Shown here piece after piece: positions 1 through 64,000 of a DNA stretch of 64,000 nucleotides (the stretch's first letter is position 1; the number at the start of each line of letters is the position of its first letter). Origin of the DNA: Alligator mississippiensis (Eukaryota; Chordata; Crocodylia; Alligatoridae); assembly GCF_030867095.1 (NCBI RefSeq), contig NC_081828.1:3673001-3737000 (forward strand). Direction: 5' to 3'. A model generated the notes under the pieces. The model saw nothing but the letters and a program-made list of their open reading frames with translations, did not search any database and was not told the origin of the DNA. The position numbers and the translations under genes are program-made.

Positions 1-32
1 TTGTCAACAACAGCTGTCTGGCTCCAAAGGTT

Positions 33-180
33 ATGGACATAGAAATGGAGGGTGGGAAGGGAGCTCAGGAGGTCACATCTAGTCCAGCCCTTTACTCAAA
101 GCAGGACCATCCCCAACTATATCATCCCAGACAAGGCTTTGTCTACCCAGGTCTTCAAAACATCCAAGGATGGTTGATCT
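33..180 (-). mobile_element. CR1 LINE 3'-end fragment
   Basis: The stretch resembles the 3' tail of CR1 read on the minus strand: a CATAGAAAT-type end, then GGGTGGGAAGGGAGCTCAGGAGGTCACATCTAG-like text and a GCAGGACCA block. It carries no coding part that I can follow and is short and 5' truncated. Confidence 0.7.
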
Positions 181-202
181 CCTGGCTGGGTATATAGAAT
201 AA

Positions 203-312
203 AATCAGAGAATCATAGAAAATGGGGGTGGGAAGGGACCTCAGGAGGTCACATCCAGTTCAACCCTGTGCTCCAAGCAGGACCAGCCCCAACTGCGTCA
301 TCCCAGACATAG
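203..312 (-). mobile_element. CR1 LINE 3'-end fragment, second copy
   Basis: A second tail of the same CR1 subfamily starts 23 bases after the first, with AATCATAGAAAATGGGGGTG followed by the same GGAAGGGACCTCAGGAGGTCACATC text. Two tails side by side in the same orientation suggest either two insertions or a local duplication. Confidence 0.7.
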
Positions 313-2110
313 TACTAGGTCTCTTCTACAGACCAATGCCTGTCTTTTAATCTATTCTGTACTTCAGTTCCCCAAGAAGCTGAGGTAGGAATCGAAGTCA
401 GGTATCCCATATCCCAAGGTACAGACAAATAACATATTTATATGAGTGTCATTTACACCGGTTTGTGTGAACATGAAGCAGACAGATGACTATTTACAGA
501 GTGTGCTGCCTGCAGTAGCTGCTGTTACAGTGCTTGGCTATTATTTGATGGAAGAAAATGATAAGCACTTATTTCAGTTGAGCAAAGAGTTACCCTGGGA
601 AAAAAGCAACTAGAGCCGTGGGCCTATGCCTTATATGCTTGTGTAACTTGATTCTCAAAGGGTTAACTTTACCACAGAGGGTCATGGGTACAACCTGGGC
701 ATGGGGAGTCAGGGTTCAGGAACTGACAGTATGCAATACCAGAGGTGCAGGCCCTGAAGCTGAGGTTCAGAGTACCAGGTGTGGATCGGGTCTTAGTTAT
801 TGTGGCAAACATGGGAGGTCCCCAACCAGACACAGTGCTGGTCTCCCACTGCCTCTGGGCACACTGCCTGCCTCTCTCACCTGCCACGCCTTGTTGTTAA
901 GTAATTATGGTCTTAATGAGGCGGGAGGCCGCCCTTCGAGGCCCCTGATGTTTAAGAGCTGTAAGTACATGCTCCTATCACTCCTTAACATGTCCCATAC
1001 TTCATAGATGTTTCCAACAGCTGTGCTCTGATCTGGCCTGAGGCCGCGCCCAACTCAGCACAGTGTTAAGTCTCTCGTATTCTGCCTTATTATGGCCACA
1101 CTTGTACCACTTCCCTCTCACTGAGGCCTCTCACTCCACTGACTCTCGCCAGGTCTGTTTCAAACTGCTCATCCTGGGCCTCGCTCGTACTGCCCGTCCT
1201 TTCCCTGGGGCCACACTCACCCTGCCTTATCCCGGGGGGGGGTCCTCAGTCTTGAATCCCATAACTCCCTGGCCAGCAGGCATGCAGCCTTTTGGGTATC
1301 TCCCACTATCCTCATCTGAGCGAGCACTGGGCAGTTCGCAGAACACTGGTCTGATAGCCTCTGATCTCGCATTGGGTCACTCACCCAGATGCTCTCAATC
1401 AAGGGGCTCTTGACTTACCCTGTTGTTTCCCTGCTGCTCCTTCCCTGCCGCTGCTCCCCCACCTCCACCCCCATCAGCCTCAGGCCCACCTGCAGTCTCA
1501 GGCACTCGAAGGCTTACCTGGACCTAAGTCACTATTTTGATAGTGGGGTGACTCTCATGTATTTTTCAGGCAACATGCCAGGAAGGAAGTGAAATCAAGC
1601 AGTCTAGTGTAACCCCAGGTCTGTTTCAGGCTTGAGCAGTTAACTCTGGTCTTGGTCAAATTTGAACACGGCAAACACACATGCATTGTCCTATGCCAAG
1701 TTTTTGGATGAGTTCCTTCCAAGTTTGGTTTGACCTCTGGCCTCCTGGGGTGAGTGAACCCCAAAAAGCTATTAGACATATTCTGTTTTCAAGGGAGGAG
1801 CATATCCAGTAGAGCTTACTCCTCTGCTATTTCAGGATATGGTACTAATTATTTTACAGTGCCCAGTATAGTCCTGGGTCTTTTCCAATAGGACAACTTG
1901 GCTCTACCTCAAAAGGGTTTACTATCTAATTGGTTAATGTGCATGGCAGTCAGTCCACAGGTTCTCCCAAATTAGCCCATCCTGCTCTAGCTATCCTGGT
2001 AAGGACAGTCTGACTGGTCAGACACTAGTCCAGGGGAGCAGACACTGGTATGATGTGTGACAAAGTGTGAATTGGACATGCAATGAAGTGCAGCCCTACA
2101 CTGGCATCAG
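313..2110. other. No gene recognised (left flank)
   Basis: Both strands were read here. The open frames (for example 618-1007 plus and 1063-1413 plus) have no family-like motifs and no plausible splice structure, so I treat them as chance. There is a short C/G-run at about 1231-1240 and nothing else that I can name. Confidence 0.5.
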
Positions 2111-2327
2111 CAGGGATCCTGGCTTTCTCCGATAAAAAAAAATCCCCAATTTTCAGTTAAAAAGTAACCCCAAATTCACATATTTCCATAATTTAAATGA
2201 AACACCACTCATATAGAGATATACATATAGTGGTGTTTCATTTTAATCATGGAAAATGTGGATTTGGGGTTACTTTTTTAACTGAAAATTGGGGAGTTTT
2301 TTAAATTAGAGAAAACCAGGATCCCTG
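2111..2327. repeat. Long near-perfect inverted repeat (palindromic MITE-like)
   Basis: CAGGGATCCT at 2111-2120 pairs with AGGATCCCTG at 2318-2327. The arms continue inward through an A-run/T-run, an AATTTTCAGTTAAAAAGTAA-type block and a GAAACACCACT block to a roughly 20-base AT-rich loop near 2210-2230. Each arm is about 95 bases with few mismatches. This is the form expected of a fold-back MITE; I do not recognise the family. Confidence 0.8.
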
Positions 2328-2654
2328 GACATCAGTCACTTCACTGTGTCAGACTCCCTAGGAATTGAACCCAGGTCTTCTGGGATCATAGGTAGAGACC
2401 TGGGCTGTGGCACCACCAGACAGCAGTCTGGATGTTGGGATCAGTTCAACACAGGCCCTCCTATGAGGTTCCCCATGAAGAACCATGTGTGTGACTCAAG
2501 GGAACCAATGGGAAGCATGAACCCTTGATAGGAAGGTTATAAAAACACACCCACTTGCCTTGGGGCCTTTTTTGTCAACAGTGGTGGTAGCTTGGTGACA
2601 GCCTATGCCTGCTGCCATCCTGGCTGGAGAGAAAGATGGAGTGCAAAGCAGACA

Positions 2655-3132
2655 GAGGGATGCAGAGATCTCAAGAGGGTCCAGAGGAGGCCACTTGTAT
2701 GGTCAGGGGTCTGCAGGCAAGGCCCTACAAGGAGAGCCTGAGGGACCTGGATCTCTTCAGCCTTTGCAAGAGAAGGCTGGGAGGTGATCTTGTGGCTGCC
2801 TATAAATTCATCAGGGGAGGGCAGCAGGGAATAGGAGATGCTGTATTTACTAGGGCACTGCCTGGAGTAACTAGGAACAATGACCACAAATTGATGGAGA
2901 GCAGATTTAGGTTGGACATCAGAAGTAACTTCACAGTGAGGGTTGCCAGGATCTGGAATGGGCTTCCAAGGGAGGTGGTGCTCGCCCCTACCCTGGGGGT
3001 CTTCAAGAGGAGACTGGACAAGCACCTACCTGGGGGGTGCCTGACCCCAGTGCTCTTTCCTGCCTATGCAGGGGGTCGGACTCGATGATCTATTGAGGTC
3101 TCTTCCGACCCAAACATCTATGAATCTATGAG
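2655..3132 (+). mobile_element. CR1 LINE fragment (3' end of ORF2 plus tail)
   Basis: The plus strand encodes the typical C-terminal end of CR1 ORF2: RPYKESLRDLDLFSL, then KRRLGGDLVAAYKFI, FRLDIRSNFTVRVARIWNGL and PREVVLAPTLGVFKRRLD. It is followed by the GGTCGGACTCGATGATCTA tail and ends at CTATGAATCTATGA near 3132. The reverse transcriptase core is missing, so this is a 5'-truncated insertion. Confidence 0.93.
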
Positions 3133-3593
3133 TTAAAAAGTTTCCTGAGCAGTCACACAGCAATGCTTCCTACAATTGAAATACAACCCATCCTAAGCAG
3201 CAGAGCCATTGAAGGCTGGAGGGCTTTAGTGTGCTGCGGGGGCTGGGATTGACAAAGAGTTGACACACAATCCTCTCACCACCCCGGGCTCTTGAGCTGA
3301 CTGTGTTTCAGGAGGGATCAGGGAGCAAAGAAGAACGGATTGTCAGTCCTAGCCTCAGCAATGCATGAGTCTCCTAATAGTGTTGCCTCCCTAGAGCAGC
3401 CTGATGTTAATTCAACAGGTGTTAGGTAGTATGATCTGGAGATAGTCCTCACAGGAAAAGGCTTAATTTAGCGACACAAAAGCACTTTGCATGTTTCTTT
3501 ATTGTATGGAAGTTCGGATTCTAGTGCTTTAAGTGCAGTTAGCACACGCCAAGGATGCCGTGCGATCAGGCCCTGACTTGGCTAGTGCCCTCG
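3133..3593. other. No feature recognised
   Basis: This lies between the CR1 end and the target-site duplication of the next MITE. I see no coding pattern or known repeat in it. Confidence 0.4.
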
Positions 3594-3601
3594 CTGTAGA
3601 G

Positions 3602-3913
3602 CATTGCTTCTCAACCATTTTAGACTCCAGACACCCCTTGTTATTCTCAAGGTCCCCCTCAGAAAATGCCAGTTCTTCGCTTTCCCTCACTTTTTGACAG
3701 TGGGAAAGTAATAGAGCAATCCCTCTGTTGCACAGAACTCAGAAGGACCCCAGCAGGGAGAATGGCTTGGACACGGTGGGTTCCTATTTGTAATCTCTGG
3801 GTTTCTCTTGTGAATTGTGTGCAAGTGTTTGCACACCTAATAGTGCTAAGCCTGTGCGGCAGCCCTTATCACCCTTAAAAAGATCTCATGGCATCCCAGA
3901 CTGAGAATTGCTG
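3602..3913. mobile_element. hAT-type non-autonomous transposon (312 bp)
   Basis: The ends are imperfect inverted repeats of the hAT TTCTCAACC type: CATTGCTTCTCAACC at the left and CTGAGAATTGCTG at the right. The element is flanked by a perfect 8-bp target-site duplication CTGTAGAG (3594-3601 and 3914-3921), the size made by hAT transposases. There is no transposase coding region, so it moved in trans. Confidence 0.88.
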
Positions 3914-3921
3914 CTGTAGAG

Positions 3922-5479
3922 GAAATGAGTGAAAGCAGCACGTAGGATTTTCACTTCCAACCGTGGAAGAAGCCAACTGGCTCAAGGTGAAAGCACCACT
4001 GAATCTGGGGGAGAGAGTTGTGCATGCACAGGAGAGGGATGTGGTGTAGACAAAACACCTGCGTAAGCAACAGAGGTATTCTGCAGCGGCTCACAGAGCG
4101 ACCGAGACTCTCCCGAGTTTCCCTGGTGCATGCATGAGAACTGGCAGAGACGTGCGCCATTACTTCTAGCAGCCGGCTGTAGCAGGGAAATGCCAAGACA
4201 GAGAGCCCTGCCCCTGCTTAACTTAGCTCGGTGCCTCCCTTTCAAGGAATAGCAAGCAAGCCAGTGAAAGGGCAACTTCTATTCTTTAAAGGAAGGCATA
4301 TCAAGGCATCGCCAGGGTCTGAGCACCATCTTCGTTGCAGCCTGCTCAGAGCCCAGGCCCCCCAACCCTTTCTCCACGTTCATGCTGAGTAAAATAGAGG
4401 ATGTCTCCACCTCTCCACCACCAGTATCTCATTGCTCCTTTGCTTTGCTGAACCATCCTGCGTCTCTTATCAAATGCCACCTAGGTTGTTCCAGTGGGTG
4501 GGTGCCAGAGCACCAAGATACAGCCGAGGTCAGGCCTGAAGGATGAAGGTTGAGGAGATGATGTTTGGGTGGCAGACAACAGAGTGGCTGTCAACATGGT
4601 GACCTTCTGGACCCTGGAAAGGGGACACACTCACGTGGGAAGAAAGCTGCCGAGTTGCTCCTTTCAGCACTGGAGAAGCTGATGCCTCTCAGAGATACTC
4701 GTCTCTTCCAGACCCATTCCCTGTGGTGCAGGCCTGAAAGCCACCGTAGCAAAATGCTTAGCATAAGCCACTTCATTTTGTGCCTTGACATAACTAACAC
4801 CACTAACTAAAAGCAAAGCAAGTGGGTCATGGTCCACATCCGAAAGGAAAGTTGAATGAGGACGTGGCTTAGCAGTAGCAGAATGGAGATAGCAGCCTGA
4901 TAGAAAAACAGCCACGGTGAAAAATGACTGGTGGATATTTATGACATGGGACATACAGAAGAAATCTGTAAAAAAGTGTATGAAAACCTAGGAAAAAAAC
5001 TTAGAAGCTGGGGGAGAGTGATACACAGGGAAGAAACGAAACAATAGATACTCAAATCCCGGCGCGGTGATGGATGCCTGGCCAGGTGCACTCCTTGTAT
5101 TCATCCGAAGGCTTGCAGAAGAATATCCATGTTGACTGTTACTGCTTAGAAGCTGAGTGTTGTATTTAAAGCCTTGCTTAAATACTGGCATTGCTGAGAT
5201 ATTTAATAAATTAGGATTAAGAATGGAATAGTCTCACTGGCCCATTCTATTTCCATTCACCCCACCCCTGAACTAAGTTTAGTACAACTGTGGGCGGTCT
5301 GTGTGCTGGACATAGTATCTTCTCTAAAACTGCCTCTGCTACCTGCTTTCCCATCACCCCACCCTGTGACCTAGGGACCATTGTTGCAGCCAGCCTGTGA
5401 TCAACACATTTTTTTCTTCCTCCAAAATATTTTGTTGCCCATTCAGCCCCTATTTATTTTCCCCTTCCCCAGGCCAAGT
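3922..5479. other. No gene recognised
   Basis: Short open frames occur on both strands, but none shows family motifs or a consistent exon structure. The region is ordinary intergenic sequence as far as I can read it. Confidence 0.4.
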
Positions 5480-5720
5480 AACTCACGTGTGCCTGCATCA
5501 GGTCCCCCATTCCATGAGTTTCCCACGCTAGCTTTGTCCTCCCCTGCTCTGCCCATTGCTTTGGCTACATCACCCATCTTCAATCCCTTCGCTGGCTCCC
5601 TGTGCATGGTTTATCAAACTGAATCTTGCCTTTGCCTTCAAGGCTGCGTACCATGTAGTCTCACCTCCCCCCCAGACCTTGCTTTGGATAAATGGGATGG
5701 ATATATAGCTAGGGTGGCGG
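5480..5720 (+). mobile_element. Possible old LINE fragment (L2/CR1-like)
   Basis: The text around TTCAATCCCTTCGCTGGCTCCCTGTGCATGG, followed by CTTGCCTTTGCCTTCAAGGC, resembles the conserved C-terminal coding end of L2/CR1-clade LINEs (the HWLPV-like region). It is heavily decayed. The 191-residue open frame overlapping it is probably fortuitous. Confidence 0.35.
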
Positions 5721-6005
5721 TGTGCCCTTTGCACACCCATCACTTTAGTATCAGAGTTTCTCCTCCTTACTCTCCTAGAATAACTTTACCTGGTACTGTT
5801 ACCTCCCCAAGTGACAGCATCCAACACCAGCTGGGGACGATAGCTTGGACATTTCAAGGACCTGCATGCAATGCATTGGGTCAACTTCACTTCCTTTACT
5901 TCAGGTTTGTAGCGGCAGCAAGCTGGCTTTGCCCAAGAGACCTGCTCCCTACGTAGAGTAGATATGGGAACAGGTTGGCCTGGATATGCCCCTATTAAAA
6001 ATGCT

Positions 6006-6011
6006 TTTATT
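6006..6011 (-). terminator. Candidate polyadenylation signal AATAAA, copy A
   Basis: On the minus strand AATAAA lies about 0.9 kb after the stop codon at 6905. It is the first canonical hexamer I found downstream. It sits only about 40 bases inside the duplication edge and is kept in copy B. Use as the real 3' end is inference. Confidence 0.4.
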
Positions 6012-6070
6012 GACTGGTCTCTGTGGCTTCCCAGCTGGACTTGCAGTGACCAACCTCACCTGAAGATGGA

Positions 6071-6500
6071 GTACCGTATTCTCTGGCATACAACTTGCAC
6101 CCTTCCCCCCCCCAAACCACCTGGTGAAACTTGGGGTGTGCATTATTTGTGAGAAAACTGGATCCCAACGTGTCCAGAAATTTGGCAGTGCGGGGGCAGT
6201 AGCAGTGTTAATTGCCCTGATTTTAGGAGCTACGGGAAAACTGCCACTGCCCCCGTGCTGCCAAATGTCTAGGCCCTCAGCCAGATGACATGGTCCGGCA
6301 TGCCAGATTAGGTACACAGCCCTGGACACAGCACATGGCTCTGGACCCTCCATGCCCCTCCAATGCACAGAGCTGGCAGTCGGTGTGGGGGCAGACTCAG
6401 CTCCTTGTCTGCTGCTGCTCACTTTCTACAGGGAATATCTGTTTTTCTTCATCCTGCCTGTCAAAAACAAGGTGCATCCTCTATACCCCTGTAGGAAAAT
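6071..6500. mobile_element. MITE-like repeat with ACCGTATT termini, copy A
   Basis: The left end ACCGTATTCTCTGGCATACAA resembles an inverted form of the right end near GGAAAATACAC (about 6490-6500). An inner GGGGTGTGCATTATTTGTGAG block echoes the same family. Related ends occur near 7541-7570, 7957-8009, 21110-21215 and 27565-27960. I do not know the family name. Copies A and B differ here by about 3% plus a 57-bp length change. Confidence 0.5.
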
Positions 6501-6904
6501 ACACTAGTGGTATTTAGAGGAGTTATGAGAGAAAGCATAAAGCGAGTTGGAATTGGAGTCTCTGGTCTGCCACACGTTGGTCATATCCAGTTAGCTGGGC
6601 ATAGACCCCATTCCCCACCTCACAAGGGGTTGTTCTTAGGTGTAGTTAGTTGACGTGTCTAATTGCTATGGAGAACCTCAAATGAGAGACGTTAGCCAAG
6701 TGTGTATTAGTATATTAGCAGAGCGCGTGTCCCTGGAGAGCACCCAGGGAACAGAGCAGATAGACAAACGCTACCTCACCAACCAAAAGCAATCCTTGAG
6801 TTATTTAACCAGACAGACATTGTGCCCCTACGGGTTGAAACAGATGGATGCACTGAGGAGGAGGGTGGCCTTCTTCATCCTGTGCGCTGCGGTGTGCACG
6901 TTGT

Positions 6905-7033
6905 TCACAGATGCTTTTGCTTTCGTTGGGTCAGTCTCTCCACCTCCTTCATGAACCGAAGGCAGAGCTCCTCTTCCCATGGCAAAGCCACACACTGAAC
7001 TGCCAAGGGCAGCCCCACAGCTCCACAAGTAGC
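6905..7033 (-). CDS. FAAH: FAAH-like copy A exon 15 (residues 540-581, stop)
   Basis: It encodes ATCGAVGLPLAVQCVALPWE, then EELCLRFMKEVERL and a basic tail TQRKQKHL before TGA. The VGLP.AVQCVALPW.EELCLRFM.EVERL block is the FAAH C-terminus. The acceptor ends GGACAG. Confidence 0.94.
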   Translation of the reverse strand, partial: ATCGAVGLPLAVQCVALPWEEELCLRFMKEVERLTQRKQKHL

Positions 7034-10000
7034 CTGTCCATGGAAACACAAAGAAGGAAACAGCTTGACATCCGAAGTCAAGGCAAGGCGGAAGGCAACA
7101 CAAGCATCCTAAGGCCAGGCAGCTACAAACCTTCACAAGCAGCTTGTCATACCAGTCGTGATGGTATCCCTTGTAGCTCTTCAGTGCTTCCTCATCCTCT
7201 TCAGTCACTGTAGTGACGGGCACGACCCCGGCAGGGAAGTCCAAGAAGTTATGCAGAATAGTATAGCTCACAAGCACTGTAAAACAGAACGTGTTCAGGT
7301 CCTGATCATTACCTCTGCCGGAGAAATGACGCATTCCCCACTGGAAAATCATTCCTTTGGGGGAGGGAGCAATGACGGAGATATTGTAGGAGCACAACTG
7401 GAGCATGGCAGGAGCTCTAGATGGTAAAGGGTCCCTCGACCTCCATCTTCTCTTGTGGAATTCGCTACCTCCAAGGATAACACCTTCCCAGGACCCAACA
7501 TGCATCTTCCCTCCCCTCCCAAACCAGCTGCTATAAATTGGAATGCGCATTACATGTGAGAAATGCGGTAAGTGCAGTATCTGCCACTTACAAGGCAAAA
7601 GGGAAAGTACAGTTTACAGGGAGAAGAATGATAAGCAGACTCAGTTCATTAGCTGCTATGACTCAGGCTAAAAGCAGAGGTTGGATTTCCCCCAGGCCTT
7701 TTATTCCGGGATCCTACAGATGTACAAACTCATTGTCCCACTTTAAGCACCTGGGAAGAAGCACAATAGCCCTTTCCCCCCAGGATAGTCTGTGCTAATC
7801 CAAGTCAGTTGCCATTCAAGTTGTGTGTGTAAATCGCCTGGTTTGATGCAGGTCAAAGGCCAGGATGATCAGATCTGGGATAAACCCAAGGTCTGTTTTT
7901 AGCTTTATTTATTGGCTACAAGGAAATAGCTTGTCTTTCTTCTTTCATCCTTTCAAAACCGGGGTGTGTATCTTATTCTAAAGGCATGTTGTATGGCAGA
8001 AAATACGGTTCTTCTCTCAGCTACACTACTCTGTCCAAGTCCTAGGTTATGAGGATGGGGTATGGTATCTGTCCCCAAACCTATGCCATGCACAGAACAT
8101 TTTGCCCAGCATCAACAGTATTAAAGTACCACATCAAGCTGGAGAGGGTGAGCTATCACCAAAGCATCATGGGTAAAATTGTCAAAAGTGCCTAAGTGAC
8201 ATAGGAGCCCCCATTCCCATATTGGTTTAAGGACCTAATTTTAGAAGGTATTTTGGTGCCTCCCTGCTGCTAAGTGGGAAACAGTCCTGGATAGATCCCA
8301 GCTAAGTGGAGAGATGGGCTTAGGAAGTGTGGGGAGATAGGAGTGGAGATGAAGCTGAAAAGTGCTCTTCTATTATCTCCAGTGAACTGAAAGGCCATCC
8401 ATCCACAGGAAGCCTTAGAGCTCCTTGATCCACCCAAAGAGTCAGGACTGGACATGAGCCTCAAGTGCACCGGCACATTTCCTGCTCCATGAATTTATAC
8501 CTGAGAGTTTTGAAGGATATCCAGCCTTAAAAGCAGGGCCAAACATGGGACACAGCATCACATCCAGATCCAGCTTCCTCCAGTCAGCCATGAATTCTCT
8601 CTTATACTCCTAAGAGCCAAACATACAATCATAGAAACCGAGGGTGGGAAGGGAGCTCAGGAGGTCACATCTAGTCCAACCCCCTGCTCCAAGCAGGACC
8701 AGCCCCAGCTTGCTCATACCTGGAGTTGAGCTTCACTAGGATCAGAAAGATTGCTACCCAAAGAGTGCCCTTAAAATAACACCCCTCAGGTCAGATCAAA
8801 ACCTGACTCAAGAAGATGGCACGGTTCTTCTCAGACATTTCCCTATGAATTCAGATTGGAAGGGAAGGCAATGGCTTTCTTGCCATGCCTAAATGCTTAA
8901 CACAATGAAGCCCAAAAGTAACCAAGTCCTTTAGGCAAAATTGTAATGCAAGAAAAAAAGTGTGATCCATCAATTTTGTTCTTCACCTGTTTGTGAAGAA
9001 TCCCTCTTCCATTTAAAGGGCCCTTAGGGAACCTCACCCACCCAATTCAGTTTCCAGAAAGTAGTTTCAGCCCTACCAAAACCTATTAGCTAAACCAATA
9101 TGCTGCACTCTTATAGATTCATAGATGTTAGGGTCGGAAGGGACCTCAATAGATCATCAAGTCCGACCCCCTGCATAGGCAGGAAAGAGTGCTGGGTCTA
9201 GATAACCCCAGCTAGATACTCATCTAACCTCCTCTTGAAGACCCCCAGGGTAGGGGAGAGCACCACCTCCCTTGGGAGCCCGTTCCAGACCTTGGCCACT
9301 CGAACTGTGAAGAAGTTCTTCCTAATGTCCAATCTAAATCTGCTCTCTGCTAGCTTGTGGCCATTATTTCTTGTAACCCCCGGGGGCGCCTTGGTGAATA
9401 AATACTCACCAATTCCCTTCTGTGCCCCCGTGATGAACTTATAAGCGGCCACAAGGTTGCCTCTCAACCTTCTCTTGAGGAGGCTGAAAAGGTCCAGTTT
9501 CTCTAGTCTCTCCTCGTAGGGCTTGGTCTGCAGGCCCTTGACCATACGAGTGGCCCTTCTCTGGACCCTCTCCAGGTTATCCGCATCCTTCTTGAAGTGT
9601 GGTGCCCAGAATTGCACGCAGTACTCCAACTGCGGTCTGACCAGCACCCGATAGAGGGGAAGTATCACCTCCTTGGACCTATTCATCATGCATCTGCTGA
9701 TGCACGATAAAGTGCCATTGGCTTTTCTGATGGCTTCGTCACACTGCCGGCTCATGTTCATCTTGGAGTCCACTAGGACTCCCAGATCCCTTTCCACCTC
9801 TGTGCCACCCAGCAGGTCATTCCCTAGGCTGTAGGTGTGCTGGACAAAAAAAAAAAAGTGTGATCCATCAATTTTGTTCTTCAACTGTTTCTGAAGAATC
9901 CCTCTTCCATTTAAAGGGCCCTTAGGGAACCTCACCCACCCAATTCAGTTTCCAGAAAGTAGTTTCAGCCCTACCAAAACCTATTAGCTAAACCAAAATA

Positions 10001-13000
10001 TGCTGCACTCTGTCTATACTGCACCTTTGACTACCATGTATTTAGGACCTGCCCACACCCGTTGGTAGCCCTCCTACTGATTTCAGTTGTTGCTGCATAA
10101 GGCCCATATCAAGCCAAAGTTACCGAGAGACATCAATCGATATTCTGGCTGGTACATTACCTCAATCTCACTATGAAGTGCCCAGACTTCCTTCACAGAC
10201 CTAAACATTCAAAAAGAAAAGCAAAGGAAGCCAAAATAGTTCATCCATTTTGCATTCTCATGCACACGCTCTCTCTCTCTCCCAAAGGGCAACCCCAGGA
10301 GACCCCCAACAAGACGGGGTCAGATGACCCACAGTTGTCTGAAAGCTACCTTAGCTTTCCCACCTCCATCAGTGCACCCATCAGAGATCATGGAGTCTTT
10401 CACCCATTGATCTTGTTGTCAAGTCCTGGAACCGGCTACCCAGGGAGGTTGGGAAATCTCCATTCTTGAACATTTTTAAGAACAGGTTGGACAGACACTC
10501 ATCTGGGCTGGTTTAGTCAGGGCTGATCCTGCCTGGAGCAGGGGAATGGTCTAGATATGATCTCCTGAGGGCTTTGCCAGCCCTGTTTTCCTGTGATTTT
10601 TATGATTTTAAGGAGATCAGAGGCTTCTTCATCATGCCTGGTTCAAACACCAAATTCATGGCTGACTCCCGTAATGTCTCCATTTACCCAGGCAGACAGA
10701 GTGCTTGCTGTCCTTGAGAAACTAACTGTTTCTAGCAAAACTCTGAATATTGAGAAATCCCACTCTGATGACTAAACTCACTAAGCGGAAGTCTAAGATG
10801 CAGTTACAAAGACAGGACCATGCACAGAATATGTATTTCTTCTCCTGGGAAATGAGGGGGATGGACCCATTCAAATGCCTGAGACAGACAAGAAATGAGC
10901 TAGGAAATCAATTAACATGGGAAGGCAGGCGCCAGGGGACTCTCCCAGTTCTACAGAAGAGGCTACTACAACCTCTCCAAAACCCTCTGGAAGATGTAGC
11001 AGATACAGAATGAGGTGCTTTGCTTTAGGAGAGGGTTGGGTCCCCAGAAAAAAACCCATTTCTCCAGTGCTCCAGTCTGCACTGGCTTCCAATAGCTTTC
11101 TGGGTGTAATTCAAGGTGCTGGTCTTGACCTATAAGCCCTAAATGGCCTGGGTCCTATATCCCTAAGCGTGACGGCGGCATGCCGCTGTCACGGGCGCAG
11201 GAAGGGCATGGAGAGGATTGGGGGGCAGCAGCACCTTCTCAAGAAAGCCCCGGGCTGAGCTACTCACCCTTGGGAGGGACGGCGGCATCGGAGCCAGGAC
11301 CACAGCAGCAGCCGCAGCCGCAGCCGCCATTACGGCCACGTGAGCCGGTGCTACGCCGGCTGTTTAAACAGCTGTTCCCGGCAAGGGGAGCAGCTGCACC
11401 AATGGTGGCAGCTGCAGTGGCAGGCGTGGGGAGTTTAAAAACCCCAGCAAACCCTGCGGTGAGGGCAACCAGAGAGGGAGAGAGAAGGTGTGCAGCACAT
11501 CGCTGCTGCTGCGGCTTCCCTGGAGCCAGAGTCTCAGGCAGGCAACTCGGCGTCAACCCAGCAGCTGAGGGAAGAGCCGGAAACTCTGGCAGGGGCAGAA
11601 GGAGTGGTCCCCAGGGGTTGCCGGGACCAGGGCAGTGATCCGGGAAGCCTCCCCATCCCGGAGGAATATTATTTCTGAGATCAGGGGAGAGGAGAGAGAA
11701 ATAACCTGAGCTAGCAGCCGGGTCAGTCAGAGTCTAAGGCGGGCTGACTGAAGACGACCGTTGGCCTCGGACCCTACGGTTGGGAGTGCCTGCCAGCAAG
11801 AAGGTCTGCAGGTAACAGCAGACAACCATCTCATCAGCCAGTGACCGGTTGGCGAGTGGACAGGGTGTAGGGGTGGCGGATCCCCATGGAACACCGGAGG
11901 ACCTCAACTGTGAGTACCCCACGTCAGGTAAGCCCCTCTAGTAGAAGATCTCCACTGAACCCCTACTTCGAATCACCTATAACATCAAAGTCGTGGCAGG
12001 CGGGACGAGGGGGAGGGGCTACCGGTTGAAGGGCGGTACCGGACATGAGGCCCGCCGACGTCATACTAAGGAACTGTCTCCTCCCTTATGCACCATCACG
12101 ATACCTAAGGTCAGCCTAGAGAGACCTCCCACAAACACCATGAATGGGCAAGTTCACTTTGGGAGGTTATCCTCAGTAGCCATACCTCAAACCTGGAACT
12201 TCCTTCCCCTTGAGTCTTGCCATAGCGCAAGTCTGGATATCTTTCATGAGTGCTATAAGGCCTTCCTATTTGAGCAGGAATTTAGCAGGAGGGGTTCAGT
12301 GTTGGGATATTGCCCTGGGAACAGTTTTATTCCTTAATGTATAATCGCTTATAATCACTTTTTCATTGCACACAGCACTACACCTTATTCGGGGAGGGCA
12401 GCATAGACCCAAATCAACCACTAATCCACTGAGAAGAGTATTTCTTCACAAGACTAGGACTTGTTTGTCAAATCTCCTGTGGCGGCAAGCTTGGAAGTTT
12501 TGTTGGCATGGCTAGGAGTTGGGTTTCTTCTGAGGAACCAATTGAATGCGTCTACATGTGCAAGTAAGGTGCAAAAATAAACTCTGGTGCACACTGCGCC
12601 AGAGTTTAATGCTCCTGGGCGCTGCGTTTGAATGCGTGCTGGGGAGTGCAGCACGGTAAGCTGGGTTGGAACAGATCTGGCTCAACGTGCTGTGGAGGGG
12701 CTGGCTGGGCCACGAGGATGCTCCAGTCAGCTGGGTCAGCATCTACACATACATTACTTACAAGTACTATCCTACGGCAGAGTTTGTTAGTTTACTGTGG
12801 CCTAAGAAGGCCGCACGTGAAGACGCTGAAACATTTACTGCAGCGTTAACTAGTCAGCTCCGCAGTAAATGTCTCATGCAGACACACCCACTTAGTAGCA
12901 GCTTCCCTTGGTGTGTGCTGGTTTGATTATTATTTTAAGTAACAAAAGCCTGATTTACATATATAATGTTATGGTGTTAATTGTTAAACCCCAAATGTCA

Positions 13001-16000
13001 AGCTGTGCCCTTATACATTTACTCAGCCCTCCTGGAGTTACTCACCTGGTCACCAGGTTTCCCAATATTTTTGATAACCGAGGTATCTAAGAAGAAGAAA
13101 AAAAGGAGGACATGAAACATGAACATTTGTATGTTTAATTCATTTATTGAACATCTCAGATGAATCTGGCTAAACCAAATATGAATTATGGATGGGGCAG
13201 GTTGCCTACTGGTGTGAGCAGGGGATGGGAGTCAGGACTCCTGGGTTCTGTTGTCAGCCTAGGGAGACAATGTCATTTCCAGCTTGTTGGAAGGGTTAGG
13301 ATCCCTTGATTTCTTTTCTGGTTATGTTACCTTGGAAAGAACACCCCTACTCCATTGCTCTCACTGATTGTCTGCCAGGTCCATTTGAACCGGATGTTCT
13401 TTGGGACAGTGACTTTCAGAGTCCTGTGTCCAGTTTTGGGTCCCCCACTACAGAAAGGATGTGGACACACTGGAGAGAGTGCAGCAAAGGGAATCGAAAA
13501 GGTTAGGGGGCTGGGACACACGACTTGTGAGGAGAGGCTGAGGGAACTGGGCTAGTCTGCAGAAGAGAAGATGGAGGGGGATTGAATAGCAGCCTTCACC
13601 TCCCTGCAGGGGGGCTGCAAAGAGGATGGAGCTGGACTGCTCTCAGTGGGGGCAGATGGCAGGACAAGGAGCAATGGGCTCAAGCTGCAGCAAGGGAAGT
13701 TGAGGTTGGCTATTGGGAAAAAAAACTCTCTGACTAGGAGGGTGGTGAAGCACTGGAACAGGTTACCCAGAGAGGTGGTGGAGTGTGTATCCTTGGAGGT
13801 TTTAAACAAAGCCAGCTCAACAAAAGCTTGACTGGAATGATCTAGTTGGGGCTGGTCCTGCTTGGTCCATGTTGGAGCAGGGGGTTGGACTAGATGTGAC
13901 CTCCTGAGCTCCCTTCCCACCCTCACTTTCTATGATTCTATTCTTTTTTATGAAGTGTCTTTACAGAACTACCAGGCTGGGGTCTAGATGTGTTACAGCA
14001 ACACACCCAGCCTACAAGGGGCTGTGACTATGGCGAAACTTTAGCAAAGATGGGCCGAGTGCTGCTCGAAACCTCAAATGGCATGAATTTAATTTGGTGT
14101 CATTGCAAATACAACAAATAAGATTAAAAGGACATTCCTCCCTTGTCCTCCCCAAGTTGTTGAACTGATTTCTTTCCAGGCATGTGATTAACCATGCACT
14201 GGGAGAAATATGGCCTTGCATATTCAGCCAACTCTGTTGAGGGACAAAAAACACTCGCCCACAAAGTTATTGGTATTTGTTCCCACCCCTCCGTCAGCCC
14301 ATTTCTACATTATTCTACCTACTTCAGAGACAAGTGTTTCATGTAGCACTAGGTATGGGTTGTGTTTAAGTAGAAGAAAGTGCCTTACTCCCCCTATTTG
14401 AGAGAGGTGAACCCATTTTTCTACTCAAAGTAGACTAGAGGTGGCCATGACTCTTTGTGTATCTCATGCAGACACAAGGTGAGTCCTAAGTTCTCCTAGA
14501 GACTGACAGACAAAAATCCCTGGCATTGGCTTAGTGGAATGACTTCCTCTCTCACCTGATGGAAAAAAAACTCAGCTGGAAATCAGTCAAGCTCAAAAGT
14601 GAACCAACCATGTATGGAATATAGTTACTATTCCCTTGCCTGTGAAAGGCAATCAAAAAATTAGCTTTTCCTTTTGTCTTTTAACTCTGTTCTTCCCTTT
14701 GTATGATATTTATCTCAGGAGCTCTTTGAATGAGAACTGAGTCAGAGAGGACACACGCAGCACAGACAGAAGTTACAGAAGACATTACACTTTGAAACAC
14801 CTTATTGTGATACCTCATCCAGGGAGGGGTCAGATTTTCACCCAGCGCACCATTTTTGAAGCTGCCTGTAGCTGTGCGCTTGTGTTTGGTCACAGTAATA
14901 AATTGTTTTCTGTGGCCAGATTGGGTGAAAATTGTCACTTCTGTCTATGCCCAATAGAGCACTTCTTCTGGTTGACAATCACTGCCTGATAGTGATGGTG
15001 CTGAATTTATGCCAGTAGTAAGATGCCTTTGAGCTGTAAAAAAAGAGGATGTCTATGCAGTGCAATACTGTGCCACATGAAGCGGTAGGTGAGAATCAGG
15101 GGATATCTGCCCAGATGGAGCGCAGTGCTAACATGGCTATCCTGCTCCAAAAGCCCAAGCTAGCCCACGGCATCCAGCCAGGAAGACAGCCCCTGAGTCA
15201 TCCTCTCAGTACTCAGGTTAGTCACCAGCCAGCTAAGAAGTCAATGCAGGTTAAACACATCTTACTATTGGTCCGGTGATCCAGGATATGAATTTTTTAA
15301 ACCAATCAGGCATCTTGGTCATCAGGAGAAACTGTCTGGCATAAGGTTCCTTCAACTCCCCTTTGCTGAAAGAGAACAGTGCACTTGTTGAAGCAGGCAG
15401 TAGCTACCACCTCAGCTCTTTCACTAGCTGCCTCTTGGAAGGGTATAGTAAAGGATCACGTTTCTCAGCTGAGCTCTCTAGGTGTCTCAAGGTCACTGGG
15501 CTACCTGAGTCTAGCAGCCCCCTGGGCAGGACGGCCCACCTAAGTCAAGGGCACACAGGATAGGGATATCCAGCATCACATCTGTCTGACTTCAAATCCT
15601 CTGCCCAAATAACTGAGTGCCCACTGACAGCTGTATCAGTGGTATTTCGCCCCTCTGCTGCCAGGGTGGGACATTTCATCTGCTTTATCACTGAGCCTCT
15701 TCTCCAGCCTCTTAACACCAGGACGTTCTCCCTTGGAAAGCAGTAGCTCCAGATACTCAAACCTATTTGGTTCCAACAGGAATTTGTGCCTGGATACGTA
15801 ACATCCCTGAACCAATCAACTGAGCCACGGTCCAACTCAAATTAACCTGCTGGTGTTCTGGGCTAGGGACAGGCATTACACACAGACTGGTTGAAGTGAT
15901 CAGAGACTGGTTTAAACCTGCAACAGAACATAAGTTCAGTGTTGTGGTTTTATTAGCCCACCTGCAGGTTTGCAGCCCTGTCAGAGATTGGGAGACTGAA

Positions 16001-19000
16001 AAGCTTTGTATCATCAACAGATGCATGCACTGCACACCCCACCTTTGCCTCAGAGTGCAGCCAGTGCGGGAAAAGCCTGAGATGGTGCAGGCCACGGTGG
16101 GGGTTTACACCTCTCCCTAACCAGAGGTCCTGTCAGGGCCTGGCCACGTGCCTCCCCACCCCCCAGCTCAGCACTGGGGAAGGGAAGGGAGGGCTACTCT
16201 AGCACCCCCCAACTTCTAGCCTGATCCACTGCAAGCATGTGCCTGCATTTCTTCAGTCCACAGGGGATGTCTGTATGTTATAAGCTGGTTCAGCCTAGAC
16301 AGGTTAGACTAACCTGAAAAGATTCATAGATTCATAGATGTTAGGGTCGGAAGGGACCTCAATAGATCATCGAGTCCGACCCCCTGCATAAGCAGGAAAG
16401 AGTGCTGGGTCTAGATGATCCCAGCTAGATACTCATCTAACCTCCTCTTGAAGACCCCTGCTGCCACCCAGCAGGTCATTCCCTAGGCTGTAGGTGTGCT
16501 GGACATTTTTCCTCCCTAGGTGCAGCACTTTGCATTTCTCCTTGTTGAACTGCATCCTGTTGTTTTCTGCCCACTTGTCCAACCTATCCAGGTCTGCCTG
16601 CAGCTGTTCCCTGCCCTCCGGCGTGTCCACTTCTCCCCATAGCTTTGTGTCATCTGCAAACCTGGACAGAGTACACTTCACTCCCTCGTCCAAGTCACTG
16701 ATGAAGACAATAAAGAGTATCGGTCCAAGGACCAAGCCCTGCGGGACCCCACTGCCCACACCATTCCAGGTTGAGACCGACCCATCCACCACGACTCTTT
16801 GGGTGCGACCCTCTAGCCAATTCGCCACCCACCGAACTGTGTAGTCATCCACATCACAGCCTCTTAGCTTGTTCACCAGTATGGGGTGGGATACCGTATC
16901 GAAGGCCTTCCTGAAGTTTAAGTATACGACATCCACCCCCTCTCCTGTGTCCAGGCGTTTCGTAACCTGGTCATAGAAAGAGACTAGATTGGTCAGGCAC
17001 GATCTGCCCGCCACAAACCCGTGCTGGTTTCCCCTCAGCATAATTTGTCCTGCCGGGCTCTCACAAATGTGAGCCTTGATAATTTTTTCAAAGACTTTAC
17101 CAAGGATGGAGGTGAGACTGACTGGCCTATAGTTGCCTGGGTCCTCCTTCCTCCCCTTCTTGAAAATGGGGACCACGTTAGCCCTTTTCCAGTCCTCCGG
17201 GACTTGGCCCGTGTGCCACGAGCGTTCGAATATTTCCGCCAGTGGCTCTGCAATGATTGAATCAATTCAGGCTCAGGCTTTTTGAATGTCTGTCCCTAGC
17301 CCTGGAGGTGCTCATTTTTGGTGGTTGCCAGCCACCATCACCACATTCTTGGAGCTGCTCACAACCCCATGAGCTGATCCTTCCCTCACAAACAGGAAAC
17401 AGAGGCAAAAAGAAATTCATTGCCTTGCCTAGTGGGGCTAGCACTTGCCTAATGGTGCTAGCACTCCACTCAGGTTCACCACATACCAATCCAGCACTTG
17501 AATTCATGGGCTGCCCCTTCCCTGCCCCTCCCAACTTTGTCATTTGGCCTTGACCCACAGAATGTCCTTTATCCCTGTTTATATTGAACTAAACATAGGA
17601 AAAATATTGCCTACTCACATCTTATATGCCTGAGCACTTACTTAGAGATAGATGTGTGCATGTGCACACACACAAACACACACACTTGCTGAAGGTTGTA
17701 CTTACAAGTTGTCCACATATGTGGAACTTCCATCTGCAAACAATCCCGTTAGGCAAACATTAAAGAAAAAGTCCTCTGAGAAGTGGGGTTTGAAAGGCAC
17801 CAGCTAAAAAAGCAAACAAGGGGAAAGGCAGTGAGTCTAGAGATAAGAGCACCATGAGCCGCACAGAACAGAGACGAACAAATGCAAATGATCAAAGGCT
17901 CATGTCTCTTGCTATTAGTCCAGCTGGCTGCTGCAGCCTGGGATGGTATCAGGGTTTGAGAGTGTGAAAGGCTGGCAGATACTGCTTGGGCGGGCCAGTG
18001 AGTTTTTTACTTAAAATGTAGACTTTTGACGGAAGTTAACTAAGCACTTCTAGGTTTGAATGGCTTGTTTACACCCAGCATTTGAAAAACAGGGATAGGA
18101 ACCATTTCCAAAGCTAATTACTCAGCACTGCACAGTTGTCAGCTTGAGTCCACAGACATTTTAGATCTGGATACAGTGGTATTGATTTCCACCAGAGAGC
18201 CTAGGCCATCATAAAAACAGGTGTACAGGCATCAAGTGATCCATGCACCCTGTGCTGTTGTTAGAAAGCACATTGGAAGCAAGACCGGGAACAAGAGTTC
18301 TGATGTCATACGTGAGTATTTTCGTATGCAATCTCCCACACATTGGGGAAATGAGCAGGGTTTGAAAGAAATTCCTCTAAAGTCACAAGGGGTTTGCTGG
18401 GAAAGAGGATCTGTTCAGCAGTTCAAGTTTGTTTTTTGGGGTTTTATTGTTTCCTCTGGAATTCTGTCACTGTAATACAACCTTCTCCGTGGGGAAATTA
18501 AAAGAAAAAAATATTTAGCACATACTATTCTTTTAAACTCAACTCTTCCAAACGAGTTGAGTTTACATGACTCGTGAGGAGAGGCCAAGGGAACTGGGCT
18601 TATTTAGTCTGTAGGAGAGAAGACTGCAGGGGATTGAATAGCAGCCTTCAGCTCCCTGCAGGGGGGCTGCAAAGAGGATGGAGCTGGACTGTTCACAGTG
18701 GGGGCAGACGACAGGACAAGGAGCAATGGGCTCAAGCTGCAGCAAGGGAAGTTGAGGTTGGATATTAGGGAAAACTGTCTCATGAGGAGGGTAGTAAAAC
18801 ACTGAAACAGGCTGCCCAGAGAGGTGGGGGAGTCTCCATCCTTGGAGGTTTTCAACACCCGGGTAGACAAAGCCTCGGCTGGGATGATCTAGTTGGGGCT
18901 GGTCCTGCTTGGAGCAGGGGGTTGTCACTAGATGTGACGTCCTGAGCTCCCTTCCAGCCCTCATTGTCTATCATTCTGTGAAAAGGCACTAGAGGGTTTT

Positions 19001-22000
19001 AAGAAAGTTCTGTTTTTCAGTGACCGCACACACCCCCACAAGGATCTTGGAGTCATTATTGATGCCACGATGAACATGGGCCGACAGTGTGGGGATGCAA
19101 TCAGGAAGGCCAACCGCACCTTGTCGTGCATCCACAGATGCATCTCGAGCAGGTCCAAGGAGGTGATCCTCCCCCTCTACGCGACACTGGTCAGGCCGCA
19201 GCTGGAGTACTGCGTCCAGCTCTGGGCGCCGCACTTCAGGAGGGATGTGGACAGCATGGAGAGGGTCCAGAGGAGGCCACCCACATGATCAGGGGTCAGC
19301 AGGGCAGGCCCTACGAGGAGAGACTGAGGGACCTGAACCTGTTCAGCCTCCACAAGAGAAGGCTGAGAGGGGATCTAGTGGCCATTTACAAACTAGTCAG
19401 GGGGGACCAGCAGGCATTGGGGGAGTCCCTGTTCCCCCCAGCACTCCTGGGAGTGACTAGAAATACCGGTCACAAGCTGGCAGAGGGTAGATTCAGACTA
19501 GACATCAGGAGGCGCTACTTCACTGTCAGGGCGGCTAGGATCTGGAACCAACTTCCAAGGGAAGTGGTGCTGGCTCTTACCCTGGGGGTCTTTAAGAGGA
19601 GGTTAGACGAACACCTCCCTGGGGTCATTTAACCCCATTGCTCTTTCCTGCCCATGGCAGGGGTCGGACTTGATGATCTGCTCAGGTCCCTTCCGACCCT
19701 ACCAACTGTGAAACAACTATGAAACTATGAAACACACCCCCACCCACGAGATGCACAAGTTAATAGACAAATCTGTTGATATAAAAGTGATAATTTCACT
19801 GAGGTACTTACAGAATGAACCTATGGGGTTTGTCCATGTTACAGCTTCCAGTCCAACTGCAACATTTTAAAGCATATGTGTTTGCTTTAGTATTAATAGC
19901 AGCAAAGCCTCATGGACTTCATCACAGGCTGACCTTGCAGTTATGTGCCATGGGTTGGCACGTATGAGTATGGTCTGACTCTGTTGTAAATTCAAGGGGT
20001 GTCCACATGGTTCAGTCACACCTCTATGCACCCTGTCAAGGAGGTTCTAAAAGCCTGCTTAAATGTAAATGGCAAGTTTCCCATGGATGCCAAGATGGCA
20101 CACGAGACATTGAATGCTGAGCAGTAACACCTCGTTGCCTCCTTGTGCCATTCATCTTTGTCTTGTCTAAGACCAAAAAGTCTTTAGACCAAGAAGTCTT
20201 TTACAGCACCAAGCACCATAGGGGTCCTGTTGCATGACTGATGCTCATGTGCCCTCTCCCAGACAGTGCCATATTTCCAAGGATTACCGTATGGCCGGCG
20301 TCCTCTAGAAGCTTCTTGGTCTCCAGAACTGCACGTCTCATGGAAGGAGTGGCCAATGTTAAACTATCTGTATCGTAATACCCTATGCGGAGAGGCCTTG
20401 AACTGGCATACACCTGGGGTGGAAGAAAGGGAGTCATTTGTGGTGTCAGGAACCAAAGAAAGGCTTTCAAAACTGGCAGGAACAGTCATTTCTAATGTCT
20501 CAATACTGGGAATGTAATACACTTAGCAAAATCAACCCAATAGGTTCCCCTTGTTGCTTTGAAAAGCAGAGAATTCACAGCCAGGGGTGCATTGAGTATA
20601 AAAAGGAACTCAGAGCTTAAGGCAAAAGATTGGCAGAGCCTTATGGTCAAAGGCTCAAGCAACTAAGTCCTTCTCTGTGGGCATGTCTACATGTGCACTT
20701 ACTGCACAGTAAATTCCTGTGCAATAAATGGTTTTTAGCCTGGCGTCTACAAATGTAGGTGTTACAGCACAGTAATGCTGTGTGTGCATTGACTTGGGAG
20801 TAAAGTTACTGCAAGTCAGTCCATACAAACAGGGTTACTGCACAGTAAGGCATCTGCACGTGCCTTGCTGCTCAGTAAGTACTTGGGAGTAAATTTGCTA
20901 CCTGCATAATGCAGGTAGCAAATTTACTCCTGAGTCAGTGTAAGTCACCATACTTACTGAGCAGTATGGGCATGCACATGCAGACGTGCACCTGTACTGC
21001 ACAGTGATTTTCAGTTACTGTGCAGTAACCTAAGTTACTACACAGGAACGATGCACATGTAGACACACCCTGTGTGTCTCACTTTCGAAACTGGAAAAAC
21101 AGGGAGGATAATACCACGTGATCTTGCATACAACACCCCCCTTTTTCCCAAGTGTAGCTGCTGGAAACTGGAGTGCGTGCTATGAGTGAGGAAATATGGT
21201 AATGGCAGTTTCTGTATACAAGGAAATACAGTATTACCCTCAGGGAGGTTGCAAAGCTTAGTTTGCTCCCATGTTATCATTCTGTACTCAAAGGTGTAGA
21301 ATAATAGCTGCTCATCAGTGGTACACTCCTGGACCCCTTCTTCCCTCTACAGAGATCTTTTTGGGACTTTACCTCCTCCTTGAAGGGCATTGGAGGCACA
21401 GAAGAATCTAGGCGGAATAAGTCATCACACAGGAGTGCCCTCATGAACAGAGCCAGGCTGTCCACATCCCGTGCCATGGGCCCGATTGCTGGTATTGCTG
21501 AAATAAATCAAGAGACCATTTGTGCAGACAAGCATCAGGTCCCCACGAACCTCCAAAGGGAGAAAACTATGTGGGGGCTGTTGGGCAGAAGCACACCCAT
21601 GGTCTATTCTATCCTATTTGCGACAGTGGCTAGTACCAGCTACTTCAGAACAGGCCGGCCACTCTGGGATAGCCCCCGTCCAGGGAATCATCTTTCTGAT
21701 GCTCTTTATTCTGAGGTTTACTGGTGCCCTGAAGCATGAGGATTTCTTTTCCTTCTTCCCTCAGTCCTTGCAGCGACTCTGGATGTTTTCATCATACAAA
21801 GTAGTGTAGGAGAAACCCAAGAGCTCTGCATTATTTTCCCATTTGATTTGCAAATGAGAAAGATTCCTGAGCTGTACAGAATGTTCCTTCAATGGGGTTA
21901 AAAAGCTGGAAGGAGTCTTTGTTATACATGAAGAAATCCCATGATTTCACTCTATGTTAAGGAGCAGTATATGTCTTCCACCGTTAAGGCGGGGGTGGAG

Positions 22001-25000
22001 GAGGGGAACACGAGGCATTGTGGGTCAGGATCCAGGGGGGGCCAGGGGAAAAGGACTTGGTTGTGGGGGTCTACTACAGGTCTCCTCATCAGGATCAAGA
22101 GCTAGACGTTATATTCTCCGGGCAGCTAGCAGATGCCACACAAGCGAGGGAGGCAGTGGTCATGGGAGATCTAAACCACCCAGATATCTGCTGGGAGGAG
22201 CAGACAGCCAAAACAAGCCACTCATGGAGGTTCTTACACTGTGTGCAGGACCTCCACCTATCCCAGGTGGTGTCCAGTCCCACCAGAGGTAACGCCTTGC
22301 TTGACCTGGTCTTAGCAACAGGGGGTGATCTCATGGGGAACATGCGAGTTCATGGTAGCCTGGGAGATAGTGACTATCACTTGGTTGAGTTCACTATCCA
22401 GTGAAGGGTGGGTAACTAGTGGGGCTAAGGTGCTGGACTTCAGAAGGGCCAACTTTAGTAAGGCTAGTTAGTGAAGGGATGCAACTCAAGAACATAGAGC
22501 AAATGGGGGTCCAGGAGGGTTGGAGGTATCTCAAGGGAGTGATCCTTGGGGCTCAAAAGAAGTCTATCCCATTACGTAGGAAGGGAGGTAAGGGAGCAAA
22601 AAAGCCCCCTTGGCTGAACAGGGAACTCCAGGAGAGTCTGGGGGCAAAGAAAGAGATGTATAGGCAATGGAAGCAGGGAGCAGCCACCAAAGAGGAATCT
22701 CTCTCTCTGGCATGCTATTGGAGGAATCTAATACTCATTTTGTTTCTTCTGCCAAAGGCTTTGTGGTCTCTTTCAGGAGATCAAAAGAAGAACCTGGCAA
22801 CACAGAGCCAAAGAGCTTCCTTTGGTATCCTCTCTAAAAGTGATCTTGGATGTATTTGGGTTGGGCTTGGGAATTGCAGGGAATTGGTCAGACAGGCCAA
22901 GGCGGGGCTTGACCTGAGGCTGGCTTCAACAATCAAGGACAACAGAAAGTCCTTCTTCAGGTATATAGCGGGCAAAAGGAAAGCTCAGCACAACATAGGG
23001 CCCCTACAGGACAAATCAGGAAAGTTGGTGGTTGACGTGAGGAAAAAGCAGAGCTCTTCAATGAGTTCTTCGCTTCAGTATTTCTACGTACCGACCAAGC
23101 CAATCCCCCCACCTCGATCATTGATGGATGTCCACATGGCACCAGTCTACCTACAGTTAGTTCTGAAATAGTTAAGGAGTTCCTGAAGGAGCTGGATGGG
23201 TACAAGTCAGCAGGCCCGGATGACCTCCATCCATGGCTGCTGAAAGAATTGGCCAGTGTCATAGCTGAGCCATTGGCACAACTGTTCAAGTGCTCGTGGT
23301 GCTCCAGCCAGGTCCCTGAGGACTGGAGAAGGGCCAATGTGGTGCCCATTTTCAAGAACGAGAGAAGGGATGAGCCAGGTAACTTCAGGCCAGTCAGTCT
23401 TACCTCTATTCCTGGGAAAATGCTAGAGAAAATAATCAAAGAACACATTTGTGCAGACCCAGCAAGGGAAACAATGCTGAGGGGAAACCAGCATGGGTTT
23501 TGTCACAGGTAGATCCTGCCTGACAAACCTTGTAGCCTTCTATGACCAGGTCACATACTGCCTGGACATGGGAGCCAAGGCTGATGTCATCTTCCTGGAC
23601 TTTAGGAAGGCCTTCGACACACTTTTGCACCCTATCCTCATTGGGAAGCTAGCAGACTGCAGAGTGGATGCCTACATGGTCAGGTGGGTAGCCAACTGGC
23701 TTAGGGACCGCACCAGAGAGTGGTGGTGGATGGTTCCTTCTCAGCCTGGAGGGAGGTGGGAAGTGGGGTCCTGCAGGGTTCAGTCCTCGGACCGATGTTA
23801 TTTAATATCTTCATCAGCGATTTGGACGAGGGTGTGGAGAGCATTAATAAAGATAAATGTAAGGTACTCCACCTGGGAAGGAGGAACCCCCAGCACATCT
23901 ATAGGTTGGGAAGTGTCCTTCTCAGCAGCTCGGAGGCAGAGAGGGATCTTGGAGTCATAACTGACTCCAAGGTGAACATGAGCCGGCAGTGTAATGAGGC
24001 CATTAACAAGGCCAATCGCACCTTGCCTTGCATTAGCAGGTGCATGACTAATAGATCAAAGGAGGTGATGCTCCCCCTCTATGCGGCACAGGTCAGGACA
24101 CAGTTGGAGTACTGCGTCCAGTTTTGGGCACCGCAGTTCAAGAGGGACACGAGAAATCTGGAGAGGGTCCAGAGGAGGCCACTCACATGATTAGTGGCCT
24201 TCATGATAGACCTTACGGGGGGAGGTTGAGAGAGCTGAATCTCTTCAGCCTCCACAAGGGATGGCTGAGGGGAGATCTTGTGGCTGCCTATAAATTTATT
24301 AGGGGAGGTCAACGGGGAATAGGGGAAGCGCTGTTTACTAAGGTGCCCCAGGGAGTGACTAGGAACAACGGGTGTGAACTATTTGAGAGTGGATTTAGGT
24401 TAGATATTAGGATGAACTTTTTCACAGTAAGTGTGGCCGGGATCTGGAATGGGCTTCCAAGAGAGGTGGTGCTATCACCTAGCTTGGAGGTCTTCAAGAG
24501 GAGGCTAGATAGTCACCTAGGTGGGGTCATCTGACCTCGGTCCTCTTTCCTGCCAGGGGCAGGGGGTCGGACACGATGATCCATTGTGGTCCCTTCCGAC
24601 TCTACAATCTATGAATCTATGATCTATGATCAGATGAGAATTCCAGAAAGAGGTGGACTTAGCTCCAGCCCCACGACCAATTCTATTGCAAGGAGACAAG
24701 CCCCACAGCTGGGCCTGGGAAAGGGACATGAAGCCGGTGCTGGTTAAGGTAAGTGGAGGATTAGGGAAAGAGAAGAGGCAACTCTTCAGGACACCTTCAG
24801 ATGTGTCTATGGCTCTTGCAAGTAGTTCAGATCTGTTCTCCTGGAAGAATAGCTTTTAGGCTTACCCAGATCTGGTGTTTTATACTGACTTGACTTTTGC
24901 TAGAACAAACCAATGGTAAAAACAGCAGAACACCTTTCCCTGAGGGTCACAGGCCAAGGTTTCCCTTTGTATAGACAGAGTGTACAAGGCAAAATGACTC

Positions 25001-28000
25001 AATCCAAGCCAATGTGGGTATTACTCTTCAGATGAGACTCATGCTATGTAGTTGGGTACTCACCACCCAAGCATGCAAGAGTATGTCTACACTGCTCCCT
25101 GGCTTCAAGCACGCTAAACCCAAAATGAGTAGGCCGTACATCTGGGAGCATGAACAAGTTGAATGCTCTTGAACCAGGCCAAGGGGAAGTGGGTAATATC
25201 TCACAGACACCAGCTGTGTAGAACCAGAAGGGCCACACTTGCAGACTAGTGCTCAAATAACTGCTAACCTAAGCAAACTATGTTTGTGATGGGCACAGTA
25301 GCTGTTGCTCTAAAACGGGTGTACACTTCTCAGCAAAAAAACCCCAGTTGTAAGATGGAAATATCCATGTGTCTTTGGATTGGAGTTTTCCATTTTTGTC
25401 TCCATAGGCATGCTGCCAACACATCACTTCCAGTAGCCTAACAAAGAGACATACTCGCTGTCAGGGTGAACCTGGTCACATGGCTATGGTAGCAAGTACT
25501 GGGCAGAGGACCAAGGGTAGAGGTCCGAGACCTTCTGCTTTCTGAGACCTGCTGGGTCCCACTTCCCCATACATCATTAGCATGGTCAACCAAGCCCAAG
25601 CCAAATACATCCAAGATCGCTTTTAGAGAGGATACCAAAGGAAGCTCTCTGGCTCTGGCTTGCCAGGCTCTTCTTTTGATCTCCTGAAAGAGACCACAAA
25701 GCCTTTGGCAGAAGAAACAGGGGTCCGGATAGTCTTCCTAATTGGGGGGTGGCAAGCACAGCTATGCAAGGCCTTAAATGCCTTTTTACCAACGCTCGGA
25801 GTATGGGGAACAAACAGGAGGAACTCAGGCATCAAATTTAGGTGTGATTAGTCAAAGCGTATTAATGCACGTGTAGATGCGACCTGGCACTAACTTTAGT
25901 GCGGGGTCTGCCCAGGTGACTAGGGGCACATGGCAGGGCTGCAGGGACTTGGCACTAACTTTAGTGCCAAGTCTCTGCACGTGTATACACCTGCCAAAAA
26001 TTGTTTAATGCACGTTAGCTTAATGCACATTAAAATTAAACGCATGTGTAGATGTGCCCATTTCCTGGCATTGTCCCCCTCCTTTTCCTGTGGTAGGCTA
26101 GGCTGCTATATCTTGTGGTTGTGTCAGGGTTGACTGTGTAGTGTCACTACTAGGTTAGACAGTGGATTTGTATGGGATGGTTTGGATAGGGATGATCATG
26201 CCTCAGGCAGGGGTTGGACTACATGACCTTCAGAGGTCTCTTCCAGCCCTACTTTTCTATGATTCTAGTTTTCAGGAGACCATTGGTGGTAAAAATCCTA
26301 CCTGATTTTTGCCCCCGAAGAATGGCAACCATTCCTTTCTGGCTGTGGAAAGAACACAGAAGCACAAACAGCAGAAGAAAGATTGCTTTTAACAGGGAAG
26401 GGTGGTTGTGAGTAAGACTGACAACAAATGGGACATTTGCCCTTCCTTGGCACATGCTACAAACACGCAGACTAGAATGTGTGTTCTAGCTTGCAATAAC
26501 CCCAAAATAAACAGAGATCCTGAGATTATAGGGAAAAATAATTCAGGCCTGGTTGAAAAAGATTTAGGTAGCAAAAACTAAAGCCAAAGTTCTCGCAGTC
26601 CCAAGCCAGGACATTTTTCCCAAAAACATTCTTATCTGGGACTGAAATGTCCTAGGTTGAAGTCCCTGGCATATGAAAAAAAGACTGAACGTTAAAGCTT
26701 TCAGCTGGGAACTTGCAAAGAGGCCCAAGGGAAAACTAGTTATTCATCTTCTACAGTAATAGAAGTGGTCTTCCTAATGCCTTTGGTTTCCTTTGGAAAT
26801 GCAAACCTCTGCTTGCATAGGGACACATGGGGTGAAGGGAACTGCACTGGAAGAGAGTTTTGCCTGGGTCCCTTTTTTTAGTTGGGGGAAAAAGAGACCT
26901 TTGAGTTGCAGAAAGCTCGTCTATAAAAGACTAGCATGAAAATATCCTTAAAGATGTTCTCACTGAACGTGCTGGCATTGTCAGGCTGCTACCAGGCATG
27001 GATACTTCCTACCCATGGGTTAATTCCTGACCCTCTCACTGAGATTTCACTTTAGAGTGATCTTCATTGAAGCCCAGGTTGCTGCCAGGGCAAAGGACCA
27101 AGGTGTCTGGGGTACCTGAGTCTGGACCCAGTGGGTTTAAATGCACAGATCCCACAAAAAGCAGCTGGGACTCGAAGACTCCCTCCTATATCAGTCCCAA
27201 TGCCCAGGATGGATCCTCCACTCCCGATCAGGGCCCCTTCTCCACCGCTGGAACCACCAGGCGATCTGGTGTGGTTCAGAGGGTTCGCTGTAGGCCCAAA
27301 GATGACGTTACTGCAGTCATAGCTAGAATGAGAAAGAAGCTTCAGTGTTTACGTACCTCGTGATCTGGTCTGGAGACCAGTGAAGTCCAAAGGAGCCTTT
27401 AGTCAGGTCCTTGGTATAGGGCTGAGAAATTTCTGCAGTGTAGTATTTTTTACTTGAGATTTGTCAAAAAGGCATATGTTGTGCAAGCAGAAGCTGTTTG
27501 TCATTAAGTCTTTTTTTCCCCAGTTTTTTACTGGGGGGGGGAGGCCTTAAAATGGGAAAAATATTGTATTTACTTGCATGCCACGTGTACCTTTTCCCCC
27601 CCAAAAATGTGCCTTCCAAAATGTAGGTGCTTGTCTTAAGCAAGGAAGCAAATTTCTGCACTTAATGATGCATAGGGATGCTATAATGCCTGCTGGGACT
27701 GGCTCTCTTTGCCTGGCGTGGGAGGGGAGGGGTGGCGTGCACTGTTCAGCATCATTGTTCATTTTAACCCTTTCACAGCTGCTGCCAAATTGGCAGTAGC
27801 TTTTAGCCAGGCAGCTCTGCCCAGGATTTAGCCATGTGGTCAGGATCCCCCGTGGTCAGGATTTAGCCATGACACAAGAAAAATCTTTGTATTTCATTCA
27901 GCCTTCCCAAAACACAGTGCATATCTAATTTGAGGGCACATGGCATGCAAGGAGATATGGTAATAGTAGAGTGAATAACATCTCCTTTATTTGATTGAAA

Positions 28001-31000
28001 TTAGAGTACCTTCACAGCTGGAATCGTCGCTGGTAGAGCAGGGGCGGGCGATTATTTTGGGCAGAGGACCACTTACTGAGTTTTGGCAAGCCATCGAGGG
28101 CCGCGTGACAGGCAGCCCAGGGCAGATAAATATTAAGTTTCTAAATTTTGTAGGGGCCCCGCGGGCTGGATAGAATGACCAGGCAGGCTGCATGTGGCCC
28201 CTGGGCCACGTTTTGCCCACCCCTGTGGTAGAGAAATAGGGGAAATTGGAGGGGGAAAAGAAATAGCTGACCCCACCCATTACGGTTTCAGTGACATTTG
28301 GAATGTTTTCAAGATGTGTCCTTAGCAGCTCTTAGGAAACTTTTTAACTGATTAAAAATCTAGGTCAAAATAATCCTGGCCCAAAAGTCGGCAGAAGATA
28401 TTTGCTTTGCCCATGAAAACTGGATCCATTCGAAAGTTGTTCCAATTTACCTCAGCAAGCCCTGAGGTACGTTGCTCTTCGCAAAGGGAATGGCGCCCTG
28501 TCTCTTCAAGACCTGGACCACCACGCTGTCCTCGGCAGCAGGACGATTGAGGTTCTTCAGAAACCCCATTGTGGAATCATGTCCCTGAAAAGCAGAAAGC
28601 AGACACAGGTAGCCGGGCCCGATTTGAAACCTCCTTCATGCCTCAAGAGCAACGATTGGCACCATGTACTCATAGGAGCTAGTTCTGTGGTGTGGTTTTA
28701 ATGAAATGTGAATTGGGATATTTTCACAGTACAAGCTCTACATAACGACTCCCCACCCGCAATGGGACCAGAAGAAAAGCTCGTTAAAGGAGAACCTTCA
28801 GTATAAAAGCGAGAACCAATTTGCTGCATCATAACAATGCGAAAAGAAATCCTTCTCTGCTGTTGGGATTGTTCAAATGGGGGTTGGTGATGAATGGGGT
28901 TGGCTATGATGCGGTTGGACTGTGTTAATAAGCACTGAGTAAACGGATATGCCTATGGAGACAACCTGTCACATAGGTTGTGCAAGTCCAAGAAAGGTAT
29001 TGTAACTGGCTTGGCTAGGCACGTGACAATGTGAAAATTGGCTATATTCCCACTTGCTGGGATACTGCAAACAGGAATATTGTGACCTGGACATAGCTCT
29101 GTCCTTAGGATACCACTTTCTGAGTCATGCCGTTCACATGCCTGCAGTCTGGTTCTTAACGAGAAGGGAACTTTTTGACAGAGAGACTGTTTCATGAGCA
29201 TGACCTGCCCTAGGGAAACTGTCAGGAAGACTTCTCTTAACCACTGTGATCCTCATATAGGTCAAAAGCGGGGATTACCACTGAGATTTGAAACCATGAA
29301 GATCTAAAGATGATACCAATCCATCTCAATGTCCAAACTGACTGATCTCCTCTGAGAATTTCAGCCACAAAAGCGATGCGTGCTATACCTTGCACTCAAT
29401 GGAATCCTTCACGCTGACCGGGATCCCGTACAACAAGCCCTTCTTCTCCTGCTTCTTCACTTCCTGAAGCTGAGACTCGCACTCCTGGAGAAAGTCAGTC
29501 AGACAGTTGATGTCCTTGTTCACTTGAAAGGCCTTTGAAAAGATGACAAAGCCCGTCAGGAGGGGGATAGAGGTTGGAGGCGGAAGCCAGCTGAATTTTG
29601 AAGCTGGTTTCCTCTGAGCAAGAAACACAGTAAAATCTGGTTGATTTGCGGCTCTAAGGGCACTAGTAGTAATGCCTAACTACCCAATTATAAGATGATG
29701 CAGAGTTTTTGGTTGTAGCCATGCTGGTCTAAGAACATAAGCAGGCAAGTTTCTTTGAGTATCTTTTATTAGACCAACTGAGTAGCTTGAAAAAAGTTCT
29801 TTGCAAGCTTTTGGGTGTAATTACCCTTCTCCAGGAATAGGGAAGACTCCCTATGAAGGGTTATTGCGCCCGAAAGCTTACAAAGAGCTTTTTCCCAACT
29901 ATTTTGTTGGCCTAATAAAAGATACCACATCTACCCAAAGAACCTTGCCTGCCAAGATGATGTAGACAAACTCTTGATGAGGTTGCTTTCTATAGAAATG
30001 ATATGATGATGGAGTAAAATAATTAGTCAAAGGTTTTTGCTCTGCACTTGTGGCCAAAAGAGAAGATACTTCTGTAAAACTGACTGCTTGATTGTCTGCT
30101 AGAAGAGCCCAGAAAAGCTGAAGAATATCTAATGCTTTGTGGGCACCATTTGGCTTGAAGATGCATGGCAGAAACTTATAGTTTCCTAGTTGGTAAGGGC
30201 GGAAGGGACCTGAGCAGATCATCAAGTCTTACCCCGTGCCATGGTAGGAAAGGATGTTGGGGTCAAACAACCCCGGCAAGGTGTCTGTCTAGCCTCCTTT
30301 TGAAGACCCCCAGGGTAGGAGCGAGCACCACTTCCCTTGGAAGTTGGTTCCAGATCCTAGCTGCCCTGACCGTGAAGTAGCGCCTCCTGATGTCTAGTCT
30401 GAATTTGCTCTCCGTCAACTTATGGCCGTTATTCCTTGTTACTCCCAGTAGTGCTCGGGGGAACAGGGACTCTCCCATAGCCTGCTGGTCCCCCCTGGTA
30501 AGTTTATAGATGGCCATGAGATCCCCTCTCAGCCTTCTCTTGTGGAGGCTGAACAGATTCAGGTCCCGTGGCCTCCCCTTGTAGGGCCTGCCCTGCTGCC
30601 CCCGGATCATGCGGGTGGCCTCCTCTGGACCCTCTCCGTGCTGTCCACATCCCTCCTGAAGTGCGGTGCCCAGAACTGGATGCAGTACTCCACCTGCGGC
30701 CTGACCAGTGTCGCGTAGAGGGGGAGGATCTCCTCCTTGGACCTGCTCGTGATGCATCTGTGGATCCATGACAAGGTGCGGTTAGCCTTCCTGACTGTGT
30801 CCCTACATGGTGGCCCATGTTCATTTTGGAGTCTATAACGACTCCAAGATCCTTTTCTGCCTCTGCACTGATGAGAAGGGAGTTCTCCAGCCTGTAGGTG
30901 TCCTCCCTGGTGATAGACCCTCCCTTCCATCGGGTGTATGCCTCCCTTTTAGTTTTGAGACGTTCCTGGATGCTTTTGGTGAGCCATGGGGGCTTTTGAG

Positions 31001-34000
31001 CACTCTTTCCCCCATTGATCCATGTTGGGATTGCTACCATTCGGACTTGGAGGATCGTCTCCTTCAGGAACAACCACTCGTCTTGAACTCTCAACTCCCC
31101 ACCCCTCCAGGACCTCAGTGCCTCCCTGACTAGTCTCCTTAGCTCAATGAAATCCGCCCTTCTGAAGTCCAGGGCTGCGGCCTTACTGCAGGCCTTTGCC
31201 ACTCTGTGCTGGATGGTGAATTCCAATAGGCAATGATCGCTATCGCCCAGGTAGTCGAGCACCCACAGTCCCCTCACCCGGTCGTCGCCTGTGGTCATAG
31301 AAGGCTACCAGGTTGGTCTGGTGACTAATTAGCAGGAGCAAACGCCACTGTGATTTAGTCTGGGAGCCCATGTAGCAAGACTAATATCGCTTTAACAGCT
31401 GACAAATTAGCCAAATTGTTCTGTGTACAAATCACAGGACTCTGGCAGGGATTAAATACATTGGCAGACCACAGTGTCCTGAGTTATGCTAGTGAGTGAT
31501 TAACCAGATTTCACTGTAGTGCCAAATTCCCCAGGTTTTTGGGACAGGTTTACTGAGGACAATTTTCCCCCTAACTATGCCAAAAGGTCACAAGGGAAAG
31601 AACATTGGGCCACATCGCAAATTATATAAAATGATGCATCTCAGAAGAGCTATGAAGTGTTGCACCGGCTGGTGTGGCACAGACCAGGAGTTTGCTTTTG
31701 ATAAGATTCTTGAGAATCTCATTTTATAATCATCGTAATGAATCAGCTATTGACTATTTTAGCTATATGGTTTTAATACAGTAAATCTATTCAGCCTTGA
31801 GTGTCTCCCAGCCCTTTTTCAATGCTCTTTTATTCTCTTTCCCTCCCTCTTGATCATGGAGGACAATGAAAAGACAAAAAACCCAAAGTGCTTTACATCT
31901 CCATAAAATACTGCTCACTTAACCCAGATAACTCATACCCATATGACTCATGGATACGGATGTCAAGGTGAGGTCTCACTGGTGATTTCACTGAGGGTGA
32001 AGTTACACGTTACACTTCGACATGCTAAATCTGTGTAATGTTAGCCAGTGTTAAAGTTAGCACATGCTGTGAGCAGTTGCACATTAGAAGTTAATACCAT
32101 TTCTTTCCTGCATCGCTCTGACTTGCCACTACCGAGCTGGTGAGCAGCCAGGATGCCTGGGTCTTATCCCTGCTATGGGTGGTGGGGTGCTGGGAGTAGT
32201 GCAACCTGGGATGCCAGAGAATTGCAATTTGCTTGTTTTACCTCCTTGGAGCACATTTAAGTTACCCTCACAGAAGCTACGTCGCACAGCCCAGAGTTAA
32301 CCCTCTCTTGAAGTGGTGTAAGTTTGAGGGGTTCAGAAGGCACTTAGCATGAGCTTTAACATGTGATCGCTCATCTTATAAGTGCCCTTAGCATGGTCTG
32401 AGTCTATATGCAAACCCACAGGTATGGTTTGCTGACCTTTGTTTCTCCCAAGCTGCTGAAGGCTCCCCAGCAGTTTCTGTAGCAGGGAGTAATGAACAAC
32501 TATGCAAGTCCTAACAAGCCAGGAGTCAGATTGTGAAGAGGCTAAGGACACACCACATCAGGAAAGGAGCATCATGACCTCAGGGGAGTAGGAATTGTCA
32601 TATAGCACAAGTAGAAATCCCCCACCCAACAAGGATTCTTAATTCTGTAGGCAGAAACATTACAACTCCCTCTCTTTGGGGCCACCTTGAATTTGGGGTA
32701 ACCCAAAGCATTCACTCTGTTGGACTTTAGACAATGTAGGGGGCTTTGGGAATTGGCTCTGTTTGCAGTGAAGAGCATCCTCCTTTTAGACACCTGTCCC
32801 TCCCTCCCCCTGACCCTCAAGTCAGGTATAACATGGGGGACAACCAGCCTTGCAAATACATGCATTTCTCACCTTGTCCAGGTAGGTGTAAAGGACATGT
32901 TCTGGAGGAAGAGACCCGTTCCTGAGTTCCTCAGAGAGCTCCACGAGAGGGAGAGAGAGGATGCGATCAGCTTCTACCCCAGGATTCTGAGGGAGGGAGG
33001 GAGGGAGGAGAAAACACAGGAGCTGGACTTTATGGTCAAAGAAATACCGTACAACAGCACAGAGGTTTGAAAGAGCTGCTGTGTTCCACCCCAGAAGCAT
33101 CTGCATTTCAGCAGCAGGTGAAACAATCCTTCTGTGTTGCCCCAGTTAAATACACGTGCAATAAAGACAACCTACATACCACCCCTGAGGTTGGCCTGGA
33201 CCATCCTGGAGGCCAGGATACAACATCCCTATTAAATGAGGTTTGGCTGGACCATCCTAGAGGCCAGGGGTGCCCAACTTGTGGCACTTGAGCCAGAAGG
33301 GACACAGGTAGCCTTGGTGCAGACAATTGGGGAGAGGACAGGCAGCACAGGGGTAGATGGGGCAGAAAGCAGAGCAGCAGATCAGATGGGGGAGAGGATG
33401 AATGGCATTTAGGGAGGGTTGAAGGGCTAATCGGTGGCACGCCTGCCAGAACAGTTGATCTCCTCTGCTGTATGCTTTCCTTATCTATTATGCCAGTTTG
33501 CATTGATTGTGTCTGCATCGGGCTGTTCTTGAATACGTTCCAGCTGTTCTGATGTCTCCGGTACCTTCCCCAGGACTTTAGACCTGCAGGTTTCTAACTC
33601 CTCCTACCCACGGCATGCCTTCTGGCTCCCACAATGGGCTGGGTTCTTTCCAGCTTGATTCCGTGATAGCAACCTGAATGTGTAGGGTCAAAGGCAGTGA
33701 AGAAACATGCAGTAGGTGCCAAGAAAACAAGCCATGAAGTTTGCATGGTTCATCCTTTACCAGTTGCCCCAGGAATCACCTCTTCCCTTACGATTCCAGA
33801 GAAGCTCTGGAGAATTCAGTAGGGACCCAGATCCCTTTTCATAGGATCATAGAGAAGTGGGGCTGGAAGGGACCTCCAGAGGTCATCTAGTCCAACCCCC
33901 TGCCATCAGGCAGGATCATCTCTATCCAAACCATCCCATACAATCCATAATCTAAACTCTACATAAGACTGCCCTCAACCCTGACACAACACAGACCTGC

Positions 34001-35003
34001 CACCCTAACCTGGCACAGGTAAAGCTGGGGGACCACAGCAACCCCTTTTACCAGAGATAATGATAATAATAATCAGACTTGTTGCAAAAGTCTTTATCAT
34101 ATCTGTGGTATCCATGTCTTTAAATAGTTCATCCTCAATTGATAACGTTGCCAGTCCCATATATCTGCAATATTAAAACTTTTTTTTTTTTTGCACCTCT
34201 CTGGACAGGCTGCTTCAGTGCTTTACTGTCCTCTTGGTGAGAGAGTTTTTCCTAATATCCAACCTCAACTTCCCTTGCTGCAGCTGGAGCCCATTGCTCC
34301 TTGTCCTGTCTTCTGCCCCCACTGAGACCAGCCCAGCTCCATCCTCTTTGTAACCCCCCTGCAGGGAGGTGAAGGCTGCTATTCAATCCCGCTCGGTCGT
34401 CTCTTCTCCGGACTAAATCAGCCCAGTTCCCTCAGCCTCTCCTCCCCAGTCATGCCCCCGAGTCCACAAACCATTATCATTGCCCTCCGCTGGACTCTCT
34501 CCAATGTGTCCACATCCTTTCTGTAGTGGGGGCCTACAGCTGGACACCGGACTCCAGATGTGTCCTCCCCAGTGCTGAATAGAGGGGAAGAATCACTGCC
34601 CTTGATCCACTGGCAATGCCCCCACAGCTGTGTGTAGCTGCACCCCAAATATTGTGTGACCCCCTTAAAAGGCTCTCACAGCCCCCCAGGGGACAGAATC
34701 ACCGGACTAAGGGAAGGGTCATCTCCAGCCCATTGGGAGAGGGTGCAGGGTGCTGGGCAGCCTGTGGTCTCTCCTGGGGGGGTTCATGGCAGCCCTGCTG
34801 GGGGCACCTACCTGCTCCCTAAATGTCAAGGCAGCCTTCTGCATCCGCTCCAGCCTCTGCTCTCTCTTCCTCCTGGCTTCTTCCACCTGCTTCCAGAGCG
34901 CTGCTCTCCTCTTCCAGCGCAGCAGCCAGATGGTGACCACCAAGCAGCACAGCACCGCAGTGCCCAGGTAGGGATTGAGCCACGTCTCTCCGGGGAAAGG
35001 CAT
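6905..35003 (-). CDS. FAAH: Fatty-acid amide hydrolase 1-like, copy A: complete 15-exon gene
   Basis: FAAH enzymes are membrane-bound serine hydrolases that cleave fatty-acid amides such as anandamide and oleamide. Coding exons on the minus strand: 34812-35003, 32873-32986, 29389-29532, 28451-28584, 27116-27322, 26302-26342, 21373-21497, 20288-20413, 17706-17803, 15266-15365, 13046-13086, 10161-10200, 8501-8609, 7131-7276, 6905-7033. They total 1746 bases, 581 residues plus TGA; human FAAH has 579 residues and also 15 coding exons. All introns are GT-AG and the phase is continuous. Residues 12-28 form a membrane helix. The amidase triad is intact: Lys144 (SVKD), Ser219 (GGSSGG) and nucleophile Ser243 (GTDIGGS). 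The start was chosen by alignment with the human N-terminus; an A lies at -3. Similarity is high in the core and lower elsewhere, so a sauropsid FAAH-like paralogue (the vitamin D3 hydroxylase-associated protein group) is possible. Family call is firm; orthology is not. Confidence 0.93.
7131..7276 (-). CDS. FAAH: FAAH-like copy A exon 14 (residues 491-539)
   Basis: It encodes LVSYTILHNFLDFPAGVVPV, then TTVTEEDEEALKSYKGYHHD and WYDKLLVK. The SYT.L.N.LDFPAGVVPVTTVT block is nearly as in human. Acceptor TTTTACAG, donor GTTTGT. Residue 497 (Ile here, Val in copy B) aligns with position 495. Confidence 0.94.
7480..8009. mobile_element. ACCGTATT-family MITE-like repeat in intron 13, copy A
   Basis: CAACATGCATCTTCCC near 7498 and GGAATGCGCATTACATGTGAG near 7540 are family-like inner blocks. 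The right end at 7957-8009 runs CGGGGTGTGTATCTTATTCT to GGCAGAAAATACGGT, close to the inverse of the 6071 end. Borders are approximate. Confidence 0.4.
8501..8609 (-). CDS. FAAH: FAAH-like copy A exon 13 (residues 455-490)
   Basis: It encodes EYKREFMADWRKLDLDVMLC, then PMFGPAFKAGYPSKLS, aligning with human VYRKTVIAQWRALDLDVVLTPMLAPAL. Acceptor CTCTTAG, donor GTATAA. Three residues at the exon ends differ in copy B (E455G, L489I, S490P). Confidence 0.9.
8627..8712 (-). mobile_element. CR1 LINE 3'-end fragment, copy A
   Basis: AATCATAGAAACCGAGGGTGG followed by GGAAGGGAGCTCAGGAGGTC is a CR1 tail lying just upstream of the exon 13 acceptor. It is shared with copy B at 45782-45867, so it predates the duplication. 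Confidence 0.75.
8953..9110. repeat. 158-bp direct repeat, left member (copy A)
   Basis: The stretch from the A-run and GTGTGATCCATCAATTTTG to TATGCTGCACTC is repeated at 9846-10010, on the other side of the CR1 insertion. Copy B has only this left member. Confidence 0.9.
9111..9845 (-). mobile_element. CR1 LINE, 5'-truncated, copy A version
   Basis: Minus-strand CR1: the tail TTATAGATTCATAGATGTTA is at the left and the coding end reads back through PREVVLSPTLGVFKRRLDEY to QHTYSLGNDLLGG, where it stops abruptly at GGAC plus an A-run. Copy B has the same insertion point, but its CR1 extends about 1.5 kb further. Confidence 0.95.
9846..10010. repeat. 158-bp direct repeat, right member (copy A only)
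   Basis: It repeats 8953-9110 with two substitutions and a two-base indel and is followed directly by the unique TGTCTATACTGCACC. It replaces the 5' part of the CR1 that copy B still has. Confidence 0.9.
10161..10200 (-). CDS. FAAH: FAAH-like copy A exon 12 (40-bp microexon)
   Basis: It completes Arg441 and encodes SVKEVWALHSEIE, matching human SAGKLWELQHEIE. Acceptor TGTTTAG, donor GTAATG. Phase and length fit its neighbours exactly. Identical in copy B. Confidence 0.88.
10418..10610 (+). mobile_element. CR1 LINE 3' fragment, copy A
   Basis: AAGTCCTGGAACCGGCTACC, then GGTTGGACAGACACTCATCTG and GGTCTAGATATGATCTCCTG, is the WNRLP...ending of CR1 ORF2 with its tail. Copy B lacks 73 bases of it (about 10497-10569). 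Confidence 0.75.
11060..11167 (+). mobile_element. Old LINE fragment (L2/L3-like), left part
   Basis: CACTGGCTTCCAATAGCTTT, then TTCAAGGTGCTGGTCTTGAC and AAATGGCCTGGG, matches the C-terminal coding style of L2/L3-clade LINEs. It is interrupted by the 898-bp insertion and resumes at 12071; in copy B it is continuous (49447-49820). Confidence 0.6.
11168..12065. mobile_element. 898-bp insertion present only in copy A; family uncertain
   Basis: Copy B has the empty site. The insertion is flanked by a 5-bp duplication CTAAG (11163-11167 and 12066-12070). Its ends carry a short inverted repeat (TGACGGCGGC near the start, GCCGACGTCA near the end), and it is much richer in GC than its surroundings. 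The TG...CA ends with a 5-bp target duplication would fit a lone LTR-type fossil; a non-autonomous DNA element is the alternative. I see no recognisable protein domain in it. Confidence 0.8.
12071..12335 (+). mobile_element. Old LINE fragment (L2/L3-like), right part
   Basis: It encodes remnants such as TWNFLPLESCHSASLDIF and YKAFLFEQEF, the typical end of L2/L3-type ORF2. It continues the fragment at 11060-11167. Confidence 0.6.
12546..12890. mobile_element. MITE with GTCTACATGTGC-type ends, copy A
   Basis: The left end GCGTCTACATGTGCAAGTAA and the right end CTCATGCAGACACACCC are imperfect inverted repeats of the same kind as the 20679, 25842 and 37311 elements. Inside is a short hairpin (AACTCTGGTGCACACTGCGC CAGAGTT). 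It is shared with copy B at 50031-50375. Confidence 0.6.
13046..13086 (-). CDS. FAAH: FAAH-like copy A exon 11 (41-bp microexon)
   Basis: It encodes IPRLSKILGNLVT plus two bases, matching human LPRLSAFLSNMK. Acceptor is a T/C-rich run ending CTTAG, donor GTGAGT. Residue 434 (Ile here, Met in copy B) aligns with rat/human Phe432 of the membrane-access channel. Confidence 0.88.
13413..13942 (+). mobile_element. CR1 LINE fragment, copy A
   Basis: It runs from CAGTTTTGGGTCCCCCACTA, through GAGGAGAGGCTGAGGGAACT and GTGGTGAAGCACTGGAACAG, to the tail TTTCTATGATTCTATTCTT. This is the 3' part of a second CR1 subfamily. It is in copy B at 50898-51427. Confidence 0.9.
13943..15265. other. Intron 10 sequence, nothing recognised
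   Basis: No repeat or gene is recognised between the CR1 tail and exon 10. By hand this stretch differs from copy B at about 10 sites in 1.3 kb. Confidence 0.5.
15266..15365 (-). CDS. FAAH: FAAH-like copy A exon 10 (residues 394-427), membrane cap
   Basis: It encodes KGELKEPYARQFLLMTKMPD, then WFKKFISWITGPI. It aligns over 33 residues with human KGDFVDPCLG...PQWLKGLLAFLVKPL, the amphipathic membrane-binding cap. Acceptor CTTTCAG, donor GTAAGA. Residue 419 is Phe here and Leu in copy B. Confidence 0.9.
16321..17258 (-). mobile_element. CR1 LINE, internally deleted, copy A
   Basis: Minus-strand CR1 with tail GATTCATAGATTCATAGATG at the left. Reverse-transcriptase coding sequence follows in 16433-17176, including VPIFKKGRKEDPGNYRPVSL and the catalytic FADDTKLWG box. 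Compared with copy B (53806-55297) it lacks 554 bases of the C-terminal coding part just inside the tail. Confidence 0.95.
17655..17690. repeat. CA-rich microsatellite
   Basis: A short GTGCACACACACAAACACAC tract in intron 9; also in copy B. Confidence 0.6.
17706..17803 (-). CDS. FAAH: FAAH-like copy A exon 9 (residues 362-393 and part of 394)
   Basis: It encodes LVPFKPHFSEDFFFNVCLTG, then LFADGSSTYVDN, aligning without gaps with human LVPFLPSNI...GGLFSDGGHTFLQN. Acceptor TTTTTAG, donor GTAAGT. Residue 380 is Thr here and Met in copy B. Confidence 0.9.
18566..18980 (+). mobile_element. CR1 LINE fragment, copy A
   Basis: GACTCGTGAGGAGAGGCCAAG, then GTTGAGGTTGGATATTAGGG and the tail CATTGTCTATCATTCTGTGA, is the same subfamily as 13413-13942. 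It is in copy B at 56605-57019. Confidence 0.88.
19012..19735 (+). mobile_element. CR1 LINE fragment (C-terminal ORF2 and tail), copy A
   Basis: It encodes MNMGRQCGDAIRKANRTLSC, then LVRPQLEYCVQLWAPHFRRD, RPYEERLRDLNLFSLHKRRL and PREVVLALTLGVFKRRLDEH, with one frame break near 19280. It is followed by a GGTCGGACTTGATGATCTGC tail and ATGAAACTATGAAA. It is in copy B at 57051-57774. Confidence 0.93.
20288..20413 (-). CDS. FAAH: FAAH-like copy A exon 8 (residues 320-361)
   Basis: It encodes VYASSRPLRIGYYDTDSLTL and then TPSMRRAVLETKKLLEDAGHT, which follows human VYTSSQPLRVGYYETD...MRRAVLETK. In phase 0 at both ends, 42 codons. Identical in copy B. Confidence 0.94.
20679..21070. mobile_element. 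MITE with long inner hairpin, copy A
   Basis: The ends GGGCATGTCTACATGTGCA and TGCACATGTAGACACACCC are inverted repeats. The interior is full of inverted TTACTGCACAGTAA-type motifs. A near-perfect palindrome at about 20890-20931 (GTAAATTTGCTACCTGCAT and its inverse) sits in the centre. No transposase is present. Confidence 0.8.
21373..21497 (-). CDS. FAAH: FAAH-like copy A exon 7 (residues 278-319)
   Basis: It encodes IPAIGPMARDVDSLALFMRA, then LLCDDLFRLDSSVPPMPFKEE. The GPMARDV.SLAL..RALLC.D.FRLD..VPP.PF pattern is close to human. Donor GTAAAG. Identical in copy B. Confidence 0.94.
21985..24628 (+). mobile_element. Long CR1 LINE (endonuclease end to tail), copy A
   Basis: At 22018-22404 the C-terminal part of the CR1 endonuclease is readable (VVMGDLNHPDICWEEQ and GSLGDSDYHLVEFTIQ). 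Then come the reverse-transcriptase start (VPIFKNERRDEPGNFRPVSL), the middle (FLDFRKAFDTLLHPILIGKL) and the C-terminal end (FTVSVAGIWNGLPREVVLSP), up to the tail CTATGAATCTATGATCTATG. It is broken by frameshifts, a foreign block at 22715-22870 and, in this copy only, a deletion near 23838 that removes the FADD region. Confidence 0.93.
22715..22870 (+). repeat. Foreign block inside CR1, repeated inverted at about 25590-25757
   Basis: This block interrupts the CR1 coding sequence. It contains GCCAAAGGCTTTGTGGTCTC and GATCTTGGATGTATTTGGGT, and the same text appears on the opposite strand about 3 kb away. On the sense strand both read FLLPKALWSLSGDQKKNLAT (or a near match). I do not recognise it. 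Confidence 0.75.
25590..25757 (-). repeat. Inverted copy of the 22715-22870 block
   Basis: The reverse strand contains GGTATCCTCTCTAAAAGCGA preceded by CAAAAGAAGAGCCTGGCAAG, matching the block inside the CR1. It is outside any CR1, so it may be the source or another member of an unnamed repeat family. Confidence 0.7.
25842..26062. mobile_element. MITE with CACGTGTAGATG-type ends
   Basis: GCACGTGTAGATGCGACC at the left and GCATGTGTAGATGTGCCC at the right, with an inner inverted pair around GGCACTAACTTTAGTGC, mark a short fold-back element of the same style as those at 12546 and 20679. Confidence 0.6.
26135..26275 (+). mobile_element. CR1 LINE 3'-end fragment
   Basis: TGGTTTGGATAGGGATGATC, then GGTTGGACTACATGACCTTC and TTCTATGATTCTAG, is a CR1 tail, abutting exon 6 by about 30 bases. 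Confidence 0.8.
26302..26342 (-). CDS. FAAH: FAAH-like copy A exon 6 (41-bp microexon)
   Basis: Between acceptor TTTCCACAG and donor GTAGGA, 41 bases join exons 5 and 7 in frame to give SQKGMVAILRGQKSAIPAIG. The join has the same length as human SKSGLKGCVYGQEAVRLSVG. It is too short to stand out as an open frame; phase and length fit support it. Confidence 0.88.
27116..27322 (-). CDS. FAAH: FAAH-like copy A exon 5 (residues 195-264), amidase signature
   Basis: This exon carries the amidase signature: SPGGSSGGEGALIGSGGS followed by GTDIGGSLR. Ser219 and nucleophile Ser243 match human Ser217 and Ser241. It ends with FCGICAFKPTGSRL, in phase 2, at donor GTACCC. It is the best conserved part of the gene. 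Confidence 0.96.
27565..27960. mobile_element. ACCGTATT-family MITE-like remnant
   Basis: ATTGTATTTACTTGCATGCC at the left and GGCATGCAAGGAGATATGGT at the right are inverted relatives of the 6071 family ends. Borders are approximate and the copy is decayed. Confidence 0.4.
28039..28225. mobile_element. hAT-type MITE (187 bp) with perfect 8-bp TSD
   Basis: The ends CAGGGGCGGGCGATTA and GTTTTGCCCACCCCTG are the classic CAGGGGTGGGCAAAC-type hAT inverted repeats, and the interior carries the GGGGCCCCGCGGGCTGG style text. The flanks are TGGTAGAG at 28031-28038 and 28226-28233. Confidence 0.92.
28451..28584 (-). CDS. FAAH: FAAH-like copy A exon 4 (residues 151-194 and part of 195)
   Basis: It encodes GHDSTMGFLKNLNRPAAEDS, then VVVQVLKRQGAIPF and SNVPQGLL, ending on the first two bases of Ser195. 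The DSVVV.VLK.QGA.PF..(T/S)NVPQ pattern is that of human exon 4. Acceptor TTTTCAG, donor GTAAAT. Confidence 0.92.
29389..29532 (-). CDS. FAAH: FAAH-like copy A exon 3 (residues 103-150), catalytic Lys
   Basis: It encodes AFQVNKDINCLTDF and then GLLYGIPVSVKDSIECK. The Lys of SVKD (residue 144) matches catalytic Lys142 of human FAAH. The exon is 48 codons against 45 in human, the extra residues being in the charged KKQEKK linker. Acceptor TTTCAAAG, donor GTATAG. Confidence 0.93.
29705..29965. mobile_element. Palindromic interspersed repeat (GTTGTAGCCATGCTGGTCTAA type)
   Basis: It begins GGTTGTAGCCATGCTGGTCT, passes through CTTTTATTAGACCAACTGAG, and ends with the inverse CCTAATAAAAGATACCACAT. 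The centre has the paired GCAAGCTTTTGGGTGTAATT and CGCCCGAAAGCTTACAAAGA. A second, shorter copy is at 36763-36895. Confidence 0.65.
30183..31318 (-). mobile_element. CR1 LINE with internal loss of the RT core
   Basis: Reading the minus strand from 31298, the end of the endonuclease (LGDSDHCLLEFTIQ) and the following linker (RLVREALRSWRGGELRVQDE) run straight into the C-terminal part (RLENSLLISAEAEKDLGVVI, then VLAPTLGVFKRRLDRHLAGV). The reverse transcriptase between them is missing. Tail at 30183-30280. Confidence 0.9.
31319..32872. other. Intron 2 sequence without a firm feature
   Basis: Part of 31995-32330 looks like decayed MITE text (TAACACGTGC-like motifs), and 32110-32190 resembles a MIR-type SINE, but neither is firm. 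No gene is seen. Confidence 0.35.
32873..32986 (-). CDS. FAAH: FAAH-like copy A exon 2 (residues 65-102)
   Basis: It encodes NPGVEADRILSLPLVELSEE and continues to YTYLDK, aligning without gaps with human exon 2 (NPDLDSEALLALPLPQL...). The acceptor is a CCCTCCCTCAG tract and the donor is GTGAGA. It is in phase 0 at both ends, 38 codons. Confidence 0.92.
33193..33268. repeat. Partial tandem repeat, period about 52 bp
   Basis: GGCCTGGACCATCCTGGAGG at 33193 recurs as GGCTGGACCATCCTAGAGG at 33245, each preceded by GAGGTT. Two units only. Confidence 0.7.
33841..34025 (-). mobile_element. CR1 LINE 3'-end fragment
   Basis: AGGATCATAGAGAAGTGGGG, then GGAAGGGACCTCCAGAGGTC and CCATCCCATACAATCCATAA, is a CR1 tail of the same subfamily as 26135-26275 in the opposite orientation. 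Confidence 0.85.
34195..34640 (-). mobile_element. CR1 LINE fragment
   Basis: CCTAATATCCAACCTCAACT, then CCCTTGCTGCAGCTGGAGCC and GTGTCCACATCCTTTCTGTA, is the reverse complement of the 13413-13942 type. It ends about 170 bases from the exon 1 donor. Confidence 0.85.
34812..35003 (-). CDS. FAAH: FAAH-like copy A exon 1 (residues 1-64)
   Basis: The exon begins MPFPGETWLNPYLGTAVLCC and includes the hydrophobic helix that anchors FAAH in the endoplasmic reticulum membrane, followed by a basic, charged stretch (RWKRRAALWKQVEEARRKRE). It ends FREQ, in phase 0, at donor GTAGGT, matching the human exon 1/2 border (65 residues in human). The frame stays open for 84 codons upstream to an ATG at 35255, so a longer N-terminus cannot be excluded. 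Confidence 0.9.
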
Positions 35004-36519
35004 CTTGCTCCCACAGAGAGCACCAGGCCTGGGTACTGGACCTGTCCCTGCCGCTTCCCAGCCCTGGATCACGAGGCAGGGAGCCCGCAGGAGGGATCTT
35101 GGAGCCTCTCCAAGGCACAGGTGAAATGCTGCCATCCACAGGGGGATGGAGGCATCTCTCTGCCTCTGCAAAAGCCTCCAGATCCTCTTTAATTCCTCCT
35201 CAGTGCCATCCTTTGGAAGCCCCCGGCCTCTCCCCCCACCCCAGATTGCCTGCACACTGCGAGGTCTTGCAGACAGGGGTAGAGATGGCTTGCAAAGAGG
35301 CTTCTCAAAGGCACTGCTCTTCCCAGGTAGAAGCTGGCAAGCCCCTGGTGCTTCTTTGCAGAGGGGCTCTGCTGCTCGACCCGACCCCCAGCACCTTGTC
35401 AGCTGCTCCTAAGCGCTACGGAGGACTCGCCCTGGCCAGCCAGTCTTGCCATAAACCGAAGCAACGGGAAAAACAATAAAAGAGCAAGCTCCCTTCCTCC
35501 CATCTGCTGGGGAAATGAGCCTTCCTCGTTTTCTTGGCAATGGAAGATGCAGGCGCTGCAGCCCACAGCAAGGTTCCTGATGCTCTCTGGCACCTGGCCC
35601 ATTGCTAACATCTTCTGAAGAAGAAACCCCTTGCAGGCAGTTATACCTTTTTATTTTAGCGGGGGGCAAGGGAATCGTGGAGAGTCCAAATCATCATCCA
35701 GTGCAGCACGGGCCCACCCAGGGGCAAGGCAAGGCAGTGAGAAGCAGCTGGGAGGTGCAAGGGGATGTCCTTCTGCCTGGGTTTTTCGCAGTTCAGCAAC
35801 AGGAGGGAGAGCTGCTGTGGAGGCTGGGCTGGCAGCAGGGCTTTTGCTGCTGTTTTCTGCCTTTTGGTTCCTCCGTTCTCCTGTGGTACCACGGACAAGG
35901 CTACCGCAGGAGGCTACCGCCAAGGCTCAGGTCAGAAGACTATAGTTATTTTGCTAGGTGGGACCTTCAGCTGGTAACTGTATGGGATTGGCACCATGCT
36001 CTCGAAAAGGCTCTTCATGCAAACAGCTACATGGGACCCATGGTTTCAACCCCGGGATTTCAAAGGGGAATGCAGAGAGTCGAAGACACGGCTTTCGGGG
36101 TGCTGCTTGGCAGGGATTTCTGCTCATCTCATGTCCTGCTGTGTGGCTCAGGTAGCACGACCATGCCAACGAGGTGGAAGGTTTTGGAGGGTTTTTTTGC
36201 TGCTAAAACCTGATGGGCCCTTTACCCTTTTCCCAGGGCTCTCTGATTCGAAAGTCCCCTCAGGCCTGACCTGCTGCATCTGTTCTGCGTCGCTGCACCC
36301 ACGGTGAATGCTCCAGGGCTGGTGGATCTAGGGCTAAGCAACGTGTGTCCTCACGGAGCGTTCCCTACCCTGCCTTAATCCCTGCGTGGAGTAAGGAGAG
36401 CAAACTGAATCCCTCCAGGAGCCATCAGCTTTGTCTCAGCAAGCCCTAGCCGTACATATCATGATCCTCACGGCTCCTTGCAGTGGGGAGCTCTTGAATT
36501 GTCTCCACTCTGCGCTTTG
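35004..36519. other. Region upstream of the copy A start codon
   Basis: This should hold the promoter and 5' UTR of copy A. I see no clear TATA box at a convincing place and no strong CpG island. Open frames on both strands look like chance in GC-rich DNA. The frame of exon 1 stays open to 35255. Confidence 0.4.
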
Positions 36520-36610
36520 TACTTTGTAGTTGTTAGGGGCTGGAAAGGACCTTACAGATCATTGTCCAGCCCCCCTGCATACAGAGAGGCCTTTTCCCTT
36601 TGAATAACCC
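36520..36610 (-). mobile_element. CR1 LINE 3'-tail fragment
   Basis: GTTAGGGGCTGGAAAGGACC followed by CAGATCATTGTCCAGCCCCC is a decayed CR1 tail. Confidence 0.6.
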
Positions 36611-36654
36611 CCCAGAGGTAGCTTATGTGATACCTGGAACCGTTGTGTCAGGTA

Positions 36655-36762
36655 TCCATAGATTCATAGATGTTCGGGTCGGAAGCGACCTCAGTAGGTC
36701 ATCGAGTCTGACCCCTGCCCTGGGCAGGAAAGAGCGCTGGGGTCAGACGACCCCGGCTAGGT
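36655..36762 (-). mobile_element. CR1 LINE 3'-tail fragment
   Basis: CATAGATTCATAGATGTTCG, then GGTCGGAAGCGACCTCAGTA and GGCAGGAAAGAGCGCTGGGG, is a clear CR1 tail cut off at 36762, where the next repeat begins. Confidence 0.9.
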
Positions 36763-36895
36763 TGTAGCCGCATCGGTCTAAAGGCAAAGGGAATCCGAAC
36801 TTGTGGTAGAGGTGCTATCTTGTATTAGACCAACTAGATTTTTGCAAAGAAAACAGTTCTTTCATTGCAAACTTTTGGGCACAAGCACCCTGGTC
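36763..36895. mobile_element. Fragment of the GTTGTAGCC-type repeat
   Basis: GGTTGTAGCCGCATCGGTCT, then TCTTGTATTAGACCAACTAG and GCAAACTTTTGGGCACAAGC, matches the left half of the 29705-29965 element. It abuts the CR1 tail directly. Confidence 0.6.
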
Positions 36896-37310
36896 TACAT
36901 GGAGCCGTTGACCTCCGAGTCAGGCCTCGCTTGAGTGGTGACGCTTGTCTCCTCAGTAGAAGAGGTGCAGAGGAGGCTGGGACGACCCATTTCGGAGTGC
37001 GGTCGCATCATAGGTATAGTGTAATGTTGAGGAAGCCTTTCAGGCTGGTGTAGCCCTTGACCTGGGGGTCCACGGTGGGTTTGTGTGATGCAGACACCTG
37101 CCCCCTGGAACTATACTGACACAGCCCATAGATGAGACCCCTGGACTAGCTAGTTGTATTCTGTGCACAGCTCCGGTATTAACTCCACGTGCCCCGGGGT
37201 AAGGGTCACCCTCTTCATCCTTCATTTGCTCCTCAAAAAGTGTGTGTGTGGGGAGGGGGGAGAGGGGGGTGTTCCCTTCCGTGCAGATCCCTGGATGGAA
37301 AGGACCACTT

Positions 37311-37566
37311 GGCCGCGTCTATAAGAGACACATAATGTGCAGTAGCCTAATCACACGGTGTGGTAGTGCGTCACAGCACAGACGGTGCTAATACACGACT
37401 GCACCGTATCATCAGGCTAATGCGCTGTAGCAGCACTCAAAAGGCGTTCGCTGGCACGACTGCGCAGTAACTGTAGTCACTGCACACTTATTTAGTACTT
37501 CATTAAGCAAGTACTGAATTAATGCGCAGTAACTACTGTGGATTAACGAACGTGTAGACGTGGCCC
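37311..37566. mobile_element. MITE with GGCC(A/G)CGTCTA ends
   Basis: GGCCGCGTCTATAAGAGACA at the left and ACGTGTAGACGTGGCCC at the right are inverted, with inner GCGCAGTAACT-type motifs. It is the same general group as 12546, 20679 and 25842. Confidence 0.7.
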
Positions 37567-38279
37567 TTGAGAACCAAACGATTGCTACCTGAAGTGACTC
37601 CCAGCCAGTCATCAAGAGGCTCCATTTCCTGGGACCCTTTTTGTTGGGGGGTCTCTGCCTGCTTTTCCGAACAGCAACGGAGGGGGGAAAGGTAGACTTG
37701 CTGCAGCTTTATAGAGGGGGGGAGTCTGAGGCAGGTGGAGATGAAGGGACATGTTTAAGGTCCCTTGGGACAGAAGAAGGATTAGGATCTCTGCTGAGCA
37801 GCTGGCTGCTGGGATGCTAAGCTGGGACTCAGGAGAGCCACGCTCCATTCCCAGCTGTGTCACTAAAGCCAGAAACGGGCTTGGGAGGGGATGGTAGACT
37901 CCGAAGTGGTGATGCTGACAACCTCTGCTCAGCCCTCACCGAACCCAGGAGGTGCCTAAACCCCATAGACAGCCCTGTTTAAAGTTCCCTAAGCACTTGA
38001 CAATCCTCCTTCTGCAGAAGTCCTTCTGTTCGCTCCGTGCTGAGCTCTTTGAAGCTTGCCTATGCCTCCACCTGACACACAGTCGGTGTTAATGAGCCCT
38101 AAGGGTAAGTTCTTAATAGAAAGGGCCAAGCTGGCTGGGAGCGCACAGAATGCGCCATCCTTTTTGAAGTCAAGACCAGACTCTTTTCTACACAATCTGC
38201 TTTACTGAATAACTTGGAAACAAATAGGTAGAGTTTGCTCTCTTTTGCTATGCAGGATGCCCAAATGGATGGTCACAAT

Positions 38280-38341
38280 CAGGGCTGGATTAACCCTTTA
38301 GTGGGCCCTATGCAAACAAAGTCATGGGCCCCTACTTAATA

Positions 38342-38393
<52 letters not shown>

Positions 38394-38510
38394 GAGATAT
38401 ATATATATACACTCAGTAATTATAATATGTAAAATAAGCACAACTGGGCTCCTTCTTCCCATAGGGCCCTAGACACATGCCTTGTTTACCTATGCACTAA
38501 TCCAGCCCTG
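38280..38510. mobile_element. hAT-type MITE with CAGGGCTGGATTAA ends
   Basis: The left end CAGGGCTGGATTAACCC and right end CTAATCCAGCCCTG are inverted. The flanking eight bases GTCACAAT and ATCGCAAT agree at six positions, fitting an aged 8-bp target duplication. GGGCCCTATGCAAAC and CATAGGGCCC blocks lie just inside. Confidence 0.85.
38342..38393. repeat. (CTAT)n microsatellite
   Basis: About 13 CTAT units in a row lie inside the hAT MITE, followed by a short AT-dinucleotide run at 38395-38409. Confidence 0.97.
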
Positions 38511-40980
38511 ATCGCAATAGTGCTTTCTGGCTTTGCATATAAATAACTATTGTTGTGGGGGTTTTTTTTCATCTCTTCAAACATGATAGAGAAGAGGGAG
38601 ACCGTGTGAAAGCAAAGGGTTAAGTGAATTTGGGGCTTTTGATTCTCTCCTCCTCACCCATGTGCCCCGGTAGGGGCAGATTTGGCAGCATCTGGTTCTT
38701 CTGCGCAGAATTTCTCAACCGGCGTGGACTAGGGAGCGTGACAAAACCAAGTGGGGTTTCCAGGTACAAAATCAAGACGATCCCCACCCCTTGCTTCCAA
38801 AAATCCAGGCAAGGGTCTACATAGAGACATCAGGAGATGGTGACCAGGGGTTCAAACTGATAGCATGTCAGAGGAGTTCTTTTTTATTTTTTTAAGCTGC
38901 TTATTTTTTTTCCAGGTATGCCGACAAAGCTTTTATTAGGAATGATTTCACCTTTGCATTTTGCCCTAAGAGCACGTGTGGTTTTTATTCATAGGATCCC
39001 AGGCACAGAGTGCAAAGTACAACGCAGGTTGCGAAATGGCAGAGGGACTCCAAAGATCTAGATGTTCTTAGAAGTGATTAATGAATGTTTTGAGTAAATA
39101 GATTGGTTTAAACTCTTGAGTCAAATCTGACTTGGAGCTGAAGTGCATCAGACTGGCAAAGATACCCAATTTTGATTTAAGCCCCGGGAGATCTGTTCTA
39201 ATGACCATCTATCCCCGTCCCAGTTAAAAACATTGTATTTTATTCCGTTCCCCTATGTGACCATAGCACCTTGCGACAGTAATACCTTTATAAGGAGAAC
39301 GGCAAATTTCCCAGAGGGCACCTAAGAGAGCAGTGATTAACAAATTAATTAGCACTGCAGTGAGGCCTCTGCACTTCCGGGAGAAACTTGAGCAAATTCC
39401 CAACGTTTCCAGGGGTTCATAGTTGTGATGGATAAGGGCGGAAAAGCATCGTGTGCAGTTCATTACACAATCGACATTAACCTCAGGTTTGGTTCTCAAT
39501 CAAAGTAATACAGGTCAGAGAAAGTATTAAAAACTCTCTCTCTCCCTAGTAAAAGAAACAAGATGGTTTCAGAGTCTTCGATTTCTGCAGTTTCTAATGG
39601 ATGGTCTCGAGTGTCCAAGTTCCTGTTCTTTAAGTGCCGTCTTCGCCCTCAAGAAGTCTCCACGGGAGAAGATGGCACTGAAGTAATTTTCCAGGAAGAA
39701 GGTTGGTTGAACATTTTCAGGGAAAACCCTTCTTTGTTTTCCACTGGAAAATATGCTTGTGTTTAAAAAGACGGAAGCTGTCAGCTCAGATCCGTTCCCC
39801 CCTGCCCCAGCGTAGGGGTCTCAGAAAAGGGCTTTTTCAAGGGCAACAGCTTTACCCCGTCGTGTCATTGTTTGTCAATGCTGGGTTTTTCTATAATACT
39901 GGGAAACCAGTGAAATGCAGGAACTGGTGTTGTGTGTCTCTTCCCAGCCGTTTAAAAAACAATGAAATACCAGCAAAGAATTAAGCAGATGTTGAAGAGA
40001 ACGAGGGGGAAAAGGACCCCTCAAGTGTGGTCTGCCATGGCAAAAGCTTTCTGGCATTGGGGTTGTTTGCATCTGTGACTTCCGAGGGAACAGGCACAGG
40101 GACGGATCCAGGGGCTTGCATTTGCACCTCCCTTTGATTCCTGCTCCACCCAAAATTTAAACCCAACTGCCTGGCAGTGGCAGCAGCGTTTCTATCCAGG
40201 CAGTCAAGATGGAGTCCCTTGACTTCACGGTTCATTATAATCTAACTGATCCCTTTTAAACTCTTCCTACCCCAGGTGCTAACAACTGTCTCTTCTTTCT
40301 AATGGTCTTGATGTTCGACCAATCACGCTATCCTTTGTTCTACAATGCTGCTGTCTGCTGGCTGCTCCTGGCCGCAAAGCTCCTATTTCACAGCCCTGCA
40401 GATGATTTTTAACTCACTCCAATGATGTTACGCTTGGTTTGGCTTCAGTCTGAAACTGAGTCATATAGCCCCAGTCCCTGGCATATTAGTAGAGCTTCTC
40501 CTTTATTTTTAAAGTGTCCCTCCCTTCAGCCTCCTGCCCTGGGTGGACAGCTCACAGCTGTGGCTCCTAGGCAGGCCCCTGCAGGCAGTGGCAAGTCACA
40601 GCTGTGCAGGTTGGGGACAGGGAAGGATTTTAGCCAGAAGGTGTAACTACTCCGACACTAACACTGATTCCCCTTGAAGAACGATGTATAACAAGGCCCT
40701 TATTTCAGTGCAGGGCTGCATGTCATGTGTCTCCCCCACATTCATACTGGGTAAGGACAGACGATCCCAGTACCCATGTGTTTCGTGTCCACAGCCTCAG
40801 GTTTGTTTGTTTTTTTTAAGATCCCATTTCAAACTAAGCCAATCTTGGCTCTTAGCCTCACCGTGTAGCATTGGCTGTTGATCATTGCATCCATAAGATG
40901 CTGGGCCTGCCATGTTACCCCTTAACTGCACACATCGCTGCTGTCCCATCAGCTTGAATAACTCCGTGATCCTCAACAAT
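38511..40980. other. Intergenic sequence, nothing recognised
   Basis: No gene or clear repeat was found. Open frames of up to 93 codons lack recognisable content. Confidence 0.4.
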
Positions 40981-40984
40981 GGAT

Positions 40985-41180
40985 CTCTAATGAGCAGAAC
41001 ACGAGACCTGGCTCCTATTTCCATCTCCCACCAGCCTGGTAGATCGTTTTGGTTAAGTCACTTCACTTCTTTGTGCCTCGGTTTCCCTGTCTGCAAAACG
41101 GGCACAATGCTGCTGCCCCTCATTACCAGGCACGTGGAGGCCTACTGCTGAAAAGTGCTATAGTTCTTATATAGCAGAGT
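40985..41180 (+). mobile_element. MIR-like SINE
   Basis: TTAAGTCACTTCACTTCTTT, then GTGCCTCGGTTTCCCTGTCT and GCAAAACGGGCACAATGCTG, is the core and 3' part of a MIR-type SINE, preceded by the AGACCTGGCTCCTATTT box. Confidence 0.8.
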
Positions 41181-41984
41181 CTGAACTGGTTCACCGAATG
41201 AACAGAAGAGTTGACGGGGATTTTTATTTCGCTGGTCTGCAGCAGTCTAAGGCCTGCGAAAGAGGTGATGCTTCTAAAGAGGCACCTAGCTAAGGCTTGA
41301 TCCCGTTGAACTGAGCCAAAATTGGGCCTCAGCTCCACTGCGTTCACCTCGGGGCTGTTGAAAAGTGACACACAATGTTTTTCCATGTCGCTCGGACCCC
41401 TCTCCCTTCCCCAGACATTTGCAACCTGTGTGGTTTTGCATTGACCCTTGCTAACAGTCCCATGTGCTTATGCCTTGTAGCCCAGTGCTGGAAAAGCTGG
41501 GTTGGCGGAGGGTGTATAGAAGGGACCGTTGTGTGGCCAGATGGCAGACGTGGCCACTCTCCAAGGAGCTTTCCAAGAGCCGCTGGGAAGAAGATGCTTA
41601 AATGTGAGTCTTCACCTCTTTGGCCGGAGTTGCGAGTGCTTGGAGCTCCCGAGGTCTAGGTCTGAGCCCTGGTGTGATATAACCCAGGTGGATACAGGCT
41701 CCCCGCTGAGCCCAGCACCACTGACCACCTCTACCCACACCCAAGATGGAGAGCAGTGGGGTGGGCATGTGCCCAGGCCCCCTCCGAGCTGTCCAGCTGT
41801 CAGGCTCAAGCACAGCTGGAGTGTGGCCTGATTCTTGGTCTCTCCAGCCCTTGATGTGTTCCTCTCCCTCGATAGGGAGATGCGGTGGACATGGCTTTGG
41901 CTCTCCCTAGCCTTCCCCACCTCAGTGTGGTCTCCAGGATGACGCACCGGCCTGGGGTTTTGGTGAGGTGGGTTCCTGCCCCAC

Positions 41985-42110
41985 CTTTGTCACCCACACC
42001 GGCGGGCGGACCTTGGGTTAGTGTGTTTCCCTGCTTTGTGCCTCAGTTTCCCTGGCTGTAAATGGGGAGGAGGGTCTTGTCCTACATGCACAGCTTGTGA
42101 GAGCCCCTCA
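41985..42110 (+). mobile_element. MIR-like SINE fragment
   Basis: GACCTTGGGTTAGTGTGTTT, then GTGCCTCAGTTTCCCTGGCT and GTAAATGGGGAGGAGGG, is again the MIR core. Confidence 0.7.
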
Positions 42111-43063
42111 TGAAGGTCTTGTAGTAGCTTCTGTGTCTCTGCGCGGTCACTAGTGATCTAGAAATGGACTGACCCCCGGGTATTTCCATCTCTCTCTCAT
42201 TCTCCTCCTTTCTGCACTCTGCTGCCCAGACCCTTGTCTGCCCTCCCGTCTGCCTCCCCTTTGCTTCCAATGCAGGCAGCTCTTTCCCTATAAGCGGCTC
42301 TGCTGAGAGGGCGTTGAAGTCCTTATAGATCCACCTGCTCCTTTCCTGGCCCTGGGCATCCAGTTGAGAGTCCTCCCAATAAAGTGCAGCTCACCTGGGG
42401 CACAGCTGCTTCCATGTCTCCTCCATGCCCTTCCTTGCTGCCGTGACTCTAGCCCCACTGGTTTAAAAGCATGGAGGAGGGGGAGGAAGAACTTGGCCCC
42501 CAGTGCTGTGAGCACAGGGTTGCTTGACTGCAGCAGGGAGAGGCTTGCAGCTGCAGCCAGGGGCGAGGTTTGGCTCACGCCTGAGGATGCAGCGAATGCG
42601 ACCCAGCCTATCTCCCCAAGAGGAAGCCAGGGAAGAAGCAGCCTTGCTGTGCTACTCCTTGGCCTCCTTGTCTTGTTTTCAGGAAGGAAGCTGTGAGGCT
42701 CCACTTGCTCACTTCCTTATGGCTTCTCCCAGCTGGAGGGGGCTCAAGCCCTGGTGGAAGAAACGGCAGGGTTACATCCTCCAAGACTCACCCTAGGTCC
42801 AAGCCAGCTCCTCGGAGGATCATTGTCCCCATATCGGTGCCTAGCTCTCCCCAGCTGCCCACAGTCATGTTTATGTGGCCTCTACCACTTCCACACCCAA
42901 CTGGCGAGGGGGAACACGGGGAACTTCTCACTCCCTGCATTAACCTGGTGCAATCCCAACCCCTCCATTGCCCAACCGTCTGCAATGCTGCACCTACCAG
43001 TCCCCCATCTTCTCTGCCTACCCCTCCATACCTGGATCCACCTGTGAAGGTACCACCCTAGGT
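42111..43063. other. Intergenic sequence up to the duplication junction
   Basis: No gene was recognised. The 138-codon minus frame at 42288-42704 has no family features. Unit A ends at about 43063. Confidence 0.4.
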
Positions 43064-43103
43064 GGGAACTGGTTTGCCTGGATATGCCCCTATTAAAAAC
43101 GCT

Positions 43104-43109
43104 TTTATT
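43104..43109 (-). terminator. Candidate polyadenylation signal AATAAA, copy B
   Basis: It corresponds to the copy A hexamer at 6006-6011, about 0.95 kb after the copy B stop. Confidence 0.4.
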
Positions 43110-43168
43110 GACTGGTCTCTGTGGCTTCCCAGCTGGACTTGCAGTGACCAACCTCACCTGAAGATGGA

Positions 43169-43655
43169 GTACCGTATTCTCTGGCATACAACTTTCACCC
43201 TTCCCCCCCCCCAACCACCTGGTGAAACTTGGGGTGTGCATTATATGTGAGAAAACTGGATCCCCACGTGTCCAGAAATTTGGCAGTGGGGGGGCAGTAG
43301 CGGTGTTAATTGCCCTGATTTTAGGAGCTACGGGAAAACTGCCACTGCCCCCGTGCTGCCAAATGTCTAGGCCCTCAGCCAGATGACATGGTCTGGCATG
43401 CCAGATTAGGTACACAGCCCTGGACCCAGTGCAAAGTCTCAGACCCGACGCGTGGCCTCGGCCCTGGTACATGGCCCTGGACACAGCACATGGCTCTGGA
43501 CCCTCCATGCCCCTCCAATGCACACAGCTGGCAGTCGGTGTGGGGGCAGACTCAGCTCCTTGTCTGATGCTGCTCACTTTTTACAGGGAATATCTGTTTT
43601 TCTTCATCCCGCCTGTCAAAAACAAGGTGCATCCTCTATACCCCCGTAGGAAAAT
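43169..43655. mobile_element. ACCGTATT-family MITE-like repeat, copy B
   Basis: This is the counterpart of 6071-6500. It is 57 bases longer because a GGTACA(C/T)(A/G)GCCCTGGAC-type unit occurs twice (around 43409 and 43467). Confidence 0.5.
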
Positions 43656-44059
43656 ACACTAGTGGTATGTAGAGGAGTTATGAGAGAAAGCATAAAGCGA
43701 GTTGGAATTGGAGTCTCTGGTCTGCCACACGTTGGTCATATCCAGTTAGCTGGGCATAGACCCCATTCCCCACCTCACAAGGGGTTGTTCTTAGGTGTAG
43801 TTAGTTGACGTGTCTAATTGCTATGGAGAACCTCAAATGAGAGACGTTAGCCAAGTGTGTATTAGTATATTAGCAGAGCGCGTGTCCCTGGAGAGCACCC
43901 AGGGAACAGAGCAGATAGACAAACGCTACCTCACCAACCAAAAGCAATCCTTGAGTTATTTAACCAGACAGACATTGTGCCCCTACGGGTTGAAACAGAT
44001 GGATGCACTGAGGAGGAGGGTGGCCTTCTTCATCCTGTGCGCTGCGGTGTGCACGTTGT

Positions 44060-44188
44060 TCACAGATGCTTTTGCTTTTGTTGGGTCAGTCTCTCCACCT
44101 CCTTCATGAACCGAAGGCAGAGCTCCTCTTCCCATGGCAAAGCCACACACTGAACTGCCAAGGGCAGCCCCACAGCTCCACAAGTAGC
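44060..44188 (-). CDS. FAAH: FAAH-like copy B exon 15
   Basis: Same as copy A apart from CGA to CAA (R576Q) in the C-terminal basic tail; same stop. Confidence 0.93.
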   Translation of the reverse strand, partial: ATCGAVGLPLAVQCVALPWEEELCLRFMKEVERLTQQKQKHL

Positions 44189-47100
44189 CTGTTCATGGAA
44201 ACACAAAGAAGGAAACAGCTTGACATCCGAAGTCAAGGCAAGGCGGATGGCAACACAAGCATCCTAAGGCCAGGCAGCTACAAACCTTCACAAGCAGCTT
44301 GTCATACCAGTCGTGATGGTATCCCTTGTAGCTCTTCAGTGCTTCCTCATCCTCTTCAGTCACTGTAGTGACGGGCACGACCCCGGCAGGGAAGTCCAAG
44401 AAGTTATGCAGAACAGTATAGCTCACAAGCACTGTAAAACAGAACGTGTTCAGGTCCTGATCATTACCTCTGCTGGAGAAATGACGCATTCCCCACTGGA
44501 AAATCATTCCTTTGGGGGAGGGAGCAATGACGGAGATATTGTAGGAGCACAACTGGAGCATGGCAGGAGCTCTAGATGGTAAAGGGTCCCTCGACCTCCA
44601 TCTTCTCTTGTGGAATTCGCTACCTCCAAGGATAACACCTTCCCAGGACCCAACATGCATCTTCCCTCCCCTCCCAAACCAGCTGCTATAAATTGGAATG
44701 CGCATTACATGTGAGAAATGCGGTAAGTGCAGTATCTGCCACTTACAAGGCAAAAGGGAAAGTACAGTTTACAGGGAGAAGAATGATAAGCAGACTCAGT
44801 TCATTAGCTGCTATGACTCAGGCTAAAAGCAGAGGTTGGATTTCCCCCAGGCCTTTTATTCCGGGATCCTACAGATGTACAAACTCATTGTCCCACTTTA
44901 AGCACCTGGGAAGAAGCACAATAGCCCTTTCCCCCCAGGATAGTCTGTGCTAATCCAAGTCAGTTGCCATTCAAGTTGTGTGTGTAAATCGCCTGGTTTG
45001 ATGCAGGTCAAAGGCCAGGATGATCAGATCTGGGATAAACCCAAGGTCTGTTTTTAGCTTTATTTATTGGCTACAAGGAAATAGCTTGTCTTTCTTCTTT
45101 CATCCTTTCAAAACCGGGGTGTGTATCTTATTCTAAAGGCATGTTGTATGGCAGAAAATACGGTTCTTCTCTCAGCTACACTACTCTGTCCAAGTCCTAG
45201 GTTATGAGGATGGGGTATGGTATCTGTCCCCAAACCTATGCCATGCACAGAACATTTTGCCCAGCATCAACAGTATTAAAGTACCACATCAAGCTGGAGA
45301 GGGTGAGCTATCACCAAAGCATCATGGGTAAAATTGTCAAAAGTGCCTAAGTGACATAGGAGCCCCCATTCCCATATTGGTTTAAGGACCTAATTTTAGA
45401 AGGTATTTTGGTGCCTCCCTGCTGCTAAGTGGGAAACAGTCCTGGATAGATCCCAGCTAAGTGGAGAGATGGGCTTAGGAAGTGTGGGGAGATAGGAGTG
45501 GAGATGAAGCTGAAAAGTGCTCTTCTATTATCTCCAGTGAACTGAAAGGCCATCCACCCACAGGAAGCCTTAGAGCTCCTTGATCCACCCAAAGAGTCAG
45601 GACTGGACATGAGCCTCAAGCGCACCGGCACATTTCCTGCTCCATGAATTTATACCTGGGATTTTTGAAGGATATCCAGCCTTAAAAGCAGGGCCAAACA
45701 TGGGACACAGCATCACATCCAGATCCAGCTTCCTCCAGTCAGCCATGAATTCTCTCTTATACCCCTAAGAGCCAAACATACAATCATAGAAACCGAGGGT
45801 GGGAAGGGAGCTCAGGAGGTCACATCTAGTCCAACCCCCTGCTCCAAGCAGGACCAGCCCCAGCTTGCTCATACCTGGAGTTGAGCTTCACTAGGATCAG
45901 AAAGATTGCTACCCAAAGAGTGCCCTTAAAATAACACCCCTTAGGTCAGATCAAAACCTGACTCAAGAAGATGGCACGGTTCTTCTCAGACATTTCCCTA
46001 TGAATTCAGATTGGAAGGGAAGGCAATGGCTTTCTTGCCATGCCTAAATGCTTAACACAATGAAGCCCAAAAGTAACCAAGTCCTTTAGGCAAAATTGTA
46101 ATGCAAGAAAAAAAGTGTGATCCATCAATTTTGTTCTTCACCTGTTTGTGAAGAATCCCTCTTCCATTTAAAGGGCCCTTAGGGAACCTCACCCACCCAA
46201 TTCAGTTTCCAGAAAGTAGTTTCAGCCCTACCAAAACCTATTAGCTAAACCAATATGCTGCACTCTTATAGATTCATAGATGTTAGGGTCGGAAGGGACC
46301 TCAATAGATCATCAAGTCCGACCCCCTGCATAAAGCAGGAAAGAGTGCTGGGTCTAGATAACCCCAGCTAGATACTCATCTAACCTCCTCTTGAAGACCC
46401 CCAGGGGAGAGCACCACCTCCCTTGGGAGCCCGTTCCAGACCTTGGCCACTCGAACTGTGAAGAAGTTCTTCCTAATGTCCAGTCCAAATCTGCTCTCTG
46501 CTAGCTTGTGGCCATTGTTTCTTGTAACCCCCGGGGGCGCCTTGGTGAATAAATCCTCACCAATTCCCTTCTGTGCCCCCGTGATGAACTTATAAGCGGC
46601 CACAAGGTCGCCTCTCAACCTTCTCTTGAGGAGGCTGAAAAGGTCCAGTTTCTCTAGTCTCTCCTCGTAGGGCTTGGTCTGCAGGACCTTGACCATACGA
46701 GTGGCCCTTCTCTGGACCCTCTCCAGGTTATCCGCATCCTTCTTGAAGTGCGGCGCCCAGAATTGCACGCAGTACTCCAACTGCGATCTGACCAGCGCCC
46801 GATAGAGGGGAAGTATCACCTCCCTGGACCTATTCGTCATGCATCTGCTGATGCACGATAAAGTGCCATTGGCTTTTCTGATGGCTTCGTCACACTGCCG
46901 GCTCATGTTCATCTTGGAGTCCACTAGGACTCCCAGATCCCTCTCCACCTCTGTGCCACCCAGCAGGTCATTCCCTAGGCTGTAGGTGTGCTGGACATTT
47001 TTCCTCCCTAGGTGCAGCACTTTGCATTTCTCCTTGTTGAACTGCATCCTGTTGTTTTCTGCCCACTTGTCCAGCCTATCCAGGTCTGCCTGCAGCTGTT

Positions 47101-50100
47101 CCCTGCCCTCCGGCGTGTCCACTTCTCCCCATAGCTTTGTGTCATCTGCAAACTTGGACAGAGTACATTTGACTCCCTCGTCCAAGTCGCTGATGAAGAC
47201 ATTAAAGAGTATCGGTCCAAGGACCGAGCCCTGCGGGACCCCACTGCCCACACCCTTCCAGGTCGGGACCAACCCATCCACCACGACTCTCTGGGTGCGA
47301 CCCTCTAGCCAATTCGCCACCCACCGGACTGTGTAGTCATCCAAGTCACAGCCTCTTAACTTGTTCACCAGTATGGGGTGGGATACCGTATCGAAGGCCT
47401 TCCTGAAGTCTAAGTATACGACATCCACCCCTCCTCCTGTGTCCAGGCGTTTCGTAACCTGGTCATAGAAAGAGACTAGGTTGGTCAGGCACGATCTGCC
47501 CGCCACAAACCCATGCTGGTTTCCCCTCAGCATAATCTGCCCTGCCGGGCTCTCACAAATGTGAGCCTTGCTAATTTTTTCAAAGACTTTACCAAGGATG
47601 GAGGTGAGACTGACTGGCCTATTGTTGCCTGGGTCCTCCTTCCTCCCCTTCTTGAAAATGGGGACCACGTTAGCCCTTTTCCAGTCCTCCGGGACTTGGC
47701 CCGTGCGCCACGAGCGTTCGAATATTCCCGCCAGTGGCTCTGCAATGATGTCGGCCAGTGCCTTCAGCACCCTCGGATGGAGCTCATCCGGGCCTGCCGA
47801 CTTAAAGGCATCCAGTTCTTCCAAATGACTCTGCACCACCTCAGGGTCTACGCATGGCAGTCTGGCGCTTTGCTGCTGCCTCTCTACAACCCCAGTGAGA
47901 GACTTGTCGTGCCCCTCACTTAGGAACACCGAGGCAAAGAACTCGTTGAGGATTTCAGCCTTGTCCCCCCCGTCCGTCACCAATTGTTTCTGCCCATTTA
48001 GCAGGGGTCCTATTCCTCCCTGGGCCTTCCTTTTACTCCCTATATATCTAAAAAACAATTTCTTGTTGTCTTTTATTTGGGTTGCCATCCTCAGCTCCAT
48101 GGTAGCTTTGGCCCGTCTAACTGCCTCCCTACAAGCACGAGCAGAGGAGGTATATTCATCTTTAGTGATCTCACCCTGTTTCCACTTTTTATGTGCTCTC
48201 CTTTTGGCCCTTAGGCTGCCCTGGATTTCTCTGGTCAGCCAGGGAAGCCTCCTGGCCCCTTTCCCTTTTTTGCCTCGCTCGGGGATCATCTTGCTTTGTG
48301 CCCGAAGGATCGTTTCCTTTAGGCACAGCCACCCTTCTTGGGCTCCCATCCCATCAAAACTCCTACTCTGCAGTGCTTCCTTGACTAATCGCCTGAGTGC
48401 ATTGAGATCAGCTTTCCTCAAGTCTAGCACTTTCACCCTAAAGTGACCACTTTCACCCACAGACCCACTCTGTCTATACTGCACCTTTGACTACCATGTA
48501 TTTAGGACCTGCCCCCACCTGTCGGTAGCCTTCATACTGATTTCAGTTGTTGCTGCATAAGGCCCATATCAAGCCAAAGTTACCGAGAGACATCAATTGA
48601 TATTCTGGCTGGTACATTACCTCAATCTCACTATGAAGTGCCCAGACTTCCTTCACAGACCTAAACATTCAAAAAGAAAAGCAAAAGAAGCCAAAATAGT
48701 TCATCCATTTTGCATTCTCATGCACACGCTCTCTCTCTCTCCCAAAGGGCAACCCCAGGAGACCCCCAGCAAGACGGGGTCAGATGACCCACAGTTGTCT
48801 GAAAGCTACCTTAGCTTTCCCACCTCCATCAGTGCACCCATCAGAGGCCATGGAGTCTTTCACCCATTGATCTTGTTGTTAAGTCCTGGAACCGGCTACC
48901 CAGGGAGGTTGGGAAATCTCCATCCTTGAATGTTTTTAAGAACAGGTTGGACAGACACTTTGCCAGCCCTGTTTTCCTGTGATTTTTATGATTTTAAGGA
49001 GATCAGAGGCTCCTTCATCAGGCCTGGTTCAAACACCAAATTCATGGCTGACTCCCGTAACATCTCTATTTACCCAGGCAGGAAGAGTGCTTGCTGTCCT
49101 TGAGAAACTAACTGTTTCTAGCAAAACTCTGAATATTGAGGAATTCCCACTCTGATGACTAAACTCAATAAGCGGAAGGGTAAGATGCAGTTACAAAGAC
49201 AGGACCATGCACAGAATAGGTATTTCTTCTCCTGGGAAATGAGGGGGATGGACCCATTCAAATGCCTGAGACAGACAAGAAATGAGCTAGGAAATCAATT
49301 AACATGGGAAGGCAGGCGCCAGGGGACTCTCCCAGTTCTATAGAAGAGGATACTACAACCCCTCCAAAACCCTCTGGAAGATGCAGCAGATACAGAATGG
49401 GGTGATTTGCTTTAGGAGAGGGTTGGGTCCCCAGAAAAAAACCCATCTCTCCAGTGCTCCAGTCTGCACTGGCTTCCAATAGCTTTCTGGGTGTAATTCA
49501 AGGTGCTGGTCTTGACCTATAAGCCCTAAATGGCCTGGGTCCTATATCCCTAAGGAACTGTCTCCTCCCTTATGCACCATCATGATATCTAAGGTCAGCC
49601 TAGAGAGACCTCCCACAAATACCACAAATGAGCCAAGTTCACTTTGGGAGGTTATCCTCAGTAGCCCTACCTCCAACCTGGAACTTCCTTCCCCTTGAGT
49701 CTTGCCATAGCGCAAGTCTGGATATCTTTCACGAGTGCTACAAGGCCTTCCTATTTGAGCAGGAATTTAGCAGGAGGGGTTCAGTGTTGGGATATTGCCC
49801 AGGGAATAGTTTTATTCCTTAATGTATAATCACTTATAATCACTTTTTCATTGCACACAGCACTACACCTTATTCGGGGAGGGCAGCAGAGACCCAAATC
49901 AACCACTAATCCACTGAGAAGAGTATTTCTTCACAAGACTAGGACTTGTTTGTCAAATCTCCTGTGGCGGCAAGCTTGGAAGTTTTGTTGGCATGGCTAG
50001 GAGTTGGGTTTCTTCTGAGGAACCAATTGAATGCGTCTACATGTGCAAGTAAGGTGCAAAAATAAACTCTGGTGCACACTGCGCCAGAGTTTAATGCTCC

Positions 50101-53100
50101 TGGGCGCTGCGTTTGAATGCGTGCTGGGGAGTGCAGCACGGTAAGCTGGGTTGGAACAGATCTGGCTCAACGTGCTGTGGCGGGGCTGGCTGGGCCACGA
50201 GGATGCTCCAGTCAGCCGGGTCAGCATCTACACATACATTACTTACAAGTACTATCCTACGGCAGAGTTTGTTAGTTTACTGTGGCCTAAGAAGGCCGCA
50301 CGTGAAGACGCTGAAACATTTACTGCAGCGTTAACTAGTCAGCTCTGCAGTAAATGTCTCATGCAGACACACCCACTTAGTAGCAGCTTCCCTTGGTGTG
50401 TGCTGTTTTGATTATTATTTTAAGCAACAAAAGGCTGATTTACATATATAATGTTATGGTGTTAATTGTTAAACCCCAAATGTCAAGCTGTGCCCTTATA
50501 CATTTACTCAGCCCTCCAGGAGTTACTCACCTGGTCACCAGGTTTCCCAACATTTTTGATAACCGAGGTATCTAAGAAGAAGAAAAAAAGGAGGACATGA
50601 AACATGAACATTTGTATGTTTAATTCATTTATTGAACATCTCAGATGAATCTGGCTAAACCAAATATGAATTATGGATGGGGCAGGTTGCCTACTGGTGT
50701 GAGCAGGGGATGGGAGTCAGGACTCCTGGGTTCTGTTGTCAGCCTAGGGAGACAATGTCATTTCCAGCTTGTTGGAAGGGTTAGGATCCCTTGATTTCTT
50801 TTCTGGTTATGTTACCTTGGAAAGAACACCCCTACTCCATTGCTCTCACTGATTGTCTGCCAGGTCCATTTGAACCGGATGTTCTTTGGGACAGTGACTT
50901 TCAGAGTCCTGTGTCCAGTTTTGGGTCCCCCACTACAGAAAGGATGTGGACACACTGGAGAGAGTGCAGCAAAGGGAATCGAAAAGGTTAGGGGGCTGGG
51001 ACACACGACTTGTGAGGAGAGGCTGAGGGAACTGGGCTAGTCTGCAGAAGAGAAGACGGAGGGGGATTGACTAGCAGCCTTCACCTCCCTGCAGGGGGGC
51101 TGCAAAGAGGCTGGAGCTGGACTGCTCTCAGTGGGGGCAGATGGCAGGACAGGGAGCAATGGGCTCAAGCTGCAGCAAGGGAAGTTGAGGTTGGCTATTG
51201 GGAAAAAAAACTCTCTGACTAGGAGGGTGGTGAAGCACTGGAACAGGTTACCCAGAGAGGTGGTGGAGTGTGTATCCTTGGAGGTTTTAAACAAAGCCAG
51301 CTCAACAAAAGCTTGACTGGAATGATCTAGTTGGGGCTGGTCCTGCTTGGTCCATGTTGGAGCAGGGGGTTGGACTAGATGTGACCTCCTGAGCTCCCTT
51401 CCCACCCTCACTTTCTATGATTCTATTCTTTTTTATGAAGTGTCTTTACAGAACTACCAGGCTGGGGTCTAGATGTGTTACAGCAACACACCCAGCCTAC
51501 AAGGGGCTGTGACTATGGCGAAACTTTAGCAAAGATGGGCCGAGTGCTGCTCGAAACCTCAAATGGCATGAATTTAATTTGGTGTCATTGCAAATACAAC
51601 AAATAAGATTAAAAGGACATTCCTCCCTTGTCCTCCCCAAGTTGTTGAACTGATTTCTTTCCAGGCATGTGATTAACCATGCACTGGGAGAAATATGGCC
51701 TTGCATATTCAGCCAACTCTGTTGAGGGACAAAAAACACTCGCCCACAAAGTTATTGGTATTTGTTCCCACCCCTCCGTCAGCCCATTTCTACATTATTC
51801 TACCTACTTCAGAGACAAGTGTTTCCTGTAGCACTAGGTATGGGTTGTGTTTAAGTAGAAGAAAGTGCCTTACTCCCCCTATTTGAGAGAGGTGAACCCA
51901 TTTTTCTACTCAAAGTAGACTAGAGGTGGCCATGACTCTTTGTGTATCTCATGCAGACACAAGGTGAGTCCTAAGTTCTCCTAGAGACTGACAGACAAAA
52001 ATCCCTGGCATTGGCTTAGTGGAATGACTTCCTTTCTCACCTGATGGAAAAAAAACTCAGCTGGAAATCAATCAAGCTCAAAAGTGAACCAACCATGTAT
52101 GGAATATAGTTACTATTCCCTTGCCTGTGAAAGGCAATCAAAAAATTAGCTTTTCCTTTTGTCTTTTAACTCTGTTCTTCCCTTTGTATGATATTCATCT
52201 CAGGAGCTCTTTGAATGAGAGCCGAGTCAGAGAGGACACACGCAGCACAGACAGAAGTTACAGAAGACATTACACTTTGAAACGCCTTATTGTGATACCT
52301 CATCCAGGGAGGGGTCAGATTTTCACCCAGCGCACCATTTTTGAAGCTGCCTGTAGCTGTGCGCTTGTGTTTGGTCACAGTAATAAATTGTTTTCTGCGG
52401 CCAGATTGGGTGAACATTGTCACTTCTGTCTATGCCCAATAGAGCACTTCTTCTGGTTGACAATCACTGCCTGATAGTGATGGTGCTGAATTTATGCCAG
52501 CAGTAAGATGCCTTTGAGCTGTAAAAAAAGAGGATGTCTATGCAGTGCAATACTGTGCCACATGAAGCGGTAGGTGAGAATCAGGGGATATCTGCCCAGA
52601 TGGAGCGCAGTGCTAACATGGCTATCCTGCTCCAAAAGCCCAAGCTAGCCCACGGCATCCAGCCAGGAAGACAGCCCCTGAGTCATCCTCTCAGTACTCA
52701 GGTTAGTCACCAGCCAGCTAAGAAGTCAATGCAGGTTAAACACATCTTACTATTGGTCCGGTGATCCAGGATATGAGTTTTTTAAACCAATCAGGCATCT
52801 TGGTCATCAGGAGAAACTGTCTGGCATAAGGTTCCTTCAACTCCCCTTTGCTGAAAGAGAACAGTGCACTTGTTGAAGCAGGCAGTAGCTACCACCTCAG
52901 CTCTTTCACTAGCTGCCTCTTGGAAGGGTATAGTAAAGGATCACGTTTCTCAGCTGAGCTCTCTAGGTGTCTCAAGGTCACTGGGCTACCTGAGTCTAGC
53001 AGCCCGCTGGGCAGGATGGCCCACCTAAGTCAAGGGCACACAGGATAGGGATATCCAGCATCACATCTGTCTGACTTCAAATCCTCTGCCCAAATAACTG

Positions 53101-56100
53101 AGTGCCCACTGACAGCTGTATCAGTGGTATTTCGCCCCTCTGCTGCCAGGGTGGGACATTTCATCTGCTTTATCACTGAGCCTCTTCTCCAGCCTCTTAA
53201 CACCAGGACGTTCTCCCTTGGAAAGCAGTAGCTCCAGATACTCAAACCTATTTGGTTCCAACAGGAATTTGTGCCTGGATACGTAACATCCCTGAACCAA
53301 TCAACTGAGCCACGGTCCAACTCAAATTAACCTGCTGGTGTTCTGGGCTAGGGACAGGCATTACACACAGACTGGTTGAAGTGATCAGAGACTGGTTTAA
53401 ACCTGCAACAGAACATAAGTTCAGTGTTGTGGTTTTATTAGCCCACCTGCAGGTTTGCAGCCCTGTCAGAGATTGGGAGACTGAAAAGCTTTGTATCATC
53501 AACAGATGCATGCACTGCACACCCCACCTTTGCCTCAGAGTGCAGCCAGTGCGGGAAAAGCCTGAGATGGTGCAGGCCACGGTGGGGGTTTACACCTCTC
53601 CCTAACCAGAGGTCCTGTCAGGGCCTGGCCATGTGCCTCCCCACCCCCCAGCTCAGCACTAGGGAAGGGAAGGGAGGGCTACTCTAGCACCCCGCAACTT
53701 CTAGTCTGAGCCACTGCAAGCATGTGCCTGCATTTCTTCAGTCCACAGGGGATGTCTGTATGTTATAAGCTGGTTCAGCCTAGACAGGTTAGACTAACCT
53801 GAAAAGATTCATAGATTCATAGATGTTAGGGTCGGAAGGGACCTCAATAGATCATCGAGTCCGACCCCCTGCATAAGCAGGAAAGAGTGCTGGGTCTAGA
53901 TGATCCCAGCTAGATACTCATCTAACCTCCTCTTGAAGACCCCCAGGGTAGGGGAAAGCACCACCTCCCTTGGGAGCCCGTTCCAGACCTTGGCCACTCG
54001 AACTGTGAAGAAGTTCTTCCTAATGTCCAATCTAAATCTGCTCTCTGCTAGCTTGTGGCCATTGTTTCTTGCAACCCCCGGGGGTGCCTTGGTGAATAAA
54101 TCCTCACCAATTCCCTTCTGTGCCCCCGTGATGAACTTATAGGCAGCCACAAGGTCACCTCTCAACCTTCTCTTGAGGAGGCTGAAAAGGTCCAGTTTCT
54201 CTAGTCTCTCGTCATAGGGCTTGGTCTGCAGGCCCTTGACCATACGAGTGGCCCTTCTCTGGACCCTCTCCAGGTTATCCGCATCCTTCTTGAAGTGCGG
54301 CGCCCAGAATTGCACGCAGTACTCCAACTGAGGTCTGACCAGCGCCCGATAGAGGGGAAGTATCACCTCCTTGGACCTATTCGTCATGCATCTGCTGATG
54401 CACGATAAAGTGCCATTGGCTTTTCTGATGGCTTCGTCACACTGCCGACTCATGTTCATCTTGGAGTCCACTAGGACTCCAAGATCCCTTTCCACCTCTG
54501 TGCCACCCAGCAGGTCATTCCCTAGGCTGTAGGTGTGCTGGACATTTTTCCTCCCTAGGTGCAGCACTTTGCATTTCTCCTTGTTGAACTGCATCCTGTT
54601 GTTTTCTGCCCACTTGTCCAACCTGTCCAGGTCTGCTTGCAGCTGTTCCCTGCCCTCCATCGTGTCCACTTCTCCCCATAGCTTTGTGTCATCTGCAAAC
54701 CTGGACAGAGTACACTTCACTCCCTCGTCCAAGTCACTGATGAAGACATTAAAGAGTATCGGTCCAAGGACCAAGCCCTGCGGGACCCCACTGCCCACAC
54801 CCTTCCAGGTTGAGACCGACCCATCCACCACGACTCTTTGGGTGCAACCCTCTAGCCAATTCGCCACCCACCGGACTGTGTAGTCATCCACATCACAGCC
54901 TCTTAGCTTGTTCACCAGTATGGGGTGGGATACCGTATCGAAGGCCTTCCTGAAGTTTAAGTATACAACATCCACCCCCTCTCCTGTGTCCAGGCATTTC
55001 GTAACCTGGTCATAAAAAGAGACTAGATTGGTCAGGCACGATCTGCCCGCCACAAACCCGTGCTGGTTTCCCCTCAGCATAATTTGCCCTGCCGGGCTCT
55101 CACAAATGTGAGCCTTGATAATTTTTTCAAAGACTTTACCAAGGATGGAGGTGAGACTGACTGGCCTATAGTTGCCTGGGTCCTCCTTCCTCCCCTTCTT
55201 GAAAATGGGGACCACGTTAGCCCTTTTCCAGTCCTCCGGGACTTGGCCCGTGTGCCACGAGCGTTCGAATATTTCCGCCAGTGGCTCTGCAATGATTGAA
55301 TCAATTCAGGCTCAGGCTTTTTGAATGTCTGTCCCTAGCCCTGGAGGTGCTCATTTTTGGTGGTTGCCAGCCACCATCACCACTTTCTTGGAGCTGCTCA
55401 CAACCCCATGAGCTGATCCTTCCCTCACAAACAGGAAACAGAGGCAAAAAGAAATTCATTGCCTTGCCTAGTGGGGCTAGCACTTGCCTAATGGTGCTAG
55501 CACTCCACTCAGGTTCACCACATACCAATCCAGCACTTGAATTCATGGGCTGCCCCTTCCCTGCCCCTCCCAACTTTGTCATTTGGCCTTGACCCACAGA
55601 ATGTCCTTTATCCCTGTTTATATTGAACTAAACATAGGAAAAATATTGCCTACTCACATCTTATATGCCTGAGCACTCACTTAGAGATAGATGTGTGCAT
55701 GTGCACACACACAAACACACACACTTGCTGAAGGTTGTACTTACAAGTTGTCCACATATGTGGAACTTCCATCTGCAAACAATCCCATTAGGCAAACATT
55801 AAAGAAAAAGTCCTCTGAGAAGTGGGGTTTGAAAGGCACCAGCTAAAAAAGCAAACAAGGGGAAAGGCAGTGAGTCTAGAGATAAGAGCACCATGAGCCG
55901 CACAGAACAGAGACAAACAAATGCAAATGATCAAAGGCTCATGTCTCTTGCTATTAGTCCAGCTGGCTGCTGCAGCCTGGGATGGTATCAGGGTTTGAAA
56001 GTGTGAAAGGCTGGCAGATACTGCTTGGGTGGGCCAGTGAGTTTTTTACTTAAAATGTAGACTTTTGACGGAAGTTAACTAAGCACTTCTAGGTTTGAAT

Positions 56101-59100
56101 GGCTTGTTTACACCCAGCATTTGAAAAACAGGGATAGGAACCATTTCCAAAGCTAATTACTCAGCACTGCACAGTTGTCAGCTTGAGTCCACAGACATTT
56201 TAGATCTGGATACAGTGGTATTGATTTCCACCAGAGAGCCTAGGCCATCATAAAAACAGGTGTACAGGCATCAAGTGATCCATGCACCCTGTGCTGTTGT
56301 TAGAAAGCACATTGGAAGCAAGACCGGGAACAAGAGTTCTGATGTCATACGTGAGTATTTTCGTATGCAATCTCCCACACATTGGGGAAATGAGCAGGGT
56401 TTGAAAGAAATTCCTCTAAAGTCACAAGGGGTTTGCTGGGAAAGAGGATCTGTTCAGCAGTTCAAGTTTGTTTTTTGGGGTTTTATTGTTTCCTCTGGAA
56501 TTCTGTCACTGTAATACAACCTTCTCCGTGGGGAAATTAAAAGAAAAAAATATTTAGCACATACTATTCTTTTAAACTCAACTCTTCCAAACGAGTTGAG
56601 TTTACATGACTCGTGAGGAGAGGCCAAGGGCCAAGGGCTTATTTAGTCTGTAGGAGAGAAGACTGCAGGGGATTGAATAGCAGCCTTCAGCTCCCTGCAG
56701 GGGGGCTGCAAAGCGGATGGAGCTGGACTGTTCACAGTGGGGGCAGATGACAGGACAAGGAGCAATGGGCTCAAGCTGCAGCAAGGGAAGTTGAGGTTGG
56801 ATATTAGGGAAAACTGTCTCATGAGGAGGGTAGTAAAACACTGAAACAGGCTGCCCAGAGAGGTGGGGGAGTCTCCATCCGTGGAGGTTTTCAACACCCG
56901 GGTAGACAAAGCCTCGTCTGGGATGATCTAGTTGGGGCTGGTCCTGCTTGGAGCAGGGGGTTGTCACTAGATGTGACGTCCTGAGCTCCCTTCCAGCCCT
57001 CATTGTCTATGATTCTGTGAAAAGGCACTAGAGGATTTTAAGAAAGTTCTGTTTTTCAGTGACCGCACACACCCCCACAAGGATCTTGGAGTCATTATTG
57101 ATGCCACGATGAACATGGGCCGACAGTGTGGGGATGCAATCAGGAAGGCCAACCGCACCTTGTCGTGCATCCACAGATGCATCTCGAGCAGGTCCAAGGA
57201 GGTGATCCTCCACCTCTATGCGGCACTGGTCAGGCCGCAGCTGGAGTACTGCGTCCAGCTCTGGGCGCCGCACTTCAGGAGGGATGTGGACAGCATGGAG
57301 AGGGTCCAGAGGAGGCCACCCACATGATCAGGGGTCAGCAGGGCAGGCCCTACGAGGAGAGACTGAGGGACCTGAACCTGTTCAGCCTCCACAAGAGAAG
57401 GCTGAGAGGGGATCTAGTGGCCATTTACAAACTAGTCAGGGGGGACCAGCAGGCATTGGGGGAGTCCCTGTTCCCCCCAGCACTCCTGGGAGTGACTAGA
57501 AATACCGGTCACAAGCTGGCAGAGGGTAGATTCAGACTAGACATCAGGAGGCGCTACTTCACTGTCAGGGCGGCTAGGATCTGGAACCAACTTCCAAGGG
57601 AAGTGGTGCTGGCTCTTACCCTGGGGGTCTTTAAGAGGAGGTTAGACGAACACCTCCCTGGGGTCATTTAACCCCATTGCTCTTTCCTGCCCATGGCAGG
57701 GGTCGGACTTGATGATCTGCTCAGGTCCCTTCCGACCCTACCAACTGTGAAACAACTATGAAACTATGAAACACACCCCCACCCACGAGATGCACAAGTT
57801 AATAGACAAATCTGTTGATATAAAAGTGATAATTTCACTGAGGTACTTACAGAATGAACCTATGGGGTTTGTCCATGTTACAGCTTCCAGTCCAACTGCA
57901 ACATTTTAAAGCATATGTGTTTGCTTTAGTATTAATAGCAGCAAAGCCTCATGGACTTCATCACAGGCTGACCTTGCAGTTATGTGCCATGGGTTGGCAC
58001 GTATGAGTATGGTCTGACTCTGTTGTAAATTCAAGGGGTGTCCACATGGTTCAGTCACACCTCTATGCACCCTGTCAAGGAGGTTCTAAAAGCCTGCTTA
58101 AATGTAAATGGCAAGTTTCCCATGGATGCCAAGATGGCACACGAGACATTGAATGCTGAGCAGTAACACCTCGTTGCCTCCTTGTGCCATTCATCTTTGT
58201 CTTGTCTAAGACCAAAAAGTCTTTAGACCAAAAAGTCTTTTACAGCACCAAGCACCATAGGGGTCCTGTTGCATGACTGATGCTCATGTGCCCTCTCCCA
58301 GACAGTGCCATATTTCCAAGGATTACCGTATGGCCGGCGTCCTCTAGAAGCTTCTTGGTCTCCAGAACTGCACGTCTCATGGAAGGAGTGGCCAATGTTA
58401 AACTATCTGTATCGTAATACCCTATGCGGAGAGGCCTTGAACTGGCATACACCTGGGGTGGAAGAAAGGGAGTCATTTGTGGTGTCAGGAACCAAAGAAA
58501 GGCTTTCAAAACTGGCAGGAACAGTCATTTCTAATGTCTCAATACTGGGAATGTAATACACTTAGCAAAATCAACCCAATAGGTTCCCCTTGTTGCTTTG
58601 AAAAGCAGAGAATTCACAGCCAGGGGTGCATTGAGTATAAAAAGGAACTCAGAGCTTAAGGCAAAAGATTGGCAGAGCCTTATGGTCAAAGGCTCAAGCA
58701 ACTAAGTCCTTCTCTGTGGGCATGTCTACATGTGCACTTACTGCACAGTAAATTCCTGTGCAATAAATGGTTTTTAGCCTGGCGTCTACAAATGTAGGTG
58801 TTACAGCACAGTAATGCTGTGTGTGCATTGACTTGGGAGTAAAGTTACTCCAAGTCAGTCCATACAAACAGGGTTACTGCACAGTAAGGCATCTACACGT
58901 GCCTTGCTGCTCAGTAAGTACTTGGGAGTAAATTTGCTACCTGCATAATGCAGGTAGCAAATTTACTCCTGAGTCAGTGTAAGTCACCATACTTACTGAG
59001 CAGTATGGGCATGCACATGCAGACGTGCACCTGTACTGCACAGTGATTTTCAGTTACTGTGCAGTAACCTAAGTTACTACACAGGAACGATGCACATGTA

Positions 59101-59536
59101 GACACACCCTGTGTGTCTCACTTTCGAAACTGGAAAAACAGGGAGGATAATACCACGTGATCTTGCATACAACACCCCCCTTTTTCCCAAGTGTAGCTGC
59201 TGGAAACTGGAGTGCGTGCTATGAGTGAGGAAATATGGTAATGGCAGTTTCTGTATACAAGGAAATACAGTATTACCCTCAGGGAGGTTGCAAAGCTTAG
59301 TTTGCTCCCATGTTATCATTCTGTACTCAAAGGTGTAGAATAATAGCTGCTCATCAGTGGTACACTCCTGGACCCCTTCTTCCCTCTACAGAGATCTTTT
59401 TGGGACTTTACCTCCTCCTTGAAGGGCATTGGAGGCACAGAAGAATCTAGGCGGAATAAGTCATCACACAGGAGTGCCCTCATGAACAGAGCCAGGCTGT
59501 CCACATCCCGTGCCATGGGCCCGATTGCTGGTATTG
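44060..59536 (-). CDS. FAAH: Fatty-acid amide hydrolase 1-like, copy B: exons 7-15 (partial)
   Basis: The 3' part of the second gene. Coding exons on the minus strand: 59412-59536, 58327-58452, 55745-55842, 52751-52850, 50531-50571, 48621-48660, 45656-45764, 44286-44431, 44060-44188. All nine keep their splice sites and reading frame and end at the same TGA. Exons 1-6, with the membrane helix and all catalytic residues, are expected just beyond the right edge; by the offset, exon 6 would start near 64675. In copy A numbering the product differs by T380M, F419L, I434M, E455G, L489I, S490P, I497V and R576Q. No synonymous change was found. Nothing visible marks it as a pseudogene. It lies upstream of copy A in the same direction. 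Confidence 0.92.
44286..44431 (-). CDS. FAAH: FAAH-like copy B exon 14
   Basis: Same as copy A apart from ATT to GTT (I497V) within SYT(I/V)LHNFLDF. Confidence 0.93.
44635..45164. mobile_element. ACCGTATT-family MITE-like repeat in intron 13, copy B
   Basis: Counterpart of 7480-8009, almost unchanged. Confidence 0.4.
45656..45764 (-). CDS. FAAH: FAAH-like copy B exon 13
   Basis: Same as copy A apart from the first codon (GAG to GGG, E455G) and the last two full codons (CTC TCA to ATC CCA, L489I and S490P). Acceptor and donor are intact. Confidence 0.9.
45782..45867 (-). mobile_element. CR1 LINE 3'-end fragment, copy B
   Basis: Counterpart of 8627-8712. Confidence 0.75.
46267..48470 (-). 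mobile_element. CR1 LINE with a 702-codon open ORF2 remainder
   Basis: The minus strand is open from 48484 to 46376. It starts in the linker after the endonuclease (VKVLDLRKADLNALRRLVKE), passes the RT motifs VPIFKKGRKEDPGNNRPVSL, VVYLDFRKAFDTVSHPILVN, SGVPQGSVLGPILFNVF and the catalytic FADDTKLWG, and continues to the C-terminal WNGLPREVVLSP. No stop interrupts it. It is 5' truncated (no endonuclease), so it is not mobile by itself, but it looks young. A CACTC repeat flanks it. Confidence 0.95.
48621..48660 (-). CDS. FAAH: FAAH-like copy B exon 12 (microexon)
   Basis: Identical to copy A exon 12 (SVKEVWALHSEIE), though the flanking intron is among the most diverged tracts. Confidence 0.88.
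48878..48997 (+). mobile_element. CR1 LINE 3' fragment, copy B (73 bp shorter)
   Basis: Counterpart of 10418-10610; the tail between GGACAGACACT and TTGCCAGCCCTG is missing. Confidence 0.7.
49447..49820 (+). mobile_element. Old LINE fragment (L2/L3-like), uninterrupted in copy B
   Basis: CTGGCTTCCAATAGCTTTCT through CCCTAAGGAACTGTCTCCTC to AAGGCCTTCCTATTTGAGCA reads as one fragment. This is the empty site for the 898-bp insertion of copy A. Confidence 0.65.
50031..50375. mobile_element. MITE with GTCTACATGTGC-type ends, copy B
   Basis: Counterpart of 12546-12890. Confidence 0.6.
50531..50571 (-). CDS. FAAH: FAAH-like copy B exon 11 (microexon)
   Basis: Same as copy A apart from ATA to ATG (I434M) within IPRLSK(I/M)LGN. 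Confidence 0.88.
50898..51427 (+). mobile_element. CR1 LINE fragment, copy B
   Basis: Counterpart of 13413-13942. Confidence 0.9.
52751..52850 (-). CDS. FAAH: FAAH-like copy B exon 10
   Basis: Same as copy A apart from TTC to CTC (F419L) within WFKK(F/L)ISW of the membrane cap. Confidence 0.9.
53806..55297 (-). mobile_element. CR1 LINE, 439-codon open RT region, copy B
   Basis: Open on the minus strand from 55215 to 53896, from VPIFKKGRKEDPGNYRPVSL through FADDTKLWG to VFKRRLDEYLAGII. It keeps the 554 bases that copy A has lost. It is truncated at its 5' end within the RT domain near CAATGATTGAATCAATTCAG. Confidence 0.95.
55745..55842 (-). CDS. FAAH: FAAH-like copy B exon 9
   Basis: Same as copy A apart from ACG to ATG (T380M) within NVCL(T/M)GLFADG. 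Confidence 0.9.
56605..57019 (+). mobile_element. CR1 LINE fragment, copy B
   Basis: Counterpart of 18566-18980; near its start a GGGCCAAGGGC repeat replaces GGGAACTGGGC. Confidence 0.88.
57051..57774 (+). mobile_element. CR1 LINE fragment, copy B
   Basis: Counterpart of 19012-19735, with the same frame break, which therefore predates the duplication or was converted. Confidence 0.93.
58327..58452 (-). CDS. FAAH: FAAH-like copy B exon 8
   Basis: Identical to copy A exon 8 (RPLRIGYYDTDSLTL); same splice sites. Confidence 0.93.
58718..59109. mobile_element. MITE with long inner hairpin, copy B
   Basis: Counterpart of 20679-21070, with only about two base changes. Confidence 0.8.
59412..59536 (-). 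CDS. FAAH: FAAH-like copy B exon 7
   Basis: Identical to copy A exon 7 (GPMARDVDSLALFMRALLC); same acceptor and donor. Confidence 0.93.
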
Positions 59537-60023
59537 CTGAAATAAATCAAGAGACCATTTGTGCAGACAAGCATCAGGTCCCCATGAACCTCCAAAGGGA
59601 GAAAACTATGTGGGGGCTGTTGGGCAGAAGCACACCCATGGTCTATTCTATCCTATTTGCGACAGTGGCTAGTACCAGCTACTTCAGAACAGGCCGGCCA
59701 CTCTGGGATAGCCCCCGTCCAGGGAATCATCTTTCTGATGCTCTTTATTCTGAGGTTTACTGGTGCCCTGAAGCATGAGGATTTCTTTTCCTTCTTCCCT
59801 CAGTCCTTGCAGCGACTCTGGATGTTTTCATCATACAAAGTAGTGTAGGAGAAACCCAAGAGCTCTGCATTATTTTCCCATTTGATTTGCAAATGAGAAA
59901 GATTCCTGAGCTGTACAGAATGTTCCTTCAATGGGGTTAAAAAGCTGGAAGGAGTCTTTGTTATACATGAAGAAATCCCATGATTTCACTCTATGTTAAG
60001 GAGCAGTATATGTCTTCCACCGT

Positions 60024-63001
60024 TAAGGCGGGGGTGGAGGAGGGGAACACGAGGCATTGTGGGTCAGGATCCAGGGATGGCCAGGGGAAAAGGACTTGGT
60101 TGTGGGGGTCTACTACAGGCCTCCTCATCAGGATCAAGAGCTAGACGTTATATTCTCTGGGCAGCTAGCAGATGCCACACAAGCGAGGGAGGCAGTGGTC
60201 ATGGGAGATCTAAACCACCCAGATATCTGCTGGGAGGAGCAGACAGCCAAAACAAGCCACTCATGGAGGTTCTTACACTGTGTGCAGGACCTCCACCTAT
60301 CCCAGGTGGTGTCCAGTCCCACCAGAGGTAACGCCTTGCTTGACCTGGTCTTAGCAACAGGGGGTGATCTCATGGGGAACATGCGAGTTCATGGTAGCCT
60401 GGGAGATAGTGACTATCACTTGGTTGAGTTCACTATCCAGTGAAGGGTGGGTAACTAGTGGGGCTAAGGTGCTGGACTTCAGAAGGGCCAACTTTAGTAA
60501 GGCTAGTTAGTGGAGGGATGCAACTCAAGAACATAGAGCAAATGGGGGTCCAGGAGGGTTGAAGGTATCTCAAGGGAGTGATCCTTGGGGCTCAAAAGAA
60601 GTCTATCCCATTACGTAGGAAGGGAGGTAAGGGGGCAAAAAAGCCCCCTTGGCTGAACAGGGAACTCCAGGAGAGTCTGGGGGCAAAGAAAGAGATGTAT
60701 AGGCAATGGAAGCAGGGAGCAGCCACCAAAGAGGAATCTCTCTCTCTGGCATGCTATTGGAGGAATCTAATACTCATTTTGTTTCTTCTGCCAAAGGCTT
60801 TGTGGTCTCTTTCAGGAGATCAAAAGAAGAACCTGGCAACACAGAGCCAAAGAGCTTCCTTTGGTATCCTCTCTAAAAGTGATCTTGGATGTATTTGGGT
60901 TGGGCTTGGGAATTGCAGGGAATTGGTCAGACAGGCCAAGGCGGGGCTTGACCTGAGGCTGGCTTCAACAATCAAGGACAACAGAAAGTCCTTCTTCAGG
61001 TATATAGCGGGCAAAAGGAAAGCTCAGCGCAACATAGGGCCCCTACAGGACAAATCAGGAAAGTTGGTGGTTGACGTGAGGAAAAAGCAGAGCTCTTCAA
61101 TGAGTTCTTCGCTTCAGTATTTCTACGTACCGACCAAGCCAATCCCCCCACCTCGATCATTGATGGATGTCCACATGGCACCAGTCTACCTACGGTTAGT
61201 TCTGAAATAGTTAAGGAGTTCCTGAAGGAGCTGGATGGGTACAAGTCAGCAGGCCCGGATGACCTCCATCCATGGCTGCTGAAAGAATTGGCCAGTGTCA
61301 TAGCTGAGCCATTGGCACAACTGTTCAAGTGCTCGTGGTGCTCCAGCCAGGTCCCTGAGGACTGGAGAAGGGCCAATGTGGTGCCCATTTTCAAGAACGA
61401 GAGAAGGGATGAGCCAGGTAACTTCAGGCCAGTCAGTCTTACCTCTATTCCTGGGAAAATGCTAGAGAAAATAATCAAAGAACACATTTGTGCAGGCCCA
61501 GCAAGGGAAACGATGCTGAGGGGAAACCAGCATGGGTTTTGTCACAGGTAGATCCTGCCTGACAAACCTTGTAGCCTTCTATGACCAGGTCACACACTGC
61601 CTGGACATGGGAGCCAAGGCTGATGTCATCTTCCTGGAGTTTAGGAGGGCCTTTGACACAGTTTTGCACCCTATCCTCATTGGGAAGCTAGCAGACTGCC
61701 GAGTGGATGCCTACACGGTCAGGTGGGTGGCCAACTGGCTTAGGGACCGCACCAGAGAGTAGTGGTGGATGGTTCCTTCTCAGCCTGGAGGGAGGTGACC
61801 GGTGGGGTCCCTCAGGGTTTGGTCCTCGGACCGATAATATTCAATATCTTCATCAGTGATTTGGACGAGGGCGTGGAGAGCACCCTCTCCAAGTTCACTG
61901 ATGACACCAAGTTATGGGGCAAAGTTAGTACACCGGAGGGCAGGGAGCAGATTCAGGCCGACCTGGACAGTTTGGATCAATGGGCAGAGAGAAATAGGAT
62001 GCAATTTAATAAAGATAAATGTAAGATACTCCACCTGGGAAGGAGGAATCCCCAGCACACCTGTAGGTTGGGGAGTGTCATAGATTCATAGATGTTAGGG
62101 TCGGAAGGGACCTCAATAGATCATCGAGTCCGACCCCCTGCACAAGCAGGAAAGAGCGCTGGGTCTAGATGACCCCAGCTAGATGCTCATCTAACCTCCT
62201 CTTGAAGACCCCCATTGTAGGGGAGAGCACCACCCCCCTTGGGAGCCCGTTCCAGACCCTGTCCACTCGATAGATTGTAATGTCCACCCTGTCCTCAGCA
62301 GCTCGGAGGCAGAGAGGGATCTTGGAGTCATAACTGACTCCAAGGTGAACATGAGCCGGCAGTGTAATGAGGCCATTAACAAGGCCAATCGCACCTTGCC
62401 TTGCATTAGCAGGTGCATGACTAATAGATCAAAGGAGGTGATGCTCCCCCTCTATGCGGCACAGGTCAGGACACAGTTGGAGTACTGCGTCCAGTTTTGG
62501 GCACCGAACTTCAAGAGGAATGCGGGGAATCTCGAGAGGGTCCAGATTAGGCCACTCACATGATTAGTGACTTTCGTGATAGACCCTACGGGGGGAGGTT
62601 GAGAGAGCTGAATCTCTTCAGCCTCCACAAGGGATGGCTGAGGGGAGAGCTTGTGGCCGCGTATAAATTTATTAGGGGAGGTCAACGGGGAATAGGGGAA
62701 GCGCTGTTTACTAAGGTGCCCCAGGGAGTGACTAGGAACAACGGGTGTGAACTAGTTGAGAGTGGATTTAGGTTAGATATTAGGATGAACTTTTTCACAG
62801 TAAGTGTGGCCGGGATCTGGAATGGGCTTCCAAGAGAGGTGGTGCTATCACCTAGCTTGGAGGTCTTCAAGAGGAGGCTAGATAGTCACCTAGGTGGGGT
62901 CATCTGACCTCGGTCCTCTTTCCTGCCAGGGGCAGGGGGTCGGACACGATGATCCATTGTGGTCCCTTCCGACTCTACAATCTATGAATCTATGATCTAT
63001 G
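60024..63001 (+). mobile_element. Long CR1 LINE, copy B, with nested CR1
   Basis: Counterpart of 21985-24628. Unlike copy A it keeps the stretch with [20 protein letters not shown] (the RT catalytic region, here TDD instead of ADD) and carries a second CR1 tail at 62081-62290. The foreign block is at about 60754-60909. Confidence 0.93.
62081..62290 (-). mobile_element. Nested CR1 3'-end insertion, copy B only
   Basis: CATAGATTCATAGATGTTAG, then GGTCGGAAGGGACCTCAATA, up to TAATGTCCACCC, interrupts the older CR1 inside GTGTCC(TT)CTCAGCAGC. Copy A has the uninterrupted text at about 23918-23928. It is 5' truncated to about 200 bases and slightly rearranged near its 5' end. Confidence 0.88.
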
Positions 63002-64000
63002 ATCAGATGAGAATTCCAGAAAGAGGTGGACTTAGCTCCAGCCCCCCGACCAATTCTATTGCAAGGAGACAAGCCCCACAGCTGGGCCTGGGAAAGGGAC
63101 ATGAAGCCGGTGCTGGTTAAGGTAAGTGGAGGATTAGGGAAAGAGAAGAGGCAACTCTTCAGGACACCTTCAGATGTGTCTATGGCTCTTGCAAGTAGTT
63201 CAGATCTGTTCTCCTGGAAGAATAGCTTTTAGGCTTACCCAGATCTGGTGTTTTATACTGACTTGACTTTTGCTAGAACAAACCAATGGTAAAAACAGCA
63301 GAACACCTTTCCCTGAGGGTCACAGGCCAAGGTTTCCCTTTGTATAGACAGAGTGTACAAGGCAAAATGACTCAATCCAAGCCAATGTGGGTATTACTCT
63401 TCAGATGAGACTCATGCTATGTAGTTGGGTACTCACCACCCAAGCATGCAAGAGTATGTCTACACTGCTCCCTGGCTTCAAGCACGCTAAACCCAAAATG
63501 AGTAGGCCGTACATCTGGGAGCATGAACAAGTTGAATGCTCTTGAACCAGGCCAAGGGGAAGTGGGTAATATCTCACAGACACCAGCTGTGTAGAACCAG
63601 AAGGGCCACACTTGCAGACTAGTGCTCAAATAACTGCTAACCTAAGCAAACTATGTTTGTGATGGGCACAGTAGCTGTTGCTCTAAAACGGGTGTACACT
63701 TCTCAGCAAAAAAACCCCAGTTGTAAGATGGAAATATCCATGTGTCTTTGGATTGGAGTTTTCCATTTTTGTCTCCATAGGCATGCTGCCAACACATCAC
63801 TTCCAGTAGCCTAACAAAGAGACATACTCGCTGTCAGGGTGAACCTGGTCACATGGCTATGGTAGCAAGTACTGGGCAGAGGACCAAGGGTAGAGGTCCG
63901 AGACCTTCTGCTTTCTGAGACCTGCTGGGTCCCACTTCCCCATACATCATTAGCATGGTCAACCAAGCCCAAGCCAAATACATCCAAGATCGCTTTTAGA

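Follow-up and report, generated by a model that had tools for sequence, protein, structure and literature searches.

A local array of FAAH-like amidase genes, with recent whole-gene tandem copies, in Alligator mississippiensis

The enzyme FAAH degrades anandamide and related lipids, and most treatments count a single gene for it, with FAAH2 in addition. The window analysed here, a 64,000-nucleotide stretch of the Alligator mississippiensis genome (NC_081828.1, positions 3,673,001 to 3,737,000; the chromosome is called C5 below), raised the question of whether a complete FAAH-like gene has been copied head to tail in this reptile, or whether the copies are a product of assembly. A sequence-only reading had claimed such a tandem duplication, with a direct-orientation repeat at 5966-25627 and 43064-64000; self-BLAST returned collinear matches at 5965-25627 and 43063-64000, and a third tandem unit was found as well. 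Unit A was located at 5965..43062 on the plus strand (C5:3678965-3716062) and carries its gene on the minus strand. Its length was 37,098 bp, with 8.1 kb before the ATG, in agreement with the proposed unit of ~37.1 kb holding 15 coding exons and ~8 kb of upstream sequence. The left part of unit B (43063..64000, plus strand) continues to C5:3754427, and unit C comes after it; this end of B, at window-equivalent 81427, had been forecast at ~81 kb, and exon 6 of B, forecast near 64675, was found at ~64676-64716.

The 37-38 kb unit is thus present three times in tandem on C5, as A, B and C, and three older paralogues (D1-D3) lie to the left of these units. Altogether, six FAAH-like genes are arranged on one strand within 174 kb of C5, each modelled with 15 exons, 581-590 aa and no stop. 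The window holds one complete copy (A) and one partial copy (B) of this row; unit C and D1-D3 lie beyond it. The duplication is real, and the array is larger than first described, with three young and three older genes. When the alligator's own genome was searched with PF01425, all six array loci were matched, and no FAAH1-like locus beyond the array was found among the matches; the other three matched loci are presumably not FAAH1-like.

Copy A (6905..35003, minus strand; 581 aa) starts with an ATG at 35003 and its stop codon ends at 6905. Its exons were placed at 35003-34812, 32986-32873, 29532-29389, 28584-28451, 27322-27116, 26342-26302, 21497-21373, 20413-20288, 17803-17706, 15365-15266, 13086-13046, 10200-10161, 8609-8501, 7276-7131 and 7033-6905. 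Exons 7-15 of copy B (44060..59536, minus strand) were placed at 59536-59412, 58452-58327, 55842-55745, 52850-52751, 50571-50531, 48660-48621, 45764-45656, 44431-44286 and 44188-44060; exons 1-6 lie past the window, with the ATG at C5:3746367. Both copies had been described as intact, and this held for the 15 minus-strand exons of A, with AG/GT splice sites, and for the frames and splice sites of the nine visible exons of B. Zero stops, frameshifts or non-AG/GT splice sites were present in the models of A, B and C. Copy A has a candidate poly(A) signal in the AATAAA motif at 6006..6011 (minus strand), ~40 bp inside the unit edge, and the motif of copy B (43104..43109, minus strand) has the matching position in its unit.

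An assembly artefact, in which haplotypes of a single- or two-copy locus were strung together and at least one tandem copy does not exist, was a serious rival on the evidence of the window alone and was lowered once the third unit appeared. The modest A-B divergence in non-coding sequence (58/10,089, 0.57%, with hand-picked repeat and variable stretches left out) is compatible with it, being within the zebra finch heterozygosity of 0.95% listed in a section of PMC9516828. However, the same section describes a gap between copies as the most usual mark of false duplications, and no N was found at the junctions, between the copies, in the 64-kb window or in 250 kb of C5 that include the tandem copies. 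The A-B divergence also included tracts of ~3% and large structural differences; a two-state HMM separated rates of 0.25% and 2.95% (2dlnL 123), and block alignment gave 197 mismatches in 18,443 aligned bases (1.07%).

Only 1 mismatch separated B from C over the leftmost 12,851 bp of B, and 0 mismatches separated B from A over its rightmost 7,535 bp, so that B is a mosaic, C-like on the left (the 3' end of the gene) and A-like on the right (the 5' flank). Two stretches in the middle of B differed by 0.45% and 0.58% from A and by 0.76% and 0.59% from C; one of them was equidistant (0.58% vs 0.59%), indicating that a single crossover does not account for everything. Thr87 is found in B alone. 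A, B and C were all distinct in mid-unit, which is too many sequences for two alleles of one locus and requires at least two loci. The copies are gap-free and more numerous in distinct forms than the two alleles of one locus, and the third unit together with the mosaic middle copy, C-like and A-like at opposite ends, strongly weakened the artefact reading, which we consider improbable. A 20,386-bp segment over the A/B junction (35529..55914) recurs over the B/C junction, at C5:3746893-3767278, where it differs by a single mismatch; a loop in the assembly graph would also give such a repeat, and the copy number could accordingly be off by one. Conversion between two copies was considered as the source of the patchy A-B divergence and was dropped, as the mosaic structure of B fitted better once C was known. 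The LINE-rich tracts of A-B divergence are left unexplained by this mosaic.

The first base common to both units was the T at 5965/43063, to the left of which the sequences were unrelated (6/30 bases matched). At the tandem junction (43060..43063), the unit end CCTA is followed by the filler GG and the unit start TGGGAAC, and the letters at the B/C junction are identical. No homology arms were present at the founding junction; together with the two filler bases, this suggests that it was made by end joining. The copied unit begins 8.1 kb before the ATG and ends ~40 bp beyond the AATAAA motif. Under the history that we favour, repeated duplication of an older FAAH-like gene would have produced D1-D3 as well as the lineage of A/B/C. 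Later and recently, the 37-kb whole-gene unit would have been copied head to tail, probably via end joining, and unequal homologous exchange or conversion would then have created or reshaped the third copy, as judged by the C-like 3' end and A-like 5' flank of B and the near-identical 20-kb segment over both junctions. The copies, their order, their intact frames and the mosaic were observed directly; we infer the order of events and the mechanism. We give a probability of about 0.86 to a real local array of amidase genes formed by old duplications, recent end-joined copying of the unit and later homologous exchange.

Further differences between the units were found in their inserts. Copy A carries an 898-bp insertion (11168..12065; GC ~62%) that has the 5-bp direct repeat CTAAG on either side and is absent from B and C. 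Copy B contains a long LINE (46268..48465, minus strand), which we take to be CR1-like, with a 704-aa open frame and a reverse-transcriptase domain; copy A retains only a remnant of it at 9113-9846, plus ~160 bp in which the neighbouring 8950-9111 is present a second time. Another ~555 bp of a CR1-like element in B (53944..54498), with 5 bp common to its two ends, is missing from A at 16458. Pfam detected reverse transcriptase in two of eight window frames and nothing in the other six. Neither ARAGORN nor Rfam at gathering thresholds returned anything on the window, and its tandem repeats were limited to six short rows.

Copy A matched the Pfam amidase domain PF01425 over residues 95-564 (E=3.1e-111), and its best match among solved structures was FAAH1 (phmmer E=1.3e-200 to PDB 2wj1; 294/551 aligned residues identical). 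The six genes were 53-55% identical to PDB FAAH, and all six models had equivalents of the rat FAAH catalytic triad K142/S217/S241. These features, with an N-terminal hydrophobic stretch noted by eye, are shared with mammalian FAAH (FAAH1), and the 15 coding exons of human FAAH equal the number in the array genes. In contrast to mammalian FAAH, six genes are present here, and residues 432 (in all six) and 531 (in A-C) differ. Phe432 of the gating paddle is replaced by I/M/M in A/B/C and by D/D/H in D1-D3; position 531 is Trp in D1-D3 and Tyr in A-C, the latter depending on the alignment, with a Trp one residue earlier. The full Phe432/Trp531 dynamic paddle was thus found in none of the six. 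Each gene most likely encodes a serine amidase that is bound to the membrane and has fatty-acid amides as substrates.

The array genes may be FAAH1 orthologues or relatives such as VDHAP, which is FAAH-like. A full-length tree supported both the A-C clade and the D clade; a tree of 113 columns, with a FAAH2-like sequence as outgroup, left PDB FAAH unplaced. Human FAAH is neighboured by UQCRH and NSUN4. In the alligator, a UQCRH-like frame lies 12.5 kb away from the array (C5:3597493-3597675), and none of 10 NSUN-type matches in the genome was near the array; PF06644 matched nowhere, controls included, and was hence uninformative on the neighbourhood. Chicken VDHAP (vitamin D3 hydroxylase-associated protein) is a propionamide-metabolizing amidase according to a reference title in PMC9942826, VDHAP appears in a chicken gene list in PMC10959104, and an entry in PMC6693190 gives a zebra finch gene the name FAAH1-like.

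Among A, B and C, 13 coding sites varied nonsynonymously and 3 synonymously; nonsynonymous to synonymous counts over the full CDS were 12:3 for A vs C, 10:1 for A vs B and 4:2 for B vs C. Val246 in A, Thr87 in B and His332 in C tell the copies apart. Pairwise dN/dS among D1-D3 was 0.17, 0.21 and 0.25, and the 13:3 count differed by Fisher test from D1-D2 (p=0.004) and D1-D3 (p=0.019). Neutrality was compatible with 13:3 (omega 1, P=0.48), and omega 0.5 was likewise not rejected (P=0.097). Coding A-B divergence (8/914) showed no difference from non-coding (58/10,089; Fisher p=0.26). A narrower count, in which all eight coding changes between A and B in exons 7-15 were nonsynonymous (P 0.06-0.12 under neutrality), was set aside, as the full-CDS counts include synonymous sites. 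Constraint on the young copies appears to have been weaker than is usual, in part at substrate-channel positions, making added dosage or an altered lipid preference plausible.

The agreement of 13:3 with omega=1 would also be expected if the young copies were redundant and at least one were on its way to becoming a pseudogene, in which case the excess of nonsynonymous sites would reflect lost constraint only. At position 332, C has His where PDB FAAH and the five remaining genes have Tyr, and the human FAAH neighbour is a pseudogene, both in favour of such drift; the intact frames and splice sites of A-C oppose it weakly, as few lesions are expected at such divergence. We regard drift as a possibility somewhat short of even odds. 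Diversifying selection on the channel, with copies specialising for different lipid amides, is more doubtful. Four of the 13 amino-acid changes fell at rat-FAAH positions 244, 432, 488 and 495, named as channel or ligand-contacting in sections of the source papers. The hypergeometric P was 0.015 for a nine-residue definition list (two matches) and 0.001 for a 23-residue list assembled by hand from sections of two papers (four matches). However, this enrichment was seen post hoc, with source papers picked via Phe432 and Thr488, and one of them counts eighty residues as ligand-contacting in docking. Exons 7-15 alone gave one match to a seven-residue definition list that includes 531 (P=0.17), dN/dS above 1 was not demonstrated, and several changes were conservative (I/V, L/I). 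Moreover, F432A alone hardly altered Km in rat FAAH: the anandamide Km shifted slightly from 5.26 to 5.80 (F432A) and 6.15 (W531A) (PMC4481349). No usable FAAH source for I491V/V495M was found in the open-licence PMC literature.

FAAH had been taken as normally single-copy in mammals, a view qualified by human FAAHP1, which lies beside FAAH and gives tandem copying a precedent there. The adjoining FAAH-OUT/FAAHP1 is a lncRNA-expressing pseudogene, as described in parts of PMC6676009 and PMC10473560; it resembles the alligator case as FAAH-related sequence next to FAAH, whereas the six array genes keep intact frames. The moss Physcomitrella has nine FAAH genes, with varied channel and paddle residues, according to a section of PMC7033180; that lineage is a different one, and the alligator genes stand in tandem and include very recent copies. 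Among the open-licence PMC papers listed for FAAH duplication, FAAH paralogues and VDHAP, none had a title on such an array, and none was listed for FAAH duplication in reptiles.

The process that formed the array is ordinary and the enzyme is the interesting part. For genome biology, the locus is a clear example of a duplication, probably end-joined, on which homologous exchange later acted. The enzyme, which is often taken to be single-copy, is locally expanded here, and its young copies differ at residues that may touch the substrate. It is unlikely, but worth stating, that this genome has, instead of a canonical FAAH, six lipid amidases without the full Phe432/Trp531 paddle, the youngest diverging at the substrate gate via unequal exchange and fast amino-acid change; if true, an enzyme that degrades endocannabinoids would here be present as a natural series of variants in lipid selectivity. 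The array supplies natural variants at FAAH residues 432 and 488 (mutated in PMC4481349 and PMC4643906, respectively) and at 495 (a docking contact in PMC8781999), and the single-gene assumption in FAAH inhibitor and expression studies may fail outside mammals.

The sequence-only reading had taken 5966-25627 and 43064-64000 to be the same sequence in direct orientation, and self-comparison matched 5965-25627 with 43063-64000 collinearly in a window free of N. Over five aligned blocks, 197 of 18,443 positions differed (1.07%); small indels were few, large differences several, and leftward of 5965 and 43063 the similarity ended (6 of 30 bases identical). Unit A was 37,098 bp and reached 8.1 kb 5' of the ATG, in agreement with the proposed unit of about 37.1 kb holding 15 coding exons and about 8 kb upstream; unit B was 38,364 bp. 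An AATAAA motif lay about 40 bp inside the left unit edge (5965-6011; 43063-43109), and the duplication therefore preserves the whole transcription unit almost exactly. As claimed, copy A was intact, its 15 minus-strand exons running from an ATG at 35003 to a stop codon that ends at 6905, with AG/GT splice sites and 581 aa; exons 7-15 of copy B, the nine visible in the window, were also sound. The copy A protein matched Pfam Amidase with E=3.1e-111, and its best match among solved structures was FAAH1 (2wj1, E=1.3e-200), with 294 of 551 aligned residues identical. Its Lys144, Ser219 and Ser243 aligned with the rat catalytic triad K142, S217 and S241.

The window occupies C5:3673001-3737000. 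When the genome (2.35 Gb, 195 contigs) was searched with a 1,001-bp probe from the left part of the unit, two more matches were found at 93%, one 57-bp gap included. Chromosome stretches C5:3590001-3680000 and C5:3730001-3840000 were joined with the window between them to give 250 kb without a single N, and the fetched pieces agreed with the window at all 14,000 overlapping bases (0 mismatches). The duplicate gene, predicted to be complete, proved so beyond the window: the extended C5 gave B a stop-free 15-exon model, together with a third unit, C. Between C5:3610164 and 3784506 the 250 kb contained six FAAH-like genes in minus-strand orientation, in the order D3, D2, D1 (older paralogues), A, B, C. 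All six models had 15 exons, no internal stops and 581-590 aa; the weakly conserved exons of D1-D3, picked by length, phase, splice sites and similarity, were the least certain parts. Protein identity was 97.9-99.3% among A, B and C, 70.2-80.8% among D1-D3, 54.0-56.6% between the two groups, and 53.1-55.3% between the six genes and PDB FAAH (2wj1). A PF01425 profile search of the alligator's own genome gave 30 matches (44 of 44 candidates scored), in the array and at C1:92.8 Mb, C1:251.9 Mb and C8:36.7 Mb, loci which we take to be like QRSL1/GatA, an unnamed amidase and FAAH2, respectively. A UQCRH-like frame lay 12.5 kb leftward of the array; in the human genome UQCRH lies near FAAH. No NSUN-type gene was found near the array, all 10 own-genome matches lying elsewhere.

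The tandem junction read CCTA-GG-TGGGAAC, the chromosome rightward of C CCTA-TGTAGAA, and that leftward of A GATA-TGGGAAC. End joining would be the likeliest origin, since the junction had no homologous arms and carried two filler bases. Unit C extended to C5:3803236 and had additional insertions, several kb of which, absent from A and B, lay in its upstream part (C5:3786858-3803236).

BLAST totals were 273 mismatches in 35,882 (A-B), 375 in 34,064 (A-C) and 269 in 36,249 (B-C), unevenly distributed. Counted from the left edge, B differed from C at 1 of 12,851 bases, and it was identical to A over the 7,535 bases at the right edge; a 20,386-bp segment over the A/B junction (35529-55914) was consequently repeated over the B/C junction with one mismatch. 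In two mid-unit stretches counted on either side of a LINE-rich one, B was closer to A (0.45%) than to C (0.76%) in the first and equally far from A (0.58%) and C (0.59%) in the second. B equalled C at all 8 variable coding sites of exons 9-15; of the 8 in exons 1-8 it shared five with A and two with C and stood alone at the remaining one. A likeness that switches in this way is what unequal exchange between copies, or conversion, leaves behind. The tandem copies might instead be false duplications by assembly, which according to passages of PMC9516828 show haploid depth and most often gaps. However, no gaps separated the copies, and the three distinct sequences found mid-unit are more than a single locus with two alleles can supply; given the near-identical 20-kb segment, the copy number could still be wrong by one. 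The array of six FAAH-like genes, each with an intact frame, is very probably real, and so is its recent triplication.

A and B also differed structurally. A GC-rich, CpG-bearing 898-bp insert in A (11168-12065), flanked by the 5-bp repeat CTAAG, is possibly a solo LTR. B carried a minus-strand LINE (46376-48490), which we take to be CR1-like, with an uninterrupted 704-aa frame containing a reverse-transcriptase domain; its truncated A counterpart lacked 1.47 kb, with about 160 bp copied from alongside in its place. In A, 8950-9111 recurred at 9848-10011 (97% alike) across the truncated element, self-BLAST found no second copy in B, and the repeat looks like a templated insertion at the deletion. 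A also lacked about 555 bp of another LINE and about 330 bp at 23843-23921; B lacked 74 bp and had gained 57 bp. Within 23440-24343 of A, two LINE-rich tracts differed from B by 4.8% and 7.1%, against 0.2-0.4% in neighbouring sequence; other elements may have converted them ectopically.

Among A, B and C, 16 of 1,746 coding sites varied, 13 nonsynonymously and 3 synonymously. For A-C, dN was 0.0090 and dS 0.0075 (ratio 1.19); dN/dS was 0.17 for D1-D2, 0.21 for D1-D3 and 0.25 for D2-D3 (dS 0.71-0.89). The 13:3 ratio differed from D1-D2 (Fisher p=0.004) and D1-D3 (p=0.019). The probability of at least 13 nonsynonymous among 16 was 0.004 at omega 0.25, 0.097 at 0.5 and 0.48 at 1, showing that in the young copies the usual family constraint is rejected, moderate constraint is compatible with the data, and the data fall short of demonstrating positive selection.

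The 13 amino-acid changes fell at rat positions 36, 88, 211, 244, 330, 378, 417, 432, 453, 487, 488, 495 and 574. In passages of PMC8781999, a nine-residue channel list includes 244 and 432, and docking places 495 and 488 with the residues that most often touch ligands; 488 and 432 also feature in PMC4643906, where a T488A mutant had reduced sensitivity to an inhibitor. Hypergeometric P was 0.015 for the nine-residue list (two of 13 changes) and 0.001 for a 23-residue list hand-compiled from the same portions of both papers (four of 13). Exons 7-15 alone gave one hit (P=0.17) against the definition list in a seven-residue version that included 531. Concentration of changes at channel residues is only a lead, because the hypothesis was formed after the positions were known and two of its residues had served to select the papers. 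Phe432 and Trp531 form a paddle proposed, in portions of PMC4481349 and PMC7033180, to steer FAAH lipid choice; according to PMC4481349, single alanine mutants of either hardly altered Km. None of the six array genes had Phe at 432, and at 531 Tyr aligned in A-C and Trp was kept in D1-D3.

A full-length tree supported both the A-C and the D clade; a second tree, of 113 columns and including a FAAH2-like outgroup, did not place the PDB FAAH. Human FAAH has an adjoining pseudogene, FAAH-OUT/FAAHP1, according to excerpts of PMC6676009 and PMC10473560. Chicken VDHAP is termed an amidase in a reference title in PMC9942826. No published description of this array was found among the open-licence papers searched. 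The process that formed it is ordinary; the array is worth describing for its enzyme, its missing Phe432 and its pattern of change.
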